From positions 1,073,226-1,137,225 of the forward strand of contig NZ_BAAADV010000001.1 of assembly GCF_039522665.1 (NCBI RefSeq): a DNA stretch of 64,000 nt. The letters are read 5' to 3'. A model generated the notes under the pieces. That model was not told where the DNA came from. It saw only the letters and a program-made list of their open reading frames with translations, and did not search any database. Made by a program: the position numbers and the translations under genes. The stretch's first letter is position 1. Each line of letters opens with the position of its first letter. This document shows positions 1 to 64,000 of the stretch, piece by piece. This stretch comes from Natronoarchaeum mannanilyticum (GTDB lineage Archaea; Halobacteriota; Halobacteria; Halobacteriales; Natronoarchaeaceae).

Positions 1-1
1 G

Positions 2-565
2 ACCCAGTCGGTCGCCGCGAACCGCTACTTCAGCACCGGCGTCCAGGTCGTGCTCGCGTACGTGCTGGTCACCAGCGGTCGATGGGAGGACCTCTGGCCG
101 CTGTTCGGCGGCGCCAACCAGCTGCTGGCCGCGCTCGCGCTGCTGACCGCGACGGTCTGGCTCGCCAACTGGGACGAGACCAAGCAGCTGGTCAGCACCG
201 GCGTCCCGATGGTGGTGATGGCGTCGATCACGGTGCTGGGCTTGCTCTGGCTGGCGCTGTACCAGAACATCGCGGTGAAGCTGCTCGATAGCTCCTGGAT
301 GGCCGACGCGACCGTGCTCGATCTGGTCGGGACGTCCCTGCAGATCGTCATCGCGTTCGTGCTCGTGGGATTGGCGCTGTCGCTGGTCAGGATGGGGTAC
401 AGCAACATCCAGCGCGTCCGGACGGGCGGGGAAGTGGCAGCGGCCGACGGCGGCGAGCCAGGCGAAGGTGAGAGATCCTTCGGATCTCGAACGTCGATAG
501 ACGAGCAACGCGAGTCTATCGGAAGTTCGGACGAGCGAAGCGAGTCCGAAGGAAGCGACGACTGA
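2..565 (+). CDS. cstA: CstA-family transporter, C-terminal part (cut by window start)
   Basis: The frame is open from the first bases, so only the last 187 residues are present. It encodes at least three hydrophobic segments (around residues 12-57, 70-90 and 113-135) and the motif FGGANQLLAALALL, which is characteristic of the C-terminal half of carbon starvation protein A. CstA proteins import peptides or pyruvate across the cytoplasmic membrane; which substrate this one takes cannot be told. After the last membrane helix the protein has a hydrophilic tail of about 45 residues rich in Ser, Glu, Arg and Asp. The DNA of that tail consists of three successive perfect hairpins (472-488, 495-521, 526-550), so the extension looks like an added element and not part of the ancestral fold. 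A T6 run follows the stop codon. Confidence 0.85.
   Translation, partial: TQSVAANRYFSTGVQVVLAYVLVTSGRWEDLWPLFGGANQLLAALALLTATVWLANWDETKQLVSTGVPMVVMASITVLGLLWLALYQNIAVKLLDSSWMADATVLDLVGTSLQIVIAFVLVGLALSLVRMGYSNIQRVRTGGEVAAADGGEPGEGERSFGSRTSIDEQRESIGSSDERSESEGSDD
472..488. repeat. Intragenic hairpin in the cstA tail
   Basis: Perfect 7-nt arms GAGATCC and GGATCTC flank the loop TTC, inside the reading frame of the CstA tail. It is the first of three hairpins in about 80 nt. Confidence 0.7.
495..521. repeat. Intragenic palindromic element in the cstA tail (27 nt)
   Basis: Arms CGATAGAC and GTCTATCG (8 nt, perfect) flank an 11-nt loop, GAGCAACGCGA. The loop and its reading frame (Asp-Glu-Gln-Arg-Glu-Ser) resemble the elements at 526-550 and 42500-42524. 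Confidence 0.75.
526..550. repeat. Intragenic palindromic element in the cstA tail (25 nt)
   Basis: Arms TTCGGAC and GTCCGAA (7 nt, perfect) flank the 11-nt loop GAGCGAAGCGA. The same loop with different arms occurs at 42500-42524 in a histidine kinase, in the same frame (Asp-Glu-Arg-Ser-Glu-Ser). Confidence 0.8.
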
Positions 566-592
566 CCGTCGGCGTCCCCACGCCGGACGCCG

Positions 593-598
593 TTTTTT
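593..598 (+). terminator. Poly-T run after cstA
   Basis: Six consecutive T residues lie about 30 nt after the cstA stop codon, in the short gap before a convergent gene. Archaeal RNA polymerase terminates at such U-tracts, so this is a plausible terminator. No experimental support is visible. Confidence 0.4.
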
Positions 599-611
599 CG
601 CCGGCGACCAA

Positions 612-1214
612 CTACAGCTGTAGCCGTCGCTTGAGCAGATCGAGCAGCCCCGGCTCGGCGCGCTCGATCGACTCCCACGTCGCGAACGCCGACCGAACGT
701 CCGCGTTCTCGCTGGCGACGAGTTCCTCGTCCGAAGGCGCCGTGACGACGAGGTTGATCTCGTAGTGGCCGTGGTAACCGAACTTGATGAGCGTCCGGTC
801 GCGAAAGTCCTCGACGAACGATCGAACGTCGTCGGTGAGCACCGGCGGAACGAGGACGACGGTGAACTCGGTTCCGTAGTGTTCCTCGTCGGGCTCGATC
901 CAGTCGTCGGCCAGATCGTGACAGAAGTCGACGAGATGCTCCAGTTCGGCGACGTACAGCGCGTCGACCCGGCGGACGAACAGGTGCTCGTGGACCTCGT
1001 GCTGGGCGAACGAGATCGAGGGATGCAGGAAGTGCTTCCGGCTCTCCATGTCCATCCGGCCGTACAGCTCGAACGGCTCGTCCCGGATCGTCACGTCGCG
1101 CGCCAGATCGTAGTTGTGCGCGAGCCGGTCGGCGGCGTCGTCGAGGTACTCGTCGTCCCACTCGGGCGGCGAGTCGGTCGTCGGCGGCGGGCGTTCGACG
1201 GCGGAGGGCGCCAT
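612..1214 (-). CDS. Conserved haloarchaeal hypothetical protein
   Basis: A soluble acidic protein of 200 residues with no signal peptide or membrane helix. I do not recognise a named domain. The body contains several His/Trp/Tyr-rich stretches (for example HPSISFAQHEVHEHLFVRR near residue 67). The reading frame stays open upstream, but the ATG at 1214 was chosen because a TATA-like box (CTATATATGG on the minus strand, about 1238-1247) lies some 27 nt before it, which fits a leaderless haloarchaeal transcript. The gene is convergent with cstA. No function can be assigned. Confidence 0.75.
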   Translation of the reverse strand: MAPSAVERPPPTTDSPPEWDDEYLDDAADRLAHNYDLARDVTIRDEPFELYGRMDMESRKHFLHPSISFAQHEVHEHLFVRRVDALYVAELEHLVDFCHDLADDWIEPDEEHYGTEFTVVLVPPVLTDDVRSFVEDFRDRTLIKFGYHGHYEINLVVTAPSDEELVASENADVRSAFATWESIERAEPGLLDLLKRRLQL

Positions 1215-1404
1215 GTGTAAACTGTGATCGAACCACCATATATAGCTGACAGCGGCGTCTCCCGGCGCGAAACGCGACGCCCCCGCGTATCGGGATGACC
1301 GGCGTCGAGACGCCGAAACTCGGCCGAGAAAACGGGGCGAGTTCTGGTCGGCGCTCGGCGGCGCTGAAAACTTTACCAGATTGCGGTCCATAGTCACACA
1401 CAGC

Positions 1405-1617
1405 ATGGGGGAGAAACGGACGGAAGCCTGCGGCCGCTGTGGCATCAGCTCGGCCGTCGACGCGAGCGACGGGGACGGCGAGCGCGACCCGTTCGGTGAC
1501 GAGCGCATCGAGGTCGACGAGCGCGATGCCCGCGCGGCGATGCGACTCCAGGTCGCCGCCGGCCGGCTCAAACGACGCCTCGACGAGCTCGCGACCCGGC
1601 TGACGTACGGGCGGTGA
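1405..1617 (+). CDS. Small hypothetical protein, 70 aa
   Basis: A small acidic protein starting at the ATG at 1405. It has a single Cys-x-x-Cys pair near the N-terminus (ACGRCG, residues 8-13) and a C-terminal half that is probably helical (VDERDARAAMRLQVAAGRL). One CxxC alone is not enough for a complete zinc ribbon, although a dimer could share the site. It stands alone between divergent neighbours and has the local codon usage (G/C third positions). A longer version from TTG at 1381 is possible but less likely. Function unknown. Confidence 0.5.
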   Translation: MGEKRTEACGRCGISSAVDASDGDGERDPFGDERIEVDERDARAAMRLQVAAGRLKRRLDELATRLTYGR

Positions 1618-1751
1618 CGGCGCGGTGATGGCGAGTCGACAGTGGCGTTCGACCGCCGGAACCAAACCACGTCGGCACGGCGAGCGGGCGGTCCCTACGC
1701 ACCGGGGGCAAAGCGTTTAACCGCCCGTGTCCTTAGCGGCTACTCAACGGC

Positions 1752-2465
1752 ATGGAAGAGAGCATCTCCGGGTTCAAGATCCGCGGGGCGTGGGGCGATG
1801 TCGTCGAACACGGCGAGCGGATCACCCGGGCGCTGCGCGACGTCGACGCCAACGAGTCCGCGGGCGAGCCGAGCTACCCGGACGCGTTCGCCGAGTGGGA
1901 CGAGTGGCGACCCAAATCCCACGAGCGCATCGAAGAGGACGTCAGCGAGAAAACGGCCGACCAGGCCAGCGTCAAGGAGGGAAAAGGCGAACAGGCCGGC
2001 AAGAACCCCGACGAGGACATCCGCACCGCGGGGGAGAAGCTCAGCGAGTCCTACGAGAAACTCGACGAGGACGACGCCAACGGCGCGGTCGACAAGTGGG
2101 GCGAGTCGATCGAGTACGTCGCCCGCGCGGCCGACTCGGCGGGCCGCAAAGCGCTCCGGTCCGTGGAGAACACCGTCTACCAGCGCGTGATGACCCAGCT
2201 CGCGCCGTACTACTTCGACAACGAGCTGATCAGCGCGAACCTCCAGCGCTCGACACGCAGCGACGAGGAGGTGTTCGTCTTCGAGGTCAACGTCAACGAC
2301 GACGAGCTCAAAGAGGAGGTGTCCTCCCGGCTCGCCGAGTACGAGGACGAGATCGACCGCTGGCACGTCGACACCGAGAAGGACACCGACGTCGCCGCGG
2401 CCGCGGAAGGCGTCGAACCGCCCGAGGAGGAGACCGACGGTCGATCGAAGCCGTCGTCGAACTGA
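1752..2465 (+). CDS. DUF5828-like conserved haloarchaeal protein
   Basis: A 237-residue, highly acidic soluble protein beginning MEESISGFKIRGAWGDVVEH, which I recognise as the start of a conserved haloarchaeal family (DUF5828, from memory). Residues 70-100 are Lys/Glu/Gly-rich and probably flexible. Residues 105-205 look helical and better conserved (APYYFDNELISANLQRS). The C-terminus is a disordered acidic tail. A TATA-like GTTTAA near 1715-1720 lies about 35 nt before the ATG. No biochemical role is known to me. Confidence 0.8.
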   Translation: MEESISGFKIRGAWGDVVEHGERITRALRDVDANESAGEPSYPDAFAEWDEWRPKSHERIEEDVSEKTADQASVKEGKGEQAGKNPDEDIRTAGEKLSESYEKLDEDDANGAVDKWGESIEYVARAADSAGRKALRSVENTVYQRVMTQLAPYYFDNELISANLQRSTRSDEEVFVFEVNVNDDELKEEVSSRLAEYEDEIDRWHVDTEKDTDVAAAAEGVEPPEEETDGRSKPSSN

Positions 2466-2529
2466 CCCCGGCGACCGCTTCCGCGATGCTTCCCGATAGT
2501 TTTATCATCATTTCTCTGAACCATTCGGT

Positions 2530-3771
2530 ATGCGAACGAGCCGGCGGGATCTGCTCGGAAAACTAAGTGCCGCCGGAGCGACGAGCGTCCTGGCGGGCTG
2601 TGGCGTGAAAACGACATGCGGCTGCGCTCCGCCGCCGGGGCGCGGCGACGCGATGCTCTGGCACGCGATGAGTGAGTCAAGGACCGAGACGTTCGAGGAG
2701 AGCCTCGAAATGTACAACGAGGCGAAAGACGTGAAGATCGTCACCGAAGAAAACGGCGACCTCCGGAGCGCCGTCACGACCAGGTTGGCCGCCGGTGACG
2801 GCCCCGAGATGTACCGCTGGACCCAGAACTGGACGGGCGGGCACTGGGAGCGCGATTTCCTGTACGACGCCAGCGACGACCTCAAGGTCGATCCCGCCGA
2901 TCAGTTCAGTTCGCCCGCGGTCGAGGCGATCACGGTCGGCCCGGACGACGCCGTCGTCGGGCTGCCGGTCGCCAGCCAGACGGTCGGGCTGTTGTACAAC
3001 GAGGACATGGTCGATGAACCCCCGGAGACGTTCGACGAGATGGAGTCGATCATGCAGGAGCACAACGACCCCACCCAGGGCAAGTTCGGCCTCTCGCACC
3101 CGATCGACGCCTACTTCGCCAGCGCCTGGCTGCACGCCTTCGGCGGTTACTACCTCCAAATCGACGAAAACGGCGAGGGAGAAACCGGAGTAGATCTCGA
3201 CGCGACCAAGCGCGGGATGGAGTTCCTCCGCGACCGCATCTGGCCGTACGTCGCACTGGGTCTGGACCGCGAATCCCAGCGAGACGTGTTCCGGAACGAA
3301 AACGCGCCGCTGGCGATCAACGGTCCCTGGGCGATCGGGGCCTTCGAGGACAGCGGCCTCGACGTCGGCGTCGCTCCGTTACCCGCCATCGACGGCCACG
3401 CGCCCGCGCCGTACACGGGCACCTCGATGTGGTACTTCTCGGCCCGCATGGCCGACGACGCCGAGCGCCGCGACGCGGCGCTGGAGTACGCCGAGTGGAT
3501 TTCGACGAGCAGGGAGCGACAGCTGGCGCACGCACGGGCCCACGGCTCGGTTCCGGTAGTCGACTCGATCAGCGACGACAGTCTCGGCGAACAAGTTGCC
3601 GGGTTCAAACGCTCCTACGAGAGCGGGATCCCGATACCGAGCCACCGGCGGATGAACGAGGTCTGGGCGCCCGTCGAGGACGCAATCTACGCGGTACTAC
3701 AGGACAGCGCAGATATCGACTCACGGTTCGACGAAGCCGCCGCGACGATCCGATCGAACTGGCGGCAGTGA
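2530..3771 (+). CDS. Extracellular solute-binding lipoprotein (family 1 type), orphan
   Basis: A 413-residue protein with a Tat signal (Arg5-Arg6 in TSRRDLLGKL) and a lipobox LAGC with Cys24, so it is probably exported folded and lipid-anchored outside the cell. The mature part resembles ABC-transporter binding proteins of the sugar type, including a YNEDMVDEPPETFDEM stretch typical of the family and Trp/Tyr-rich segments likely to line a carbohydrate pocket. Just after the lipobox is an unusual short Cys/Pro-rich stretch (KTTCGCAPPP). No permease or ATPase gene lies next to it, so its partners must be elsewhere or it acts alone. A TATA-like TTTTATC lies about 28 nt before the start codon. 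Confidence 0.8.
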   Translation: MRTSRRDLLGKLSAAGATSVLAGCGVKTTCGCAPPPGRGDAMLWHAMSESRTETFEESLEMYNEAKDVKIVTEENGDLRSAVTTRLAAGDGPEMYRWTQNWTGGHWERDFLYDASDDLKVDPADQFSSPAVEAITVGPDDAVVGLPVASQTVGLLYNEDMVDEPPETFDEMESIMQEHNDPTQGKFGLSHPIDAYFASAWLHAFGGYYLQIDENGEGETGVDLDATKRGMEFLRDRIWPYVALGLDRESQRDVFRNENAPLAINGPWAIGAFEDSGLDVGVAPLPAIDGHAPAPYTGTSMWYFSARMADDAERRDAALEYAEWISTSRERQLAHARAHGSVPVVDSISDDSLGEQVAGFKRSYESGIPIPSHRRMNEVWAPVEDAIYAVLQDSADIDSRFDEAAATIRSNWRQ

Positions 3772-3836
3772 CGCCGGCGAACTCACGGCGCTCGGTCGGT
3801 AGGCACTTGTAGGGGCCGGCGGTAGTACGCCGATAG

Positions 3837-5018
3837 ATGGTCGACGCCGCGACGCTGGCGACGCTTCTGGTTGCGGGGCTGGCGAGTATGTTCATGGCCT
3901 GGGCGATCGGCGCCGGCTCCAGCGGGTCGACCCCGTTCGCGCCGGCGGTCGGCGCCAACGCGATTTCGGTGATGCGGGCCGGCTTCTTCGTGGGACTGCT
4001 GGGCTTTCTCGGCGCCGTATTGCAGGGCGCGAACGTCTCCGAAGCGGTCGGACGAGAGCTGATCGGCGGCGTCTCGCTGACCCCTACGGCGGCGACGCTC
4101 GCGCTGATCATCGCGGCGACGCTGGTCGCGATCGGCGTGTTTACCGGCTATCCCATCGCGACGGCCTTCACCGTCACCGGCGCGGTCGTCGGCGTCGGGC
4201 TGGCGATGGGCGGCGATCCCGCGTGGGCGAAGTACCGCGAGATCGGCGCGCTGTGGATCCTGACGCCGTTCGTCGGCGGGGGGATCGCCTACGTGACGGC
4301 GAAGACGCTGCGAAACGACTCGTGGGACGAGCAGGCGACGGTACCGGTGCTCGCCGGGCTGGTCGGCGTGATCCTCGCGAACGTCGAGTTCGTCGTGCTC
4401 GGCCCGCCGGGCGAGGGCGCCACGATCGCCCAGACGATCGCCGGCCCGCTGCCGCTGTCACCGATCGCCGGGCAGGCCGTCGCGACGCTCGCGCTCGGCG
4501 CGTTGTCGGGACTGGCGCTGTATCGCGACCTGCGCGTCGACGCCGACCGCGGACAGCGCCGGTTCCTGCTCGTGATGGGCGGACTCGTTGCGTTCTCCGC
4601 GGGCGGGAGTCAGGTCGGACTGGCCGTCGGACCGATGCTCCCGCTGGTCGAACCGCGGGGCGTGCCGGTGACCGCCGCGCTGGTCGGCGGCGGGCTCGGG
4701 CTGCTCGTCGGCTCCTGGACGGGCGCGCCGCGGATGATCAAGGCGATCGCGCAGGACTACTCCTCGCTGGGGCCGCGCCGGTCGATCGCCGCGCTGATCC
4801 CCTCGTTCGCGATCGCTCAGACCGCCGTCTTCTTCGGCATCCCCGTCTCCTTCAACGAGATCATCGTCAGTTCGATCATCGGCAGCGGCTACGCCGCGGG
4901 CGGGGGCGGCGTCAGCGCGAGCAAGATGGGGTACACGGTGTTCGCGTGGATCGCATCGCTCGTCGGCGCGATCGTCGTCGGATACGCGGGATACACCGGC
5001 GTTTCGCTGCTGTTCTGA
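3837..5018 (+). CDS. Inorganic phosphate transporter, PiT family
   Basis: A 393-residue membrane protein with about ten hydrophobic segments. The N-terminal signature GSSGSTPFAPAVGANA (about residues 29-44) and a second related half near residues 340-365 (GGGGVSASKMGY) match the duplicated PHO4 architecture of PiT carriers, which bring in phosphate with a cation. The gene is preceded by a short gap and followed by a convergent small zinc-ribbon gene. No PhoU-like partner lies beside it, although such a partner is common in other archaea. The substrate could also be sulfate, as for some family members, but phosphate is the usual one. Confidence 0.87.
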   Translation: MVDAATLATLLVAGLASMFMAWAIGAGSSGSTPFAPAVGANAISVMRAGFFVGLLGFLGAVLQGANVSEAVGRELIGGVSLTPTAATLALIIAATLVAIGVFTGYPIATAFTVTGAVVGVGLAMGGDPAWAKYREIGALWILTPFVGGGIAYVTAKTLRNDSWDEQATVPVLAGLVGVILANVEFVVLGPPGEGATIAQTIAGPLPLSPIAGQAVATLALGALSGLALYRDLRVDADRGQRRFLLVMGGLVAFSAGGSQVGLAVGPMLPLVEPRGVPVTAALVGGGLGLLVGSWTGAPRMIKAIAQDYSSLGPRRSIAALIPSFAIAQTAVFFGIPVSFNEIIVSSIIGSGYAAGGGGVSASKMGYTVFAWIASLVGAIVVGYAGYTGVSLLF

Positions 5019-5053
5019 GAGCGCGCCGCAAAGAAAGTAGAAGGGTACTGCCG

Positions 5054-5185
5054 CTACGACGAGCGCCACGGCGCGACGCCGTCGTCGAGTTCTCCGCCGC
5101 AATCCGGACAGGTCGCGCGGTACGATACCGGGTGGACGGTCCGTTCGCACTCGCTACAGCTGTACCGTTCTTTTTGTATACTCAC
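5054..5185 (-). CDS. Small zinc-ribbon protein (rubrerythrin-like domain), 43 aa
   Basis: Two Cys-x-x-Cys knuckles (CSEC and CPDC) 18 residues apart make a complete rubredoxin/rubrerythrin-like zinc ribbon in a protein of only 43 residues. The GTG at 5185 is taken as the start because it directly precedes the conserved part (SIQKERYSCSEC). An ATG at 5251 would add 22 unconserved residues. Such one-domain proteins are common in haloarchaea, with unknown roles, perhaps in nucleic-acid or protein contacts. It converges on the phosphate transporter. Confidence 0.7.
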   Translation of the reverse strand: MSIQKERYSCSECERTVHPVSYRATCPDCGGELDDGVAPWRSS

Positions 5186-5404
5186 GTTGGTTTCACCTGG
5201 ATACGACAATGTTCCGGCAGCTATTAATCTTTTTCGTGAACTTTTGTTCATTGTACACCAGTATTACCAGACAGACGCATATACCCAATCTCAACGCTGG
5301 CCGAGCTGCCGTGGATAGTTCTCGCACCGGAACGCCGGCGACGACGAGCGAGGGCTATCCCACGGCTACTCATCGGTCGAAGCCGGCAAAAAGGTCGGAT
5401 CGCC

Positions 5405-6817
5405 TCAGTTGTCGACCGACGTGCCGTTCTCCTCGTCGGCGACGGCCACGTCGTCGTCGTCGGACTCGACCTTCGCTTCTTCGGGCACGTCGAGCTGTTC
5501 CAGCCGGGCCTTCTTGATGCGGGTGTTCTCGACCTCCTCGACGGTGATTCGGGTGCCGTCGTAGGTGATCTCTTCGCCGGCCTCGACCAGTCGGCCAGCG
5601 CGGTTGAACACGAAGCCGGCGACGGTCTCGAACTCCTCGCCCTCCGGGAGGTCGATCTCCAGGGCCTCGTTGACCTCGTGGATGTTGACCTCGCCCTGGA
5701 CGACGGCGCCGTCCTCGACGTACTCGATCGGCTCGTCCTCGCCGCCTTCGAGGATCTCGCCGACGATCTCCTCGACCATGTCCTCCATGGTGATCAGCCC
5801 CTCGGTGGTGCCGAACTCGTCGATGACGATCACCATGTGCATGCGCTCCTCGCGCATCTCGGTGAGCAGCTCGTCGACGTTCTTGGACTCGGGGACGTGG
5901 AGCGTGGGGTTGATCAGGTCCTCGAGCTCGAGCGTCCGCGAGTCGGCCTCGCCGTAGTTAGTGTCCCGAACCAGGTCGCGGATGTGGACGACGCCGATCA
6001 CGTTGTCGAGGCTCCCCTCGTAGACGGGGACGCGGGCGTGCCCGCTCTGGACGCAGGTCTGGAGCGCCTCCTCGACGGAGGCGTCGGCGGGCACCGCGGT
6101 CATGTCGAGCCGCGGCGTCATCACCTCCTTGGCGATGGACTTGTTAAACCGGAAGATCCGCTGGAGCATCTCGCGTTCGTCCTCCTCGATGACGCCCTCG
6201 CGCTCGCCGGTCTCGATCATGTCCTGGATCTCCGAGCGCGTGACGTAGCCCGACTCGATCGCGCTGCCGCCGCCGGTCAGCCGGTTGACCTGCCGGGTGA
6301 GGAAGTCGAACGTGATCACCAGCGGCTTCAGCAGGTACTCGGAGAGCTTCAGCGGGCGCGAGATCGTCAGCGCCCAGGATTCGGTGTGCTCGACCGCGTA
6401 GGACTTGGGCGCGCTCTCGCCGAACAGCAAGACCAGCGCCGTGATCCCGAACGTCGAGACGAGCACCGCGACGATGCCGCTCGTGAGGTACATCCCGACG
6501 AGCGCGGTCGCGATCGACGACATCGCGATGTTGACGAGATTGTTCCCGACGAGGATCGTCACCAACAAGCGGTGAGGGTCTTCCTTGAGCCCTTGAAGCG
6601 TCAGGGCGCCGGGCTTGCCCTCCTCGGCCAGCGACTCGACGCGGTAGTCGGGCAGCGAGAACATGGCGATCTCCGAAGAGGAGAAAAACGCCGAGAGCCC
6701 GATCAGGACGACGATGCACGCCACGCCGAGCACGGCGATCGTCGACTGTGCCAGTTCGATCCCGACAAACGGCACTTCCGCGGCGAGCGGCGCCAACCAC
6801 GAGACAGGTATACCCAT
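5405..6817 (-). CDS. CNNM/DUF21 plus tandem CBS membrane protein (HlyC/CorC family)
   Basis: A 470-residue protein. An N-terminal DUF21 (CNNM) membrane domain with four hydrophobic segments spans about residues 15-200 and contains FFSSSEIAMFSL. It is followed by two CBS motifs (residues about 230-350, including EVMTPRLDM and GVVHIRDLV) and a C-terminal CorC_HlyC domain (about 375-455). CNNM-CBS proteins transport or sense Mg2+ and other divalent cations, with the CBS pair binding nucleotides. The start was set at the ATG at 6817; the upstream in-frame extension has no family match. The last 25 residues are a disordered Asp/Glu tail. Confidence 0.88.
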   Translation of the reverse strand: MGIPVSWLAPLAAEVPFVGIELAQSTIAVLGVACIVVLIGLSAFFSSSEIAMFSLPDYRVESLAEEGKPGALTLQGLKEDPHRLLVTILVGNNLVNIAMSSIATALVGMYLTSGIVAVLVSTFGITALVLLFGESAPKSYAVEHTESWALTISRPLKLSEYLLKPLVITFDFLTRQVNRLTGGGSAIESGYVTRSEIQDMIETGEREGVIEEDEREMLQRIFRFNKSIAKEVMTPRLDMTAVPADASVEEALQTCVQSGHARVPVYEGSLDNVIGVVHIRDLVRDTNYGEADSRTLELEDLINPTLHVPESKNVDELLTEMREERMHMVIVIDEFGTTEGLITMEDMVEEIVGEILEGGEDEPIEYVEDGAVVQGEVNIHEVNEALEIDLPEGEEFETVAGFVFNRAGRLVEAGEEITYDGTRITVEEVENTRIKKARLEQLDVPEEAKVESDDDDVAVADEENGTSVDN

Positions 6818-6999
6818 CGACACGGGTACTTGCCGGGCGGGTGAATTAACTCTTGTGAGGGAAGCCCACGGAACACCCCACCGTTCTGCGGCTGCGACAG
6901 CCGAGCGGCGAGTCCACTCGCACACGTGCTCGATCGACGCGACCGGCAACGACGGCCGTCTGCCCAACGCTTTCACGCGTGCCGTCCCAACTGTACGGT

Positions 7000-7326
7000 A
7001 TGAGCCAGTCCGACCAGCCGATCACGTTCTACCGCCTGCAGGCGTGCCCGTTCTGCGAGCGGGTCGCCCGCACGCTGGACGAGCTCGAACTCGACTACAG
7101 CTCGCGGTTCGTCGAGCCGATGCACTCGCAGCGCAACGTCGTCAAGCGCGTCAGCGGGAAGCGCTCGGTGCCCGCGATCGTCGACGAGCGCACCGGCGTC
7201 ACGATGTCGGAGAGCGCCAACATCGTCGACTACCTCGAGAAGACCTACGGCGCCGAGGGGAGCGAACGGCCGGACGCCGCCGGGGCGACGGGTGCCAGCG
7301 GCGATCCCAGCGGGGGTGACGAGTAG
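7000..7326 (+). CDS. Glutathione S-transferase N-domain / glutaredoxin-like protein
   Basis: A 108-residue thioredoxin-fold protein with the redox motif CPFC at residues 16-19 and the cis-Pro region RSVPAIVD, as in glutaredoxins and the N-terminal domain of glutathione S-transferases. There is no GST C-terminal helical domain. Haloarchaea generally use gamma-glutamylcysteine and not glutathione, so the natural thiol partner is probably different. The stop codon TAG is immediately followed by the ATG of a redoxin gene, so the two are co-transcribed and probably translationally coupled, suggesting a reductant-enzyme pair. The tail after about residue 85 is low-complexity. Confidence 0.82.
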   Translation: MSQSDQPITFYRLQACPFCERVARTLDELELDYSSRFVEPMHSQRNVVKRVSGKRSVPAIVDERTGVTMSESANIVDYLEKTYGAEGSERPDAAGATGASGDPSGGDE

Positions 7327-7836
7327 ATGGAGTTCGACGTCGTCGATCTCGGCGAGGCCGACCACGTCGCGGAGGGCGAGGTCGCGCCCGACTTCACGCG
7401 CCCGCTGGTCAACGAGGAGTACTGGGAGGATCGATCGCTCTCCGACCTGACCGACGAGGGGCCCGTTCTGCTGGTGTTCACGACGATGGACGGCGCGTTC
7501 CCGGCGACGTACGTCTGGAACGAGCTCCGCGACCGGGCGTGGGACGACGAGTACGACGTCGAGATCGTCGGCTGCTCGATCTCGGATCCGTACTCCCACA
7601 AGCGCCTGATCGAGGAGCGCGAGATCGACTACGACCTGTTCTCCGATCCGAAAAACACCGTCGCCGTCGAGTACGGCATCGCCCACGAGCTCGACGGCAT
7701 GACCGGGATCAGCGAGCCCCGGCCCTCGGCGTTCCTGCTCGACGAGGACCGCACCGTGGAGTACGCCTGGGTCAGCGAGGAGTGGCCGGAGTTCCCCGAC
7801 TACGACGAGATCGAGGCCGCGCTCGAGGACGTCTGA
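7327..7836 (+). CDS. Redoxin/peroxiredoxin-like protein lacking the usual peroxidatic Cys
   Basis: A 169-residue AhpC/TSA-like thioredoxin-fold protein (APDFTRPLVNEEYW; VLLVFTTMDGAFPATYVW). Where peroxiredoxins carry Pro-x3-Thr-x2-Cys, this protein has TTMDGAFPATY without Cys. Its only cysteine is Cys83 in VGCSISDP. It may therefore not be a peroxidase of the standard kind, or it may use Cys83. It starts directly after the stop codon of the CPFC glutaredoxin-like gene. The C-terminal SAFLLDEDRTVEYAWV strand region is typical of the family. Confidence 0.78.
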   Translation: MEFDVVDLGEADHVAEGEVAPDFTRPLVNEEYWEDRSLSDLTDEGPVLLVFTTMDGAFPATYVWNELRDRAWDDEYDVEIVGCSISDPYSHKRLIEEREIDYDLFSDPKNTVAVEYGIAHELDGMTGISEPRPSAFLLDEDRTVEYAWVSEEWPEFPDYDEIEAALEDV

Positions 7837-7843
7837 GCCGCGC

Positions 7844-8395
7844 TCACGACTCGTCGAAATCGAGTGCGCGTTCGAGCCGCTCGAGCGGCGGGTTCTCGCC
7901 GGCGGGGATCACCACGTCGTCCGTTCCTGCGATTTCGATCCTGAGCGCGGGGCGTCGCCCGACGATGTATCGGACTAAGAACGCCAGCGCGACGACCGCC
8001 GGCAGCGCCCACGCCAGCGTCAACAGGAGGTCGACCAGCGCGAGCGCACTCGTCACGGCCTCCAGCGCCCCTGCAGCCCCGGGAGGCGCGCCGGACGACG
8101 GCATCGAGAGCAGTCCGCCCAGATCGACGGCGGCGTCGAGCGCGAACAGCAGCGCCGCGACGAGCGCCGCCTTTCCGGCCGTCAGGACGTGGCCCCGATC
8201 GCCGTCGGCGTCGATCGACGCGCCCAGCACGTTCGGCCGGTCGATCGCCCGGTAGCGCTCGCCGTCGCCCGAGGGAGTCAGCGCGAGGACGCGGTGGGTG
8301 GTCACCACGACTTCGGCGTCGCCGATTTCGACCCGCTCCTCGATCGACTCGCCGGCGTAGAGGAGTTCGTCGACGCGCCCGCGCCACTCGTCCAT
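7844..8395 (-). CDS. Hypothetical membrane protein with PH-like N-terminus
   Basis: A 183-residue protein. Residues 1-60 (DELLYAGESIEERVEIGDAE and VVVTTHRVLALTP) resemble bacterial PH-like domains that precede or follow membrane helices. Three hydrophobic stretches follow (about 72-92, 108-130 and 134-150). The C-terminal part (PALRIEIAGTDDVVIPAGEN) looks soluble. I take the ATG at 8395; a longer start 9 codons upstream is possible. It is convergent with the redoxin gene and 87 nt downstream of the SPFH gene, so it may be co-transcribed with that gene. Role unknown, presumably at the membrane. Confidence 0.65.
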   Translation of the reverse strand: MDEWRGRVDELLYAGESIEERVEIGDAEVVVTTHRVLALTPSGDGERYRAIDRPNVLGASIDADGDRGHVLTAGKAALVAALLFALDAAVDLGGLLSMPSSGAPPGAAGALEAVTSALALVDLLLTLAWALPAVVALAFLVRYIVGRRPALRIEIAGTDDVVIPAGENPPLERLERALDFDES

Positions 8396-8482
8396 GGCGG
8401 GGGCGACTCGTCGCGACAGCAAAAAGGTACTCGCCCGTCGAGCGGCGTCGGAAAGCCAGCGGATCGACGCCGCTGCGTGGCG

Positions 8483-9715
8483 TCAGCGCTCCCGCTCCTC
8501 GGCGAGTTCCGTCGTCTCGGATCCGGAATCGGCGTCAGAGCCGTCCGACGCTTCCTCCCGCGTGCGTCCGGCACCAGCGATTTCGGCGCCCGCTTCGCCG
8601 CCCAGCGGCGCCTCGCCCTCGCCGATCCCGCCGACATCCTCGACCTCTCCGAGGATCGCCTGGATGTCGTCGAGCCCCAGCAGCTCCTGCGTCTCGGCGT
8701 CAATCTGGAGGCTGTCGAGCGACGCGCCGTCGCCGGTGACGTCGCCGCCCGAGAGATGCTTGCCGTAGCGGCCCAGCATCGAGGTCAGCTCCTGGGGCAG
8801 CACGAACGTCGTCGACTCGCCCTGCCCGATGCCGGCCAGCGTCTCCATCCCCTTGTCGAGGACGGCCCGCTCGCCCATCGACTCGGCGGACTTGGCGCGC
8901 AGCACGGTCGAGACGGCGTCGCCCTGCGCTTCGAGGATCTGGCTCTGCTTTTCGCCCTGCGCGCGGATGATGTTCGACTGCTTGTCGCCCTCCGCGGTCT
9001 CGACGGCGGAGCGCCGTTCACCCTGCGCTTCGAGGATCATCGCGCGGCGCCGGCGCTCGGCGGCGGTCTGCTGTTCCATCGCGCTCTGGACGCCCTGGCT
9101 GGGCGTGACCGCGCGCACCTCGACGGCCTCGACGCGGATCCCCCACTCGTCGGTCGCCTCGTCGATCGCCGTGTTGATCCGGCGGTTGATCTTCGAGCGC
9201 TCCTTGAGCGTCTCGTCGAGCTCCATGTCGCCCAGCACCGCCCGGAGCGTCGTCTGGGCGAGGTTCGAGGTCGCGCGCTCGTAGTCGTCGACCTCCAGGT
9301 ACGCCTTCCGGGCGTCCATCACGCGGATGTAGACGACGGCGTCGGCTCGCACCGGCGAGTTGTCCCGCGTGATCGCCTCCTGCATCGGGACGTCGATCGT
9401 CTGGGTCCGCATGTCGTAAGCGTGGGTCTTCGAGACGAACGGCGGGACGAAGTTGATGCCGGGTTCGAGCAGCTTCCGGTACTCGCCGAACACGGTCAGC
9501 GCGCGCTTCTCGTAGGCGCCGACGATCTCGACGGCGCTGGCGACCGTGACGACCGCGAGCAGCAGCAACAGGGCGCCGACGACCGCCAGCGGCGACGTCG
9601 ACAGGAAGTTCAGCGCGACCCACGCGCCGATCGCTAACGCGGCGAAGCCGACCAGCACCGCGCGCGGCCTGATCCCCCGTTTGCCCTCGACGCCGTCGCC
9701 CCCCGGACGTGACAT
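8483..9715 (-). CDS. SPFH/Band 7 (stomatin-like) membrane protein
   Basis: A 410-residue protein with an N-terminal hydrophobic hairpin (about residues 17-60), a Band 7 domain (about 65-235, including VGAYEKRALTVFGEYRKLL and TQTIDVPMQEAITRDNSPV) and a long Ala/Glu/Arg coiled-coil region with AQGE repeats (about 240-285) typical of stomatins. These proteins form oligomeric rings at membranes and influence proteolysis or ion channels. The C-terminal 70 residues are low-complexity and acidic. No NfeD-type partner protease lies adjacent. Confidence 0.88.
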   Translation of the reverse strand: MSRPGGDGVEGKRGIRPRAVLVGFAALAIGAWVALNFLSTSPLAVVGALLLLLAVVTVASAVEIVGAYEKRALTVFGEYRKLLEPGINFVPPFVSKTHAYDMRTQTIDVPMQEAITRDNSPVRADAVVYIRVMDARKAYLEVDDYERATSNLAQTTLRAVLGDMELDETLKERSKINRRINTAIDEATDEWGIRVEAVEVRAVTPSQGVQSAMEQQTAAERRRRAMILEAQGERRSAVETAEGDKQSNIIRAQGEKQSQILEAQGDAVSTVLRAKSAESMGERAVLDKGMETLAGIGQGESTTFVLPQELTSMLGRYGKHLSGGDVTGDGASLDSLQIDAETQELLGLDDIQAILGEVEDVGGIGEGEAPLGGEAGAEIAGAGRTREEASDGSDADSGSETTELAEERER

Positions 9716-9752
9716 ACCTGACGTTAGGAGCGTACGTGGTTAACGGTTGGCA

Positions 9753-10160
9753 CTACCGGGGCCAGTCCTGCGTCGTCAGCGCCCGCCCCAGTTCGACGGC
9801 CACGACGATCGCGATGCCGAAGACGCCGCCGTAGGCGAAACTACTCAGCGGAACCGTCAGGGAATCCAGCAGCGACATCGCGGTCCAGACCGTCACCGCA
9901 AAAAGGACGATGACGACCGTTCGGCCCGCGTATCCGATTCCGCGGAACCACGCGCCGACTCGGTCGCCCAGCCGCGTGACGGCGAGCGGTCCCGCCGCGA
10001 TCGCGAACGTCACGACGCCCGCGCCCAGCCAGCCCCAGGCGACCGTCTCCGCCGTCGAAATCCCCCAGACCGCCCACGCGATCAGCAGGAGCGTGAGCGC
10101 GACGTCGCGCCGGGAGGGCGCGCCCTCCGGAGACCAGGAAGCGGCGAGAGGCGAGGTCAC
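9753..10160 (-). CDS. Hypothetical four-helix membrane protein
   Basis: A 135-residue protein with about four hydrophobic segments (roughly residues 20-37, 40-60, 76-97 and 102-125) and little else. The GTG at 10160 is preferred as the start; the frame is open far upstream, but that part overlaps the nhaC gene and has no membrane character. It lies between the SPFH gene (38 nt downstream) and nhaC (62 nt upstream) on the same strand, so an operon is plausible. I do not recognise the family. Confidence 0.6.
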   Translation of the reverse strand: MTSPLAASWSPEGAPSRRDVALTLLLIAWAVWGISTAETVAWGWLGAGVVTFAIAAGPLAVTRLGDRVGAWFRGIGYAGRTVVIVLFAVTVWTAMSLLDSLTVPLSSFAYGGVFGIAIVVAVELGRALTTQDWPR

Positions 10161-10222
10161 AGCGGGAAGTAGGACGCGGAACGGCAAAAAATCGGGCCCG
10201 GACAGACCGGTGGCGTTCCGAC

Positions 10223-11872
10223 TCAGTCGTCGCCGGGTGCCGAACCGCGCGACTCCCCCGAGAACGGCTTCGCCGGGACGTTCTTGCGGGCGGCGTCGAA
10301 CTCCGAGAGCGCGTAGACGATGCCCGCCAGCGCGACGACGCCCAGGGGCAACAGGATCGCCATCGCGTACGTCGACCCGACGAGGCTCCACGCGAGGTAG
10401 ACGACCGTCGCGACGAGGATCACCGTCAGCGCGTAGTAGATCTGGGTGCGCACGTGGTCGATGTGGTCCGATCCGGCGAACGTCGAGGAGAGGATCGTCG
10501 TGTCGGAGATCGGCGAGACGTGGTCGCCGAAGATCGCCCCGCTGAACAGCGCGCCGATAGCCACCGCGACCATCTGGGGGTCGCCGCCGCCGATCTCCCA
10601 GGCCATCGGCACCGCGACGGGCGTGACGAGGCTCATCGTCCCCCAGGAGGTGCCGATCGAGAACGCGATGAAGGCCGACGCGTAGAGGATCACGATCGGC
10701 AGCAACGTCGGCGTCACGACGCCCTCCGCGAGGTTCGTGACGTACCGGCCGGTGCCCAGCGCGCCGGCGACCGAGCCGATCGACCACGCGAGTACGAGGA
10801 TGCTGACCGCGTGGAGCATGATGCCGAACCCGTCGAGCACCGTCTCCATCGCCTCGTCGATGTCCATCGCGCCCTCGCCGACGCCCATCGCGATCGCAGT
10901 CGCGACCATCGCGAACGACCCCCAGACGAGCGCGCCCGTGAAGTTGGCGTTCTCGGCGACGCCGACCGCCGACCGACCGGGGGCGTAGCCCGTCACAGCG
11001 GCGCTCCCGACCACGACCGCGACGAGGACGACCACCGGAACGACGAACGTCCGGAGCCGCGGGTCGTCAGTCACCGGCTCGCCCAGATCCGCCTTCATGC
11101 TCTGGAGCGGGTTGGCGTCGTCACGCGTGACTTTGCCCGTTTCGCGCGCCCGGGTTTCGGCGTCCAGCATCTCGCCGAAGTCGCGCTGGGTCACGACGAC
11201 GATCCCGACCATCAACACCGCGAGCAGGCAGTAGACGTTGAACGGGATCGACCAGAGCCAGGTGACCGTCGCGGAGGGCGTCTGGCCGGCGATCCCCATC
11301 TCGGCGTACTGGCCCTCGATCAGCCCGATCTGGAACGCCGTCCAGCTGGAGATGCCGAACGTCGCGACCGGCGCCGCCGTCGAGTCGATGACGTACGCCA
11401 GCTTCTCGCGGGACATGTTCATCGTGTCCGCGATGTCTTTCATCGCGCTGCCGACGATGGCGGTGTTGGCGTAGTCGTCGAAGAACCAGACGATCCCGAG
11501 CAACCACGCCATCACGCCGACCTTGCGGTGGGAGTCGACGACGCCGGCGGCGGCCTGCCCGACCGCCAGCGAGCCGCCGAGGCGCCACAGCAGGGCGATG
11601 CCGGCGCCCAGCAGGAACGTGAACACGATGATCTCCGCGTTGGTCGTGCTGTCGCCGATCGCCGGGACGATCCAGTCGAACGCCTCGACGACGCCGACGA
11701 ACGGCAGCGTCAGGACGTCGACCGGACCGTCGATCCCGGCGCCCGCGACGTTGATCACGCCGCCGATCCAGACGCCGACGAACAGCGACAGCAGCGCCCG
11801 CCGGGTGACGATCGCCAGCGCGATCGCCAGCAGCGGCGGGACGAGCGATACCGCGCCGAACTCGGTGGCCAT
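10223..11872 (-). CDS. nhaC: Na+/H+ antiporter, NhaC family
   Basis: A 549-residue integral membrane protein with about 11-12 hydrophobic segments. It shows NhaC family features: an N-terminal PPLLAIALAIVTRRALLSLF stretch, FFDDYANTAIVG, and ISDTTILSSTFAGSDHIDHV, the last two with charged residues inside the membrane that are likely to take part in ion coupling. It expels Na+ in exchange for H+, which matters in a halophile for keeping cytoplasmic Na+ low. Some NhaC-like proteins instead exchange malate and lactate, so the substrate is likely but not certain. The cytoplasmic tail is short. Confidence 0.88.
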   Translation of the reverse strand: MATEFGAVSLVPPLLAIALAIVTRRALLSLFVGVWIGGVINVAGAGIDGPVDVLTLPFVGVVEAFDWIVPAIGDSTTNAEIIVFTFLLGAGIALLWRLGGSLAVGQAAAGVVDSHRKVGVMAWLLGIVWFFDDYANTAIVGSAMKDIADTMNMSREKLAYVIDSTAAPVATFGISSWTAFQIGLIEGQYAEMGIAGQTPSATVTWLWSIPFNVYCLLAVLMVGIVVVTQRDFGEMLDAETRARETGKVTRDDANPLQSMKADLGEPVTDDPRLRTFVVPVVVLVAVVVGSAAVTGYAPGRSAVGVAENANFTGALVWGSFAMVATAIAMGVGEGAMDIDEAMETVLDGFGIMLHAVSILVLAWSIGSVAGALGTGRYVTNLAEGVVTPTLLPIVILYASAFIAFSIGTSWGTMSLVTPVAVPMAWEIGGGDPQMVAVAIGALFSGAIFGDHVSPISDTTILSSTFAGSDHIDHVRTQIYYALTVILVATVVYLAWSLVGSTYAMAILLPLGVVALAGIVYALSEFDAARKNVPAKPFSGESRGSAPGDD

Positions 11873-12002
11873 AGGCTACACTACCCTCTCCGGAGAGTAA
11901 AGTTCTCACCGAACCGAGCGCGAGAACGTAAATTCAACGCGAGAATTCAAACAATTCGGAATAAATCGGTGCGTCCGGCGTTCCCGGAGTCCGCCGATCC
12001 CC

Positions 12003-13745
12003 TCACAGTCGCTCGTCGAGCGTCGCCGCGGTCTTCCGACCGACGCCGTCGACCGACGCCAGTTCGTCGGGCGACGCCGAGCGGACGCCGTCGACGCTAC
12101 CGAACCGGCGCAGGAGGCGCTTCCTGGTCTCGGGACCGATCCCCGGCACGTCGTCGAGCGCCGTCGAGACGTCGTCCCGCACGGTCTGGTGGTACTGCAC
12201 CGCGAACCGATGCGCCTCGTCGCGGACGCGCTGGAGCAGGTGGAGCTGGGGCGCGTCGTCGGGCCAGTCGTAGGTCCGATCGGGCGTGATCACGAGCTCC
12301 TCGTCTTTCGCGAGCGCGACGGCGGGGACGTCCCAGCCGACTTCGTCGAGGGCGTCCCGGGCCGCCGAGAGCTGGCCCTCGCCGCCGTCGATCAGCAGGA
12401 GATCCGGATCGGGTCGGTCGCCCCGGCCTTCGACCGCCCGACGAGCGCGCCACTCGATCAGGGTTCGCATGTTGCCGTAGTCGTCGTTTCGCTCGTCGAG
12501 CTTCTTCCGGCGGTAGTCGGCGCTCTCGCGCGTCCCGTCGACGAAGGTGACGTCGCTGCCGACGACCGCCTTGCCCTGGGCGTGGCTCACGTCGAACCCC
12601 TCGATCCGGTCGGCGGCGTCGAGGTCCAGCGCGCTTTCCAGCGCGCCGACCTCGTCGCGGCGCCCGCCCGAGCGTCGGGCGTTCTTCAGCGCGAGTTCGA
12701 CCAGCTTGGCCTCGCGCCCGGCGCCCGGCACGCGGACCGCGACGCCCTCGGCGTCGAGCCACGCTTCCAGCTCCTCGTCGTCGGGATGCTCGGGCAGGAG
12801 CAGGGCGTCTGGCAGCGTGCGCTCGGCGTAGTACTGCGGGACGAACGCGGCGAGCACGCGGGGGATCTGGTCGGGACCGCTCTCGGGTGCCGCGACGGTG
12901 TGCCGTTCCCGATCGACGAGTTGGCCGCCCTCGCTGTGGAGTCGCGCGACGGTGGCCTCCTCGCCCTCGACGGCGACGCCGAGCACGTCGACCGCGCGCT
13001 CGCCCCGATCATCCTCGCTGCTGACCGCGGCGCCGCCCTCGCCGTGGAAGCGCTCGACGGTTTCGAGGCGATCGCGGAGGTTCGCGGCGCGTTCGAACTC
13101 CCGGTCCTGCGACGCTTGCTCCATCGCGCTGCGGAGCGGCGTCGCGAGCACGCCCGTCTCGCCCTCGAAGAATCGGCGGACCGACTCGACGTCTTCGGCG
13201 TACGCCTCCTCGGAGATCTCGCCGGTACAGGGCGCGGTACAGAGTCCGACCTCGTAGTCCAGGCAGGGCCGGTCGCGCCCGGAGTACTTGTGGTCCGAGC
13301 AGCCCCGCACGCCGTAGGTCTCCCGGAGCGCCTTGACGACGGTCTCGACCTCGCCGCGGTTCGTGTAGGGGCCGTACACCGTCGCCGCCTCGTCGGGATC
13401 GCGCGTGATCTCGATCCGCGGGACGGCGTGATCGGTCAGCTGGACCAGCGGGTAGGACTTGTCGTCCTTCAGCCGGACGTTGTACCGCGGCTGGTGGCGC
13501 TTGATCATGTTCGCCTCCAGCAACAGCGCCTGCGTCTCGGTGTCGGTCACCGCGACGTCGATCGTCCGCGCGCGGTCGACCATCCGCGCGATCCGGCGGC
13601 TCCGCGGGTCGGCGTACGACCGCACGCGCGACCGGAGGTCGACCGCCTTCCCGACGTACAGCACCTGGTCGCCGTCGAGGAACTGGTAGACGCCCGGCTC
13701 GGCAGGCAGATCGGCTGCGCGCTCGCGGACCGCGTCGGCGTCCAT
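12003..13745 (-). CDS. uvrC: Excinuclease ABC subunit C
   Basis: A 580-residue UvrC for nucleotide excision repair; with UvrA and UvrB (not in this window) it makes the 3' and 5' incisions around a DNA lesion. In order: a GIY-YIG nuclease domain (about residues 13-90, [20 protein letters not shown]), a Cys-containing segment ([16 protein letters not shown]), a UVR motif (about 195-230), an RNase H-like endonuclease domain (about 370-520) and a C-terminal double helix-hairpin-helix ([15 protein letters not shown] and [12 protein letters not shown]). Length and order match bacterial UvrC; haloarchaea are thought to have acquired uvrABC from bacteria. It appears monocistronic. Confidence 0.96.
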
Positions 13746-14016
13746 CGGCGCGCGCTAGGCGGGCGGGAGGTTTGAGGGCTACGCCTGCGGGCGACGCCGC
13801 CGGAGCAGCGGCTCTGCGACCGAACGGGTATAGCGAACAGGTGGCAGCTTCAGGTTGCGACGCGGCGCGCCACGCGCCCGCCTCGGCCGGCGTCGCATCG
13901 AGCGGTCAGGGCACGGGGCGTCTGGTCGCGCCATCACTCATAAACGCACGGTGGGACGGGCGAGCGAACGTCGGTCGAGACCAACCGTTTACGGCCCCTG
14001 CGGCTCAACTCCACCC

Positions 14017-14796
14017 GTGCGCGACTTCCACCTCCACTCGAACTACTCCGACGGCGCCTTTCTCCCGGCGATGGTCGACGCCGCCGCCGCGGCGGGGCTG
14101 GAGGGGATCGGCCTGGCCGACCACTGCGTCGTCACGGAGCGCGAGGCGGCGCGAGACGAGCGCGCCCGCTACGGATTCACGCTCGACCAGACGTACGAGC
14201 GGCGGCGGCGGGCGATCGATCAGGCCCGCGAGGAGGCGGACGTCGAGATCTACGACGCCGTCGAAATGAACTACGAACCGCGCGACGAGGATCGGATCGA
14301 GGAGTTTCTGACCGACGCCGAGTTTCAGTATTCGATCGGGAGCGTCCACGCCGTCGACGGCCGATCGGTTCAGTCGGCCTCTGCGTTCGCCGACCTGAGC
14401 GAGGCGAAACTGGACCGCGTCGTCGACCGGTACTACGAGAACCTCGTCGCTCTCGTCGACTCCGAGCTGTTCGACGTCGCCGCCCACCTCGATCTACCCG
14501 AGCGGACGCCGCCGCTGCGCGGGCGAGCGACCGAGGACCACTACCGTCGGGTCGCGGCGGCGCTGGCCGACTCCCGTACCGTCCCCGAGATCAACGCCGG
14601 GCGGGCGCTGCGCGAGGCGTCGATCGTCCACCCGAGCGAGCCGTTTCTTGACGCCCTGCGCGAGCGCGGCGTCGGCGTCACGGTCGGCACCGACGCCCAC
14701 CGACCGAACGAGATCGGCGACCGGGCGGCGTTTCTGGAAACCTATCTCGATGATCGGGACATCGACCCGGTGGCACCGCCGGGGCTGGAGCGGTGA
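14017..14796 (+). CDS. PHP-domain phosphoesterase (histidinol-phosphatase-like)
   Basis: A 259-residue PHP-family metalloenzyme. The metal-binding motifs are visible: HLHSNYSDG at the N-terminus, ADHCVVTE about 30 residues later, a YDAVEMNY segment, SIGSVHAVDG, DVAAHLDLP and GTDAHRPNEIG. PHP proteins hydrolyse phosphoesters; histidinol-phosphatase (HisK type) is the best-known activity for this length, and nucleotide or trinucleotide phosphatases are alternatives. The GTG at 14017 starts the protein directly before the first motif, as is usual. hisG lies elsewhere in the window (56803), so a role in histidine synthesis is possible but not shown by neighbourhood. Confidence 0.82.
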   Translation: MRDFHLHSNYSDGAFLPAMVDAAAAAGLEGIGLADHCVVTEREAARDERARYGFTLDQTYERRRRAIDQAREEADVEIYDAVEMNYEPRDEDRIEEFLTDAEFQYSIGSVHAVDGRSVQSASAFADLSEAKLDRVVDRYYENLVALVDSELFDVAAHLDLPERTPPLRGRATEDHYRRVAAALADSRTVPEINAGRALREASIVHPSEPFLDALRERGVGVTVGTDAHRPNEIGDRAAFLETYLDDRDIDPVAPPGLER

Positions 14797-14823
14797 GACC
14801 GGACGAACGTCGCCCCGGTGCGG

Positions 14824-16584
14824 TCAGTCAGCGTGCTCGGCGTCGGGAAGGTCCCCGTCTCGCGACGCGGCGTCGACGCTCGCGCGGTCGGCGCCCTCGT
14901 CGGCTCGCGGGAGCTGTAGCGTGATCGTCGACTCCGATTCGTCGGTCTCGAAGGTGACGTCGCCGCCGAGCGTGGAGACGCCCCACTTGACGAACCACAG
15001 TCCCATCCCGCTGCCGTGGTTGAGCGCGGTCTCCTGGCCGTCCTCCACGACGGCGATCTCGTGGTCGGGGATCGCCGCGCCCAGCATCCGGACCTCGACG
15101 TGCGAGAACTCCGAAGACGGGTGGCCGCTCGTCCGAATCTCGAACGTCGGCGCCTCGTCGGCGTACTCGAGGCAGCTTTCGAGGAGGTTCCGGAGGACGA
15201 TCCTGAGGAGCCGCTCGTCGCTTTCCAGCGCGAGCGACCGCGGGACGTCGACGTCGATCGAGTGCCGATCGAGCGACGGTTCGGTCGCGAGCTCCTCGAT
15301 CAGGTCGCTGAGCACGACGGTTTCGCGATCCGACTGGCGCTCGTTGGCCACCGCCTGCTCGAACCGGCGTGCCTTCGTCCCCAGCTCCATCAGCTCGGTC
15401 GTCGTCTCCTCGGCGGTCTCCAGCGTCGACTCGATCCCCTCGTCGTCGATCCGCTCGGCCGCCAGCTCCAGGTAGCCGTGGACGACGTTCAGGTCGTTGC
15501 GCAGGTTGTGCCGGAGCGTCCGGTTGAGCACCTGCAGGCGCTGTTCGCGCTGGCGCTCGACGGTGATGTCCTGCAGGACGAGCGTGTAGCCGACGCGCGT
15601 CCCCGCCGAGTCCCGGAGCGGCGAGGTCGACACCGCGTACTCGCGGCGGCGGCCGTCGCTACGGATCGTGACGGCCTGGTCCGTGCCGTCGAGATCGATC
15701 GAGCGGCCGATCAGGTCGGCGACGGGCGCGCCGACAGCGTCGGCGTCGTCCGAGTCGAACAGCGATTCGGCGGCGGCGTTGAGCCGGACGACCAGCCCGC
15801 CCTCGTCGAGCACGACGATCGGGTTGTCGATGTCGTCGATCGCGGTGCGCTCGGCGGCCCGCCGCGTCGCGGGCCGGGAGTCGAACATGTTGTTGCCGAC
15901 GAAGGCGTACGCGTCCAGCGCGACGTGGGGCAGGAACGCCACCGCCATCGCGTTGAACTGCGGGACGGGGCCGAGCCCGAACAGCCAGACGAATCCGGCG
16001 ATCCCCGGCGGGACGGCGCTCAGCGCGACCGCGGCCGCCTCGCGGCGGTACAGCGGGCCGTAGCTGAACACCGTCTCGAACAGGAGCAGCGTCGCCACCC
16101 CCGCCGACAGCGTCCCCATAGTGAAGGTGACGTACGCCAGCGGTTCGAGGGCGTACTCGGCGCCCGCGTGGCCGAACACCCGGACGACGTCGAAGTCGCT
16201 CCAGAGCAGTCCGAGCGCGGGATTGGCGGCGGCCAGCACCGTGATCAGTACCGGCACGCCCAGCAGGAGTCGGAACGGCGTCGAGCGGATCGTGCTCCCC
16301 CGACCGGTGTACGCCAGCGCGAACGCGAGAAACGGCACGCCCATCCAGGCGAGCGCGATCCAGGTGACGGTTCCGATCGCCTCGCGAACGAGCGGGTCGA
16401 ACACCAGCAGTCCGACGCCGTAGGACGTCGAGAAGACGGTCACGGCGCTCATCGCGAGGATGAACCATCGCACGCCGGGCTGGCCGCGGTACCGGTAGAG
16501 GTAGCTGATCAGCGCCAGCGCGCCGCCGCCCGAGGCGAACGCTGCGAGCGTCAGCCACGGGAGCGACGACGAAACGACGTTCAT
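14824..16584 (-). CDS. Membrane-bound sensor histidine kinase with degenerate catalytic boxes
   Basis: A 586-residue protein. The N-terminal seven-helix sensor domain (residues about 8-230) is followed by a PAS domain (about 245-345), a dimerisation helix with phosphoacceptor His359 (RTLRHNLRND) and an ATPase domain (about 440-560). In the ATPase domain the N-box reads RNLLESCLEYA, with Ser470 where Asn is normal, and the G1 box reads LGAAIPDHE where families have DDGPGIP-like residues; the G2 box GSGMGLWFVKWGV is intact. ATP binding may therefore be impaired. No response regulator is adjacent. The ATG at 16584 is just downstream of an AT-rich promoter-like stretch. Confidence 0.85.
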   Translation of the reverse strand: MNVVSSSLPWLTLAAFASGGGALALISYLYRYRGQPGVRWFILAMSAVTVFSTSYGVGLLVFDPLVREAIGTVTWIALAWMGVPFLAFALAYTGRGSTIRSTPFRLLLGVPVLITVLAAANPALGLLWSDFDVVRVFGHAGAEYALEPLAYVTFTMGTLSAGVATLLLFETVFSYGPLYRREAAAVALSAVPPGIAGFVWLFGLGPVPQFNAMAVAFLPHVALDAYAFVGNNMFDSRPATRRAAERTAIDDIDNPIVVLDEGGLVVRLNAAAESLFDSDDADAVGAPVADLIGRSIDLDGTDQAVTIRSDGRRREYAVSTSPLRDSAGTRVGYTLVLQDITVERQREQRLQVLNRTLRHNLRNDLNVVHGYLELAAERIDDEGIESTLETAEETTTELMELGTKARRFEQAVANERQSDRETVVLSDLIEELATEPSLDRHSIDVDVPRSLALESDERLLRIVLRNLLESCLEYADEAPTFEIRTSGHPSSEFSHVEVRMLGAAIPDHEIAVVEDGQETALNHGSGMGLWFVKWGVSTLGGDVTFETDESESTITLQLPRADEGADRASVDAASRDGDLPDAEHAD

Positions 16585-16670
16585 TCGGTACTACCAGTAC
16601 CTAGCGTTTATTCATAATAAGTTCCATTGCCGTTTCGGCCCGAACTGGGGTGAACACGGCGGTCGGCGAG

Positions 16671-18131
16671 TCAGGAGAGCTGCTCGCCGACGATATCGTC
16701 GGCCCGCTCGACGAACTCCGCCTCGGTTCCCGCGGGGACGGTCGCGCCCGCCGCCACGTCGTGGCCGCCGCCGTCGCCGCCGACGGCGCGCGAGGCCTCG
16801 CCCATCACTTGCGAGAGGTCCAGCCCCTTCCGGACCAGACTGTGGGTCCCCCGCGAGGAGACTTTCACTTCTTCCTCCGACTTCTCGGCGAACGCGACGA
16901 TCGGCAGCCCGCGGTCGACGCCGTCGGCGCCGACGGCCATCCCCGCGACGATGCCGACGATCGTCTCGCGGATCCGATCCTCGGCGTGGAACCACTGGAG
17001 ATTTTCTTCCCTGTTGACGCCTTCCTCCTCGACCCACTGAATCCCCTCCGAGAGGTTGCGCCGGTGGTCCCGGAGCAGCTGGCGCGCGCGTTCGAGCGCC
17101 GGCCCGCGGTCGCCGAGACAGACCGCCAGCCCCACGTCGGCCCGCTCGTACCTGGCGGTGGCGTTCAACAGGGTGGAGAACTCGCTGGCGTCGCGCAGTT
17201 CGGTGCCGACCGATTCGTCGGTCAGCGTGTAACTCGTCGCGGCGAGCCCCTCGATCTTGTCGGTCGGCACCCCCTTCTGGATCGCGTGCTGTATGAGCGC
17301 GTTGCTGACCTCGCTTTGCTCCTCTTCGTCCAAGTCGACCCAGCGGCGCCACTCGCCGTCGGACTTCAGGTCGAGATCGAGCTCGTCGAGGAAGCGCAGC
17401 GCGCCGCTCTCGTCGTTCGAGATCCCGGGGATGTTCACGTCGCTGGAGTACTCCAGCAGCTTGGGGAGCGGGCGGGTCTGCTTGCCGTACATCGCGAGGT
17501 CGGTCCCGGTCTCGAGGGCGTCCGCGGCGACGCCCTCCTCGACGATGCGCTCGTTTGCGCCGTGGAGCTCGCCGCCGCTGGCCTGCATGTCGCCGACGGC
17601 GCCGACGACCGCCAGCGCGGCCAGATCGCGGTTGTCGCCGCCCTCGGGTTCGAGCGCCCGCGCGAGGGCGTAGCTCGCGCCCGCCCCGGAGAGTTCGGAG
17701 GCGCCGTTGATGCCGAACAGCAGCGGGTTGAGGTGGAACTCGGTTTCGGGCGCTTCGGCGTCGGCGCCCTCGGCAGCCTCGCCGTCGGCGTCGTCCGCGG
17801 TCGCGGGCTGGTGGTGGTCCGCGATCACCGGCGTGAAATCGCCCGCGGCCTCGTGCTCGGCGATAATGTCGAGCTGGCCGCTACCGAAGTCCGTAAAGAG
17901 CGCCGTATCCGGCTCCAGTTCGGCGATACCGGCGATCTCCTCGGCGTCGAGCTGCTTGCTGAACACCGTCCGGAAGGGGATTCCGGCGCGCTCCAGGGCG
18001 CTGGCCGCGATCGCCGCGCTCGTCAGGCCGTCGGCGTCGATGTGGGAGGCCAGCACGACGCTGTCGGCGGATCGCAGGCGCTGGGCGCAGGCGTCGGCGC
18101 GCTCGGCGAGGTCCGGGATCGGCGCGTCCAT
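16671..18131 (-). CDS. DHH-family phosphoesterase (archaeal RecJ-like)
   Basis: A 486-residue protein of the DHH phosphoesterase superfamily. The metal motifs are SHIDADGLTSAAI (near residue 30), TDFGSG (near 80) and VIADHHQP (the DHH motif, near 103). The C-terminal part contains a glycine-rich DHHA1-like substrate-binding region (GGDGGGHDVAAGATVPAG). Haloarchaea carry several RecJ-like proteins of this length, which degrade or bind single-stranded nucleic acid and can associate with replication proteins. An Ala/Glu/Asp-rich insertion follows the DHH motif. It stands alone between the kinase and the hem operon. Confidence 0.86.
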   Translation of the reverse strand: MDAPIPDLAERADACAQRLRSADSVVLASHIDADGLTSAAIAASALERAGIPFRTVFSKQLDAEEIAGIAELEPDTALFTDFGSGQLDIIAEHEAAGDFTPVIADHHQPATADDADGEAAEGADAEAPETEFHLNPLLFGINGASELSGAGASYALARALEPEGGDNRDLAALAVVGAVGDMQASGGELHGANERIVEEGVAADALETGTDLAMYGKQTRPLPKLLEYSSDVNIPGISNDESGALRFLDELDLDLKSDGEWRRWVDLDEEEQSEVSNALIQHAIQKGVPTDKIEGLAATSYTLTDESVGTELRDASEFSTLLNATARYERADVGLAVCLGDRGPALERARQLLRDHRRNLSEGIQWVEEEGVNREENLQWFHAEDRIRETIVGIVAGMAVGADGVDRGLPIVAFAEKSEEEVKVSSRGTHSLVRKGLDLSQVMGEASRAVGGDGGGHDVAAGATVPAGTEAEFVERADDIVGEQLS

Positions 18132-18246
18132 CGGTCGCTACGAGGTTCGTCGGAATCCCGGATAAACCTGCGGAATCGGCTCGTCCGCGAGCCGAAACGT
18201 ATCGCCCGGTCGCCGGGAGCGGTCCCGGAGACGGACCGACGCTCCG

Positions 18247-19002
18247 TCACTCGGTGTACGTCGGCGCCCCGTCCTCGATCGTCTCGCAGGCCAGCGCCTC
18301 GAAGTCGGCGCGTTCGGGCACGACGTCGACGTCGATCCCGAGCGACTCGGCTGTCTCGCGGGTCGGATCGCCGATGACGCCGACGGTCGCCGCCGCCAGC
18401 CCCTCGATCGCGGCCTCGCGGACACCCAGCTCCTCGGCGGCGTCGAGGAAGTGCTCGACGGTCAGCGAGGAGGTGAAGAGCGCGGCGTCGAGGTCGCCGT
18501 CGGCGGCCAGTTCGGCCGACTCGCCGGCTCCTTCCGGTCGGACGAGCCTGTAGAGGATCGTCTCGTGGACGTACGCGCCGGCCGCCGCTAAGCCGTCGGT
18601 CAGCACCGCGCTACCGTGGTCGCTCCGGGCGACCTCGACGCGGGCGCCGTCGACATCGTCTTCGAGGGCGTCGACGAGGCCCGACGAGGAGAACTCCTCG
18701 GGGACGACGTCGACGTCGTAGCCGGCCTCGCGGAGCACGTCGGCCGTTGGCTCGCCGATGGCGCAGACCGTCGCGTCGCCGGGGTCCCAGCGCTCGGCGC
18801 TATCCTCCGAGCGCAGTCCGGCCGCCAGTTCGACGCCGGTCTTGCTCGTCAGCACGACGAAGTCGGCGTCGGAGCGAGGCCGGGCGCCGGTCGGCTCGAC
18901 CGCCAGCATCGGGTCGGGCACCGGCGTCGCGCCGAGCGACTCGATCAGCTCGACGGCGTCGGCGAGGCGTTCGTCGTCGGGGCGGAACGCCGCCACCGTC
19001 AT
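18247..19002 (-). CDS. hemD: Uroporphyrinogen-III synthase
   Basis: A 251-residue HemD, which closes and isomerises hydroxymethylbilane to uroporphyrinogen III. Sequence conservation in this family is low. The N-terminal AAFRPDDERLADAVELIESL, the VLTSKTGVELAA segment and ALFTSSLTVEHFL are typical, and position supports the call: it follows hemC and cobA in one operon. I take the ATG at 19002, which matches the usual family start; a GTG at 19014 would leave only 3 nt after the cobA stop. Two alpha/beta lobes are expected. Confidence 0.92.
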   Translation of the reverse strand: MTVAAFRPDDERLADAVELIESLGATPVPDPMLAVEPTGARPRSDADFVVLTSKTGVELAAGLRSEDSAERWDPGDATVCAIGEPTADVLREAGYDVDVVPEEFSSSGLVDALEDDVDGARVEVARSDHGSAVLTDGLAAAGAYVHETILYRLVRPEGAGESAELAADGDLDAALFTSSLTVEHFLDAAEELGVREAAIEGLAAATVGVIGDPTRETAESLGIDVDVVPERADFEALACETIEDGAPTYTE

Positions 19003-19017
19003 CTCGCGGGGCACGGC

Positions 19018-19863
19018 TCACTCCCCCTCCGGCGCGCCGAAGACGTCCCGGTCGGGACGGTCGGCGGCGTCGGCGTCCGGCTCGTTGTCCAGAAACTCCA
19101 GCACGCGCTCGCGCGTCGCGGCGACCTCGCCGATCACGGTGATCGCGGGCGGCTCGATGCCGGCCTCGTCGCGCACGTCGACGATGGTGTCGAGGTCGCC
19201 CGTCGCGACGCGCTGGTCGGGCCAGGTCGCCCGCTCGACGAGCGCGACGGGCGTGTCGGCGTCCATCCCGGCCTCGCGCAGCGCGGCGGTGTAGTCGGGC
19301 AGTTTGCCGACGCCCATCAGCACGACGAGCGTGCCGCCGGTCGCCGCCAGAGCGTCCCAGTCGACCGCCGACTCCGCCTTGGTCGGGTCCTCGTGGCCGG
19401 TCACGAGCGTGACGCTGGAGGCGTGGTCGCGGTGGGTCGCGGGGATGCCCGCGACTGCGGCGCCGGCGATCGGCGAGGTGACGCCCGGCACGACCTCGAC
19501 GGGGACCGACCGCTCGGCGAGGTGGACCAGCTCCTCGCCGCCGCGGCCGAACACGAACGGGTCGCCGCCCTTCAGCCGGACGACCGTGTTCCCTTCGCGC
19601 GCGAGTTCGACGAGCCGGTCGTTAGTGTACTCCTGGGAGGTGCGCCCGCCGCCGGCGCGCTTGCCGACGTCCTCCCGTTTCTCCTCTGGAATTAGGCCGA
19701 TGATGTCCGGGCCCGGCAGCTTGTCGTGGAGCACGACGTCCGCCTCGTCGAGCAGCCGGCGGGCTTTCACGGTGAGCAGGTCCGGGTCGCCGGGACCGCT
19801 GCCGACCAGATAGACCTTGCCGTCGGCCGGTTCGGTGGCGGCGTCAGGATCCCGAGCGTTCAT
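19018..19863 (-). CDS. cobA: Uroporphyrinogen-III C-methyltransferase
   Basis: A 281-residue SAM-dependent methyltransferase that converts uroporphyrinogen III to precorrin-2, the branch point to cobalamin, siroheme and archaeal heme (alternative heme pathway). Motifs are VYLVGSGPGDPDLLTVKA, YTNDRLVELAREGNTVVRLK, GGDPFVFGRGGEEL and VVPGVTSPIAGAAVAGIP. Its ATG overlaps the hemC stop by 4 nt (ATGA), so translation is probably coupled. hemD follows 15 nt downstream. The enzyme uses the product of the next gene in the operon, so transcription keeps the branch enzymes together. Confidence 0.95.
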   Translation of the reverse strand: MNARDPDAATEPADGKVYLVGSGPGDPDLLTVKARRLLDEADVVLHDKLPGPDIIGLIPEEKREDVGKRAGGGRTSQEYTNDRLVELAREGNTVVRLKGGDPFVFGRGGEELVHLAERSVPVEVVPGVTSPIAGAAVAGIPATHRDHASSVTLVTGHEDPTKAESAVDWDALAATGGTLVVLMGVGKLPDYTAALREAGMDADTPVALVERATWPDQRVATGDLDTIVDVRDEAGIEPPAITVIGEVAATRERVLEFLDNEPDADAADRPDRDVFGAPEGE

Positions 19864-20984
19864 GCCGACTCCTCTCGCTTGGCTTCGGCCTCCTCGTCGT
19901 CGCGCCGGGCCTGCGCGATCAGCTCGTCGGCGCCCCGATCGGCGAGGTCGGCGGCGAACGACCGGGCCGCCGAGACGTGATCCTCGGCCGGCAGGTCGCG
20001 GCTCGCGGCGACCGACTCCGATCCGTCGCGGCTGAACACCTGCACGTCGACGTGGACGTACTCGCCCTGCAGCACGGCGTGGACGCCGATCGGGGCGACG
20101 CAGCCCCCGCCGAGTTCGGCGAGGATCGTCCGCTCGGCGGTCGTCTCGATGCGCGTGCGGGGATTGTCCAGAATCGTCGTGATCGCCTCGCCGGCCTCGT
20201 CGTCGAGGGTCGTCACCGCGAGCGCGCCCTGGCCCGGCGCCGGGACGAACCGCTCGGTCGGAAGCTGGCGGTAATCGACGCGGTGGGCCAGGCCGCTGCG
20301 ATCGAGACCGGCCTCGGCGAGCACGATGGCGTCGTACTCGACGTCGGGCTCGCGTTCGAGCGCCCGGCGCTCGATCTCGTCGAGCTCCGAGAACCACGTC
20401 TCGACGTCGCGCTCGTACGGGTGCTCGTAGTCGTCGTTGTCGACGTTCTCTTTCTTTTCCTTCTCGGCGTCGGTGCGGGCCTCGTGTTCGGCCTGCAGGC
20501 CGGGGGCGAGCAGCTTCTCGATCCGGGTGTCGACGTTACCCCGGAGCGGCTCGACCGTCAGATCGGCATCGCTGTCGAGCAGTTGGGCCTGCCGGCGCAG
20601 GCTCGAGGTGCCGACCGTGGCGCCGTCGGGCAGCTCGTCGAGCGTCGCCCCGTCGGGCGTGACCAGGGCGTCGCCCGGCGCGGCCCGCTCGGGGACGCCG
20701 GCGACGATCAGCTCGTCGGGCTGTTCGGTCGGCATGTCCTTCATCGAGTGGACGGCGGCGTCGACCTCGCCCTCGATGACCTTCTCGTCGAGGCTCCGGA
20801 CGAACGCGCCGGTCTTGCCGAGGCGGTGGATCAGCTCGTCCTGGATCTGATCCCCGGTCGTCTCCACCTCCACCAGTTCCACGTCGTAGCGGCGGTCCTC
20901 TAAGGCCGCCTTCACCGTCGCCGCCTGGCGGAGCGCCAGATCGGAACTCCGCGTCGCCAGGCGTATCGGGCCGCGAGTACTCAT
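19860..20984 (-). CDS. hemC: Hydroxymethylbilane synthase (porphobilinogen deaminase)
   Basis: A 374-residue HemC that polymerises four porphobilinogens into hydroxymethylbilane. Motifs are RLATRSSDLALRQA, VHSMKDMPTEQP, GTSSLRRQAQLL, PLRGNVDTRI and LGGGCVAPIGVHA, in which Cys295 holds the dipyrromethane cofactor. Compared with bacterial HemC (about 310 residues) it has an extra, very acidic and Lys-rich stretch at about residues 161-217 between the RGNVDTR motif and the AEAGLDRSG motif. It is first in the hemC-cobA-hemD operon. The ATG at 20984 is used because it directly precedes the conserved N-terminus. Confidence 0.96.
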   Translation of the reverse strand: MSTRGPIRLATRSSDLALRQAATVKAALEDRRYDVELVEVETTGDQIQDELIHRLGKTGAFVRSLDEKVIEGEVDAAVHSMKDMPTEQPDELIVAGVPERAAPGDALVTPDGATLDELPDGATVGTSSLRRQAQLLDSDADLTVEPLRGNVDTRIEKLLAPGLQAEHEARTDAEKEKKENVDNDDYEHPYERDVETWFSELDEIERRALEREPDVEYDAIVLAEAGLDRSGLAHRVDYRQLPTERFVPAPGQGALAVTTLDDEAGEAITTILDNPRTRIETTAERTILAELGGGCVAPIGVHAVLQGEYVHVDVQVFSRDGSESVAASRDLPAEDHVSAARSFAADLADRGADELIAQARRDDEEAEAKREESA

Positions 20985-21089
20985 ACGCGCCTCTCGGGGG
21001 GCCACGGTGAAAAGGACACTCTTTGGCCGAGCGCGCGGCGTCGGGGCGGTGCAGTCGATCGAGAGTCGGGGCGACGTTCGGGCGGCGCG

Positions 21090-21518
21090 CTACAGTCCGA
21101 CCTGCTGAACCCGCCGGAACAGGTAGTAGCTCGCGACGACCGGCGCGTAGCCGGGGACGAACAGCCCCGCGGCGCCCAGCAGCACCCACGTCTCGCGGTC
21201 GGGGGACCAGTCGGTTCCCGCCGAGTCGGTGGGCAGGCTCCGGAGGTCCTGGTGGAGCGCCAGCGGCAGCGCGAGCGTCACGAGCAGCGCGGGCGTCCCC
21301 AGCACCAGGATCGTGACCTTCGGCGAGAGGAACACGCCCGCCGTCGGCAGCGGGCTGCCGAGCACGACCGAGAGAGTGAACATCGGCGCCAGCGCGAGCG
21401 TGAGCGTGTACACCACCGGGACGGCCGCGACGAGGTACCACCAGCGGCTCCCGGCGCTCGCCAGTTGCTCTTCCTCGGAGCCGATCGAAGACGCCTGCGA
21501 GGCGGTGGCGTCGGACAC
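21090..21518 (-). CDS. Hypothetical membrane protein, about three or four helices
   Basis: A 142-residue protein with an N-terminal soluble Ser/Glu/Ala-rich segment of about 25 residues and hydrophobic segments at about 27-45, 49-68, 70-88 and 110-130. The Trp/Tyr-rich entry (SRWWYLVAAVPVVYTLTLA) looks like a membrane interface. A possible TATA-like TTAAG lies about 20 nt before the ATG. It is 105 nt upstream of hemC on the same strand, so it may belong to the same transcription unit, although the function gives no link. I do not recognise the family. Confidence 0.65.
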   Translation of the reverse strand: MSDATASQASSIGSEEEQLASAGSRWWYLVAAVPVVYTLTLALAPMFTLSVVLGSPLPTAGVFLSPKVTILVLGTPALLVTLALPLALHQDLRSLPTDSAGTDWSPDRETWVLLGAAGLFVPGYAPVVASYYLFRRVQQVGL

Positions 21519-21666
21519 GTGTCGAGATGCGCGAAGTAGTTCTTAAGTATGCGGTGGTTACCCGGGTGAAGCCGTCCATGAGAACGAGCGTCGTCGAGTC
21601 GCCGGACGCCGAAATCGCTCGGCCGGGACTACATCTCCGGAAGAAGTAGCTGTTCGATCCCGAACG

Positions 21667-23778
21667 TCAGAGCCGCTCGGCCGACCGGGCCTGATCGGTC
21701 CGCTGGCGCGCCTGATCCAGGCGGCGGTCGGTCGCGCGTTCGCGGTCGTCGGGCAGGTCGCCGCGGGCTTCGGCGAGCCGCTCGGAAACGCGTTCGAGTC
21801 TGGCGACGACGGTTTCGAGCGACGCGTCGGCCCGTTTCCCCTCGCCCGACTCGGCTCGGGCGGCCGCGCGTTCGGCGGCGTCGGCGACGGCCTCGAGAGC
21901 GTTTGCGAGTCCCCGGACGGCGTTCTCCGATCCGGAGGCGTCGTCGGTGTCGTGGCCCGCCACGGAGTCCCGCGTCTCGGCGGCGACGTCGGCGACGTAC
22001 GCGGCGAGCGATCCTTTCCCGGTGTCGGGTTCGTCGACCCGAACGCTCGCTTCCGACGCGGGAGTGACCCGGAAGGCGCCGATTTCGCCCTCGGCGTCCC
22101 GCACCTCGGTCGTGTAGGCGCCGTCCCGGTGGACGTACACCGAGTCGGGGCCCGAGAGGTCGGCGTCGTACAGCCGACCGGCGAAGTCGTCCTCGACGGC
22201 GAGGTCGGTCAGGTCGGCGTCCGTCCCGTCGGCGTCGACGGCCAGCCGCACCGAGTTTTCGCGGGCGACCAGCGGGATCTCGCCGTCGGCGCCCGCGACC
22301 GTGGGCTCGCCGCCCTCGTCGGCGACGGAGACGGGTTCGCTGTGGGGTTCGACGCCGGCGCCGTTGACCGTCAGGCGGTGGTCGCCGGCCGGCACGTCTC
22401 GAAGCATGGCGACGCCGCCGAACGTCGGGACGGCCTCGGGATCGCTTTCCAGCAGCGCGATCGTCTCGACGGGCGAGAACCGCGTGGTCAGCCCTTCGCC
22501 GTCGGGTGCGTCGTCCGACGCGACCGCCTCGGTGACTCCGGCGACGACGGTGTTGACCGTGGAGGGAGCGCCCACCGCGTCGTAGCGGTCGGCCAGCGCG
22601 GCGCGGTGGTTCGGCTCCGAGATGTCCGCGGCCGGGTTATCGTACCGGGACTGCTCCCAGGGCGCGCCGGTCGCTGTGATGTGACTGGCGAACGCGTCCT
22701 CGACGAACGAGGGCACGGCGAACTCGAAGCTCAACTGCGGGCCGTTGAACCCGGAGATGTGTTCGACGTCGCTCGCGGGGACGAGGTCGTACGCCACGTC
22801 CGGGTCGCCGTCCCGGTCGGCGTGTTCGAACACCAGCCCCGTCGCCCGGTCGGGGAGTTCCCGCGGCGGCGAGGAGAGCGCGTCCAGCGAGCGCACGGTC
22901 AGGTCCTCGGGGACGAGGTCCGTCCGCTCGACGTGGGGAAGCCGGTCGTGCTCGTACAGCGGCGCGCCGTCGAGTTCCGGCACGACGTAGGGGAGACGCC
23001 CGCCTTCGTCCCGCGGGAGGCCGTACGCCGCCGGAATCTCCGCGAGATCGCCGAGTCCCTCGATGGCGCTGTTGGTGATGTCGGCGAAGCTGGCGTCGCT
23101 CGAGAGCCGCTGGAACCGGTCCGCCTCGTCGTTGATCGACAGCGCGCTCGAATGGGAGCCCAGTTCCGAGAGGATCCGCGGGACGGTCCGCTCGGGGTCG
23201 AGGAACTCGTTGTTCGGCACCGACCGGGAGTGGGAGCTGGCGACGAACAGCTGCGGTTCGGCGGATTCGGGCCGGGTGCCGCCGTCGTCGGTACGGAACT
23301 CCGAGACGTCGACGAACGCGTGTAACACCTCCCAGTCGTGCCAGTGGAAGTTCGTCGTGAACTGGTCGAACGCCGAGTAAAACCAGAACTGAACCACCGC
23401 CAGCGGCGAGTCCTCGTAGGCCACGCCCCGGAAGAACACGGTCGGAGCGGGCGGCTCGCCCGACTCCTCGTACTGTCGGGTGTACTCGTCGAGGGCGTCG
23501 AACCCGTCGACGACCGTCTCGCCGTCGCGCTCGCGCTCGTAGGGGCGCGGGTCGGTCGGGAACCAGGGCTCGCGCTCGTCGAAGTACAGCGTCGGCGCGA
23601 ACCGTTCGGCGAGCTCCCGAACCTCCTCGTCGGCGAGCGCTTCCGTGGCGGCGTCTTCGTCGGCCTCGAACAGCGAGCAGCCTGCCAGCGACGCCGTTCC
23701 GGCGCCCGCGAGCGCGCCGAGGACGGTTCGGCGGTCGACCGCCGCGGGATCGCCGTCAGTCACGGTACCAGCCGCCAC
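21667..23778 (-). CDS. Large Tat lipoprotein of unknown function
   Basis: A 703-residue protein with a Tat signal (Asp15-Arg16-Arg17 in VDRRTVLGALAGAG) and lipobox LAGC (Cys34), so it is probably anchored outside the cell. Residues about 55-190 hold the best-preserved region, including APTLYFDEREPWFPTDPRPY and FHWHDWEVLHAFVDV. The HWHDWE block recalls the metal-binding heptapeptide of NPP1/Vps62-like proteins, a weak resemblance only. The middle part looks beta-rich (a carboxypeptidase-regulatory-like segment near 460-500). The C-terminal 130 residues are a charged, helical Ala/Glu/Arg-rich region. It lies between the hem operon and hemL. Confidence 0.7.
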   Translation of the reverse strand: MAAGTVTDGDPAAVDRRTVLGALAGAGTASLAGCSLFEADEDAATEALADEEVRELAERFAPTLYFDEREPWFPTDPRPYERERDGETVVDGFDALDEYTRQYEESGEPPAPTVFFRGVAYEDSPLAVVQFWFYSAFDQFTTNFHWHDWEVLHAFVDVSEFRTDDGGTRPESAEPQLFVASSHSRSVPNNEFLDPERTVPRILSELGSHSSALSINDEADRFQRLSSDASFADITNSAIEGLGDLAEIPAAYGLPRDEGGRLPYVVPELDGAPLYEHDRLPHVERTDLVPEDLTVRSLDALSSPPRELPDRATGLVFEHADRDGDPDVAYDLVPASDVEHISGFNGPQLSFEFAVPSFVEDAFASHITATGAPWEQSRYDNPAADISEPNHRAALADRYDAVGAPSTVNTVVAGVTEAVASDDAPDGEGLTTRFSPVETIALLESDPEAVPTFGGVAMLRDVPAGDHRLTVNGAGVEPHSEPVSVADEGGEPTVAGADGEIPLVARENSVRLAVDADGTDADLTDLAVEDDFAGRLYDADLSGPDSVYVHRDGAYTTEVRDAEGEIGAFRVTPASEASVRVDEPDTGKGSLAAYVADVAAETRDSVAGHDTDDASGSENAVRGLANALEAVADAAERAAARAESGEGKRADASLETVVARLERVSERLAEARGDLPDDRERATDRRLDQARQRTDQARSAERL

Positions 23779-23986
23779 AGACTGGTCGTTTCGCGGCGGT
23801 CTTGCGAGTCATAGTTGTCCTGTGGACGGGCGCCGAATATGCCTTCTGGCAGGCGAGTGCGAATCGAGCGCGCCTGGCGTCGAAGAGCAGCCGGCACCGA
23901 AGCGGGCGCTCCGGAACCGCGATGCCGAAGAGGACAATTCGGAACCGCGACGCCGAGCGATGCCGGGATTTCCGGTCCGGGCGGGG

Positions 23987-25324
23987 CTACAGCGCCTCCC
24001 GGTAGGCGTCGAGCGCCGTCTCGACGTCCTCCTCGGTGTGGGCGTAGCTGACGAACTGAGACTCGAACTGGTTCGGCGTCAGGAACACGCCCCGCTCCTT
24101 CATCGCGGGCCAGAACAACCGCTCCCAGCGCTCGGTGTCGCAGTCGGCGACGTCGGCGGCGTTCTTCGGGCAGTAGTCGTAGCGCGGGCAGTCCGGGCGC
24201 TGCTCGCAGCCGGCCTCGCAGTGGCCCTCGGTCGCGTCGGGACCCTCGCGCGTGAACATAACCTTGAACATGCTGTCCGTGCCGGCGACGGTGTACTGGG
24301 GCGCCTGGTCGTGAATGATCTCCGTCAGGTCCCGCCGAAGTTTCTCACCCAGCTCGTTCACGTGCTCGTACACGTCGTTCTCCGCAGCGTACTTGAGCGA
24401 CTCGTAGCCCGCGGCCATCGTGACCGGGTGGCCCGAGAACGTGCCGGACTGGAACACGTCGCCCGAGGGCGTGAACTCCTCGATTATCTCGGCGGGGCCG
24501 CCGATCGCGCCGACCGGGAACCCGCCGCCGACGATCTTTCCGAACGTCGTCACGTCGGGGGTGACGCCGAACTTCCCCTGGGCGCACTGGAGGCCGCCGA
24601 CGCGGAAGCCCGTGATGACCTCGTCGAAGATCAGCAAGGCCCCGCGGTCCTCGGTGACGTCGCGCAGGGTCTCGAGGTAGCCGTCTTCGGGCATCACGAT
24701 GCCGGAGTTGCCCAGCAGCGGCTCGGTGAGCACGGCCGCGATGTCGTCGCCGTGGGCCTCGAACGCCTCGTGGATCGCGTCGAAGTCGTTGAACGGCACC
24801 GGCAGCGTGTGTTCCGCGAACTCCTCGGGAATGCCCGCCGTACTCGGCCCGTGGTCCTCGACGTCGCCCTCGACGAGCGTCGACTCCTGAGCGCCGTGGT
24901 AGCCGCCCTGCATGACGACGATCTTGTCCCGGCCCGTGTAGCCCCGCGCCAGCCGAACCGCCGAAACGGTCGCTTCCGTGCCGGAGTTGACGAAGCGCGT
25001 CATCTCGACGCTGGGGACGTGGCGGGCGACGAACTCCGCGAGGTCGACCTCGACCTCCGTCGGAGCGCCGTACATCGGCCCCTCGCTGACCGCCGACTGG
25101 ACTGCGGCTTGCACCTGATCCGGCAGGTCGTGGCCGTACAGCAGCGGGCCGTAGCCGTTGACGAAGTCCAGGTAGCGGTTGCCGTCGGCGTCGACGACGT
25201 GGCCGCCGTCGCCCCGCTGGACGAAGAAGGGGTACGGACGGATCGCCCGCACGGAGGAGTTGACGCCGCCCGGAATCGCCGACAGCGCCCGGTCGTACAG
25301 GTCGCGAGAGCGGTCGTGGTTCAT
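23987..25324 (-). CDS. hemL: Glutamate-1-semialdehyde 2,1-aminomutase
   Basis: A 445-residue PLP enzyme that turns glutamate-1-semialdehyde into 5-aminolevulinate. Motifs are [54 protein letters not shown] and [18 protein letters not shown], with the PLP lysine at Lys263. An insertion at about residues 358-397 carries five cysteines (369, 373, 379, 385, 395) in the pattern Cx3Cx5Cx5Cx9C, absent from bacterial HemL as I know it. It may bind metal or simply be an added loop. The ATG at 25324 matches the family start. It stands alone between the lipoprotein gene and amt-glnK. Confidence 0.95.
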
Positions 25325-25543
25325 GCTCGCACGGTGGCGCTCGCGCGTAAAGTCAGTACCGAAGCCAGCGAGGAAGCGCGTCGAACGGCGGTCCGAAGCG
25401 ACGCTATCGGTCGTCGAAAACTGCGAGAGAGGATGCGACGCGGCCGCGGGAGCCACCCGCGAGCCGGTCGCGAAAACGGCCAAACCGAAGCAGAGGCAAC
25501 GGACCGAAGGCGTCGTGCCGGAACAGGCCGGCGCGCGGCGCCC

Positions 25544-27265
25544 CTACACTGCGTCGGGCCCTCTGTTACCGGTGCGGACCTGCAGCGCGTCGTCGACCGG
25601 CAGCACGAAGATCTTCCCGTCGCCGGGCTCGCCCGTGTTGGCGCCCTCGCGGATCGCCTCGACGACCTCGTCGACGGGCGTGTCCGCGACGACGCACTCG
25701 AGTTTGACCTTCTGGTGGAGGTCGACCGTGTACTCCTCGCCGCGCCACTGGCCCTTCTTCGCGGGCTGGCTGCCGCGGCCGGAGACGTTCGTGACGGTCA
25801 GCGACGGCGCGCCGGCTTCGGCGAGCTGTTTCTTCACTTCGCCGAGACGGTCGGGGCGGATGATCGCCATGACCATCTTGATGTCGCCCTCCTCCTCGAC
25901 CGTGCCGCCGTCCGTGCGGATCTCTTTCCCGCCGTCAGAGCGGAGCTCTGACGAGGCCTGCGCTCCGGTGGAGCGCTGACCGCCGTCGGCGGCGATGTCG
26001 GGCTCGCCGAACTCGGGGTAGGTGTCGACGCCGTGTTCGGAGACGTCCAGCCCGTCACGCTCGTGTTCGGGGGAGACGCGGGCCTGACCGACGGCCTTGA
26101 ACGCGCCGAAGACGAGCGCGGTCGCGGCGACCGTCCAGACCGTGATGATCGAAACGCCGATGAACTGTGAGATGAACGCTTCGAGGATCGTCGTCCCTTC
26201 GAGCGCGCTAGACGTGGCGACGAAGGGGAACAGCAACGTCCCCAGAACGCCGGCGGAGCCGTGAACCGGGAACACCGCGCAGACGTCGTCGATCTTCAGG
26301 CGCTTCTCGACGAAGCTGAAGACGATCGGGAGCTGCGCGCCGGCGAGGCCGCCGACCACGAACGCGCCCCACCAGGTGGTGGTGTTGGGGATCGCGGTGA
26401 TGCCGACCAGACCGGCCAGCAGTCCGTTCGCGACGTACAGCGTGTCGACCTTACCGGTCTGGGCCCAGGCGACGAGCCCGGCGCCCATCGCACCGCAAGC
26501 CATCGCGATGGTCGTCGTCAGCGCGACGCGACCGAGCTGGTCGCCGAGGAAGACGCTCTCGCCGCTGAAGATCGCGGACGTACCGACGTTGAAGCCGTAC
26601 CAGCCGAACGCGAGGATCAGCGTCCCGAGCACGGCGAACGTCAGCGAGTGACCGGGAATGACGTTAGGCGTGCCGTCCTCGCTGTACCGGTCCATGCGCG
26701 GACCGAGCACCCACGCCGCGGTGAGGCCGGCGATGCCGCCCATGCCGTGAACGATCATCCCGCCTGCGAAGTCGGCGAAGCCGACGCCGACCGTGTTACC
26801 GAGCCAGCCGGTGCCCGTGAGTAGACCGCCGGTCGTCCAGCCGATGCCGGCGACGACGGGGTAGATGACCGCCGAGAGGGCGATCGTGTACCCGACGTAC
26901 GCGCGGAGTTTCGCGCGACCGGCGACCGCGCCGGAGACGATGGTCGCCGCCGTCATCGCGAACACGGCGCCGTACAGCCAGTTGTCCCAACCGGCGGCCG
27001 CGCTCTCGAACGTCCACGAGATGCCGGCGCCGCCGGCGAAGCCGGAGATCGTGGCACCGATCAAGAAGTACACCGTTACGCCGACCGACCAGGTCAGCAG
27101 GTTCTTCGTCAGCTGGTTCGCCACGTTCTTCGAGCGTACCTGACCGGCCTCCAGCATCGCGAAGCCCGCGTGCATGAAGAAGATCAGGAACGTCGCGACC
27201 AGCACCCACAGAGCGTTGACCGAGTCGATCAACGTCGGGATGTCCGCCTGAAGGGGAGCGATCAT
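25544..27265 (-). CDS. amt: Ammonium transporter fused to a P-II (GlnK) signalling domain
   Basis: A 573-residue fusion. Residues 1-395 are an Amt/Rh channel with about 11 membrane segments and the twin histidines His173 ([13 protein letters not shown]) and His335 (PVHGSAGV). Residues about 460-573 are a complete P-II domain ([19 protein letters not shown]) with a T-loop tyrosine Tyr512 ([14 protein letters not shown]) and the C-terminal [19 protein letters not shown]. In most organisms GlnK is a separate trimer that plugs the channel when nitrogen is plentiful; here three copies would be tethered. The linker (about 400-459) is encoded partly by two perfect hairpins. A GGAGG stands 7 nt before the ATG, which overlaps the stop of a 31-codon upstream ORF. 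Confidence 0.92.
25933..25953. repeat. Perfect hairpin in the Amt-GlnK linker
   Basis: Arms CGTCAGAGC and GCTCTGACG (9 nt) with the loop GGA, inside the coding region between the transporter and P-II domains. Confidence 0.8.
25960..25976. repeat. Second hairpin in the Amt-GlnK linker
   Basis: Arms GCGCTCC and GGAGCGC (7 nt, perfect) with the loop GGT, only 6 nt from the previous hairpin and also inside the linker-coding sequence. Confidence 0.75.
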
Positions 27266-27357
27266 GCTGCCACCTCCACGGACCGCGCGGTCCTCGGGGG
27301 CGAGGACCCGTAGTCGTCCACCAATTCACTCGTATTCCGAACGATCGTATCCTGCAT
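27262..27357 (-). CDS. Upstream ORF (31 codons) overlapping the amt-glnK start
   Basis: An ATG-initiated frame of 31 sense codons, beginning [17 protein letters not shown] and ending in Val-Ala-Ala, whose TGA overlaps the ATG of amt-glnK (ATGA). A TATA box on the minus strand (TTATATTA, about 27382-27389) lies about 29 nt upstream of its ATG, the spacing expected for a leaderless transcript starting at or next to this ATG. The peptide would be translated first, and amt would then be reached by coupling, helped by a GGAGG. It could be a regulatory leader peptide or a small protein. I see no similarity to a known family. Confidence 0.5.
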
Positions 27358-27671
27358 CACGGATAGGATTCAGGAAGTACATTAATATAAGGATTAGCGT
27401 TTACGTTCGTCTACTATCGAACTCCCTAATTGGAAATGCGGAGATGTCATAGTACGTTATACGTGTATAAGGTTGTTCGAAGTACGAACCGCGGCCTCTC
27501 TCGGTATATCTTTTGGACGCACGTCCACCGCGGTAACCGCGCAGGTTGCAGGCGTCCACCGTCGGAGCGCCGCGCGCCGCGGCGGCGTGCGCGCCGGTGC
27601 GGCGGCGCGGCGATGCGCGACAACACTCAACCCGGGGTACGTTTATTGCGCGTCGGCGCCGTGTCTCGGCC
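27266..27671. other. Intergenic region between amt-glnK and the cupin gene (406 nt)
   Basis: A divergent promoter region. The left third holds the 31-codon upstream ORF and TATA box of amt-glnK. Around 27360-27480 the sequence is markedly AT-richer than its surroundings. The right part is GC-rich and carries a TATA-like TTTATTG (about 27640-27646) some 27 nt before the cupin ATG. I see no RNA gene and no further convincing reading frame. Confidence 0.6.
27382..27389 (-). promoter_or_regulatory. TATA box of the uORF-amt-glnK transcript
   Basis: TTATATTA (minus strand) in a locally AT-rich stretch, about 29 nt before the upstream ORF's ATG. The distance fits a haloarchaeal TATA box about 25-27 nt before the transcription start. 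Confidence 0.6.
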
Positions 27672-28148
27672 ATGGAGAAAGTCGCGATCGAGAACGTCGA
27701 GACGGAGATCAACCCGATGCGGGTCCACAGCGTCCGCAAACCGGTCTCTCGCGCGCTCGGAACGACCGACGTCGCGATGAACTACTTCGAGCTCGAACCC
27801 GGCGAGTCCTTCTCGGGCGCGCTGCACACCCACGAGGACCAGGAGGAGATCTTCTACGTCGAAGACGGGACCGCGACGTTCGAGGTCGGCGTCGACCGCG
27901 AGACGGTCGACGTCGCGGCGGGCGAGCTGATCCGGTTCCCGCCCGGCGAGTTCCAGAAAGGGTCGAACGAGGGCGACGAGCGCGTCGTCGGCTGGGCGAT
28001 CGGCGCGCCGGGCGCCCGCCACGACTGGGACGACCTGTACTCGCGGGCGTACTGTCCGGAGTGCGAGAAGGAGACGACGCAGGACGTCGGGTTCGCGAGC
28101 GGACAGTTCGAACTCGAATGTACGGACTGTGGCTACGAGCAGGGGTAG
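27672..28148 (+). CDS. Cupin-domain protein with C-terminal zinc ribbon
   Basis: A 158-residue protein. Residues about 40-105 form a cupin barrel with a metal-type motif (GALHTHEDQEEIFYVEDG and RFPPGEFQKG), and a C-terminal treble of cysteines (YCPECEKE and CTDCGYEQG) makes a zinc ribbon. The cupin His/Glu set suggests metal binding, but no substrate can be named. Similar small cupins in haloarchaea are annotated only as cupin-domain proteins. The ATG at 27672 has a TATA-like TTTATTG about 27 nt upstream, indicating a leaderless mRNA. It converges on the secreted-protein gene that follows. Confidence 0.8.
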   Translation: MEKVAIENVETEINPMRVHSVRKPVSRALGTTDVAMNYFELEPGESFSGALHTHEDQEEIFYVEDGTATFEVGVDRETVDVAAGELIRFPPGEFQKGSNEGDERVVGWAIGAPGARHDWDDLYSRAYCPECEKETTQDVGFASGQFELECTDCGYEQG

Positions 28149-28159
28149 GTCGGCGCGCG

Positions 28160-29335
28160 TTACTCCCCGGGATCGAACCGACGCGTGTACACGGCGGATT
28201 CGTCACCGACCTCGATCCGGAGGGCGCCGTCGGTCGCCGGGTCGTAAGCGACCGTGACGGCGTCGCCCGGTTCGACCGTCCCGTACTCGTCGGCGAACTG
28301 TCGCTCGGTCTCGCCGTCGAGCGTTTCGAGCGTCACGCGCTCGGCGCCGACGGCGTCGCCAGCGACGTGTTCGACAGTCGCCTCGTCGGCGTCCGAATCG
28401 TGATCGACCGCCCACGTCACGGACGGCGTGGCACCATCCGCGGCCCGTTCGGCGAACTCGGCGGCGTCGACAGTCCCGTCGAGACGGACCGCTCGACCGT
28501 TGCGGCTGACCGCGGTGTTCAGAGGGGAGAACGCCCCACCCAGCGACCCCCGACGGAACGTCGATCGATCGACCGAAGCCGCCGCCTCGGCGTCGGAAAA
28601 CTGTAGCAGTTGCGTGCGGTGGGCGTCGTCGCCGTCGAGCAACCACAGCAACGCGTGGCCCGTGGCGTTCGTGTGTCGGCCGCGGGTGATCGCGCGCTCG
28701 CCCGCGGAAGTCGTGAACATCGTCGGTCGACCGATCCGCTCCGTGAGCGCGGCGAACGCGTCGCTGTCCTCGTGGTACCGGGACGCGTCGCCGTTCCGAG
28801 CGTCGATCGTCGCCTCGACGTACTCGCCCGAGAGCTGCTCGCTGGCCCAGACGACGACGCCGTCGCGGACGGCCACGCGCTGGCCGAACGTTCCCTCGAA
28901 CTGTTCGTAGCCGGCGTACTCGTCGGTTCGCTCGTAGCTGCTCCCGGGGAGCGTTTCGACGACCGTCCCGGCGTCGAACGTCCCCAGCACGACGCCGCCC
29001 AGGGACAGCCCGGCCTGGATCACTTCCTCGACGCTCCCCTGCGGGATCCCGAGGTGATCCGGGGACCCCAGGGCGTTCCCCAGCCGCCGGGCCTCGCCGG
29101 CCGAAACGTCGTCGTGGGCGCGGATCGCCGCGACGTCGACGTAGCGCACGAAGTAGTCGTCGGCGTCGCGGAACGTCCGGCCGGCCGGGAGCCACCGCCG
29201 GTAGGTCGGCTCGCGATCGGGCGCCAGCGCGGTGTCAGGCGCGACCGTCGCCGTACCGCTCGACGCCGCCAGCGCGCCGACGCCGAGCGCCGCGCCGGAT
29301 CGCCGAAGAAGTTTGCGGCGTGATAGGTCAGGCAT
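28160..29335 (-). CDS. Secreted Tat protein, paralogue A (no lipobox)
   Basis: A 391-residue protein with a Tat-like signal (LSRRKLLRRSGAALGVGALA) but no lipobox cysteine. It shares with the upstream neighbour gene the block APDR-x-PTYRRW-x-P just after the signal, an FEGT-x-GQ segment, a DA-R-G segment, and a C-terminal beta-rich domain (VEHVAGDAVGAERVTLET; VEPGDAVTVAYDP). The C-terminal domain resembles the region of archaeal type IV pilins that carries VEHxGG-like and GD-x-V motifs, a resemblance by eye only. The two genes are tandem duplicates (52 nt apart, same strand). Function unknown, extracellular. Confidence 0.75.
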   Translation of the reverse strand: MPDLSRRKLLRRSGAALGVGALAASSGTATVAPDTALAPDREPTYRRWLPAGRTFRDADDYFVRYVDVAAIRAHDDVSAGEARRLGNALGSPDHLGIPQGSVEEVIQAGLSLGGVVLGTFDAGTVVETLPGSSYERTDEYAGYEQFEGTFGQRVAVRDGVVVWASEQLSGEYVEATIDARNGDASRYHEDSDAFAALTERIGRPTMFTTSAGERAITRGRHTNATGHALLWLLDGDDAHRTQLLQFSDAEAAASVDRSTFRRGSLGGAFSPLNTAVSRNGRAVRLDGTVDAAEFAERAADGATPSVTWAVDHDSDADEATVEHVAGDAVGAERVTLETLDGETERQFADEYGTVEPGDAVTVAYDPATDGALRIEVGDESAVYTRRFDPGE

Positions 29336-29387
29336 GAGACCCTGTTTTTGGCCGCGGAAACTTAAAATCATTACTCGTTTCGAGAAT

Positions 29388-30596
29388 CTACCGGGAAGAC
29401 GCGCTATCGGACGGATCGAACCGCCGCACGAACACGTCGTTCTCCGAGTGCCAGCGGATTCGCAGCGGATCGTCGGTAAACAGGGAGAGCGAATCGCCGG
29501 GTTCGACGGTGTCGCGGTCGTCCGAGAACTGCCGGTCGTGCGCGTCACCGACACCGGTTTCGAGCGTCAACCGGTCGGTGTCGACCGGATCGCCGGCGGC
29601 GTGCTCGACGGTCAGCTTCGATGCGAACGCGTCGTACTCGACCGTCCAGGTGACGACCGGCGGGGCCGTTCCGTCGACGTCCGCTCCGAACTCCGCGGTC
29701 GGCATCGTCCCGTCGAGGCGGATTCTCCGGCCGTCCGTTCGAACCGCGTCGACGCCGTCGCCCAGCAGCCGGTCGCCGACCGCGTCGCGCAGCACCGATT
29801 CGTCGAGCGCCTCGGCCTGCTGGGCCTCGGGGAACTGCACCACGAACGATTGGTAGGTCCGCTCGCCGTCGAAGTCGGCGATCCCGGCGTACCCGTCGGC
29901 ACGAGTGATTTCGAGTCGCTCCTCGGCGTCGGCGCCGACGCTGCTCCGGATTCGAGCCGGACGGCCGATAGCCTCGGTGAGGGCCGCGGCGGCGTCGCTG
30001 TACTCGTGTAACCGCGGGACTTTGCCGCGGCGGGCGTCGATCACAGCCTCGAGCAGATCGCTCCCGTACAGTTCGTGTGTCCAGACCACCGCACCATCCT
30101 TCACGGCGGCACACTGGCCGAGCGTTCCTTCGAACAGCGTAAATTCGCCTCGCGATCTCGTCTCCTCGTAGCCCGTCTCGAGCAACGTCTCGACGACAGC
30201 ATCGGCGTCGTACGACCCGACGACGACGGAGGTCCAGAGCGGCATCGGGTTGATCACCGCCTCGATGTCCTCGAAGGCGATCCCGAGGGCGTCCTGGCCG
30301 CCCCTGATGCCGGCGAGGCGCCGGTACAGCGACTCGGGAAGCCGATCTTCGTGCGCTCGCAGCGCACGAACGTCGAGATACCAGTAGCCGACGAAATCCA
30401 GTCCGTCCGCCGGTACCTCGGGGGAGGGAAACCACCGCCGATACGTCGGGTCGCGGTCGGGCGCCAGCGCGGTGCCGGGCTCGGACGCGTCGTCCGACGA
30501 GAGCACGCCCGAACAGCCCGCGAGGGCGCCGAACGACGTCGCCGCGGCGCCCGCGCTGACACGTCGAAGCGCCTCGCGGCGCGACAGCCGAGTCAT
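29388..30596 (-). CDS. Tat lipoprotein, paralogue B
   Basis: A 402-residue protein with a Tat signal (Arg6-Arg7) and lipobox LAGC (Cys28). After the signal comes TALAPDRDPTYRRWFPSPE, matching paralogue A. The middle part (about 70-250) is a mixed domain with LGIAFEDIEAVINP and FEGTLGQCAAVKDGAVVW, while the C-terminal 90 residues are the beta-rich domain shared with paralogue A (VEHAAGDPVDTDRLTLETG). One copy is membrane-anchored by lipid and the other is not, which suggests divided roles after duplication. It lies upstream of paralogue A and convergent with nothing; hemB is further upstream on the same strand. Confidence 0.78.
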   Translation of the reverse strand: MTRLSRREALRRVSAGAAATSFGALAGCSGVLSSDDASEPGTALAPDRDPTYRRWFPSPEVPADGLDFVGYWYLDVRALRAHEDRLPESLYRRLAGIRGGQDALGIAFEDIEAVINPMPLWTSVVVGSYDADAVVETLLETGYEETRSRGEFTLFEGTLGQCAAVKDGAVVWTHELYGSDLLEAVIDARRGKVPRLHEYSDAAAALTEAIGRPARIRSSVGADAEERLEITRADGYAGIADFDGERTYQSFVVQFPEAQQAEALDESVLRDAVGDRLLGDGVDAVRTDGRRIRLDGTMPTAEFGADVDGTAPPVVTWTVEYDAFASKLTVEHAAGDPVDTDRLTLETGVGDAHDRQFSDDRDTVEPGDSLSLFTDDPLRIRWHSENDVFVRRFDPSDSASSR

Positions 30597-30648
30597 GACG
30601 GCGGATTTTCACCCGAATCGAGTTAAAATCACCGCGCCGCTGCGAGAA

Positions 30649-31629
30649 TCACAGCCGCCGCGCGACGTCCTCCGCGAAGTACGTCAGAATCAGATCAGCG
30701 CCGGCGCGCTTGATCGACAGCAGCGACTCGGTCGCGGCGGCGTCCAGATCGAGCCAGCCCTTCTCGGCGGCGGCGTGGAGCATCGCGTACTCGCCGCTGA
30801 CGTTGTACGCCGCGACGGGGTAGTCGAACTCGCGGTCGACGTCGCGGACGATGTCCAGATACGGGAGCGCGGGCTTGACCATCAGCACGTCGGCGCCCTG
30901 CTCGACGTCGAGGCGCACCTCGCGCGTCGCCTCCTCGCGGTTCGCGGGATCCATCTGGTAGTGACGCCGATCGCCGAACGCGGGCGCCCCGTCGGCGGCA
31001 TCGCGGAAGGGACCGTAGAAGCTACTCTCGTACTTCGCGGCGTAGCTCATGATCGGCACGTCCGAGAACCCGGCGTCGTCTAACGCCTCGCGGATCGCGC
31101 CGACCATCCCGTCGGTCATGCTGGAGGGCGCGACCATCTCGGCGCCGGCTTCGGCCTGCGAGACGGCGATCTTCCCGAGCAGCTCCAACGTTTCGTCGTT
31201 TTTCACTGTGAGGTCCGGGTCCTCGGCGGCCGTCTCCTCGACGACGCCGCAGTGGCCGTGATCGGTGTACTCGCAGAGGCAGACGTCCGTGATGACGTAG
31301 GCGTCCGTCTCGGCGGTGATCCGGCGCGTCGCCTTCTGGACGACGCCGTCCTCGGCCCAGGCGCGGGAGCCCTGCGGGTCCTTGGACTCCGGGATGCCGA
31401 ACAGCATCACCGCCTCGACGCCCGTCTCCAGTACTTCCTCGACGCGGTCGACGGCCTGGTCGATCGGGACGCGCTCGTGGCCCGGCATCGACTGGATCGG
31501 GACCCGCTCGTCGGTCGTGGCGTCGACGAACACCGGCGCGATCAGGTCCTCGGGCGAGAGGCTGGTTTCGCTGACCAGCTCGCGGACGCCGTCGCGGCGG
31601 AGCCGTCGCGGGCGATCGGTGAGGTTCAT
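30649..31629 (-). CDS. hemB: Delta-aminolevulinic acid dehydratase (porphobilinogen synthase)
   Basis: A 326-residue HemB that condenses two 5-aminolevulinates into porphobilinogen. The zinc-site cysteines are visible in DVCLCEYTDHGHCG (Cys117, 119, 127), and the two substrate lysines are Lys199 (SYAAKYESSFYGPF) and Lys252 (MVKPALPYLD). The ATG at 31629 gives the family N-terminus (DRPRRLRRDGVRELV). It is 52 nt upstream of paralogue B on the same strand. With hemL and hemC-cobA-hemD nearby, the window holds the path from glutamate-1-semialdehyde to uroporphyrinogen III. Confidence 0.97.
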   Translation of the reverse strand: MNLTDRPRRLRRDGVRELVSETSLSPEDLIAPVFVDATTDERVPIQSMPGHERVPIDQAVDRVEEVLETGVEAVMLFGIPESKDPQGSRAWAEDGVVQKATRRITAETDAYVITDVCLCEYTDHGHCGVVEETAAEDPDLTVKNDETLELLGKIAVSQAEAGAEMVAPSSMTDGMVGAIREALDDAGFSDVPIMSYAAKYESSFYGPFRDAADGAPAFGDRRHYQMDPANREEATREVRLDVEQGADVLMVKPALPYLDIVRDVDREFDYPVAAYNVSGEYAMLHAAAEKGWLDLDAAATESLLSIKRAGADLILTYFAEDVARRL

Positions 31630-31752
31630 GCGCGGCCGTACGGACGGGACGGTGAAATTCTCGTCGTTCGTCGGGGCGTCACTGCCGGCGCACGCGAGAC
31701 TCGGCGCGAAGCGCGGCAACGCTTAACTGGTGGAATCCTCTACTTGGTAGTA

Positions 31753-32043
31753 ATGAGTACCTCGATCAAGATAAGCGAGCGAGCCAAATCCAGGCTCGAG
31801 GAGCTACAGGCCGAAATCCGGCTCGAAACGGGGACGAAGGTCACCCAGCAGGAGCTGCTCGACCGACTCGTCGAAGAATCGTACGAATCGAAGGACGAAC
31901 TCGTCGACTCGTACAGGGACGACTTCGATGGGCTCTCCGAGGAAGAGATCGAGCGATGGATGTCGGGGACGGTCGCGTCGGAGAACCCAGTAGACGAAGA
32001 CGAGATCGACGAGGTGTTGTACGACGATGAGCATCTTCGTTGA
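31753..32043 (+). CDS. VapB-like antitoxin
   Basis: A 96-residue protein: an N-terminal DNA-binding region (STSIKISERAKSRLEELQAE, ribbon-helix-helix-like) and an acidic C-terminal half (SEEEIERWMSGTVASEN) likely to wrap around the toxin. It overlaps the PIN-domain gene by 17 nt, the usual order antitoxin then toxin. Antitoxins of this kind neutralise the RNase and repress their own promoter. The assignment rests mainly on the neighbouring PIN protein. Confidence 0.75.
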   Translation: MSTSIKISERAKSRLEELQAEIRLETGTKVTQQELLDRLVEESYESKDELVDSYRDDFDGLSEEEIERWMSGTVASENPVDEDEIDEVLYDDEHLR

Positions 32044-32464
32044 CACCGGCGTCTTCTACGCTCACCACGATCGATCCTCGCCGCGCCACGACGCCGCGGC
32101 GGCGGCAATGCGCGAACTCCTCGTAGGAACGTACGGAAAAGCGTTCACGAGCGACTACGTGTTCGACGAGACGGTGACGCTCACGCTGTCCCGGACGAGC
32201 CGAGTCGAGGCGGCGCGAAAGGCGGGCGAACGGATCCGCGGTGCCGGTGAGTACCCGGACGTCGTGTCGATGCTGTTCGTCTCGTCCGACTGTTTCGAGC
32301 GCGCCGTCGCGGCGTTCGATCGGTTCGACGACCACGCCCTGAGCTTTACCGACGCGACGACGGTGGCGCTGGTCGAGGACCGCGACATCGACGCGGTGCT
32401 CTCCTTCGACGACGATTTCGACGGCCTCGTCGAGCGCGTCGATCCGACCACCCTCGCCGAGTAG
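32027..32464 (+). CDS. PIN-domain RNase (VapC-like toxin)
   Basis: A 145-residue PIN protein with the acidic metal-binding residues expected: Asp6 (SIFVDTGVFYAHH), an Asp/Glu in YVFDETVTLTLS (about 45-46), and Asp residues in LSFTDATTVALVEDRDID (about residues 106-118) and LSFDDDFDG. PIN toxins cleave RNA, often tRNA or mRNA. It begins inside the antitoxin frame and runs to 32464. It is somewhat longer than typical VapC (about 130). No mobile-element remains flank the pair, so it may be stably maintained. Confidence 0.85.
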   Translation: MSIFVDTGVFYAHHDRSSPRHDAAAAAMRELLVGTYGKAFTSDYVFDETVTLTLSRTSRVEAARKAGERIRGAGEYPDVVSMLFVSSDCFERAVAAFDRFDDHALSFTDATTVALVEDRDIDAVLSFDDDFDGLVERVDPTTLAE

Positions 32465-32512
32465 CCGCCCTATCTGAAAGCATTTAAGCGACCGCGACGC
32501 CAGCGTGCGACC

Positions 32513-32599
32513 ATGAGCCAAGCCACCAAGATCGTCGTCGGAACCGTCGGCATCGCCGCGATACTCGCGCTCGCGCTGATCGTCCAGACGCTCGCCTGA
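32513..32599 (+). CDS. 28-residue single-span membrane peptide
   Basis: A reading frame of 28 residues (MSQATKIVVGTVGIAAIL and on to IVQTLA): a short soluble start then one hydrophobic helix. A TTTAAG-like box lies about 27 nt before the ATG, fitting a leaderless transcript. Its TGA shares its A with the ATG of the next gene (TGATG), implying translational coupling. Coding character and the coupling argue it is real. Function unknown, probably a membrane-associated small protein. Confidence 0.65.
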   Translation: MSQATKIVVGTVGIAAILALALIVQTLA

Positions 32600-33375
32600 T
32601 GTTCTCGGAACGCGACCTCCCCGAGGACCTCGCCGCCGTACGGGACGAGCTCGTCCCCGGCGCCGTCGTGCTGGACTGCGAGTCGGACTTCGAGACGCTC
32701 CCGCCCGCGCAGGCCGAGGACCTGGGACTGCTGGTCGACGAACTCGACCCCGCGACGTACTCCGAGGAGTGGATACCGGAGGACGCGCCCCAGCTGCTCC
32801 ACCGCTACGCGGGGAGCGACTTCACCATCGGGATGCCGGGTGACGGCAGCGTCGCCTGGACCCGACAGACCGATCCCCCAGTGATACTGGTCAAGCCCCG
32901 CGTCGAGGGCGCCGGGGAGGACTTCGTCGACTTCCTGATCGGCGAGGCGCTGGTCGAACTCGGCGTCGATGCGCCGGAGCATTTCATCCAGTTCTTCCAG
33001 GAACGCTACCTCGAACTCGACGCCGCCGTCGAGTTAGATCCCAACAGCACGTACCAGATCGCCGCCGCGCTCTGCGACGCCTGGGTCGGACTCTTTACTC
33101 GCAACACGTTCGGCCAGTGGCGCGAGGACGGCTCGCGACTCGGCGCGGCCTGGGAAGATGCCGGCGAGCGGATCGAAGGGCGCCTGACGGACCTGCCGGC
33201 GGCGGTCGCGCAAGGCCAGACGGACTTCGCCGACGCGACCGAACTGGCCTGCAGCGGCATCAAGCACGGAAAAGAGCTGCCGGATCCGTTCGGGGCGCTC
33301 GACAACCGCGCGTACGCGAATCGGGGCGCCGACTACGCGGTGACGTGGGCCGAGAAGACGTTCGAGAAACTGTAG
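32599..33375 (+). CDS. Conserved haloarchaeal hypothetical protein (possibly DUF7089)
   Basis: A 258-residue acidic soluble protein that starts within the stop of the 28-codon membrane peptide. I recognise it as a conserved haloarchaeal family, probably DUF7089, from memory and without certainty. It has no signal or membrane segment. Conserved-looking stretches are LPPAQAEDLGLLVDELDP, DFTIGMPGDGSVAWTRQT and the aromatic segment DAWVGLFTRNTFGQWRE. The gene converges on a RecA/KaiC-like conserved gene (possibly DUF7090), leaving a 7-nt gap. Confidence 0.75.
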   Translation: MFSERDLPEDLAAVRDELVPGAVVLDCESDFETLPPAQAEDLGLLVDELDPATYSEEWIPEDAPQLLHRYAGSDFTIGMPGDGSVAWTRQTDPPVILVKPRVEGAGEDFVDFLIGEALVELGVDAPEHFIQFFQERYLELDAAVELDPNSTYQIAAALCDAWVGLFTRNTFGQWREDGSRLGAAWEDAGERIEGRLTDLPAAVAQGQTDFADATELACSGIKHGKELPDPFGALDNRAYANRGADYAVTWAEKTFEKL

Positions 33376-33382
33376 AGCGGCG

Positions 33383-33961
33383 TCAGAACTCGACGTCGGT
33401 CTCGCCGTCGGCGTCCAGGTCGATCACGCCGTCGAACTGCTCGCGGTAGGATTCGAGCACGTCCTCGGGGTGAACTTCCTTCGAGAGGTGAAAGAGGCCG
33501 ACGGCGTCGTGTCCCGCCAGCAGTGCGAGCAGTTCGCCGACCGCCGCCTGGGTCTCTTCCTCGCCGGCGTAGTACGCCAGTTCCGTGATCGAGTCGAGAC
33601 TGATCCGCACCTTGCCGTCGTGGGAGTCGAGGAACCGCTCGGTCTGCTCGATGATCCCGTCGAGGTCGTCGGGCGAGCTGACGTAGTGGACCGCGTCGCT
33701 CGATCGCCGCGAGTAGCCCCGCTCGACGCTGAGCGTGTCGAGGATCTCGGCTGACGTCTCGTCGACGTCGTAGTACTCCAGTTTCTGCTTGACTTCGCGG
33801 GCGGTCGTCCGCGTCGAGATGACCAGGAAGTGATCGGTGTCAGTCTTGAAAAAATCGGTGTCGATGCGGTCCGTCTCGCCGGTGCTCGGGTGCAGCAGCA
33901 GGACGCCGGTCCCGCCGGGAATCGTCTCCGGCGCGCCGTCTACCGCAAGCGAGTAGTCCAT
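33383..33961 (-). CDS. RecA/KaiC-like conserved haloarchaeal protein (possibly DUF7090)
   Basis: A 192-residue protein with a strand-loop reminiscent of a Walker A site (ETIPGGTGVLLLHPSTGE) that lacks the GKT lysine, followed by FKTDTDHFLVISTRTTAREV and a Walker B-like KVRISLDSITELAYYAGEEE. That pattern recalls KaiC/RadA-related haloarchaeal proteins of the HTR/GvpD group, probably non-ATP-hydrolysing. The ATG at 33961 is used; the frame remains open far upstream but there overlaps serB and the divergent genes. The name DUF7090 is from memory. Confidence 0.72.
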   Translation of the reverse strand: MDYSLAVDGAPETIPGGTGVLLLHPSTGETDRIDTDFFKTDTDHFLVISTRTTAREVKQKLEYYDVDETSAEILDTLSVERGYSRRSSDAVHYVSSPDDLDGIIEQTERFLDSHDGKVRISLDSITELAYYAGEEETQAAVGELLALLAGHDAVGLFHLSKEVHPEDVLESYREQFDGVIDLDADGETDVEF

Positions 33962-34035
33962 ACGTGCCGAACACCCATCGGACGAACTTAAGGTTGCGGG
34001 TGGCGGATCGGGAGACGGTAGCAGGGAGCAGGCCG

Positions 34036-34671
34036 TCAGAGGACGCCGTCCTCTTCGAGCACGGTTTTGAGCCGGTCCATCGTCGCGACGACGACCTGGC
34101 AGTGAGGACGTACGGCGTCCTTCGGGACGAACCCGACCGATTTGCCGGCGACCCGCAGCATCGGCAGGTCGTTGGCGCCGTCGCCGACCGCGATCGTGTC
34201 GTCCATGTCGACGCCGACCTCCGACGCGAGATCCGCCAGCGCGGTGTCCTTGGTGCCCTCGATCAGCGGCCCCTCGACCTCGCCGGTGAGGTGGCCGTCC
34301 GCCATCGGCAGGCGGTTGGCGACGATCGTGTCGACCTCGACGTTCTCCCGCGCCAGCGCGGCCTCGACGCCGCGCTCGAAGCCGCCGGTGAGGACGGCGG
34401 TGTGGACGCCGGCGTCGTTGAGCGCCTCGATCAGGTCGGCGGCGCCCTGGCGGAGATACACCTGCCCGAACGCCTGCTCGGCGCGAGCCTCGGGGAGGTC
34501 CTCCAGCAGCGCGGCGCGCTCGCGCAGGCTGGTCGCGTAGTCGATCTCGTCGTTCATCGCCCGCTCGGTGATCGATTCCATCTGGTCGGCGACGTCGTAC
34601 TGCTCGCCCAGCAGCACGGTCATCTCGGAGTCCGAGAGCGTGCCGTCGAAGTCGAACGCGACAAGCGTCAT
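34036..34671 (-). CDS. serB: Phosphoserine phosphatase, HAD family
   Basis: A 211-residue HAD-type phosphatase. The catalytic motif I is VAFDFDGTLSDSE (nucleophile Asp8, general acid Asp10), motif II lies in TAVLTGGFERG and motif III/IV in VAVGDGANDLPMLRVAG. The last step of serine synthesis hydrolyses phosphoserine. serA lies 2 kb downstream on the other strand, which supports the assignment. The start is the ATG at 34671, close to motif I as in the family. A longer frame upstream reads into the opposite-strand intergenic region. Confidence 0.9.
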   Translation of the reverse strand: MTLVAFDFDGTLSDSEMTVLLGEQYDVADQMESITERAMNDEIDYATSLRERAALLEDLPEARAEQAFGQVYLRQGAADLIEALNDAGVHTAVLTGGFERGVEAALARENVEVDTIVANRLPMADGHLTGEVEGPLIEGTKDTALADLASEVGVDMDDTIAVGDGANDLPMLRVAGKSVGFVPKDAVRPHCQVVVATMDRLKTVLEEDGVL

Positions 34672-34847
34672 TGCTCTCGGGTTGGCGGAGCGGGGTTGAA
34701 AAACGTCCGCTTTCGGCGTCGAGCGGCGGCGCTCGATCGCGGATCCCGATCGCGGCGCGTCGGCATCGAGCGTCGGTCTCGGATGGGGTACGGCACTCGC
34801 TACCGAGCCCCGGCAACGCATTTCGGGGTTCGGACACAACTGGGGGT

Positions 34848-35537
34848 ATGTCCAGACCTGACGTCGACGAGATCGTCGAGCCGGCGCCCGACGGCGCCGA
34901 GGTTCGACAGGACCTCCAGCAGGCACTGATCTCGGGAATCGCCATCATCGTCCCGTTCGTCGTGACGGTGCTGGTGTTGCTGTGGGCCTTCAACTTCGTG
35001 GCGAACGCGCTGTCGCCGCTGGTCGATCTGCTCGGCGTGTTCGGCCCGGCCTCCGAGATGCGGTCGCTCGTGCGGGAAGGCATCGCCGCGGCCGTCTTTC
35101 TCGGGTTGATCCTCGCTGTCGGACTGGCCGCCCAGCACGGCCCGAACACCGGGCTCGGCAGGCGCATCGACGCCGTCATGGGGGAGTTGCCGGGGATCGG
35201 CTCGATCTACAGCAGCGTCGACCGCATGAGCGAGGTGATGGTCGAGGGCGACACCGAGAGCTTCCGGGAGGTCAAGCTCGTGGAGTTCCCCCAGCAGGAG
35301 AGCTTCGCGATCGCGTTCCTGACCGCCGAGTCGCCGGCCGCCGTCGAGGACGCCGCGGGCTACGATGAGATGCAGACCCTGTTCGTCCCGATGGCGCCCA
35401 ACCCCGTGATGGGCGGGCACCTGCTGAGCATCCCGACCGAGCGCATCCACGACGTCGATCTCACGGTCGAGGAGGGGATGCAGGCGATCGTCACGACGGG
35501 CATGGCGATCGACGAGAACGCCCACGACGAGCGGTAG
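34848..35537 (+). CDS. DUF502-family membrane protein
   Basis: A 229-residue protein with two N-terminal membrane helices (about 25-52 and 74-95) and a soluble C-terminal domain, as in the DUF502 family, which is widespread in bacteria, plants and haloarchaea. Family features are FVVTVLVLLWAFNFVANALS, LGRRIDAVMGELPGIGSIY and MAPNPVMGGHLLSIPTERIH. In plants, DUF502 proteins (COV) affect vascular patterning, a role of no use here. Its stop is followed after one base by the GTG of a DMT transporter gene, indicating an operon. Confidence 0.88.
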   Translation: MSRPDVDEIVEPAPDGAEVRQDLQQALISGIAIIVPFVVTVLVLLWAFNFVANALSPLVDLLGVFGPASEMRSLVREGIAAAVFLGLILAVGLAAQHGPNTGLGRRIDAVMGELPGIGSIYSSVDRMSEVMVEGDTESFREVKLVEFPQQESFAIAFLTAESPAAVEDAAGYDEMQTLFVPMAPNPVMGGHLLSIPTERIHDVDLTVEEGMQAIVTTGMAIDENAHDER

Positions 35538-35538
35538 C

Positions 35539-36438
35539 GTGACGGCACCGCTCACGAACCCGATCGCGCTCGCGCTGCTCCCGGCGGTGCTGTGGGGCCT
35601 GACGCCGATCTTCGACAAGCGCGGGATGGCCGCGGGCGGCGGTTCGGTCCAGGCGTCGCTGGTGGTCGTGATCGTCGAGGTCGCGTTCTACTGGACGGCG
35701 ATCGCGGCGCTACGCGGCGGATCTGCCTTTTCGGGACTGACACCGGAGATCCTGGCGGTGTTCGTCGGCGCCGGCGTCGTCGGGACGGCGCTGGGCCGGA
35801 TCGTCATCTTCGTCGGCGTCGACCGGGTGGGCGCGAGCCTCAACAACGCCGTCCTGAGTACGCGCCCGCTGTTCGCGACGCTGGTGGCGCTCGTCGCGCT
35901 GGGCGAGCCGGTCGGCCCGCTCACGATCGCCGGGATCGTCGTGCTGGTCGGCGGGCTCGCCGTGCTGACGATCTCGAAAGGGGGCGACCTGCAGGGCTGG
36001 GAGCCCCGCGACCTGGCGTGGCCGCTGGCGGCCGCCGCGACGTTCGGGGTCGCCAACGTCGCCCGCCGGTACGGGCTGCTGGAGTCGCCGATCACGGCGC
36101 TCGAAGCCGTCGCGCTCAACGAGACCGCCGGGATGATCGCGCTGGCGGCCTACGTCGTCGCCGCGCGGGGACGGGCGAACGTGCTGGCGCGGCCGCGAGA
36201 GACCTATGCGTACTTCGCTTCCAGCGGCCTGCTGACGACCGTCGCGATGCTGTCGCTGATGGCCGCACTCGGTCTCGAATCCGGACGGGTCGCGCTCGTC
36301 GATCCGCTGGTGGCGACCGCGCCGCTCTTCACCGTGATCTTCGCGGCCGCGCTGCTGCGCGAGTTCGAGCGCGTGACGAAGGGCGTCGTCGCCGGCGCCG
36401 CGCTGATCGTCGTCGGCGCCGCGCTGATCACGCTCTGA
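35539..36438 (+). CDS. EamA/DMT-superfamily transporter
   Basis: A 299-residue membrane protein of ten hydrophobic segments arranged as two EamA repeats (about 8-140 and 150-295), as in drug/metabolite exporters. The substrate cannot be read from the sequence. The GTG start is one base after the DUF502 stop codon. Repeat signatures are LLPAVLWGLTPIFDKRGM, NNAVLSTRPLFATLVALVAL in the first half and LVDPLVATAPLFTVIFAAAL in the second. Confidence 0.85.
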   Translation: MTAPLTNPIALALLPAVLWGLTPIFDKRGMAAGGGSVQASLVVVIVEVAFYWTAIAALRGGSAFSGLTPEILAVFVGAGVVGTALGRIVIFVGVDRVGASLNNAVLSTRPLFATLVALVALGEPVGPLTIAGIVVLVGGLAVLTISKGGDLQGWEPRDLAWPLAAAATFGVANVARRYGLLESPITALEAVALNETAGMIALAAYVVAARGRANVLARPRETYAYFASSGLLTTVAMLSLMAALGLESGRVALVDPLVATAPLFTVIFAAALLREFERVTKGVVAGAALIVVGAALITL

Positions 36439-36624
36439 GCGGCGGGGCGACGCCGAAATCGCGTCGACTCGGCGACGCCGCCGCCACCGCGACCGCGACG
36501 CGGATCCGAGACGGACGCCGCCGCGACCGCGGCGTCGAGACGCCGCGTCGGCGCCCGAACGCCGGATCCGCTCGGTCGTCCCGATGAAGAAAGGGTTATC
36601 CCCGACCCCTCGCATCGAACTCGT

Positions 36625-38214
36625 ATGAAGGTACTCGTGACCGACCCGATCGCGGACGCCGGCCTGGAGCGGCTCCGCGAGGCGGGCTACGAGGTAGAGA
36701 CAGCCTACGACGTCGAGGGCGACGCCCTGCTGAACGCCGTCTCGGACGCCAACGGGATGATCGTCCGCTCGGGCACCGAGGTGACCGAGGAGGTGTTCGA
36801 GGCCGCCGAGGAGCTCGTCATCGTCGGGCGCGCGGGCATCGGCGTCGACAACATCGACATCGACGCCGCCACCGACCACGGCGTGATCGTCGCGAACGCG
36901 CCGGAGGGCAACGTCCGGGCGGCCGCCGAGCACACCGTCGCGATGGCGTTCGCGACGGCCCGCTCGATCCCGCAGGCCCACGCCCGCCTAAAGGGCGGCG
37001 AGTGGGCCAAGGGCGACTACCTCGGCACCGAGGTCAACAAGAAGACGCTGGGCGTCGTCGGGCTCGGTCGCGTCGGCCAGGAGGTCGCCAAGAAGCTCGA
37101 CTCCCTGGGCATGGATCTGGTCGCCTACGACCCCTACATCAGCCAGGACCGGGCCGACCAGCTCGGCGCCGAGCTCGTCGACCTCGACGAGTGTCTCGAA
37201 CGCGCGGACTTCCTGACCGTCCACGTCCCGCTGACCGACGAGACGGAGAACCTCATCAGCGACGAGGAGCTCGCCCAGCTCGAGGGGGGCTACCTCGTCA
37301 ACTGCGCGCGCGGCGGCGTCGTCGACGAGGAAGCGCTCGCCGAGGCCGTCGACGACGGCGTCATGGCCGGCGCCGCGGTCGACGTGTTCGCCGAGGAGCC
37401 AGTCTCGCAGGACAACCCGCTGCTCGACGTCGAGGACGTCATCGTGACGCCCCACCTCGGCGCCAGCACCGAGGCCGCCCAGGAGAACGTCGCCGTCTCG
37501 ACGGCCGACCAGGTCGTCGCCGCGTTCCGCGAGGAGCCGGTGATCAACGCGCTGAACGCCCCCTCGATCGACGAGAGCGCGTTCCCCCGCGTCGAGCCGT
37601 ACCTCGAACTGGCCGACACCGCCGGCAAGATCGCCGCCCAGCTGCTGGGCGACCGCATCGCCGAGATCGAGGTGCGCTACGAGGGCGAGATCGCCGAGGA
37701 GGACGTCGAGCTGATCACCGCCAGCGCGCTCAAGGGCGTGTTCGAGCCCCTCGAGTGGCAGGTCAACGCGGTCAACGCGCCGAAGATCGCCGACGAGCGC
37801 GGCGTCGACGTCACCGAGACTAAGACCCGCCAGGCCGAGGACTTCCAGAGCCTGGTCACCGTCACGGCGAAGGACGGCGACAAAGAGATCAGCGTCGACG
37901 GGACGCTGTTCGCCGGGGACGATCCGCGGATCGTCCGGATCGACGGCTACCGCGTCGACGCGATCCCCTACGGCCACATGCTGGTCGCGCGCAACGAGGA
38001 CGCCCCCGGCGTGATCGGCCACATCGGGAGCGTGCTCGGCGACTCCGACATCAACATCGCGGGGATGTTCAACGCCCGCGAGACGATCGGCGGCGAGGCC
38101 CTGTCGGTGTACAACCTCGACGGCCCCGTCCCGCAGGAGGTTCAGGACAGTCTGGAGGCCGACGAGCGCATCATCGAGGTGCGCCAGATCACCCTCGACG
38201 GGCGCGACGAGTAG
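36625..38214 (+). CDS. serA: D-3-phosphoglycerate dehydrogenase
   Basis: A 529-residue long-form SerA that oxidises 3-phosphoglycerate with NAD+ in the first step of serine synthesis. Motifs are MIVRSGTEVTEEV, GRAGIGVDNIDIDAAT, the NAD-binding GVVGLGRVGQEVAKKL and HVPLTDETENLISDEEL with the catalytic Arg, Glu and His region (VNCARGGVVDEEAL and VTPHLGASTEAAQENV). The C-terminal half carries an intervening domain and an ACT domain (about 455-525, ARNEDAPGVIGHIGSVLGD) that binds serine for feedback control. serB lies 2 kb upstream on the opposite strand. Confidence 0.96.
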   Translation: MKVLVTDPIADAGLERLREAGYEVETAYDVEGDALLNAVSDANGMIVRSGTEVTEEVFEAAEELVIVGRAGIGVDNIDIDAATDHGVIVANAPEGNVRAAAEHTVAMAFATARSIPQAHARLKGGEWAKGDYLGTEVNKKTLGVVGLGRVGQEVAKKLDSLGMDLVAYDPYISQDRADQLGAELVDLDECLERADFLTVHVPLTDETENLISDEELAQLEGGYLVNCARGGVVDEEALAEAVDDGVMAGAAVDVFAEEPVSQDNPLLDVEDVIVTPHLGASTEAAQENVAVSTADQVVAAFREEPVINALNAPSIDESAFPRVEPYLELADTAGKIAAQLLGDRIAEIEVRYEGEIAEEDVELITASALKGVFEPLEWQVNAVNAPKIADERGVDVTETKTRQAEDFQSLVTVTAKDGDKEISVDGTLFAGDDPRIVRIDGYRVDAIPYGHMLVARNEDAPGVIGHIGSVLGDSDINIAGMFNARETIGGEALSVYNLDGPVPQEVQDSLEADERIIEVRQITLDGRDE

Positions 38215-38338
38215 CGACTGCCGACCGCGGGCCAGTTACCGTTCACCATCGCTTTTGGCGTTATCAACACCCCGTGAGACGTTCACAACGGGCGTCAGTG
38301 TTTTTACGGTGGGCTAAAAATAGGGTAGCTGACTATTG

Positions 38339-40333
38339 ATGGCGTCCGATCGCGAACCGATGACCGTCCTCCTCGTCGACCCCGCCGACGCGATGGGCAG
38401 GGTCGAAGAGGCGCTCGTGGGCGAAGACCCGACGATCACCGTCGGGACGGTCGAGTCGCCCGCGGCGGTTTCCGAGACGGACGTAGATCCCGACTGTATC
38501 GTCGTCCTGGAGTACGAAGACGCCGGCGTCGACGGGATCGAACTGCTCCACGACGTCGAGGACCGCGTCGGGGACGTCCCGGTCGTCGTGTTCGTGATCG
38601 ACCCCCGGGCCTATTTCACCCAGCGAGCGCTCGAGGAGGGCGCGGCAGACGTGCTCGCGGTCGGCACCGGCGGCAACCGGGAGTCCGACGAGGACTTTCC
38701 CCTCCTGCTGACCCGACGCGTCCGTCACGCCGCCGACATGGGCGAGTCGTTCCAGACCGACAGCGAGCTGTTGAACTCGGTGATGGAGTATCTCCCCCAC
38801 CAGGTGTTCATCAAGGACGACGTCGGGCGGATCGCCGCGATGAGCAACGTGGCGATGCACGAACACGAGCCCACTCAGAAGGAGATCCAGGGGTTCACCG
38901 ACCACGACCTGTTCGACACCGAACTCGGTCGCGAGCTCTACGAGGAAGAACAGGAGATCATGGAGACCGAGGAGCCGATCATCAACCGGGTCGAACACTA
39001 CGTCGAGGACGGTCAGGACCACTGGGTGTCGACAACGAAGGCGCCCCGCTACGACAGCGACGGCGACGTCGTCGGCATCATCGGAACGGCCCGGGACGTC
39101 ACCGAACAGAAGCGCCGCGAGGTGATGGTCAACGCCCTCCACGCCGCCAGCCGCGATCTGGTGACCGCCGAGACCCGCGACGACATCGCGGCGACGGCCG
39201 TCGACATCGCCGACGACATCCCCGACCTGCCGGTGCTGGAGGTCGTCCTGTACGACGACGAGGCGGAGCACCTCGAGACGGCGGCGACCGGCCACACCGA
39301 CGAGTCCGCGTCCGTGTTCGAACGCTACGAGGAGTGGTTTCGCCGGGCCTACGAATCGGGCGTCGGCCAGTACGTCGTCTCGTTATCGGAGGACGATCCC
39401 GGCGCCGTCGTCGGCTACGCCAAGTCGGAGGTGACCGACGGCGTCGATCCGATCGCGGTCGCGCTCCCGCTGGGCGAGCACGGCGTGCTCGGCTTCGCCT
39501 CGACCAGCGGCACGTTCGACGACGCCGGCGTCGAACTCGCCGAAGTGCTGGCGGCCAACGTCGAGGCCACCCTCGACCGGGCGGCCCGCGAGGCGGCGAT
39601 CCGCGAGCGCGAGCGCGAGCTCGCCCGCCAGAACGAGCGGTTAGAGGAGTTCGCCAGCATCGTCTCCCACGACCTGCGCAACCCGCTGTCGGTCGCGCAG
39701 GGGTATGCCGAGATGTTCGACGAGGACGACGACAGCGCCGAGGAGGTCCGCTGGGCGCTCGACCGGATGGACCGGCTGACCGACGAGCTGCTGACGCTGG
39801 CCCGACAGGGCCAGATCGTCGGCGACACCGAGAGCGTCTCGCTGTCGGGCGCGGCCTGGGACGCCTGGCAGGGCGTCGACACCGGCGCCGCGACGCTGGC
39901 CGTCGAGGACGACGTCGGAACGGTCGCCGCGGATCGCGACCGGCTGCTGGAGCTGCTGGAGAACCTCTTTCGGAACGCCGTCGAACACGGTTCGACGAGC
40001 CCTGACTCGCAGGCTCGTCAGGATGCGATCGAGCACGCCCACAGCGCCGACGATCCGGTCACCATCACGGTCGGCCCGCTAGAGTCCGGCTTTTTCGTCG
40101 AGGACGACGGCCCGGGGATCCCGGATAGCGAAAAAGAAACCGTCTTCGAGCAGGGCTACACCAACGCCGACGACGGCACGGGCTTCGGCCTCTACATCGT
40201 CCGGACGCTCGCCGACGCCCACGACTGGGCGGTCGAGCTCGCCGACGCCGATCCGACCGGCGCGCGCTTCGAGATCACCGGCGTCGAGCGCGGGAAACGC
40301 TCGCCCGGCGTCGACAGCGGGCACCCCACATGA
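38339..40333 (+). CDS. Sensor histidine kinase 1 with receiver-like N-terminus (PAS, GAF-like)
   Basis: A 664-residue soluble kinase, the first of a tandem pair. In order: a receiver-like domain (about 9-130) in which the usual phosphoacceptor Asp is Glu58 (IVVLEYEDAGVDG), a PAS domain (about 140-250), a GAF-like domain (about 265-415), a dimerisation helix with phosphoacceptor His444 (FASIVSHDLRNPLS), and an ATPase domain (about 530-655) with intact N-box (ENLFRNAVEHG), G1 (EDDGPGIPD) and G2 (DGTGFGLYIVRTLA). After the N-box it has an insertion of about 16 residues encoded by a palindromic element. A TATA-like box lies just upstream. Confidence 0.92.
   Translation: MASDREPMTVLLVDPADAMGRVEEALVGEDPTITVGTVESPAAVSETDVDPDCIVVLEYEDAGVDGIELLHDVEDRVGDVPVVVFVIDPRAYFTQRALEEGAADVLAVGTGGNRESDEDFPLLLTRRVRHAADMGESFQTDSELLNSVMEYLPHQVFIKDDVGRIAAMSNVAMHEHEPTQKEIQGFTDHDLFDTELGRELYEEEQEIMETEEPIINRVEHYVEDGQDHWVSTTKAPRYDSDGDVVGIIGTARDVTEQKRREVMVNALHAASRDLVTAETRDDIAATAVDIADDIPDLPVLEVVLYDDEAEHLETAATGHTDESASVFERYEEWFRRAYESGVGQYVVSLSEDDPGAVVGYAKSEVTDGVDPIAVALPLGEHGVLGFASTSGTFDDAGVELAEVLAANVEATLDRAAREAAIRERERELARQNERLEEFASIVSHDLRNPLSVAQGYAEMFDEDDDSAEEVRWALDRMDRLTDELLTLARQGQIVGDTESVSLSGAAWDAWQGVDTGAATLAVEDDVGTVAADRDRLLELLENLFRNAVEHGSTSPDSQARQDAIEHAHSADDPVTITVGPLESGFFVEDDGPGIPDSEKETVFEQGYTNADDGTGFGLYIVRTLADAHDWAVELADADPTGARFEITGVERGKRSPGVDSGHPT
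39977..40036. repeat. Palindromic element with flanking direct repeats in histidine kinase 1
   Basis: Imperfect 12-nt direct repeats GCCGTCGAACAC (39977-39988) and GCGATCGAGCAC (40025-40036) flank an inverted-repeat core. Two overlapping stems can form: ACGAGCC with GGCTCGT (39995-40018), and CCTGAC with GTCAGG (40001-40022). In reverse complement the core reads CCTGAC, loop GAGCCTGCGA, GTCAGG, similar to the 42500-42524 element. The direct repeats code for AlaValGluHis and AlaIleGluHis. Confidence 0.7.
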
Positions 40334-40442
40334 CCCGACGACGACGACCGTCGAACCGACCTGCGGGATCCGCCGTTACTGTTTTGAGTGAGACGTACGA
40401 ACGGGTAGGAACTGAATTTGCGCGAGGGATCGCACGACAGAA

Positions 40443-42566
40443 ATGAACGTACTTCTGATCGACCCGGTCGGCGATCTCCGCGAGGTCGAGCGGTCGCTCC
40501 GGGCCGAGGCCGACGACGTCACGGTCGAGACGGTGTCCGAACCGGCCGCGGTGGCCGACGCCGACGTCGAACCGGACTGCGCTGTCGTCCTCGATCACGA
40601 CGAGGCCGGCGTCGACGGGCTCGAACAGCTGGAAGCGGCCAGAATCTACCTGCCGGACGTCCCGTTCCTGATCGTCGTTCGCGATCCAGACGACGGCGAC
40701 ATCAGGGCCGGCCTCGACGCCGGCGCGGCCGACGTGATCACCGCGGGCCCGGAGGTGCAGATCGACGAGGAGTTCCCGATCGCGGTCGTCCGGCGTATCC
40801 GCGACGTCGCCGGCGACGGCACCTCGTTCCAGACCGAGGGCGAGCAGCTGAACTCGCTGATGGAGTATCTCCCCCATCAGGTGTTCATCAAGGACGACAC
40901 GGGCCGGATCGCGGACGCCAGCGCGGCCGCCGCCGAGGAGTACGGGTTCACCCGCGAGCAGATGATCGGGCTGACCGACTACGAACTGTTCCCGCCCTCG
41001 CACGCGGACTCCCTGTGGGAGGAAGAAAAGGCGATCATGGAGAACGAGGAACCGGTCATCAACAAAGTCGAACACTTCGTCGACGAAGCGGGTCGCGATC
41101 GCTGGATGTCGACGACGAAGGCGCCCCGCTACGACAGCGACGGCGACGTCGTCGGCATCATCGGGACGACCCGCGAGGTCACCGAACAGCACCGACAAGA
41201 GGAGATGATGAACGCGCTCCACGCCGCCAGCCGGGAGCTGGTCGCGACGGAGACCGCACGGGAGATCGCCGAGATCGCCGTCGACATCGCCGAGGAGATC
41301 CCCGACCTGCCGGTCGTCGAGGTGGCGCTGACCGACGACGCGGGCCTGGCGCCGGTCGCGAGCGGGCGAGGAGTGGACGACGAGGGAACGCCCGGCGAGT
41401 CGAGGGAAGCCGACTTCCCCGTCGAACCGGTCGACACTGACAGCCCGATCGAGTTGACGGAGGAGCTGCCCGACGCCGAAACGGCTGCGACCGACGCGTC
41501 CGACGCCGCGGTCGACGCGTCCGATGCAGACGACGCGGCCGGATCGACGGACGCGACGGAGGTCGCGCTCGTCGATCGATACGACGAGTGGTTCCGGCGG
41601 GCCTACGAGACGGGGCGGGCGCAGTTCATCGAGGATCGGCCGGACGAGACGGGCGAGGTTTCGGTCGTCGAGGCCGCCGGCGACGCGGGCGGCGACGTCG
41701 ACGCCGATCCGGTGGCCGTGACCCTGCCGCTGGGCGAGCACGGCGTGCTGGGCTTCGCCTCGACCAGCGGCACGTTCAGCGAGTTCGGCGTCGAGCTCGC
41801 GGCGGTGCTGGCGGCGAACATGGAGGCGGCGCTCGACCGGGCGGCCCGCGAGGAGGCGCTCCGCGAGCGCGAGCGGGATCTGGCCAACCAGAACGAGCGG
41901 CTAGAGGAGTTCGCCAGCATCGTCTCCCACGACCTGCGCAACCCGCTGTCGGTCGCCCGGGGCTACCTCGGGCAGGTCGACGCCGACGAGGAGATCGTCG
42001 CGGAGATCGAGTGGGCGCTCGACCGGATGGACCGGCTGACCGACGAGCTGCTGACGCTGGCCCGACAGGGCCAGATCGTCGGCGAAACCGAGCGCGTCTC
42101 GCTGTCGCGGGTCGCCTACGACGCCTGGCAGGCGATCGACGGCGGCGCCGCGACACTCTCCGTCGAGGACGACGTGGGGTCGATCGAGTCAGACCCGGAT
42201 CGGCTCGTCGAACTACTGGAGAACCTCTTTCGGAACGCCGTGGAACACGCGCACACTCCGGACGATCCCGTCACCGTCACGGTCGGACGGACGGAGACGG
42301 GCTTTTTCGTGGAAGACGACGGCCCGGGCATCCCCGACGACGAGAAAGGCAGCATCTTCGAGCAGGGATACACCAATTCCGATGACGGCACCGGCTTCGG
42401 CCTCTACATCGTCCGGACGCTCGCCGACGCCCACGGCTGGACCGTCGGGGTGACCGACGCCGAGGACGGCGGTGAGGGAACCGACGGGTCGCGATCCTCG
42501 GAAGACGAGCGAAGCGAGTCTTCCGGCGGCGCGCGCTTCGAGTTCGCGATCGAGCAGTCGGCGTAG
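40443..42566 (+). CDS. Sensor histidine kinase 2 with receiver domain (tandem paralogue)
   Basis: A 707-residue soluble kinase, clearly a duplicate of the preceding gene (same domain order and long identical stretches, such as the SHDLRNPLSVA box and TDELLTLARQGQIVG). The receiver domain (about 2-120) keeps its phosphoacceptor Asp51 (AVVLDHDEAGVDG), unlike the neighbour. PAS lies at about 130-250 and the GAF-like domain at about 265-460, with a low-complexity Asp/Ala-rich insertion at about 340-372. The phosphoacceptor is His496, and the ATPase domain has intact boxes. Near the C-terminus a palindromic element (42500-42524) adds about 10 residues. No response regulator follows. Confidence 0.92.
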   Translation: MNVLLIDPVGDLREVERSLRAEADDVTVETVSEPAAVADADVEPDCAVVLDHDEAGVDGLEQLEAARIYLPDVPFLIVVRDPDDGDIRAGLDAGAADVITAGPEVQIDEEFPIAVVRRIRDVAGDGTSFQTEGEQLNSLMEYLPHQVFIKDDTGRIADASAAAAEEYGFTREQMIGLTDYELFPPSHADSLWEEEKAIMENEEPVINKVEHFVDEAGRDRWMSTTKAPRYDSDGDVVGIIGTTREVTEQHRQEEMMNALHAASRELVATETAREIAEIAVDIAEEIPDLPVVEVALTDDAGLAPVASGRGVDDEGTPGESREADFPVEPVDTDSPIELTEELPDAETAATDASDAAVDASDADDAAGSTDATEVALVDRYDEWFRRAYETGRAQFIEDRPDETGEVSVVEAAGDAGGDVDADPVAVTLPLGEHGVLGFASTSGTFSEFGVELAAVLAANMEAALDRAAREEALRERERDLANQNERLEEFASIVSHDLRNPLSVARGYLGQVDADEEIVAEIEWALDRMDRLTDELLTLARQGQIVGETERVSLSRVAYDAWQAIDGGAATLSVEDDVGSIESDPDRLVELLENLFRNAVEHAHTPDDPVTVTVGRTETGFFVEDDGPGIPDDEKGSIFEQGYTNSDDGTGFGLYIVRTLADAHGWTVGVTDAEDGGEGTDGSRSSEDERSESSGGARFEFAIEQSA
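42500..42524. repeat. Palindromic element at the end of histidine kinase 2 (25 nt)
   Basis: Arms GGAAGAC and GTCTTCC (7 nt, perfect) with the 11-nt loop GAGCGAAGCGA, identical to the loop at 533-543. It is read in frame as Glu-Asp-Glu-Arg-Ser-Glu-Ser-Ser, just before the last beta strand (ARFEFAIEQ). Confidence 0.8.
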
Positions 42567-42590
42567 AAGCGACAGCGGAGGGGGCCGGGG

Positions 42591-42968
42591 TCAGCGTCGG
42601 GCCAGCCAGTTCCGAACCGCGGTCAGGATTTTCGATCCGCGAGTCGCCGAGCCCGAATGAGGTTCCGCGGACTCGACGGGCGCGCGCTCGGCGGCCCTGC
42701 CGCCGCCGCGGCGCTCGGACAACAACGCCTCGTAGCGCTCGGTCACGCGCCGGCGCTCCTCGCGATCGTCTCTCAGTTTTCGTTCGAGCGCCGCTGCGCG
42801 CGCTCGCAGCAGCCGATTCTCGGTCCGGATCGCCGCCCGCGATCGCCGACCGTCAGCGTCGACGGTCGAGTTCGGCGCCGTCCCAGTGCGTTCGCCGATC
42901 GAGGGGCCATCCGTGCCATCGAGCGGGGTGTCGATCTGGCCGTCGAGAGAGGGGTCGTTGAGCGACAT
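42591..42968 (-). CDS. Hypothetical coiled-coil protein, 125 aa
   Basis: A 125-residue protein: a disordered Asp/Pro/Gly/Thr-rich N-terminal 45 residues and a basic helical stretch of about 50 residues (RTENRLLRARAAALERKL) likely to be a coiled coil, then a short C-terminal segment ending ILTAVRNWLARR, which could be amphipathic and membrane-facing. It is convergent with the kinase pair. I use the ATG at 42968. The family is not recognised, and the call rests on codon use and the plausible coiled coil. Confidence 0.5.
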   Translation of the reverse strand: MSLNDPSLDGQIDTPLDGTDGPSIGERTGTAPNSTVDADGRRSRAAIRTENRLLRARAAALERKLRDDREERRRVTERYEALLSERRGGGRAAERAPVESAEPHSGSATRGSKILTAVRNWLARR

Positions 42969-43088
42969 CGGACGACCGAAACCCACGAGATACTATAATG
43001 AAAAATTATGTGAGACGCGCGTCCGACGCGCGGCATCCGGCGGCGCAGCGGGGCAGTTGCGGGGACGAGAGTGCCCCCAATCGGCAGA

Positions 43089-44345
43089 TCAGTCGAGGTG
43101 CTCTAGAACACCCTCAGTGTCGCCCGGCACCGGTTCGGGGTCGGCGCCCGCCGCCGCCGCGGCGTCGGGATCCTTCAGCAGGTGTCCGGTCGTCAGGCAG
43201 ACGACGTTCTCGTCGGCGTCGACGACGCCGCGGTCGCGGAGCTTCCGGAGGCCCGCGATCGACGCCGCGCTGGCGGGTTCGACGCCGACGCCCTCCTCGG
43301 CGAGCGAGCGCTGGGCGTCGGTGATCCGCTCGTCGGAGACGGCGACGGCGGTGCCGTCGGTCTCGCGGATGCCGGGGATCGCCTTCGGCGCGTTGACCGG
43401 GTTGCCGATGCGGATGGCCGTCGCGCGCGTCTCGACGTCGTCCCAGCGGTGGATCTCGTCGTTGCCCTCCTCGATCGCCTCGACCATCGGCGCGGCGCCC
43501 TCGGCCTGGACGCCGGTGAGCTTGGGCACCTCCGTCTCGTCGAGTTCGCCGGCCTGGACGAGCTCGCGGAACGCCTTGTACAGCGCGCTGGTGTTGCCGG
43601 CGTTCCCCACGGGGAGCACGATCCGGTCGGGGAACTCGCCGGTACGAGACTTGCACTGCTCCAAGATTTCGAGGCCGATCGTCTTCTGGCCCTCCAGTCG
43701 GAAGGGGTTCAGCGAGTTCAGCAGGTACGCCTCGCCCATCCCCGCCAGATCCTGGACGATGTCGAGGCAGGTGTCGAAGTTGCCGTCGACTTCGAGGATC
43801 CGCGCGCCGTGAAGGCTCGCCTGCGCGACCTTTCCGGCGGCAACCTTCCCCGCCGGCAAGAGTACGAGCGTCTCCAGTTCCGAGCGGGCGCCGTAAGCGG
43901 CCAGCGCGGCGCTGGTGTTTCCAGTGGAAGCGCAGGCCAGCCGGTCGACGCCGAGTTCGCTGGCGACCTGCACGCCCACGGTCATGCCGCGATCCTTGAA
44001 GCTGCCCGTCGGGTTCATCCCCTCGTGTTTCACGTGGAGATGCTCGACGCCGGTCTCCTCTTCCAGATCGGGCACGGAGTACAGCGGCGTGTCGCCCTCC
44101 TGGATGGTGACGCCCATCTCGACGGGCAGGGCGTCGTCGTAGCGCCAGACGCCCCGGCCCTCGAAGTCGTCGAAGGTCGGCAGGTCGGCGTAACGCACCT
44201 CCAGCAGGCTGTCGCAGTCGGGACAGGTGTAGACGACGTCGTCGAACGGCGCGAGGACGTTGTCGCACTCGATACAGGCCAGCCAGACGCCGTCGTCGGC
44301 GACGTCCGGTGCGGCCTCGGCGGGCGCGTCGAGTTCGAGACTCAT
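43089..44345 (-). CDS. thrC: Threonine synthase
   Basis: A 418-residue PLP enzyme that converts O-phosphohomoserine to threonine. An N-terminal zinc ribbon (CIECDNVLAPFDDVVYTCPD) is followed by the fold-type II core with the PLP lysine in PTGSFKDRGMTVG, then RLACASTGNTSAALAAYGA, VLPVGNAGNTSALYKAF and the C-terminal SAASIAGLRKL. The ATG at 44345 is 55 nt from the next gene. It is monocistronic as far as the window shows, and no other threonine gene is nearby. Confidence 0.95.
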   Translation of the reverse strand: MSLELDAPAEAAPDVADDGVWLACIECDNVLAPFDDVVYTCPDCDSLLEVRYADLPTFDDFEGRGVWRYDDALPVEMGVTIQEGDTPLYSVPDLEEETGVEHLHVKHEGMNPTGSFKDRGMTVGVQVASELGVDRLACASTGNTSAALAAYGARSELETLVLLPAGKVAAGKVAQASLHGARILEVDGNFDTCLDIVQDLAGMGEAYLLNSLNPFRLEGQKTIGLEILEQCKSRTGEFPDRIVLPVGNAGNTSALYKAFRELVQAGELDETEVPKLTGVQAEGAAPMVEAIEEGNDEIHRWDDVETRATAIRIGNPVNAPKAIPGIRETDGTAVAVSDERITDAQRSLAEEGVGVEPASAASIAGLRKLRDRGVVDADENVVCLTTGHLLKDPDAAAAAGADPEPVPGDTEGVLEHLD

Positions 44346-44400
44346 TGTCGGTGTGCAAGGGGCCCGGGGGGAAAAGAGAGCGGGTTTTGCGTCGGGGGTG

Positions 44401-44640
44401 TCACGCCGCGGCGTCGAGCGCGGCCTCCGAGATCGGCTCGACGCGGAACACGTAGTCGGAGTACGCCGCGTCGAGGTTCACCGGCGATTCCTCGTCCGTG
44501 TGGGCCCGGCAGAGGACGGTCTGGGCCTCGACGGGACCCTTCCCCGTGTCCTCGAGATACCGTTCGAGAACGACGAACGCGGCTCGCTCGTCGCAGCTCC
44601 GGCGGTCGCAGGTAGGATGTTCGGTTGCGTCGTCGGCCAT
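44401..44640 (-). CDS. Small conserved zinc-binding-type protein, 79 aa
   Basis: A 79-residue protein with cysteines and histidines spaced as in a small zinc site: HPTCDRRSC near the N-terminus and VLCRAH near residue 45. The rest is acidic and probably mixed alpha/beta, ending SEAALDAAA. The ATG at 44640 is divergent from a lipoprotein gene, so the two could share control. The frame continues open upstream, where it overlaps that lipoprotein in antisense and is not coding. Function unknown; such proteins are common in haloarchaea. Confidence 0.6.
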   Translation of the reverse strand: MADDATEHPTCDRRSCDERAAFVVLERYLEDTGKGPVEAQTVLCRAHTDEESPVNLDAAYSDYVFRVEPISEAALDAAA

Positions 44641-44718
44641 ACGAGAGTCTTCGTCGCGCAGCCCAAAGAAGGGTCGACCCCGCACAGTGAAGCGTCGGTT
44701 CGTGGACGTGTGACGCGT

Positions 44719-46788
44719 ATGGGAGAGGAGACGGAGCGCGGAAGCGCGTTGGATCGGCGGACGTACCTCGCGGGAGTCGCCGGGACGAGCACCCTCACCG
44801 GCTGTCAGGGGTGGGACGACATCCCGGCGGAAGCCCAGAGGGGCGACGAGGGAGGCAGCGACTCGGACTTCGTGTGGCTCAGCGGCTCGCTGCTGGCCGA
44901 CGCGCCGATCCGGGAGAACCTGCTCGCGTTCGCCGCCCGGCGCGATCTGGCGGCGATCCTCGCGATCCCGGATCCGAAGGCGTCGGGCGCGATCGAGAAC
45001 CTCCGCGAGGGGCTCGCGACGGCCGACCGCTTCGACGTGCCCGCGTGGCTCCACGCCGGCGTGCTGACCGACGTGACCGCCGACGAGTTCGCCGCGAGCC
45101 GAGAGGCCCGCGAGCGCAACCTGAAAGGGATCCGGCGGGCGGTCGAGGCCTACGGCGAGTTCGAGGCGGGCGGGAAGCTCATCCCCTGGCAGGAGGCGCC
45201 GGTGATGGGCGGGTGGTCCGACGAAAAGTGGGACGACGAGGCCGTCGACAACCTCCGAACGTACGGCCCGGCCGTGTTCGCCGCCCAGCGGCGGGCCGCC
45301 CGCGAGATCGATCCCGAGATCGACGTGGGCGTGTTCGTCCACTTCCCCTACGTCGTCGACTCGAAGCAGCCCCACGTGTTCGCCCGCCTGCTGGACGACC
45401 TCCACCGCCAGGGGACCCCGCCCGACTTCGCGTTCGCGGACTACTACCGCGGCTGGTACGAGAAAGACGTCGGGCCCGAGCCCGCGAACGATGCGGTCCG
45501 GAGCCTCGTCTCGAACGCGAAAACGGGGCTCCGCGGCGGCGACGTCTACTACATGGGCCAGTCCCACACGATCAACCCGGGCCACACGCCGAGCCGGCAG
45601 TCGCTCCGGATGGACCACCGCGCGGCGCTCGACGCCGGCGCCGACGGCGTCGGCTGGTACGCCCGCACCGCGTACGTCCCGACCGAGCAGGGGTTCGATC
45701 CGCTGGTGCCCAATCCCGAAGGATCGGCCGCCGCGGGCCAACAGCGAGCGAGCACGTTCACCGTCGCCCGCGACCGCTACCGGTACGCGTGGGCCGCGAC
45801 GGCCGACGCCAGGGCCGCGATGGGGGGTGCCGGCGCCGCGCCGGGGGACGCCAGCGACGGTACGGCGTCCGCACGAAGCGAGGACGCCGACGACCGGTTC
45901 GACCTCTGGCTGCGCTGTCCCGACGCCGGCTTCTACGATCACCGAATCAGACTCCGGAGCGGTGCGGACGACGGAGACTGGCGCTTCGTCGGCGACGTCG
46001 GGACGTATCTCGACGGCGCCGCGCCGTACGCCGACGCCGGCGCCGAGACGATCCGGGCGCTCGGCCGCGAGCGGTATCTCGACGGCGATCGGCTCGACAT
46101 CGAGATCGAAACCGGCGCGGACGCCGACGCGACGCCGCTCGTCGAGGCCGTGGTCGTCCCGTCCGATCCGGCCGCGCACCTCACGGACGCCGACGTCGCT
46201 GCGACGATGCAGGCGGGCGAGCACTCCGCGGCCGCGCTGGGGCGCGAGCGCGTCGACCGCCGGCTCGCGCCGGGCGAGACGGTGCGGTTCTCGGTCCCGG
46301 TCGACGCCGACGGCGGCGGGTCGGTGGGCGCGCTACTGGGCGAGGAGCGGGCGAGCCTGCGCCGCCGGCTCGCGGACGCCGAAGCGGCCGAGGCGGAGCG
46401 TCCGATCGCCCCGGGAGACCGATTCGACCTGTGGGTCCTCGGCGACGGGCTGCCGGACGCCGAGACGGTCGGCGCCGAACTCCGCGTCGGCAACCTGACT
46501 CGGCCCGGCGAGGCCGCGTTCGTGTCGACGGGGTCGCCGGACGCGGTCCTGTTCAGCGGCATCGACCGTGAGGTGCTGTTCGGAGACGGCGCGGCCGCGG
46601 GGTGGTCCGGGAGCGGAGAGAGCGCGGACAGCAGCCGCCCGGCGTGGCTCGACGGCGTCGGGGCGGTCGTCGCGATGCCGTACTTCGGGAGCGGGAACGT
46701 CGTGACGCCCGCGCGGGCGGCGGAGCTGTTCGCTCGGCAGCCGGGAGAAGTGCGTACGTACGCGTTGGCGGTCGCGTCGACGCCGTAG
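44719..46788 (+). CDS. Large Tat lipoprotein with TIM-barrel-like N-terminal domain
   Basis: A 689-residue protein with Tat signal (Asp12-Arg13-Arg14) and lipobox LTGC (Cys29). Residues about 50-330 look like an alpha/beta barrel (repeated DVPAWLHAGVLTDVTADEF, DVGVFVHFPYVVDSKQ, FAFADYYRGWYEKDV and GADGVGWYART segments), which hints at a glycosidase-like or polysaccharide-linked enzyme. After about residue 390 come beta-rich segments (FDLWLRCPDAGFYDHRIRL; RFSVPVDADG) that may be carbohydrate-binding modules. A palindromic element (45864-45888) sits at about residues 382-390. No transporter or glycan cluster is adjacent. Function not assigned. Confidence 0.72.
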   Translation: MGEETERGSALDRRTYLAGVAGTSTLTGCQGWDDIPAEAQRGDEGGSDSDFVWLSGSLLADAPIRENLLAFAARRDLAAILAIPDPKASGAIENLREGLATADRFDVPAWLHAGVLTDVTADEFAASREARERNLKGIRRAVEAYGEFEAGGKLIPWQEAPVMGGWSDEKWDDEAVDNLRTYGPAVFAAQRRAAREIDPEIDVGVFVHFPYVVDSKQPHVFARLLDDLHRQGTPPDFAFADYYRGWYEKDVGPEPANDAVRSLVSNAKTGLRGGDVYYMGQSHTINPGHTPSRQSLRMDHRAALDAGADGVGWYARTAYVPTEQGFDPLVPNPEGSAAAGQQRASTFTVARDRYRYAWAATADARAAMGGAGAAPGDASDGTASARSEDADDRFDLWLRCPDAGFYDHRIRLRSGADDGDWRFVGDVGTYLDGAAPYADAGAETIRALGRERYLDGDRLDIEIETGADADATPLVEAVVVPSDPAAHLTDADVAATMQAGEHSAAALGRERVDRRLAPGETVRFSVPVDADGGGSVGALLGEERASLRRRLADAEAAEAERPIAPGDRFDLWVLGDGLPDAETVGAELRVGNLTRPGEAAFVSTGSPDAVLFSGIDREVLFGDGAAAGWSGSGESADSSRPAWLDGVGAVVAMPYFGSGNVVTPARAAELFARQPGEVRTYALAVASTP
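45864..45888. repeat. Palindromic element inside the lipoprotein gene (25 nt)
   Basis: Arms GGCGTCC and GGACGCC (7 nt, perfect) with the 11-nt loop GCACGAAGCGA, two substitutions from the loops at 533-543 and 42507-42517. It is read in the same frame, as Ala-Arg-Ser-Glu-Asp-Ala, in a linker between two domains. Confidence 0.78.
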
Positions 46789-46850
46789 CGGAGCGTCCCG
46801 ACCACAAAATCCGGCGCGGCGTCTCGACGCCGCGGCGAGGGGGCGCCGGG

Positions 46851-47231
46851 TCAGCAGTCGTCGGGGAACTCGTCGATCGCGCTGTGGACGGTCTCGGACC
46901 AGGCGTCGAGCGCGTCGTGGAGCAACTCCTTGGCCTCCGGTAGCGGAACGGCCGTGTACTGGTAGACGAACCCGCCCGAATCGAGCAGGCGGCGCTCGCG
47001 TTCGACGAGGCCGGCCTCGAGCAGCGTCGACAGCGACCGGTTGACGTTGCTCCGGTCGCGCTCCAGGGCGTCGGCCAGCTCCTCGACGGTGCTGCCCGGG
47101 CGGTCGTGTAGCGCGAGGTAGGTGCGGGTCTCGTGGTCCTGGATGCCGAACACGCAGGTCATCACGTCCTCGAAGGCCGGATCGGCGTTCTCCATCAGGG
47201 AGACCATGTCCGGCTGGGCGGCGTCGCTCAT
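46851..47231 (-). CDS. Winged-helix regulator (TrmB-like HTH)
   Basis: A 126-residue DNA-binding protein with a winged helix spanning about residues 30-100: ETRTYLALHDRPGSTVEEL (helix entry), LERDRSNVNRSLSTLLEAG (recognition helix) and VERERRLLDSGGFVYQYTA (wing). It lacks the sugar-binding domain of full TrmB. It probably controls nearby genes, but no operator was found. It lies between the lipoprotein gene (convergent) and a small hypothetical upstream on the same strand. The acidic tail ends FPDDC. Confidence 0.78.
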   Translation of the reverse strand: MSDAAQPDMVSLMENADPAFEDVMTCVFGIQDHETRTYLALHDRPGSTVEELADALERDRSNVNRSLSTLLEAGLVERERRLLDSGGFVYQYTAVPLPEAKELLHDALDAWSETVHSAIDEFPDDC

Positions 47232-47304
47232 GGGAACGTATGGGACACCGAGAACGATAAAACCGGCTACACGCCGCCAGCGTGCAATCGCGCGGTCGGA
47301 GAAG

Positions 47305-47544
47305 CTACTCCTCCGCCCCGTACCCGTTTTTCAGGATGCACTCGCGCATCCCGTCGGACGACTCGTGTCGGTGCAGCGTCGTCGGCGTGTCGCAGTAGTA
47401 GACGTCGCCGTCGTGGCGCAGCGTCACCTCGTGGGACCCGCCGAACATCTCCGTCTCGACGACGACCCGGCGGCCGTCCTCGAGGGCGTCGAGCAGTTCC
47501 TCGGCCGATCGCTCGCCCGCGGCGACGCGGAGTGGCTCTGCCAT
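47305..47544 (-). CDS. Small conserved hypothetical protein, 79 aa
   Basis: A 79-residue protein with a short beta-strand-rich layout: RRVVVETEMFGGSHEVTLRH then GDVYYCDTPTTLHRHESSDG and a C-terminal CILKNGYG. The ATG at 47544 is preferred over upstream frame extension, which overlaps an AT-rich promoter area. It lies 73 nt upstream of the HTH gene on the same strand and may be co-transcribed with it. I recognise it only as a haloarchaeal conserved protein. Confidence 0.6.
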   Translation of the reverse strand: MAEPLRVAAGERSAEELLDALEDGRRVVVETEMFGGSHEVTLRHDGDVYYCDTPTTLHRHESSDGMRECILKNGYGAEE

Positions 47545-47710
47545 CGACGGGCGTACGTTGTCGACCCACCTTACTGTATGGAAATCGAACGGCGGTCCGG
47601 AAGCCGCCAGCGCGTCCGTTCGGACGCCGCTCGCGGGGCTCCGCCGACGGGACGTTTGAATTGCTCCGCGATCGGAAAATATCAACTCCATCCTTATACA
47701 TAGAATGAGA

Positions 47711-47721
47711 CATATTAATTA
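47711..47721 (+). promoter_or_regulatory. TATA-like box before the 53-residue zinc ribbon gene
   Basis: An AT-rich CATATTAATTA about 28-38 nt before the ATG at 47749, the usual haloarchaeal spacing for a near-leaderless transcript. Confidence 0.5.
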
Positions 47722-47748
47722 CCGTCGGCAACAGATCGGGAAACACCG

Positions 47749-47910
47749 ATGAGTACGGACCGCGAGGACGACGGCGGGGACGAGGCGAGCGCCCGCCCCT
47801 TCCGCTGCGGGGCGTGCCGGCAGGTGTTCCGAACCTGTCACGACCCGTCGCTCGTCCACTGCCCGATCTGCGGATCCCGCGACGTGCGCCCGGTGACTGA
47901 CGAGGAGTAG
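47749..47910 (+). CDS. Small zinc-ribbon protein, 53 aa
   Basis: A 53-residue protein: a disordered acidic start (STDREDDGGDEASA) and one zinc ribbon made of two Cys pairs, FRCGACRQVF and HCPICGSRD. Its length and architecture match the many haloarchaeal zinc-ribbon microproteins whose roles are unknown. A TATA-like box lies upstream. It sits between the small hypothetical (divergent) and the TetR gene. Confidence 0.7.
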   Translation: MSTDREDDGGDEASARPFRCGACRQVFRTCHDPSLVHCPICGSRDVRPVTDEE

Positions 47911-48019
47911 TCCCCAGTGACGGGGCGAGCGGTGCCGGTAGCGGAGATGCGTCTCTAGTTCTGGGCGACGAACCCGATCGGAATAGCGAAACCGCGACCC
48001 CGAACGCAGCCTTTAAATA

Positions 48020-48039
48020 TTGATTGACCACTCAATCAA
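48020..48039. promoter_or_regulatory. TetR operator palindrome between TATA box and start codon
   Basis: TTGATTGACCACTCAATCAA: perfect 8-nt arms around a 4-nt spacer. It sits just after a TTTAAATA box (about 48012-48019) and just before the TetR ATG at 48042, where bound protein would block transcription initiation. This is the expected layout for autorepression and control of the downstream MATE gene. Confidence 0.75.
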
Positions 48040-48041
48040 CT

Positions 48042-48644
48042 ATGACCACCGGGGACGAGATCGTCGACGCCACGTTCACGGCGCTGTACGAGCACGGCTA
48101 CGCCGACCTGACGATGGCGGCGATCGGCGAGGAGTTCGACAAGAGCACGTCGCTGATCCACTACCACTTCGACTCGAAGGAGGACCTGCTGGCGACCTGC
48201 CTGGAGACGATTCTGGACGACTTTCTCGACGACCTCGAGGACGATCCGGACGCCGATCCCGCCGATCGCCTGCTCCGGCTGGCCGAGCTGGTCGTCGGGG
48301 GCACCGGCGACAACGGCGTCGACGAGTTCCACACCGCTCTCCTGGAGCTCCGGGCGCAGGCGCCCTACGACGAGGCGCTCCGCGAGCAGCTCGCGCGCAA
48401 CGACGCCGTCTGGCGCGAGCACATCGCTGATATCGTCCGCGACGGCATCGAACAGGGCCGATTCCGCGAGGTCGATCCCGAGCACTTCGCCGCCCTCTTT
48501 CGCTCGGCGATCGAGGGCGCCCAGTCCCACAACGTGATCCTCGGCGAGGACGCCCCCTGCGAGGAGGCGATAGCCGGGATCGAGGAGCTGCTGATCCGGG
48601 AGCTGCTGGTCGAGGACGAGCGAACGGGGGACGCCGCGGCGTGA
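48042..48644 (+). CDS. TetR/AcrR-family repressor
   Basis: A 200-residue repressor with an N-terminal TetR helix-turn-helix (about residues 5-50, DLTMAAIGEEFDKSTSLIHY then HFDSKEDLLATCLE) and a C-terminal ligand-binding helical domain. TetR proteins release DNA when they bind a small molecule, often a substrate of the exporter they control. The MATE gene starts 48 nt downstream on the same strand. The palindrome at 48020-48039 is a strong candidate for its own operator. The ATG at 48042 is used, with a TTG start 18 nt upstream disfavoured. Confidence 0.92.
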   Translation: MTTGDEIVDATFTALYEHGYADLTMAAIGEEFDKSTSLIHYHFDSKEDLLATCLETILDDFLDDLEDDPDADPADRLLRLAELVVGGTGDNGVDEFHTALLELRAQAPYDEALREQLARNDAVWREHIADIVRDGIEQGRFREVDPEHFAALFRSAIEGAQSHNVILGEDAPCEEAIAGIEELLIRELLVEDERTGDAAA

Positions 48645-48692
48645 GAGTGAATCGTCGTCCCGCCACCGTCGAGCAGCGGCCGCCCGCGTCGG

Positions 48693-50201
48693 GTGATCGC
48701 CGTGCCTGAGGACCGCTCGGTCGAGCTCACCGAGGGGCCGATGCTGAAGCCGCTGCTGTCGCTGACGCTCCCGATCGTCGCCTCGCAGCTGCTACAGGTC
48801 ACGTACAACCTCGTCGACACGTTCTTCGTCGGCCGTCTGGGCGCCGACCCGGTCGCCGCACTCGGGTTCGCGCTGCCCTTCTCGTTCCTGATGATCAGCC
48901 TCGGGAGCGGGCTGACCGTCGCCGGCACCGTGCTGGTCGCCCAGCACAAGGGCGCCGGCAACGAGGACCGGGTCGCCAGCGTCGCCGGTCAGACGATCAC
49001 GTTCGTCTCGCTGACCTCGGTGGCGCTCGCGGCGCTGGGCTACGCGCTCGCGCCGACCTTGCTGCCGGTCGTCGGCACCGAACCGGGCACGGTCGTCCAC
49101 GCACTGGCGGTCGAGTACACGCGCACGTTCTTCGTCGGCGTCGTGTTCATGTTCGGCTTCTTCATCTTCCAGGCGGTCCTGCGGGGCTGGGGCGACACGA
49201 CGACGCCGCTGTACCTGATGGGCGTCAGCGTCGCGCTCAACATCGTGCTCGACCCGTTCCTGATCCTCGGGTTCGACGGCAACCCGCTGTTCGCGTGGGC
49301 CGGCCTCGAAGGGCTAGAGGCCGCGCTGTTCGACGCGACCGGCTTCACCGGCTTCGGCGTCCAGGGCGCCGCGGTCGCCACCGTCTTCTCGCGCGGCGTC
49401 GCGGCGATGATCGGACTCTGGATGCTGTTCACCGGCCGCGTCGGCATCTCGCTGGCGCTGTCGGACCTGAAACCGGAGCTCTCGGTCGTCCGCAAGATCC
49501 TCGACGTCGGCGGCCCCTCCGGGCTCGAAAAGAGCGCTGAATCGCTGGCCTACACCGGGATGACGGCGCTGGTCGGCCTCGTGAGCGCCGACGCCGTCGC
49601 CGCCTACGGCATCGGCAACCGGATCAACACGCTGGTCTACCTCCCGGCGGTCGGCCTCGCGCAGGGCACCGAGACGGCCGTCGGCCAGAACCTCGGCGCC
49701 GGGAAGAACGACCGGGCGCGCACGGCCGTCCTGCTGAGTGCCGGTATCATCGTCAGCGTCCTCTCGGTGTTTAGCCTTCTTGCGTTCCTCTTCGCCGAGC
49801 CGCTCGTCCGGGTGTTCATTCGGGGCGAGGACGCCGCGACGGTCGTCGCGATGGGGACGGACTACTTCAAGATCATCGGCCCGACGTACGTGTTCATGGG
49901 CCTGTTTCACGTGCTCAACGCCGGGTTCCGGGGCGCCGGCAGCACCCGTACCGCGTTCATCTTCTCGACGCTCTCCCAGTGGGGGCTGCGCATCCCGCCG
50001 ACGCTCGCGTTCGTCGCGCTGCTTGGGATGGGCGCGACCGGCGTCTGGTGGGGCATCGCCTTTTCCCACGTCGCCGCGGCGGTGCTCGTCGGGACCTGGT
50101 TCCTCGTCGGCAACTGGGACCAGCGCGTCGTCGAGGACGACGAAGACGCGCCGGAGACGGCCGCTCCCGAGACCGACGACGCCGCGGCGGCCGACGACTG
50201 A
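48693..50201 (+). CDS. MATE-family efflux transporter
   Basis: A 502-residue membrane protein with 12 hydrophobic segments. MATE features are LSLTLPIVASQLLQVTYNLV, DTFFVGRLGADPVAALGFA, the loop NRINTLVYLPAVGLAQGTET and a second-half TFFVGVVFMFGF segment. MATE carriers export drugs and toxic metabolites using Na+ or H+. A GTG start at 48693 or at 48702 is equally possible; I take 48693. It is probably co-transcribed with the TetR gene. The C-terminal tail (about 25 residues) is acidic and disordered. Confidence 0.93.
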   Translation: MIAVPEDRSVELTEGPMLKPLLSLTLPIVASQLLQVTYNLVDTFFVGRLGADPVAALGFALPFSFLMISLGSGLTVAGTVLVAQHKGAGNEDRVASVAGQTITFVSLTSVALAALGYALAPTLLPVVGTEPGTVVHALAVEYTRTFFVGVVFMFGFFIFQAVLRGWGDTTTPLYLMGVSVALNIVLDPFLILGFDGNPLFAWAGLEGLEAALFDATGFTGFGVQGAAVATVFSRGVAAMIGLWMLFTGRVGISLALSDLKPELSVVRKILDVGGPSGLEKSAESLAYTGMTALVGLVSADAVAAYGIGNRINTLVYLPAVGLAQGTETAVGQNLGAGKNDRARTAVLLSAGIIVSVLSVFSLLAFLFAEPLVRVFIRGEDAATVVAMGTDYFKIIGPTYVFMGLFHVLNAGFRGAGSTRTAFIFSTLSQWGLRIPPTLAFVALLGMGATGVWWGIAFSHVAAAVLVGTWFLVGNWDQRVVEDDEDAPETAAPETDDAAAADD

Positions 50202-50330
50202 CGCCGCGGCGCCGGTGCCGCCATGTTGTTTTGATCCATAATTACCGACTGGCTACGGATAGTTGAACGGTCGTCCAGGCGCTAACTATAAGTTATATTA
50301 ACTATGGTTCACGACAACTGTCGTCACAGT

Positions 50331-50861
50331 ATGGGTTTCCAGGATCGCATCCGAAAATCGCTCACGGGCGGCGGCGACAGCTCCGACCCCCCGGAGTACC
50401 GCTGCAACGGCTGCCAGGGACGGTTCAACTCGAACCGGTCGCCGAGACACGCGCGCTGCCCGGAGTGTGACTCGGACGACGTCGAACTCCTGGCGAACCC
50501 CGACCGCGCCGAGGGCTCGCACCCGCTGGATCCGCGGTCGAACGACGACGCAGGCGACAGCGTCGACGCCGAGTCGGTCCAGTCGGACGCCGCTGCGGAA
50601 GCGTCGACCGGCGAAGAGGCGGCGCCGAGCACTGCACCGGACACGACGGACGCCGCGGCGGAGACGGCGTCCGGCGGTGCAACTGACGAATCCGACGACG
50701 CAACAACTGACGGGCCGGGCGACGACGAGGCGGCGGTCGTCAGCGAACTGATGACGACCGGACAGTACCGGTGCCAGGACTGTCGCGAAGCGTTCAATCA
50801 GGACGGTCCCGATCTCGTCTGCCCGGACTGCGGCTCGACCGACATCAAAGAGCGATTCTAG
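50331..50861 (+). CDS. Double zinc-ribbon protein with acidic linker
   Basis: A 176-residue protein with two zinc ribbons separated by a disordered acidic Ala/Thr/Asp-rich linker of about 90 residues. The first is YRCNGCQGRFNSNRSPRHAR (closing with CPEC), the second YRCQDCREAFNQDGPDLVCP (closing with CPDC). The two ribbons suggest binding of two partners, perhaps nucleic acid or a protein complex. A TATA-like TTATATTA stands about 35 nt before the ATG at 50331. An ATG at 50304 gives a longer form; the inner one matches the conserved MGFQDRIRKSLTG. Confidence 0.75.
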   Translation: MGFQDRIRKSLTGGGDSSDPPEYRCNGCQGRFNSNRSPRHARCPECDSDDVELLANPDRAEGSHPLDPRSNDDAGDSVDAESVQSDAAAEASTGEEAAPSTAPDTTDAAAETASGGATDESDDATTDGPGDDEAAVVSELMTTGQYRCQDCREAFNQDGPDLVCPDCGSTDIKERF

Positions 50862-50885
50862 CGCGATCGAGTTTCGGCGCCGCGA

Positions 50886-52169
50886 TTACGTCCCGTGCTG
50901 CCAGCTGTTCATGTACTCGGCCTGCTCGTCGCTCAGGTCGTCGAACTCGACGCCGTCGGCCGCGAGCTTGATCTCGGCGATCTCGCGGTCGAGGTCGTCG
51001 GGCAGGTCGTGGACGCCCGCCTCGTACGCCTCGCCGTTCTCGACCAGTTCGCGGACGCCGGCGGCCTGGACGCCGAAGCTCTGGTCCATCACTTCGACCG
51101 GGTGGCCCAGCGCGATCGGCGAGGCGAGATTCACGAGGCGCCCCTCGGCGAGCACGTTCAGTCGACGGCCGTCCTCTAACTCGTAGGTCTGGACGCCGTC
51201 GCGGGCCTCGTAGGTGTCGACCGCGAGATCCGAGAGATCGTCGAGGTTGACCTCGACGTCGAAGTGGCCGGCGTTGGCCAGCAGGACGCCGTCGCCCATC
51301 TGCTCGAAGTGCTCGCGCGTGATCACGTCGCGGTTGCCCGTCGTCGTGAGGAACACGTCGCCTTCCTTCGCGGCCTCGGCCATCGGCATCACCTCGTAGC
51401 CTTCCATGTGGGCTTCGAGCGCGCGCCGGGGCTCGACCTCGGTGACGATCACGTCGGCGTTCTGGCCCGAGGCCTTCTTCGCGACGCCGCGGCCGCAGTC
51501 GCCGTAACCCGCGACGACGATCGTCTTGCCGGCCCACGAGAGATTCGTCGTCATGGCGATGTTGGCCAGCGAGGACTCGCCGGTGCCGTGGACGTTGTCG
51601 AACAGCCGCTTCATCGGCGTGTCGTTGACCGCGAAGACGGGGTACTCCAGCGCGTCGTCGTCGTCCATCGCGCGCAGGCGGTGGACGCCGGTGGTCGTCT
51701 CCTCGCAGCCGCCGACGATCGTGTCGATCAGCTCGGGGTACTCCTGGTGGATTCGGAAGATGAGGTCGGCGCCGTCGTCGACGGTGACCGTGGGCTCGAA
51801 CTCGATGACGGCGTCGATGGCGGCGTAGTACTCCTCGTCGTCGACGCCGCGCTTGGCGTAGCTGGTGATCCGCTCGTGCTCGTCGAGCGCGGCGCTGACG
51901 TCGTCGTGGGTCGAGAGGGGGTTGCAGCCGGTGACGGCCACGTCGGCGCCGCCCTCCGCGAGCAGCTCGACCAGGCAGGCCGTCTTGGCCTCGACGTGCA
52001 TCGCCATCCCGACGCGCTCGCCGGCCAGGGGCTGCTCGTCGCGGAACTCCTCGCGGAGTTCGGCGAGGATCGGCATGTGCTGGCGCGCCCAGTCCATCTT
52101 GCGGTGCCCGTCCTCGCGAGCGGCCTCGACGTCGTCGAGGTGCTCGCTGATCGGGGAGTAGTCGCTCAT
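50886..52169 (-). CDS. ahcY: Adenosylhomocysteinase
   Basis: A 427-residue enzyme that hydrolyses S-adenosylhomocysteine to adenosine and homocysteine, keeping methylation running. NAD-binding and active-site segments are AMHVEAKTACLVELLAEGGA, GTGESSLANIAMTTNLSWAG, IVVAGYGDCGRGVAKKASGQ and VEPRRALEAHMEGYEVMPM, ending QAEYMNSWQHGT. The ATG at 52169 has the family start (DYSPISEHLDDVEAAREDGH). It is convergent with a zinc-ribbon gene. The amidohydrolase gene 3 kb away can deaminate the adenosine-type products. Confidence 0.96.
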   Translation of the reverse strand: MSDYSPISEHLDDVEAAREDGHRKMDWARQHMPILAELREEFRDEQPLAGERVGMAMHVEAKTACLVELLAEGGADVAVTGCNPLSTHDDVSAALDEHERITSYAKRGVDDEEYYAAIDAVIEFEPTVTVDDGADLIFRIHQEYPELIDTIVGGCEETTTGVHRLRAMDDDDALEYPVFAVNDTPMKRLFDNVHGTGESSLANIAMTTNLSWAGKTIVVAGYGDCGRGVAKKASGQNADVIVTEVEPRRALEAHMEGYEVMPMAEAAKEGDVFLTTTGNRDVITREHFEQMGDGVLLANAGHFDVEVNLDDLSDLAVDTYEARDGVQTYELEDGRRLNVLAEGRLVNLASPIALGHPVEVMDQSFGVQAAGVRELVENGEAYEAGVHDLPDDLDREIAEIKLAADGVEFDDLSDEQAEYMNSWQHGT

Positions 52170-52492
52170 GCGGAGAGAAAGGAGCAGGGCGCCCAAAACC
52201 CTACCGAAGGGCGGGCGCGGCGTCGAACCGTAGCGGCCGGAACGGCGTCGGGACGCAGTCGCCGGAACGCGGCGTCGGGGCGCGGTCGCCGGAATTCGTG
52301 GGCCCGCGTCGGAACTTGGCGTTTCGTCGTAGGATCCCCCGTTCGGAAGCCTGAGTTCCGATCGCTCGCAGTGTCGTGAGTAGCCAGTCCACTGGAGTCC
52401 CTACGGCACCGCCGACGCGAGCCTGACACGCCCGGCGGAGGCAACGGATCGGCGTCAGCCGATCGCTACCTCGGACGAACGAAAGAGCGGCC
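52170..52492. other. Intergenic region between ahcY and glnA (323 nt)
   Basis: GC-rich, without a convincing gene. It holds a degenerate tandem repeat of about 25-27 nt: units beginning GCCGGAAC at 52236, 52261 and, imperfectly, 52288 (GCCGGAATTC). The remaining sequence shows nothing I can interpret, other than the ahcY upstream sequence at its left end. Confidence 0.5.
52236..52312. repeat. Degenerate tandem repeat, about three units of 25-27 nt
   Basis: Units begin GCCGGAAC and continue with GGCGTCGG-like sequence; the first two align well (GGCGTCGGGACGCAGTC against GGCGTCGGGGCGCGGTC), the third is weak. Non-coding as far as I can see. Confidence 0.5.
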
Positions 52493-53848
52493 TCAGAACG
52501 TCTCGAGGTACTGGTCGTGCTCCCACTCGGAGACTTCGGCCTTGTACTCGTCGTACTCGGCCTGCTTGGCCTCGACGAACTTCTCGGCGACGTGCTCGCC
52601 GAGCGCGCTCGTGATGACCTCGTCGTCCTCGAGCTCGTCGATCGCGGCGCCGAGGTTCGGCGGCAGCGTCTCGATGCTGTACTCCTCGCGCTTCTCGGCG
52701 TCGAACTCGTAGATGTTCTCCCGAACCGGGTCGGGGCAGTCCAGCTCGCGCTTGACGCCGTCCAGACCGGCAGCGATCATGGCGGCGAGCGCGAGGTAGG
52801 GGTTGCACGACGGGTCGGGCGAGCGCAGCTCGACGCGGCTGGCCGCGGGGACGCGCGCGGCCGGCTTGCGGATCAGCGCCGAGCGGTTCACGTCCGACCA
52901 GGCGACGTAGACGGGCGCCTCGTAGCCCGGCACCAGGCGCTTGTAGCTGTTGACCGTCGGATTCGCGACCGCCGTGACGGCGGGCGCGTGGTCGAGGATG
53001 CCCGCGAGGAACTGCTTTGCGGTCTCGGAGAGGTTGAACTCGTCGTCGGCGTCGTGGAACGCGTTCTCGCCGTCCTCGGTGAACAGCGAGAGGTGCGTGT
53101 GCATCCCCGAGCCGTTGATGTGGGCGATCGGCTTGGGCATGAACGTCGCGTGGACGTCGTTGACTTCAGCCGTGGCGCGGACGACCGAGCGGAACGTCGC
53201 GATGTTGTCGGCCGTCGTCAGGCCGTCGTCGTACTTGAAGTCGATCTCGTGCTGGCCTTCCGCCACTTCGTGGTGGGAGGCCTCGACCTCGAAGTCCATG
53301 TCCTCGAGGTTGTAGATGATCTCCCGGCGCAGGTCGGAGGCGAGGTCCTTGGGCGCCAGATCGAAGTAGCCGCCGGCGTCGTGGGTCTCGGTGGTGGCGC
53401 GGCCGTCCTCGTCCTTGTCGAAGACGAAGAACTCCGGTTCGGGGCCGGCGTTGACCGTATAGCCCATCTCCTGGGCCTCCTCGAGGACGCTCTTGAGCAC
53501 GTGACGCGGATCGCCGCTGAACGGCTCGCCGGTCTTCGTGTCGTAGACGTCACAGATCAGGCGGGCCGCCTTCCCGCTCTCGGTGTTCCGCCACGGGAGG
53601 ACGGCGAACGTCGAGGGGTCGGGCACTAGACGCATGTCGGATTCCTGGATGCGGACGAACCCCTCGATCGAGGAGCCGTCGAAGTAGATCCCCTCGGTGA
53701 ACGCCTTCTCGGCCTGGTCGGCCGTGACGGAGACGTTCTTCACAGTGCCGAGAATGTCGGTGAACTGCAGGCGGAGGAAGTCGACGTCCTCCTCTTCGAT
53801 GCGAGCGAGTACGTCCCGTTCGTCGGACGTGAGGCTTTCGGATGCCAT
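52493..53848 (-). CDS. glnA: Glutamine synthetase, type I (alpha-like)
   Basis: A 451-residue enzyme that makes glutamine from glutamate and ammonium. Family motifs are [49 protein letters not shown] and the ATP-binding [20 protein letters not shown], followed by [20 protein letters not shown]. No adenylylation tyrosine region is obvious, consistent with the GSI-alpha type. The ATG at 53848 has a TTTAGTA-like box upstream and the palindrome at 53900-53911 further out. With Amt-GlnK elsewhere in the window it covers ammonium capture. Confidence 0.96.
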
Positions 53849-54182
53849 GTTGCTTCGGTCATTCCTTGCATAGATAGTACTAAAGCGACGGCGATCGGCG
53901 CAAATATTTGCACGAAGTTCCGAACAGCAGGACATTCATCCGATTACGTGCGCTCAAGCTCGGTCTTTTTTCCATTCGTTTCGTCGGATGTGGTTCGGTC
54001 TAACGATCGTCCAGCGGTCCGAATCTCGGTACCGAGTTCGAACGCGCAGTCGGGCCTACACGAACGGAACGAAAACGCGAACCGAACGGCGCGCCGGGTA
54101 CGCACCTCGACGCGGGACGCTGTCGCGATGCTGCTGGTCGGTTCGTACGCGTCGAAAACCGCGGTCGCAAAAAAGTCGCCGT
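53849..54182. other. Intergenic region between glnA and the acidic secreted protein (334 nt)
   Basis: The left part is the glnA promoter region, with an AT-rich stretch and a 12-nt palindrome (GCAAATATTTGC at 53900-53911). The middle contains a T-rich TCTTTTTTCC around 53966-53976. The right part shows nothing distinctive. No gene was recognised. Confidence 0.5.
53900..53911. promoter_or_regulatory. 12-nt palindrome upstream of glnA
   Basis: GCAAATATTTGC, perfect, centred about 58 nt before the glnA ATG and just upstream of its TATA-like region. It is a candidate binding site for a nitrogen or general regulator. No regulator gene lies beside it. Confidence 0.45.
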
Positions 54183-55253
54183 TTAGGCCGTCTCGTCGCT
54201 GTCCTCGTCGTCAGCGTCTTCGCCGTCAGCGTCTTCGTCGCCGTCGTCCGAATCGTCTTCCTCGCTATCGACCTCTTCGTCGACCTGCTCCGAATCGTCG
54301 TCCTGTTCGCTGTCCGCGTCGTCTTCGTCCGCGTCGTCACCGCCGGGGCCCCTGTCAGCGGGCGGGCCGCGCTGGGAGTCCTCGTCGGCGTCGCTACCGG
54401 GGCCCTTGTCCGCGGGCGGGCCCTGCTTGTCGTCGGACGGACCCTTGTCGCCGCCGGGCCCCTTGTCCGCGGGCGGACCCGGCTGCTTGTCGCCGCCGGG
54501 GCCGGCGTGTTCGGGCGGACCCTGGTTACCGGGACCCGCGTGGTCCGGGATCTTGTCAGCAGCCGGGTTGTTCTCGACCACGAAGGCCGCGACCTGCTGG
54601 CCCATCGGACCGCTGACGTTCTCCTGCTGGAGCGACGCGACGAACGAAGCGACCTCCAGACCGAAGTTATCGGCCGCGTCAGTGCCGAGCGTCGTCGACA
54701 CCGAGACCGAGCGGTTATCGACCTCGCCGGTGACGGTCACCGCGACCGTCTCGTTCGGCGAGGGAAGGGCGACCGTCCCGTTCTCGTCGGTCGTGTACTC
54801 GCCCGCGCCCTCGTAGGACGCGTTCTCGTCGTCGACCGTCACCGAGACGGTGGCGTTGGCCGCCGCCTCGCCGTCGTCGGTCAGCTCGACCGACGGGGCG
54901 TTGGTGACCGAGATCGTGAGGTTGTCGCTGGACGCCGAAGCGGCCGCGCCGTCCTCGTCGTCGTCGGCGTCGTCGTCATCGGCATCCTCCTCGTCTTCCT
55001 CCTCTTCGTCTTCGGCGTCGTCGTCTTCGTCATCCAACTCCTCCTCGTCGCCGTCAGACTCGTTGTCAAGGTCGTCGTCGTCCGATTCGTTCAGGTCGCC
55101 GTCGCTCTCGTTGTCGTCCGCGTCCTCGAGGTCGTCGCTGTCTTCGTCGACGTCCTCTTGGACCGTCGCGGACGCGGCGGCCGCCGGGGCCGCCATCGAC
55201 ACGATCAGCATGATCGCGCCGAGCACCGCGAACAGTTGGGTTTTCCGACTCAT
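54183..55253 (-). CDS. Secreted, extremely acidic repeat protein
   Basis: A 356-residue exported protein with a Sec signal (FAVLGAIMLIVSMAAPAAAA). Residues about 32-105 are almost all Asp, Glu and Ser, a cation-binding or disordered stretch. Residues about 105-210 are a beta-rich domain (SDNLTISVTNAPSVELTDDG) with several sequons for N-glycosylation. Then comes a Gly/Pro-rich tandem repeat (units like GPPADKGPGG, PPEHAGPGGDK) and another acidic tail. It may be a cell-surface or matrix protein. The ATG at 55253 follows a possible GTG one codon earlier. Confidence 0.78.
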   Translation of the reverse strand: MSRKTQLFAVLGAIMLIVSMAAPAAAASATVQEDVDEDSDDLEDADDNESDGDLNESDDDDLDNESDGDEEELDDEDDDAEDEEEEDEEDADDDDADDDEDGAAASASSDNLTISVTNAPSVELTDDGEAAANATVSVTVDDENASYEGAGEYTTDENGTVALPSPNETVAVTVTGEVDNRSVSVSTTLGTDAADNFGLEVASFVASLQQENVSGPMGQQVAAFVVENNPAADKIPDHAGPGNQGPPEHAGPGGDKQPGPPADKGPGGDKGPSDDKQGPPADKGPGSDADEDSQRGPPADRGPGGDDADEDDADSEQDDDSEQVDEEVDSEEDDSDDGDEDADGEDADDEDSDETA

Positions 55254-55398
55254 CACGTCCCATCCATATCAGGAGCGAAGCATAAAGGGGGTCTCTCGTT
55301 CACCCCGTTCACCCAGCGACGAAACCGAAGCAGAAATCGTTGTAACGTTTAAAAACTCATCTCTTCGTTTATTTTCCAAATAGTTGCGTGGTGACGAA

Positions 55399-56697
55399 TC
55401 ACTCGTCACCCGCTCGCTCGACCAGCGCGTCGGCTCGCTCGGCGGCGGCGTCCCGGACCCGCGGCTCGTAGAGCGTCAGGACCTCGCGATCCCGCATCAG
55501 CACGTCGCCGTCGCAGATCGTGTGCCGGACGTCGCCGCCGTTCACGGCGTACGCGAGGTGGCTCACGAGATCGTGTTGCGGCGTCAGGCGGGGCGCGGCG
55601 AGGTCCACGACCGCGAGGTCGGCGTTCGCGCCGGGTTCGATCCGACCGGAGTCGATCCCCAGGGCCTGCGCGCTGCCGGCCGTCGCCAGTCCGACCGCGT
55701 CGGCCGCCGCGACCGCGCTCGCGTCGTCCGCGGCGAGCTTGCCCAGCATCGCCGCGTCGCGAATCTCGTCGAACATGTCCAGGTCGTTGTTCGATGCCGC
55801 GCCGTCGGTGCCCAGCCCGACCGTGACGCCGGCGTCGAGCATGCGCTGGACGGGCGCCATCCCCGAGGCCAGCTTCATGTTCGAGGCCGGGCAGTGGATC
55901 ACGCCCGTCCCCGAGTCGGCGAGCAGGTCGATCTCCTCGTCGTCGACGTGGACGCCGTGGGCGAGGAAGTTCTCCGGGCTCAGCAGGCCGATGCCGTCGG
56001 CGTACGCGAGCGGGCGCTCGCCGTGCTCGTCGACGATCGGCTCGACCTCGCCTTCGGTCTCGTTGGCGTGGAAGTGCATCGGCAGGCCGGCCTCGCGGGC
56101 GCGCGGGACGAACTCTCGGAGGTACTCCTCGCCGACGGTCGTCAGGCTGTGAGGCTGAAAGGTAGTAGAAATTCGACCGTCGGCGGCGCCGTCGAGCTCC
56201 AGCGCGACGTCGAGACTCTCTTGCATGTCGGCCTCGGCGCCCTCCTCGTCCTTCCCGACGGTGATCGCGGTGTGGCCCAGCACGGCCCGGACGCCCGCCT
56301 CGTCGACGGCGTCGGCGATCTCGGAGACGTGGAAGTACATGTCCGAAAAGGCCGTCGTGCCGGACTTGATCATCTCGACGATGCCGAGTTCGGCGCCCGC
56401 GCGGACGTCCTCGGCCGTCAACTCGGCTTCGACCGGCCAGATGTCCTCCTGGAGCCAGGCGTCGAGCGGCTTGTCGTCGGCGTACCCCCGCAGTAGCGTC
56501 ATCGCGACGTGGGTGTGACCGTTGACGAGGCCCGGGATCACCAGCCCGCCGTCGGCTTCGAGCAGTTCGTCCCCCACGCCGGCCTCGACGCCGACCTCCA
56601 AGATCTCGCCGGCGTCCTGGTCGACCAGCACGTCCGCGCGCTCTACCGTCATGTCGGGGCGGAGCACCTGCCCGCCCGCGATCCGCAGCGTAGTCAT
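55399..56697 (-). CDS. Amidohydrolase: adenosine-type deaminase (MtaD/DadD family)
   Basis: A 432-residue metal-dependent amidohydrolase. Motifs are [20 protein letters not shown], the metal-binding [43 protein letters not shown] and [20 protein letters not shown]. That pattern fits the 5-methylthioadenosine/S-adenosylhomocysteine deaminase group (MtaD), or 5'-deoxyadenosine deaminase (DadD), enzymes of nucleoside recycling. ahcY 3 kb away fits such a role. Which substrate it prefers cannot be told. The ATG at 56697 is divergent from hisG. Confidence 0.85.
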
Positions 56698-56802
56698 GGG
56701 CGTCGATTCGGGGGCGCCGGTGTTAATCCGTCCGGTCCGGGGCCGCCGAACGCCGTCGCTCGGTCGAAAAACAGTTCACCGCGGCCCGCGAATCACCGGC
56801 AA

Positions 56803-57657
56803 ATGCGAATCGCCGTCCCCAACAAGGGTCGCCTGCACGACCCCACGCTGGACCTGCTGGAGCGCGCCGGGCTGCCCGTCGTCGACGGCGCCGACCGGAA
56901 GCTGTACGCCGACACCGTCGACCCCGACGTGACGCTGCTGTTCGCGCGGGCCGCGGACATCCCCGAGTACGTCAGCGACGGCGCCGCCGACGTCGGCATC
57001 ACCGGCCACGACCAGATCTCGGAAGCCGAGCCGGACAACGTCACCGAGCTGCTCGATCTCGGCTTCGGGCAGTGCCGACTCGTGCTGGCGGCGCCCGAGG
57101 ATGGCGACATCGAGGCGGTCGAGGACCTGGCCGGCAAGAAGGTCGCCACCGAGTTCCCGACGATCACGCGCCGGTACTTCGAGGACCGGGGCGTCGACCC
57201 CGAGATCGTCGAGGTGACGGGCGCGACCGAGCTCACGCCCCACGTCGAGATGGCCGACGCCATCGTCGACATCACCAGCACGGGGACGACGCTGAAGGTC
57301 AACCGGCTGGCGATCATCGACGAGGTGCTCGACAGCTCGGTCCGCCTGTTCGCCCGCGAGGACGTCGCCGACGACGAGAAAGTTCAACAGATCGCCACGG
57401 CGCTGGAGTCGGTGCTGGCCGCCGACGGGAAGCGCTACCTGATGATGAACGTCCCCGAGGACAGTCTGGACGACGTGCGCGACGTGATTCCGGGGATGGG
57501 CGGGCCGACGGTCATGGACATCGCCGACGGGGACGAAGCTCTCGTCGCCGTCCACGCCGTCGTCGACGAGAGCGACGTGTTCGAGACGATCAACGACGTC
57601 AAGCGGGCGGGCGCGAGCGACATCCTCGTCACCGAGATCGAGCGGCTGGTCGAGTAG
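56803..57657 (+). CDS. hisG: ATP phosphoribosyltransferase, long form
   Basis: A 284-residue HisG that begins histidine synthesis by joining ATP to PRPP. The catalytic part covers residues about 1-205, with [29 protein letters not shown], the PRPP-like [11 protein letters not shown] and [19 protein letters not shown]. The C-terminal 75 residues ([20 protein letters not shown]) are the ACT-like regulatory domain that senses histidine, which is why the short-form partner HisZ is not needed. It is divergent from the amidohydrolase. No other his genes lie beside it. Confidence 0.96.
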
Positions 57658-57690
57658 TCCGTCCCGCGCAGAGCGGCGGCGGCCGACTGT

Positions 57691-57966
57691 CTACGCCGGA
57701 TCGACGTCGACGGTGAGCTCGCCCGTCGGCGAGACGCGCAGTTCGACGTCGACGCCGTCGTGAGAGAAGGATAGTCTGGTCGACGCCGACCGTCGGCGGG
57801 CGTGCTCGCCGAGCGCGTCCAGGGCGTCGGGATCGATCGAGTCGTACAGCGGGGCGAGCTCGTGGGTCGGACGACCGGTGGCGGCCGCGATCGTTCGTAC
57901 GACGGCGAGCGCGGGGCGCGCCGAATCGTCGACGCCGTCGCCCGTCGAGGAGGGGTGCGTGATCAT
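57691..57966 (-). CDS. HalOD1-domain protein
   Basis: A 91-residue protein that is essentially one HalOD1 domain: the helical part LAVVRTIAAATGRPTHELAP leads into LYDSIDPDALDALGEHARRR and a beta hairpin (LSFSHDGVDVELRVSPTGEL). HalOD1 is a haloarchaeal output domain often attached to response regulators; here it stands alone. It lies directly downstream of the Bat-like HTH gene on the same strand (48 nt gap), which suggests a shared regulatory system. Confidence 0.8.
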   Translation of the reverse strand: MITHPSSTGDGVDDSARPALAVVRTIAAATGRPTHELAPLYDSIDPDALDALGEHARRRSASTRLSFSHDGVDVELRVSPTGELTVDVDPA

Positions 57967-58014
57967 CGTGGAGGGTATCGGTCGCTAGACCGGGACGACG
58001 GGTAACGCCCGCGC

Positions 58015-58776
58015 CTATGAGGATAGGTGATCGGGGTCGGGCCGCGCGTCGCGGTCGACCGACGCCCGCGTCGCAGTCTGGAAGACGGCCGTCAGGAGCT
58101 TCGACTCGGCGCGCCGGAGGTGCTGGCTGAACGTCGGCTGCGAGACGCCCAGGGCCTCCGCGCACTCGCTCGCGGTGCTCTGGCGCGGCCAGTCGTAGTA
58201 CCCCCCTGCGAGCGCGACCTTCAGCGCGCGCAGTTGCTTGTCGGTCAGCGGGTCGAGCAGCCGGTCGACGTCGCTGATCGGGACGATCCCGGTCGTCGAC
58301 TGCTGGCGCTTCGAGACCAGTCTCGTCACCTCGTGGCGCTCCTCGATCGCGTCGTACACCGACCGGGGAGCGACGCCCGGCGGCACGTCGACCGAAACCG
58401 TCGCGACGCCGTCGACGGCCACGGCGTCCCGCGCGACGGCGCCGGCGTCGGCGATCGCCGCGCCGAGACACGGCCCCGAGAGCACCACCTCCACGAGCAG
58501 TTCGTCGTCAGCGCGGGGGATCGTCCGGGCGCGCTCGACGCCGGGGAACGCCGACGCGAACGCCGTCACCGCCTCGGGATCGGCGCCGGCGACCGAGAAG
58601 AACTCCAGCAGGTCGCCGTCGGAGCGCTGGACGATCTGGCGGGCGACGACTTCGCAGTCGAGTTCCGCCGAGAGCGTCGTGAAGAGGTATCTCTCGTCGC
58701 GGATCTCGAAGACGAGTTCGACGCCGTCGTCCGACGCGGCCGAAGGCACTGCCATCGGTTCGAACGTCGTCGGCAT
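58015..58776 (-). CDS. Bacterio-opsin-activator-like HTH regulator
   Basis: A 253-residue transcriptional regulator. The N-terminal part (about 10-180) is a beta/alpha sensory domain without known ligand. The C-terminal HTH_10-type domain (about 190-245: PLTDKQLRALKVALAGGYYD, then SECAEALGVSQPTFSQHLRR) is shared with Bat, the activator of bacterio-opsin. It precedes a HalOD1 protein in one operon. The target genes are unknown; regulators of this group respond to oxygen, light or other stress, but no PAS or GAF domain is visible here. Confidence 0.85.
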   Translation of the reverse strand: MPTTFEPMAVPSAASDDGVELVFEIRDERYLFTTLSAELDCEVVARQIVQRSDGDLLEFFSVAGADPEAVTAFASAFPGVERARTIPRADDELLVEVVLSGPCLGAAIADAGAVARDAVAVDGVATVSVDVPPGVAPRSVYDAIEERHEVTRLVSKRQQSTTGIVPISDVDRLLDPLTDKQLRALKVALAGGYYDWPRQSTASECAEALGVSQPTFSQHLRRAESKLLTAVFQTATRASVDRDARPDPDHLSS

Positions 58777-58804
58777 CCGTAGTAAGTAAGGGGTGTCGGA
58801 CGGG

Positions 58805-59173
58805 TCAGACGAAGAGGCTCGTGACCGCGGTCCCCAGCAGGACGCTCACCGCGTAGTGGACGAGCGTGACGGCGACCGACCACTTCAGGCCGGGGTCGTA
58901 GATGCGATCGATCGCGACGAAATCGCCGACGAGCGCGCCGATCAGGGCGACGTACAGCCCGATCCCCTCGCCGAGCAGCCAGACGCCGACGACGAGGATC
59001 GCCGCGGGCACGATCCCGACGAACAGCCCCTGCTCGAAGTCGACGTCGCCGAGCACGTACCGGGCGGCGACGTGAGCGGTGACGCCGTAGAACACGGCGG
59101 CGATCAACAGCGTGCCCAGCACCGCCGGCACCGAACCGAGGGGGACCGACTGCGCGGGCGCGAGACCGACCAT
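58805..59173 (-). CDS. Hypothetical membrane protein, about four helices (possibly DUF7473)
   Basis: A 122-residue membrane protein with hydrophobic segments at about 14-40, 49-66, 68-88 and 98-120. It resembles a conserved haloarchaeal family whose members begin in the same way with an FYGVTAHVAARYVLGDV-like segment; DUF7473 is my guess from memory. It lies 28 nt upstream of the Bat-like gene on the same strand. No charged pore or catalytic motif is visible. Confidence 0.65.
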   Translation of the reverse strand: MVGLAPAQSVPLGSVPAVLGTLLIAAVFYGVTAHVAARYVLGDVDFEQGLFVGIVPAAILVVGVWLLGEGIGLYVALIGALVGDFVAIDRIYDPGLKWSVAVTLVHYAVSVLLGTAVTSLFV

Positions 59174-59269
59174 GCCTGTGGCTTCGGCTGCCGGGACTTG
59201 TACGTGCTGATACCGGGCGCGACGACTGTCGCCGAACGGGTCGGGAGTGCCGAAAGCGGATCGACCGAG

Positions 59270-59830
59270 TTACTCCAGCAGGCCGAGATCTTCCAGCCGG
59301 GAGACGATCTTGTCGACCGCGTGCTCGGCGTCTTCGGGCTTCTTGCCGCCCGTGATGACGAGCTTGCCGGAGCCGAACAGCAGCGCGACGACTTCGGGGT
59401 CGTCGAGCCGGTAGACGAGTCCGGGGAACTGCTCGGGCTCGTACTCGATGTTCTCCAGACCCAGCCCGATCGCGATCGCGTTCAGGTTGAGGTTGTGACC
59501 CAGGTCCGCGGAGGTGACGATGTTCTGGACGACGATCTCGGGGTCCTCGTTGACGTTGATCTCCAGGTCGCGCAGCTTGTCGAAGACGATGCGAAGGCTC
59601 TGGTGGACGTCGTCGGTCGACTTCGCGCCCGTGCAGACGATCTTGCCCGAGCGGAAGATCAGCGCGGCCGACTTGGGATCCTGCGTGCGGTAGACGAGCC
59701 CGGGGAACTGCTCGGGATCGTAGTCGGCGCCCTCGAGGTCCATGGCGACGCTCTGGAGGTCGAGCTCCTGCCCGATCCCCGTCGAGGCGACGACGTTTTC
59801 GATATTGATAGTTTCCTTGGGGTCGCTCAT
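59270..59830 (-). CDS. tbp: TATA-box-binding protein
   Basis: A 186-residue TBP, the general factor that recognises the TATA box with TFB and brings RNA polymerase to promoters. It consists of two direct repeats (about 1-90 and 91-180) with the matching segments DYDPEQFPGLVYRTQDPKSA and EYEPEQFPGLVYRLDDPEVV, and GKIVCTGAKS and GKLVITGGKK. The C-terminus is short and acidic. Upstream of the ATG are three TATA-like boxes. Haloarchaea carry several tbp genes, so whether this is the main one cannot be told here. Confidence 0.97.
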   Translation of the reverse strand: MSDPKETINIENVVASTGIGQELDLQSVAMDLEGADYDPEQFPGLVYRTQDPKSAALIFRSGKIVCTGAKSTDDVHQSLRIVFDKLRDLEINVNEDPEIVVQNIVTSADLGHNLNLNAIAIGLGLENIEYEPEQFPGLVYRLDDPEVVALLFGSGKLVITGGKKPEDAEHAVDKIVSRLEDLGLLE

Positions 59831-60148
59831 AGTACGTTTTAAAGGATGTATTTAAGGCTTATAAAGGTTCATGCCACGGCCTGATACGTCGCTGACGCGG
59901 AACGATCGGACCGTTCCGCGCCGCCGTCGAACCGCGGAATCGCCGGGCTCCGATGGGTTGCGGGTCGCCTCCGGGGAGACATCAACACCCACAAAAAGGG
60001 GACGATCGGTGCGTCGGTGGCCACGCCGCGGGGCGGGGCGATCCGACCACACCCGGACGTTTTTGCCGGATGGTGGCCGTCCAGTCCTCCGAGCGAGCGC
60101 GTGCGAGGAACCGGCCGTTTCATACGTTCGCGCGGCCGACTGTGGCGC
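59831..60148. other. Intergenic region between tbp and the tRNA methyltransferase (318 nt)
   Basis: The left 40 nt are the tbp promoter region. The rest is GC-rich and shows no gene I can support; the methyltransferase frame remains open upstream (from 60017) but that part has no family match. Around 60050 a TTTTTGCC stretch lies about 90 nt before the methyltransferase start. Confidence 0.5.
59837..59867 (-). promoter_or_regulatory. Cluster of three TATA-like boxes before tbp
   Basis: On the minus strand three AT-rich boxes (CTTTATAAG about 59858-59866, TTAAATA 59849-59855 and TTTAAAA 59837-59843) lie about 10, 22 and 32 nt before the tbp ATG. The outermost is at the usual distance for transcription starting a few bases before the ATG; the innermost would lie in the start region. 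Confidence 0.6.
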
Positions 60149-61267
60149 GTGTACCTGCTGGAACTGGGCGGCGAGGACGACCGGTTCGCCGCCTGCGAAG
60201 CGAGGAGCGCGGCCGCGAGCGTCGAACTGCTCGCGCCGGGACTCGCCACCGCCGGCGCCGTCGAGCGCGAGCGCGTCGAGACGCTGGCGTACGCCCGCCG
60301 CGCGAGCGAGCTCGTCGGACTGGCCGACGCCGATGTCGAGAGCGCAAGCGCGTTGCTCTCGGCCGCAGCGGTCGATCGCGAGGGGTCGGTCGCCGTGCGC
60401 ACCGAGGACGTCCGGGGCTCGACCGGCGTCGACACCCAGCGCGTCGAGCGCGAACTCGGCGGCGTGCTGGTCGATCGCGGCTTCGACGTCGACCTCGACG
60501 ACCCCGACCACGTGCTGCGCGCGCTGTTTTCCGACCCGAGCGCCTGGGAGCGCGAGGGGCAACTCGACCCGCGCGACGCCGATGGCGCCACTGGAGGGAT
60601 CAGCCGCGGCGACGACCTTTCGATCGCCGACCGCGCGGTCGACGGCGAGGCGGTCTGCGCGCTGGGCTGGGTGACGGCAGAGAGCCGCCGCGACTTCGGC
60701 GAGCGCGCGCCGACCGATCGACCATTCTTCCAGCCCGGCAGCATGGACCCGCTGCTCGCGCGCGCGTTGGCCAACCTCGCCGGTGCGCGCCCCGGCGCGC
60801 TCGTCGTCGATCCGATGTGTGGCACCGGCGGCGTCCTGATCGAGGCGGGGCTGGCCGGCGCGGACGTGCTCGGCACCGACGCGCAGGCGAAGATGGCCCG
60901 CGGCGCGGCGCGAAACCTCGCCCACGCGCTGCCGACCGACGCCGCGTTCGGGACGGCGCGGGGCGACGCCACGCAGCTCCCGCTGCCGGACGACGCCGCC
61001 GACGCCGTGGTGTTCGACGCGCCGTACGGCCGGCAGTCGAAGATCGCCAACCTCGATCTCGCCGATCTGGTCGCCGGGGCGCTCGCGGAGGCCCGCCGGA
61101 TCGCTCCCAGAGCCGTCGTCGTCGCCGATCGGCCGTGGGACGCCGAAGCGCGGGCGGCCGGCTGGCGGATCGAGAATCGGTTCGAGCGGCGCGTCCACCG
61201 GTCGCTGGACCGGCACATTCTCGTGCTCGAACGCGACGACCGCGGGTCGGACGACGTTCCGAAGTGA
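60149..61267 (+). CDS. tRNA (guanine10-N2)-dimethyltransferase-like protein (TrmG10/TIGR01177 type)
   Basis: A 372-residue protein with an N-terminal THUMP-like/RNA-binding part (about 1-160) and a C-terminal SAM methyltransferase domain. The SAM site is VVDPMCGTGGVLIEAGLAGA, and the catalytic loop reads VFDAPYGRQSKI, which corresponds to the (D/N)PPY motif of amino-methyltransferases but has Ala for the first Pro. In archaea this enzyme methylates guanine-10 of tRNAs. The GTG at 60149 is chosen because it precedes the family start YLLELGGEDDRFAACEA. Confidence 0.86.
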   Translation: MYLLELGGEDDRFAACEARSAAASVELLAPGLATAGAVERERVETLAYARRASELVGLADADVESASALLSAAAVDREGSVAVRTEDVRGSTGVDTQRVERELGGVLVDRGFDVDLDDPDHVLRALFSDPSAWEREGQLDPRDADGATGGISRGDDLSIADRAVDGEAVCALGWVTAESRRDFGERAPTDRPFFQPGSMDPLLARALANLAGARPGALVVDPMCGTGGVLIEAGLAGADVLGTDAQAKMARGAARNLAHALPTDAAFGTARGDATQLPLPDDAADAVVFDAPYGRQSKIANLDLADLVAGALAEARRIAPRAVVVADRPWDAEARAAGWRIENRFERRVHRSLDRHILVLERDDRGSDDVPK

Positions 61268-61270
61268 GAA

Positions 61271-61639
61271 TCAGGCTGCGGCGTCGGGCGCGGACGGGTC
61301 GGCGTCGAACCACCGATCGCGGGCGATCGCCGCCGCCAAGGTGAGCGCGACGACGCCGATCCCGACCTCGCGAAGCGGCGTCCGGCCGACGGTCAGCGCG
61401 ACGGCGGCGTGGCCCGCCAGCGCGAGACAGATCGCGAGAGCGGCCGCGTTCCCGAGCGCGCCGACGTCGAGATCAGGATAGCGCCGCAGGACGCCGTACG
61501 TCAGCGCCAGACTGATGACGCTACTGGCGTACGCCGGCAGCGCCGTCGAATCGGTGACGGCGCCGATGCCGGGCATCGCGACGAACTTGACGCAGAGATC
61601 GAGCGCGAGCCAGACGGAGACGTTGCGGAGCAATCGCAT
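61271..61639 (-). CDS. Hypothetical membrane protein, about four helices
   Basis: A 122-residue protein with hydrophobic stretches at about 4-24, 30-52, 62-85 and 88-107, then an Asp/Pro/Ala tail. No family is recognised. It starts 4 nt after the rfcC stop codon on the same strand and ends next to a convergent methyltransferase gene, so it is probably co-transcribed with rfcC. The codon use matches the neighbours. Confidence 0.62.
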   Translation of the reverse strand: MRLLRNVSVWLALDLCVKFVAMPGIGAVTDSTALPAYASSVISLALTYGVLRRYPDLDVGALGNAAALAICLALAGHAAVALTVGRTPLREVGIGVVALTLAAAIARDRWFDADPSAPDAAA

Positions 61640-61643
61640 CGTC

Positions 61644-62648
61644 TCAGGCGATCTCGGGGATCCGCGAGAGCAGGTGCGAGACGTGCAGGCGGTCGTTGGT
61701 TCCCTCGGTGAGATCCAGATCGACCTCGCCGGCCGCGCGGTAGAGCTCGGCCTGCGCCCGATCGTCGTAGCGCGACTGGGCGACCGCGAGCACGTCGCGC
61801 AGGACCTCCTCGCCCTCCAGGCCCTCCTCGACGAGCAGGTCGTCGAGCGTCTTCCGGGCGTCGGTGAACTCCCCGGCCTCGGCGTCGTCGAGCATCTCCT
61901 CGATTCGATCCGTGGTGCCGACCTCGCCGAGGGTCTCGTAGGCGGCGTTCATCGTGATCTCGCCCTCCTGTTCGTAGGTCGTCTGTGTCCCGAGAATCGC
62001 CTTCCGGAGGTCGCCGGCCGCGTAGCCCGCGACGTACTCCAGACCGTCGGCGTCGTACTCGGCGTCCTCGTCGTCGGCGATGCCTTCGAGGACGGACACG
62101 ATCTCCTCGTGAGAGGGCGCCCGGACCGGCACGGGGAAACAGCGCGACCGGATCGGCGGGATGAGCTTGGTCGGCTGGCGCGTCGTCAGCACGAACTGGG
62201 TCGTCTTGTGGTGCTGTTCCATCACCCGGCGCAGCGCCTGCTGGAAGTCCTCGCGGACGGCCTCGGCGTTGTCCAGCAGGATCGTCTTGTACTCGCCCGA
62301 GACGGGCGCGTAGCTCGCCGACTCCTTGAGGACGTGGTTGATCATGTCCCGCTTGGCCATGTCGGACTTGCCCTCAAGGAACGAGGCGAACCGCGGGTCG
62401 TTCTTGATCTCGGTCTTCGTGCGATCGAAGAAGTCGGCGACGTTGATCTCGATCAGGTCGCTGTCGGGGTTCTCGTGGGCGGCGTCGGCCAGCGCGCGCA
62501 CCGCCGCGGTCTTGCCGCTGCCCGGCGGACCGTGCAACACGAGGTTGATCGGCTCGTCGACGCCCTCGGTCAGGTAGTCGCGCACGTCCTCCTGGGGGAG
62601 ATCCTCCAGGGCGGGCGCGTGCTCGTCGATCCACAGCGGCGGTTCCAT
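61644..62648 (-). CDS. rfcC: Replication factor C small subunit 2 (RfcC-like clamp-loader ATPase)
   Basis: A 334-residue AAA+ protein that helps load the PCNA sliding clamp. The Walker A motif GPPGSGKT is intact (residues 40-47). The Walker B region reads ILLDNAEAVRED, with Asn127 where the catalytic Glu would normally be; the arginine finger sequence SRC is present (168-170). So this subunit probably binds ATP but hydrolyses it poorly and contributes in trans, as expected of a secondary small subunit. Haloarchaea have RfcA, RfcB and RfcC; this matches RfcC. A small membrane gene follows. Confidence 0.88.
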   Translation of the reverse strand: MEPPLWIDEHAPALEDLPQEDVRDYLTEGVDEPINLVLHGPPGSGKTAAVRALADAAHENPDSDLIEINVADFFDRTKTEIKNDPRFASFLEGKSDMAKRDMINHVLKESASYAPVSGEYKTILLDNAEAVREDFQQALRRVMEQHHKTTQFVLTTRQPTKLIPPIRSRCFPVPVRAPSHEEIVSVLEGIADDEDAEYDADGLEYVAGYAAGDLRKAILGTQTTYEQEGEITMNAAYETLGEVGTTDRIEEMLDDAEAGEFTDARKTLDDLLVEEGLEGEEVLRDVLAVAQSRYDDRAQAELYRAAGEVDLDLTEGTNDRLHVSHLLSRIPEIA

Positions 62649-62770
62649 TACCCCCTCGTACGCCGTCCGTCAGTAAGAATCGGTCGGTCGGTGGCGGTCG
62701 CCCGCCCCGGCGACCCGGTTCGCGAACTGTGCGTTCTCCGCGTCGCGAGGTGACGAGGCGATCGCCCGCT

Positions 62771-64000
62771 TCAGGCGAACAGCGCCGCCGTCTCGTTGCC
62801 GTCGACGCCGGTCGCGTCGCCGTCGGTCTCGTTGGTCGTCCCGTCCGTCTCGTTCGTCTCGCCGTCGGTTTCGTCGTCGTCCATCGCGTCCGCGTCACCG
62901 TCAGTTACGGTAACTCCCGCGTCGTCGATGATGGGGACATCATCCTCGGTGTACGGACCATCCTCCTCGCCGTCGGTTTCGACGAAATCGTACGTTTCGT
63001 TGTCGTTGGTGTCCTGATGGGGCATCGCGATCAGCGTCTGGTCCTCCTCCAGGGCGTCCTGATCGAACTCGGCGCCCGGCACCATCTCCTCGTCGTACAG
63101 CTGGACCTCGACGTCCTCGTGTTCGCCGGGTTCGAGGTACTCGGAGGTGCCGACCACGCTGTCGACGACGACCTCATCGAACAGTGAGCTGTCGTGAATC
63201 GTCACGAATCCACCGTCGGGAAGACTGACGCTGTCGACAGTGACCGTGCTACCGTCGGTCTCCTGGTCCTCGAACGTCACGGCAGCCTCGGTCGGAGCCT
63301 CCTCTTCATCGTCTTCACCGTCGTCAGTGGGTGCCTCCGCCTCGTCATCTTCCTCCTCGACGTCGTACTCGATCTCCTGGCTGGTCAGTTCCTCGTCGTC
63401 CTCCGCGGAGAGGATGGCGACCTCGACGGTCGTGTCGCTCTCGATGGCCGGATCGAGCGTCAGCGTGTAGTCGAGGCGCTCCTCGACGGCGTTGAACGTC
63501 GGGCTTTCCGAGGTTTCGCCGTCGTAGTTGGCGACGACGTAGAAGTCCTCGCCGGCGGTGGCTTGGCCGATCTCGAGCGTCGTACCGTCACCGCTCTGGT
63601 CCTCGACGTCGAGCGTCGCGTTCGTCTCACCGTCGTCCTCTTCTTCCTCGTCAACCGGCGCGTCGTCCTCACCGTCCGCTTCCTCGTCGACGACCGTGAT
63701 CTCGGCGTCGTCGACCACGGCTTCCCCGTCCTCGGTGTACGGCCCGTCTTCCTCGCCGTCAGTCTCGAGGAAGTCGTAGGACTCGTTGTCGTTCGTGTCG
63801 AGGTGAGGCATCGCGATCAGCGTCTGGTTGTCCTCCAGAGCGTCCTGGTCGAACTCGGCGCCCGGCACCGTCTCTTCGTCGTACAGCTGTACTTCGACGT
63901 CCTCGTGTTCGCCGGGCTCGAGGTACTCGGAGCTGCCGACGACGCTGTCGAACGTCGCGCCCTCGAGCAGCGAGCTGTCGTGGATCGTGACGAACCCGCC
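62771..64000 (-). CDS. Secreted DUF7282-type repeat protein, C-terminal part (cut by window end)
   Basis: The frame is open to the window edge, so at least 409 residues are present and the N-terminus (probably a signal peptide) is missing. Two near-identical domains of about 95 residues (codons near 64000-63700 and about 63210-62930) each contain GGFVTIHDSSL, YLEPGEHEDVEVQLYDEE, PGAEFDQDAL and NDNE(S/T)YDF blocks, recognisable as DUF7282. Between them lies a third, different beta-rich segment (TLEIGQATAGEDFYVVANYD). The linkers are Asp/Glu-rich, and there are Asn-Glu-Thr sequons. It ends without a PGF-type sorting tail. Probably a cell-surface or extracellular protein. Confidence 0.82.
   Translation of the reverse strand, partial: GGFVTIHDSSLLEGATFDSVVGSSEYLEPGEHEDVEVQLYDEETVPGAEFDQDALEDNQTLIAMPHLDTNDNESYDFLETDGEEDGPYTEDGEAVVDDAEITVVDEEADGEDDAPVDEEEEDDGETNATLDVEDQSGDGTTLEIGQATAGEDFYVVANYDGETSESPTFNAVEERLDYTLTLDPAIESDTTVEVAILSAEDDEELTSQEIEYDVEEEDDEAEAPTDDGEDDEEEAPTEAAVTFEDQETDGSTVTVDSVSLPDGGFVTIHDSSLFDEVVVDSVVGTSEYLEPGEHEDVEVQLYDEEMVPGAEFDQDALEEDQTLIAMPHQDTNDNETYDFVETDGEEDGPYTEDDVPIIDDAGVTVTDGDADAMDDDETDGETNETDGTTNETDGDATGVDGNETAALFA

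Follow-up and report, generated by a model that had tools for sequence, protein, structure and literature searches.

GNA-capped hairpins form a superfamily of small, probably mobile palindromic repeats in Halobacteria

Analysis of a 64,000-nt stretch of the Natronoarchaeum mannanilyticum genome (contig NZ_BAAADV010000001.1; hereafter the window) and of other haloarchaeal genomes revealed that capped hairpins form a superfamily of small palindromic repeats across Halobacteria, with at least three subfamilies sharing one apex. The units insert whole, are dispersed within genomes, fold with covarying stems and are spread throughout the class. We regard them, with a probability of about 0.72, as non-coding, non-autonomous mobile palindromic repeats, resembling REPs and RPE, that are moved in trans. 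The group is large and apparently undescribed: no description was found in the open-licence literature, tRNA-downstream repeats included, where the exact core string occurred only in apparently unrelated papers.

Hairpins of the window lie in in-frame insertions

The first-pass annotation had reported perfect inverted repeats inside genes at 495-521, 526-550, 42500-42524 and 45864-45888, and all were present on re-check, although the last two proved longer than claimed (42499-42525 and 45863-45889, each with 8-nt arms). The common reading frame was also confirmed, all four cores beginning in codon phase 0 of plus-strand frames. A reverse-orientation relative had been suggested at 40001-40022, and the kinship is real: the sequence CGAGCC-CTGAC-TCGCAGGCTC-GTCAG-GATGC fits hairpin H1 of subfamily A (see below) read backwards, that is, CGAGCC-N5-TCGCTNCGCTC-N5'-GACGCC. 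The 11-nt loop described for these repeats is present, but is mostly a structured cap. As a class, hairpins with 11-nt loops are hardly above chance (16 in the window versus 13.4 in a first-order Markov control); the signal in the window is the shared core.

The five reported hairpins sit in four in-frame insertions of 48-78 nt, which are missing from homologues. The inserted unit exceeds a single hairpin, and in other places attains a length of about 140 nt. The first insertion (460..537, plus strand; about 78 nt, 26 codons) carries three tandem hairpins and lies in the tail at the C terminus of a protein that Pfam identifies as CstA-type. Its site is empty in four genomes of another genus and in G180, a genome of the same genus, which retains of the insert just GCGAGTCCGACGG of the 3' end. 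The three hairpins are GAGATCC-TTC-GGATCTC (473..489, no strand assigned; a GAA triloop on the reverse strand); CGATAGAC-GAGCAACGCGA-GTCTATCG (495..521, plus strand), a cap variant with triloop AAC whose arms and right flank are identical to copies in other haloarchaea; and TTCGGAC-GAGCGAAGCGA-GTCCGAA (526..550, plus strand, phase 0).

The second insertion, of 48 nt (39986..40033, minus strand), follows the conserved N-box in a gene for a sensor histidine kinase (HATPase_c by Pfam); it carries an H1-subfamily hairpin in antisense with a degenerate 10-nt loop, and the site is empty in the adjoining paralogue of the same genome and in both G180 paralogues. Homologue comparison placed the third, of 57 nt (42465..42521, plus strand), close to the C-terminal end of a paralogous sensor histidine kinase, with empty sites in G180 and in both paralogues. 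The associated H2-subfamily capped hairpin CGGAAGAC-GAGCGAAGCGA-GTCTTCCG occupies 42499..42525 (plus strand), and the segment 42497-42529 has 94-97% matches at about 8 other places in the genome, there within an H1-H2 compound. The fourth insertion, also defined by homologue comparison (45823..45882, plus strand; 20 codons), lies in a frame of 842 aa that has no Pfam match and is missing from five homologues of the same family. Its hairpin CGGCGTCC-GCACGAAGCGA-GGACGCCG (45863..45889, plus strand) is the weakest of the window, with an apex that fits the cap rule poorly, and is a doubtful or degenerate member. Empty sites for all four inserts, precise presence or absence between related species and the excess over codon-preserving shuffles bear out the proposal that haloarchaea carry a palindrome family that is, or once was, mobile.

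One could suppose that acidic, serine-rich protein tails such as DERSES are palindromic by accident of protein motif or codon usage. Haloarchaeal proteins are acidic, and phase 0 predominates in genes (25/32). However, in a shuffle check set beforehand, 10 in-gene elements were counted, ten synonymous-codon shuffles yielding 0-2 apiece (mean 0.4), arms and inner stem change in a compensatory manner, and most copies lie outside genes. The shuffles and the intergenic copies already refute the protein-motif reading, to which we assign next to no probability; chance or a codon artefact is ruled out by the shuffles together with permuted cores. A search for a solved protein structure with the insert peptide found none.

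Cap structure and covariation of the arms

The constant apex of the capped hairpins is C-GA-XY-GNA-Y'X'-GA-G, in which XY changes are compensatory, while the arms are variable yet paired. In two ab initio sets, the triloop was GNA in 42/50 and 22/28 hairpins and its closing pair was C-G in 46/50 and 24/28; GA/GA was the most frequent 2x2 mismatch, and the inner stem varied from GC/GC to AC/GT and CC/GG. In stretches of the same genome picked for density, 457 kb in all, perfect arms of at least 5 nt flanked 51% of GAGCGNAGCGA cores, versus 0/41 permuted cores. In a set of 246 distinct cores from haloarchaea, pairing at arm positions 4-8 has frequencies of 0.72-0.39 versus 0.26-0.30 expected, and drops to chance further out. 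Selecting H1 copies solely on flanks and core gave 66 distinct copies, of which 40 had perfectly paired arms, comprising 30 arm sequences (permutation mean 1.5, maximum 7).

As single-stranded DNA, this apex corresponds to a structure already known, the GNA minihairpin seated on tandem G-A pairs. GNA minihairpins of DNA have been studied by chemists and are used for hardening DNA aptamers. C(GNA)G accounted for 51 of 129 intergenic triloop hairpins versus 15 of 428 in coding DNA, and GNRA or UUCG tetraloops for 2/104. This enrichment of GNA triloops and near absence of GNRA/UUCG suggest an apex of DNA type rather than RNA type. By nearest-neighbour energies the complementary strand folds almost equally as DNA (-7.4 versus -7.8 kcal/mol), so that the case for a single strand rests on published minihairpin chemistry and the loop statistics.

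Alternatively, the hairpins may work as RNA under selection, as terminators or in processing or stability of mRNAs and tRNA transcripts, with presence and absence reflecting regulatory turnover. Folded as RNA, the cap is stable too (-14.4 versus -12.3 kcal/mol for the complementary strand), and H1 arm mismatches are G-T/T-G in 11 cases versus A-C/C-A in 5. Over the 246 cores, however, G-T and A-C mismatches are balanced, the loop statistics above are not those of RNA, intergenic copies have no clear orientation to the upstream gene (33 versus 22), conserved genes carry whole-unit insertions, and no Rfam family other than tRNA was matched. We consider an RNA role unlikely. Intrinsic terminators in particular were rejected by scoring orientation, as no clear bias towards the sense strand 3' of genes emerged (the same 33 versus 22) and copies also occur in genes.

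Subfamilies and distribution

A single copy of the superfamily comprises one to several hairpins. Subfamily A consists of H1 (GGCGTC-N5-cap-N5'-GGCTCG) and H2 (CTCG-arm-cap-arm'-CGGyG), which often alternate in arrays. The units of subfamily B measure some 60-72 nt, have arms GCGAGGNC and frequently sit in frame inside genes, whereas subfamily C is made up of cassettes, each about 120 nt long, that follow tRNA genes. The core pattern GACGAGCGNAGCGAGTC was found in 222 of 294 Halobacteria genomes, the reversed control giving one match; elsewhere in the phylum it turned up in 1 of about 100 genomes. Element-poor genomes occur as well, such as G014, G021 and G054. Numbers are similar on the two strands of each genome. 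A wide bacterial occurrence was rejected: a pattern scan of the whole collection also matched bacterial contigs, yet outside the positions searched their arms pair no better than chance. By pattern match only, the 16-base pattern occurred in 64 IMG/VR contigs, about the number that chance may give among 2.9 million, and virus association was likewise discarded.

The family had been described as protein-coding. It does enter genes in frame, but is not mainly coding, since 78 of 88 copies (88%) fall between genes. Nearly every copy inside a gene is in sense orientation.

Insertion in other haloarchaea

Precise presence or absence of inserts was also seen between related species. Genome G266 has a precise 72-nt in-frame insert in a YcaO-type gene whose site is empty in five relatives, with dispersed copies at 83-88% identity within the genus. 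Genome G283 has a precise 51-nt in-frame insert that is missing from G139, to which it is 92% identical over 333 kb; G139 in turn carries inserts of 114 nt and about 125 nt between genes. Because the nearest two species pairs diverge by about 8-15%, no insertion was caught between strains. Compared with MITEs, which are marked by terminal inverted repeats and target-site duplication, the inserts read had no constant target duplication, and their boundaries vary; repeats of 8-9 nt at two inserts are partly element sequence.

Arms could also be made in place, by polymerase template switching at a short core that copies one flank as an inverted repeat. Hypervariable yet perfectly paired arms within constant flanks and core would be expected of such a process, and the tRNA cassettes hold an inverted as well as a direct copy of the T-arm of the resident tRNA. 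Whole units of 33-72 nt, arms included, are nevertheless dispersed at 83-97% identity and arrive at sites empty in relatives, and we judge this origin improbable. Templating after insertion may diversify arms without replacing copying.

Cassettes at tRNA 3' ends

Cassettes seated at tRNA 3' ends carry the same cap, a feature out of reach of the first-pass annotation. Each cassette behind a tRNA gene terminates in a copy of the 3' end of that tRNA, and the subfamily C model matches 75 of 79 genomes. Behind the tRNA-Glu gene of G283 are five tandem, non-identical cassettes, each finishing in the 3' end of that tRNA. Downstream of tRNAs, subfamily C occupies the transcribed strand, a placement that would also suit the RNA role discussed above, as would the G-U pairs tolerated at some cassette positions.

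Mobilisation and significance

Units insert whole, mainly between genes, and copies that genes tolerate retain the frame and encode a hydrophilic stretch, e.g. D-E-R-S-E-S. Under the preferred reading of mobile repeats moved in trans, one folded DNA strand, with its GNA triloop on tandem sheared G-A pairs, would be the substrate, and a recombinase or transposase acting in trans and recognising the folded hairpin probably moves the units. No mobilising enzyme was identified; both the enzyme and the single-strand step are inferred. A more specific, tentative and rather doubtful version is a shape-recognising cassette system, in which a recombinase (tyrosine or Cas1-like) would act on single-stranded GNA-capped hairpins, exchange arms as paired stem-loops, build non-coding arrays at tRNA 3' ends and scatter units into intergenic regions and genes.

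The superfamily would be a class-wide archaeal repeat system defined by nucleic-acid shape and not by sequence. It accounts for odd inserts and tails of DERSES/ERASGSE type in haloarchaeal proteins, and its many natural in-frame insertions offer test material for how proteins gain segments. How transposase-less palindromes (RPE, CGTC REPs) move can be tested in genetically tractable organisms, for which the tRNA cassettes provide a separate readout that is simple to follow. Haloarchaeal genome annotation and repeat masking would gain immediately.

Comparison with known repeats

Integron arrays resemble subfamily C in their tandem cassettes with a common junction at a fixed target, and attC shares the variable-arm hairpin, for which recognition by shape is established; unlike integrons, the haloarchaeal arrays have no cassette genes and the subfamily C junction is the tRNA 3' end.

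GTAG REPs/REPINs, associated with RAYT, are likewise hairpins of tens of nucleotides, in pairs or clusters, mostly extragenic and presumably recognised as single strands. The small transposase-free PATEs and SMRs of the haloarchaeon Haloquadratum walsbyi are also mobile without target duplication. Movement of the capped hairpins by an IS200/IS605-family (Y1) transposase, as for GTAG REPs or PATEs, would be compatible with their size, palindromy, compound pairing and presumed single-strand recognition. Yet the GTAG tag is absent, two of eight element-bearing genomes tested (G041 and G087) have no Y1_Tnp match at all, and no capped element lies beside the 11 Y1_Tnp genes examined, which makes this route very improbable. 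PATEs derive from IS605-type ends, a relation that the capped hairpins did not show around those 11 genes, and SMRs are bounded by terminal inverted repeats and are mostly >95% identical (PMC3119063); a search of the text of that paper gave no GNA-capped apex for either.

CGTC-tagged REPs, RPE-4 and RPE-6 among them (Di Nocera et al. 2013, PMC3733652), are, like the capped hairpins, short palindromes that occur in genes and have no known dedicated transposase. Their stems are of 8-9 bp with A-T first, their loops of 4-5 nt and their tail is CCA (PMC3733652), none of which applies to the capped hairpins, with stems of about 5-8 bp, a constant cap and GGCTCG at the other end. CGTC does stand at the foot of H1, where the search definition itself places it; it is absent from H2, B and C. 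The survey names no haloarchaea.

There is a close likeness to the palindromic elements of Rickettsia (RPE), an analogy already drawn in the first-pass annotation and upheld here, and to those of Wolbachia. Both groups enter reading frames of unrelated protein genes as well as intergenic regions, with empty-site homologues, and their host proteins evidently tolerate the inserted peptide. The capped hairpins act like RPE, yet are no RPE: they belong to another domain of life, their sequence is unrelated to the RPE families of Rickettsiales, their core pattern is specific to Halobacteria, and they differ by variable arms on a constant apex, several subfamilies within one class and tRNA cassettes.

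Anatomy of the hairpins

The inverted repeats listed in the first-pass annotation were found at their positions in the window, and the shared reading frame it described was confirmed, as all four plus-strand cores begin in codon phase 0. Chance was excluded for the core that they share, but hairpins with an 11-nt loop occur, as a class, at about chance level within the window. In density-selected stretches of the window's genome (457 kb), 30 of 59 GAGCGNAGCGA cores are flanked by perfect arms 5 nt long or longer, compared with 0 of 41 permuted cores. Called genes totalling 1.40 Mb contained 10 elements, and after synonymous codons were shuffled 0.4 remained on average; the genes were called with a simple, custom-written caller and gene counts are therefore approximate.

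The presumed 11-nt loop is instead a structured cap. Among hairpins composed of a triloop, two pairs and a 2x2 mismatch, gathered without assuming the core, the mismatch is predominantly GA/GA, the triloop GNA and the closing pair C-G, the inner stem varies (GC/GC, AC/GT, CC/GG), and arm pairing spans 7-8 positions and then ends. One type of element, H1 (GGCGTC-N5-cap-N5'-GGCTCG), was collected with only its flanks and core fixed, giving 66 distinct copies from 48 genomes; perfect 5-nt arms were present in 40 of these, in 30 versions (1.5 by permutation). As the arms pair in varied versions below an apex of GA/GA, GNA and C-G, we conclude that the apex is built of a C-G pair, tandem G-A pairs, two further pairs and a GNA triloop (C-GA-XY-GNA-Y'X'-GA-G). 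In DNA chemistry, unusual stability is known for GNA triloops as well as for CGAG tandem G-A pairs. C(GNA)G was found in 51 of 129 intergenic haloarchaeal triloop hairpins versus 15 of 428 in coding DNA, and RNA-type tetraloops, unlike GNA triloops, are almost absent. Energy models separated the two strands of the hairpin weakly.

Insertion sites

All four inserts of the window have homologues with an empty site, and each insert length is divisible by three. The 78-nt insert in the CstA tail (460-537) is absent from the genus's other species (G180), which keeps a 3' remnant, and from four genomes of another genus; the 57-nt insert at the C terminus of a sensor kinase (42465-42521) is absent from G180 and from both paralogues; the 48-nt insert adjoining the N-box of the neighbouring kinase (39986-40033) is absent from three homologues; and the 60-nt insert at 45823-45882 from five. 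For the first three, the in-frame difference was seen between paralogues or between species with 85-90% similarity, and their exact borders are therefore less sure than those of the following inserts from other haloarchaea. In genome G266, a YcaO-type gene is interrupted midway by a 72-nt unit; the site is uninterrupted in five relatives, and copies of the unit are dispersed with 83-88% identity. Comparison of genomes G139 and G283 (92% identity across 333 kb) revealed a 51-nt in-frame insert consisting of an H1 hairpin and a second hairpin. Two further inserts between these genomes measure 114 nt and about 125 nt, and the longer one is an H1-H2-H1-H2 array (H2, CTCG-arm-cap-arm'-CGGyG). These data show that the units spread by copying and insert at new positions while their hairpin structure is kept. 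Empty sites, presence/absence differences between related species and the excess over codon shuffles bear out the proposal of a mobile or formerly mobile palindrome family of haloarchaea that also enters genes.

The palindromes are not predominantly protein-coding, since 78 of 88 copies in 1.66 Mb from four genomes are intergenic. The 10 in-gene copies all have sense orientation, with seven in phase 0 and the other three in phase 2; loci fetched with the core yielded 22 more, of which 21 are sense and 18 occupy phase 0. We attribute this common frame to unit-wise insertion together with protein tolerance. Genes that contain both H1 and H2 keep the two in a constant relative register. The reverse-orientation relative at 40001 is indeed an antisense copy, located inside the insert 39986-40033, and the other strand is therefore possible as well. 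Three to four in-frame tandem units of about 60-72 nt (subfamily B, REGERSEPSEKRAGVAGHAS) were observed within one predicted protein at another locus (L140, 5349-5592).

Distribution and arrays

A 16-base pattern is present in 222 of the 294 haloarchaeal genomes, where its reversed form gave a single match, and in 1 of about 100 non-haloarchaeal genomes of the same phylum. Three haloarchaeal genomes (G014, G021, G054) matched neither this pattern nor the tRNA cassette model described below. Between plasmids from several genera, among them pNRC200-type plasmids of Halobacterium, conservation of the H1-H2 compound is about 90%, and in the genome of the window copies of this compound sit inside a longer mosaic repeat with many nested palindromes. 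This repeat, several hundred nt long with tandem units around GAGGGCTTTCGAGGTG (L082, L086, L087, L091, L092, L096, L098, L099), occupies many intergenic regions of that genome and occurs in G139 and G283, H1-H2 being present in some copies and missing from others. Regular tandem core arrays with periods of 59, 66, 68, 104 or 154 nt were seen in three contigs (G059:C2, G115:C1, G274:C1). Three AT-rich contigs (L175, L206 and L211) contain this core too, flanked by arms of 7 nt (taaaaaattagctgac-cap-gtcagcttacttg); L175 is from a Candidatus Aenigmatarchaeota archaeon.

Cassettes at tRNA genes

A second copy of the gene's 3' end (18 nt with up to 2 mismatches) was found within 260 nt downstream of 20 of 36 tRNA genes in the stretches analysed; for 115 tRNA genes in total, a wider set enriched in elements, such a copy lay downstream in 56 and upstream in 8. 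The unit between tRNA 3'-end copies, mostly 100-135 nt, is ordered as hairpin, inverted T-arm, usually a cap-bearing stem, and tRNA 3' end. Two identical tandem units follow tRNA-Lys in G139 and none in G283, where tRNA-Glu has five. Each of the 30 cassette loci inspected is on the strand of a tRNA gene and 3' of it; the script showed this for 13, in another 16 the locus was unturned and its tRNA gene is on the minus strand, and in the last the tRNA 3' end is visible but uncalled. A covariance model of the unit (R1) had matches in 75 of the 79 haloarchaeal genomes. Loci with tandem cassettes of roughly 120 nt, each terminated by a copy of the resident tRNA's 3' end, include L379, L394, L396 and other tRNA loci, and in the genome of the window L081, L085, L095 and L098.

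Mobilisation and relation to known repeats

As the units code for nothing, they would be mobilised in trans, and because the arms keep shape and not sequence, the mobilising enzyme or enzymes of the three subfamilies (H1/H2, B and the tRNA cassettes) probably recognise the folded strand. Y1 transposases are unlikely movers, as no capped element adjoins any of the 11 Y1_Tnp genes examined and two of eight element-bearing genomes tested lack a Y1_Tnp match. The tRNA 3' ends of the cassettes suggest the action of a site-specific recombinase. In archaea, such 3' ends are preferred by tyrosine recombinases, and low-affinity binding to stem-loops is documented for one XerA (PMC8371274). Arm diversity may have arisen from stem-loop exchange or template switching.

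None of the literature searched describes these hairpins. The capped hairpins are a real, class-wide repeat superfamily defined by structure, which works like REPs and like RPEs but is a member of neither.

Follow-up and report, generated by a model that had tools for sequence, protein, structure and literature searches.

The ammonium transporter gene of Natronoarchaeum mannanilyticum is preceded by a short upstream open reading frame (uORF) whose stop codon overlaps the amt start codon, and which is conserved in most of the haloarchaea examined as a frame (in its start, its reading frame, and its stop) but not as a peptide, since the encoded amino acids look neutral. We propose, with a probability of roughly two in three, that leaderless initiation at this uORF, followed by termination-reinitiation at its stop, carries ribosomes across an operator located downstream of the transcript start and onto amt, a mechanism that is putative at this gene and in which the peptide would be a by-product.

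In the window (the whole stretch of 64,000 nucleotides analyzed), amt-glnK lies on the minus strand at positions 25544 to 27265 and encodes a fusion protein of 573 amino acids, with an ammonium transporter domain (PF00909) and a P-II domain (PF00543). The initial annotation had described a TATA box, an ATG that opens a frame of 31 codons, a TGA overlapping the amt ATG, and a GGAGG before amt, and all of these elements were confirmed on the minus strand: the TATA box CTTATATT at 27384 to 27391, the ATG at 27357, an ATGA overlap at 27262 to 27265 (uORF stop TGA at 27264 to 27262, amt start ATG at 27265 to 27263), and the Shine-Dalgarno (SD)-like sequence GGAGGTGG at 27270 to 27277, inside the uORF and before amt. 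Its view of the uORF start holds with regard to the leaderless-type spacing but probably not with regard to the codon. One codon upstream of the ATG, a GTG (27360 to 27358) begins exactly 31 nt after the first base of the TATA box, where relatives have their start codon, nearly always GTG, which makes 32 codons from the GTG the better reading. The predicted leaderless uORF (27262 to 27360, minus strand) would then probably start at GTG 27360 and not at ATG 27357, its second codon. The transcript start is predicted at 27360 as well, from the TATA spacing (a start codon stands at this distance in 110/152 loci, although the spacing is too sparsely calibrated on other genes) and from the C at position −1, which holds 90% of the genus weight over 130 loci. 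Directly before the SD, at 27280 to 27308 (minus strand), the window has a pair of mutually exclusive hairpin sequences of its own (GGTCCTCG/CGAGGACC and GGACCGCGCGGTCC), despite which the folding of the window's leader is not unusual (z = −0.70). A second CCTTATA element in the same direction lies at 27466 to 27472 (minus strand; −112 to −106 from the uORF start) and might serve as a further promoter or be bound by a regulator; it is conserved over 46 genera, its first four letters being C in 75%, C in 68%, T in 73%, and T in 63%.

For the comparison with relatives we used 159 haloarchaeal amt loci, 30 from one search and 129 places from another, the latter drawn from the higher-scoring of 200 matching genomes, with about 43 lower-scoring genomes left out. 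In 132 of the 159 loci, from 46 of 58 genera, an ATG or GTG located 30 to 34 nt after the TATA box opens a uORF whose stop overlaps the amt start; the genomes are related, and counting by genus corrects for this kinship only partly. The spacing is 31 nt in 111 of these loci, 34 nt in 10, 30 nt in 7, and 32 and 33 nt in 2 each, and the start codon is GTG in 119 and ATG in 13 (109 GTG and 2 ATG at 31 nt). Relative to amt, the uORF is in frame +1 in 130 loci and +2 in 2; its length varies between 22 and 50 codons, mostly 22 to 38, and the leader measures 68 to 149 nt in 130 loci, with a median of about 92 nt. The commonest class of stop/start overlap is 4 nt (76/130), an assignment that depends on the choice of the amt start, for which any in-frame ATG or GTG within about 70 nt near the aligned start was a candidate, while an SD-like string, counted down to four letters, is found in 119/130 loci. 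Both the TATA rule and the palindrome described below were shaped on an earlier set of loci (L002 to L111, after L001 was dropped as a duplicate of L002). In that set, 90/110 loci had an ATG or GTG 29 to 34 nt after a TATA-like 8-mer, opening an ORF that reaches over the amt start. Of the 129 loci added later, 21 have the same sequence (99.9%) as one of this set. Among the 95 loci less than 90% identical to any of L002 to L111, 84 have the layout, from 35 of 41 genera. The initial annotation had named the absence of the frame among relatives, in advance, as one result that would speak against it; the frame is kept. The stop/start overlap, and coupling as the likely role of the uORF, are supported as well.

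The 27 loci without the layout comprise nine from one genus (g21) in which a uORF of this kind stops 2 nt short of amt, 11 with an overlapping or adjacent ORF that has another start (a count not covered by the chance control), and seven (L026, L028, L030, L129, L218, L223, and L224) without any ORF of at least 12 codons whose end overlaps the amt start or comes within 3 nt of it. These last seven of the 159 loci imply that the uORF is dispensable. Spacings of 34 nt look like starts displaced downstream by one codon: an ATG at 34 nt is the start in 9 loci, and the codon at 31 nt is GTA or GCA in 7 of the 10. The layout also recurs in all four loci of the Haloferax amt2 paralogues (about 50% identity to the query), which are all close relatives; amt2 is the upstream amt copy in L087, L088, L093, and L110, with GTG at 31 nt, 27 codons, and a GTGA overlap. 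At amt itself, the uORF of the Haloferax loci L088, L093, and L110 begins with an ATG at TATA+31. In L087 and L149, ACG replaces the ATG present at the uORF start of sister Haloferax loci, and an in-frame ATG persists further on.

The conserved frame is not due to chance. The test that is free of any selection for the presence of an ORF is the leader length modulo 3. Measured from TATA+31 to the amt frame, with the best TATA per locus and no ORF required, this length is 2 modulo 3 in 130/152 loci (seven loci without a TATA-like site were left out of the 159) against 12 and 10 loci in the other two classes, and by majority 47 of 55 genera fall into the main class. Among the 95 more distant loci the corresponding numbers are 73/91 against 9 and 9, with 4 left out. 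A start codon is found at TATA+31 in 110 of the 152 loci, whereas most of the other distances have one in 1 to 6 loci. There are additional peaks at 34, 43, and 49 nt, all in the same frame as 31, and one at 18 nt in another frame. With a start codon at 30 to 32 or 34 nt there are 141 loci, 133 of which have it in frame +1 with an ORF ending at amt (123 overlapping and 10 within 12 nt). In dinucleotide shuffles that kept the start codon, the stop position, and the final 14 nt, the frame stayed open in 47.3 of the 130 loci on average and in 60 at most (200 shuffles), these loci having been chosen for their ORF, and the two other frames are open over the uORF span in 3/130 and 31/130 loci. Elsewhere in the genome the layout is rare. 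Of 321 crude gene calls, 42 come from the window and 279 from 400 kb of this genome, and a TATA-like site lies in range of 86; the layout was seen only at amt and at one gene with a weak TATA.

These counts speak to the possibility that only DNA elements matter here (promoter, start-region motif, and operator), so that the GTG would belong to a promoter motif and the frame would be open only incidentally. The conserved blocks are indeed nucleotide-like, and the C at −1 and the GTGA are strongly fixed. However, DNA sites do not need a leader whose length is nearly fixed modulo 3 while its absolute length varies more than twofold, and both a frame open far beyond the shuffles and stops that land on the amt start likewise count against this explanation, which we consider unlikely.

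The uORF stop lies where termination-reinitiation would have it, overlapping amt in 132/159 loci and ending 2 nt before it in 9 more. In Haloferax volcanii, all nine tested gene pairs with overlaps or near-contacts were reported to be strictly coupled (PMC6728339, Huber et al. 2019); coupling weakens sharply as the distance grows, and it needs no more of the upstream gene than the last 15 nt (PMC10666635). SD motifs are stated to be nonfunctional for de novo initiation in haloarchaeal 5′-UTRs, and when the SD within the upstream gene was removed in H. volcanii, the outcome for coupling differed widely, ranging from a strong loss to a gain (PMC6728339). The amt locus resembles these overlapping pairs in its 4-nt or 1-nt stop/start overlap with an SD inside the upstream frame (PMC6728339, PMC10666635), and translation of the downstream gene would likewise be expected to depend on the upstream frame (PMC6728339); it differs in that this upstream frame is a predicted leaderless ORF of mostly 22 to 38 codons without a conserved product and with an operator-like palindrome inside. 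Alternatively, the uORF could be a brake, a weak GTG start lowering amt translation or making it depend on how leaderless initiation fares. The strong preference for GTG over ATG (119 versus 13) fits such a role and would be odd if strong ribosome loading were the aim, but the 1- and 4-nt overlaps are the very classes tied to coupling in H. volcanii (PMC6728339, PMC10666635), and a brake would have no need of an SD before amt. We hold a brake to be unlikely.

There is no detectable constraint on the uORF peptide. Over 33 nearest-relative pairs, the pN/pS ratio is 0.74 in the uORF against 0.73 and 0.86 in the shifted frames, whereas the first codons of amt, compared between the same species, gave 0.17; excluding the motifs, the uORF value is 0.76 against 0.71 and 0.87. 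Substitutions at codon positions 1, 2, and 3 number 144, 120, and 116 in the uORF and 70, 30, and 175 in amt. A smaller set of 23 pairs had given 0.63 versus 0.74 and 0.79, but the gap vanished with 33 pairs and weak peptide selection is therefore not claimed. The purifying selection on amino acids that would mark a small protein was thus not found in the 33 pairs. Codon 6 is mostly A-N-C (AAC, ATC, ACC, or AGC), with a free middle base and a mostly kept third base, the reverse of what peptide selection would leave. Over 46 genus weights, codon 15 is GAC (27.8) or AAC (6.4), with GAT outside the nine commonest codons, and codon 17 is CGT (22.1), TGT (7.9), or CGG (1.5), with CGC outside the nine commonest; the scarcity of synonyms at both codons means that DNA letters are conserved. 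The C-terminal Glu-Val of the uORF is the SD.

The initial annotation had envisaged a conserved overlapping ORF with synonymous-only changes, of which the conserved ORF was borne out and the synonymous bias was not; its two suggested products, a nitrogen-responsive leader peptide and a small coupled protein, are both rejected on this substitution pattern, the conserved stretches behaving as nucleotide motifs. In the former, stalling or speed of the ribosome in the uORF would sense glutamine or another metabolite and gate amt like an attenuator. The position and overlap of the uORF would suit this, as would the commonest residues at positions 2 to 6 (I, Q, N, T, N), but besides the missing synonymous bias and the pattern at codon 6, Gln makes up 3.8% in frame versus 3.5 and 3.4% in the other frames and Asn 6.3 versus 5.6 and 4.1%, and neither a conserved run of sensor codons nor an arrest peptide was found in the uORF across loci. 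Nor does the leader give a structure signal: the mean MFE z score over 71 loci is +0.26, and conserved alternative RNA structures, as judged by folding energy only, did not emerge (z below −2 in 2/71 leaders and above 2 in 4/71). An Rfam search of positions 26800 to 28000 returned three matches, all sub-threshold, and hence no riboswitch or other known RNA family at the gathering score. An RNA attenuator is rejected on the absent structure signal and the lack of an Rfam family, and we give a nitrogen-sensing leader peptide little chance. Leaderless polycysteine sORFs of mycobacteria, reportedly described by Canestrari et al. in 2020 as attenuators in which a codon run senses cysteine, are likewise leaderless short ORFs upstream of a metabolic operon, but the amt uORF conserves neither an amino acid nor a run of codons. 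A functional small protein produced along with Amt-GlnK and comparable to sP36 of Methanosarcina mazei, an archaeal precedent of 61 amino acids that binds AmtB1 and GlnK1 and is thus also a small ORF linked to ammonium transport (PMC10714827), would find its gene within the predicted amt transcript, but is highly improbable given a uORF peptide that is unconserved even between near relatives, varies from 22 to 50 codons, and has no Pfam match at 0.001.

What the initial annotation had not described is a palindrome, TGGACGNNCGTCCA, at a fixed position inside the uORF, +40 from its start, which recurs at −53, −83, and, more weakly, −167. In the window, the candidate operator at +40 to +53 (27307 to 27320, minus strand) reads TGGACGACTACGGG, with the left half intact and the right half degenerate. 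Upstream copies are found at −53 (TAGACGAACGTAAA, 27400 to 27413, minus strand, 9/12) and at −167 (TGGACGTGCGTCCA, 27514 to 27527, no strand assigned, 12/12), and the window has no site of at least 8/12 at −83. Across loci, the palindrome at +40 scores at least 8/12 in 89/130 loci (33 of 46 genera), compared to 0 to 1 of 130 at seven control offsets, and its mean score of 8.0/12 stands 7.0 sd above a background of 2.9. A score of at least 8/12 at +40 is also reached in 60 of 82 more distant loci and in 28 of 32 loci of L032 to L111 without a near twin. The distance from the start is constant over uORF classes of 22 to 26, 28 to 30, 31 to 33, and at least 34 codons, as would be expected of a transcription-factor operator. 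At the other offsets the signal in the 159-genome set amounts to 4.0 sd at −53 and 2.7 sd at −83, with −167 seventh at 2.1 sd behind +9, +36, and −43; in the 80 loci of L032 to L111, 25 of which are matched by a twin among the 159, the top four offsets are +40, −53, −167, and −83. Copies that lie upstream of the TATA box suggest an element that acts as DNA and not as RNA, and we infer that the palindrome is a putative operator for a regulator of amt. The remaining 41/130 uORF loci score below 8/12 at +40. Among the seven loci that lack a uORF, 7 to 8/12 is retained at this offset in three but not in the other four, when the best among several TATA-like sites is used. The +40 site and the uORF are hence only loosely tied across loci, which counts against the part of our proposal that makes the uORF the means of crossing the operator.

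In the mechanism that we favor, the amt-glnK message would begin at or within a few bases of the GTG (or ATG), and the leaderless uORF, of mostly 22 to 38 codons, would be translated from the 5′ end of the message. The ribosome would terminate at the stop overlapping the amt start (or, in one genus, 2 nt before it) and reinitiate there with the help of the SD. The operator at +40 to +53 would be one of a palindrome set (−167, −83, −53, and +40) for a regulator, probably the one shutting amt off on ammonium. The leader would exist because the DNA operator must sit downstream of the transcript start, and it would be open and in frame because an SD in the 5′-UTR reportedly does not support de novo initiation in haloarchaea; given a leader of about 92 nt, the steep dependence of coupling on distance, and no functional SD in the 5′-UTR, amt should be poorly translated unless the leader is translated. 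The shortest leader among the 130 loci (68 nt) just clears the operator and the SD. Moreover, the A+C content is 0.68 at +9 to +19 versus 0.49 further on, which is consistent with a bacterial feature, CA repeats near the start, that is described as enhancing the translation of leaderless mRNAs (review PMC9031893).

It is tempting to link the palindromes to the ammonium switch of these genes. In Haloferax mediterranei, amtB-glnK transcripts were reported on nitrate but not on ammonium; this switch does not require GlnK, and the authors invoke a novel mechanism for it (PMC3831643). Nitrogen control might act via the operator, and the palindrome set thus offers a concrete bait for the regulator that switches haloarchaeal amt off on ammonium. 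The upstream regions of amt1 and amt2 were among the motif inputs of PMC6801745, where, in the sections available, the motif reported is a different, AT-rich one; the available sections of the H. mediterranei Lrp study (PMC8229911) and of the nasABC study (PMC8143581) contain no amt promoter test. Should our proposal be correct, transcriptional and translational control of ammonium uptake would share one 100-nt element. We extend it to the whole class only tentatively: in archaea where an SD in the 5′-UTR reportedly fails to start translation, a gene dependent on an operator beyond its transcript start might be able to keep it only by using a contentless leaderless ORF as its leader, with selection acting on the frame, start, and stop instead of the peptide, and with coding DNA doubling as a fixed-position operator.

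Short ORFs of 15 to 31 amino acids, comparable to the amt uORF, have been listed in long 5′-UTRs of H. volcanii (Babski et al. 2016, PMC4983044), but those 5′-UTRs measure 150 to 250 nt, none of the 16 genes that the survey lists is named as amt, and its uORF section gives no conservation test. Among the literature matches listed, there was no description of a uORF before amt in haloarchaea; this coverage did not extend to the two H. volcanii papers, on ribosome profiling and the small proteome, in which one would most likely appear, and does not establish its absence from print. The present case bears on whether conserved archaeal uORFs are selected for translation itself and not for the encoded product, as uORFs of this kind would escape searches for conserved peptides.

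Beyond amt, the strict form of the palindrome, TRGACRNNYGTCYA, occurs at two places in the genome, one upstream of amt and the other inside an ORF of L261. A reversed control pattern also occurs twice, and the motif alone is therefore no genome-wide predictor. A scan for site pairs at −53 and +40 over the window plus 400 kb yielded one weak non-amt place, but at the threshold used the amt of the window itself went undetected and just 31/130 amt loci qualify, so that the scan tells little. In the same window, glnA (52493 to 53848, minus strand) is near-leaderless and has no uORF, and the amt palindrome array was not seen in 30 glnA loci from a 59-genome search. At about −94 of glnA, TTTACGAATRTCCA, which is among the two best sites in at least 10 of 30 haloarchaeal loci, resembles half of the amt palindrome.
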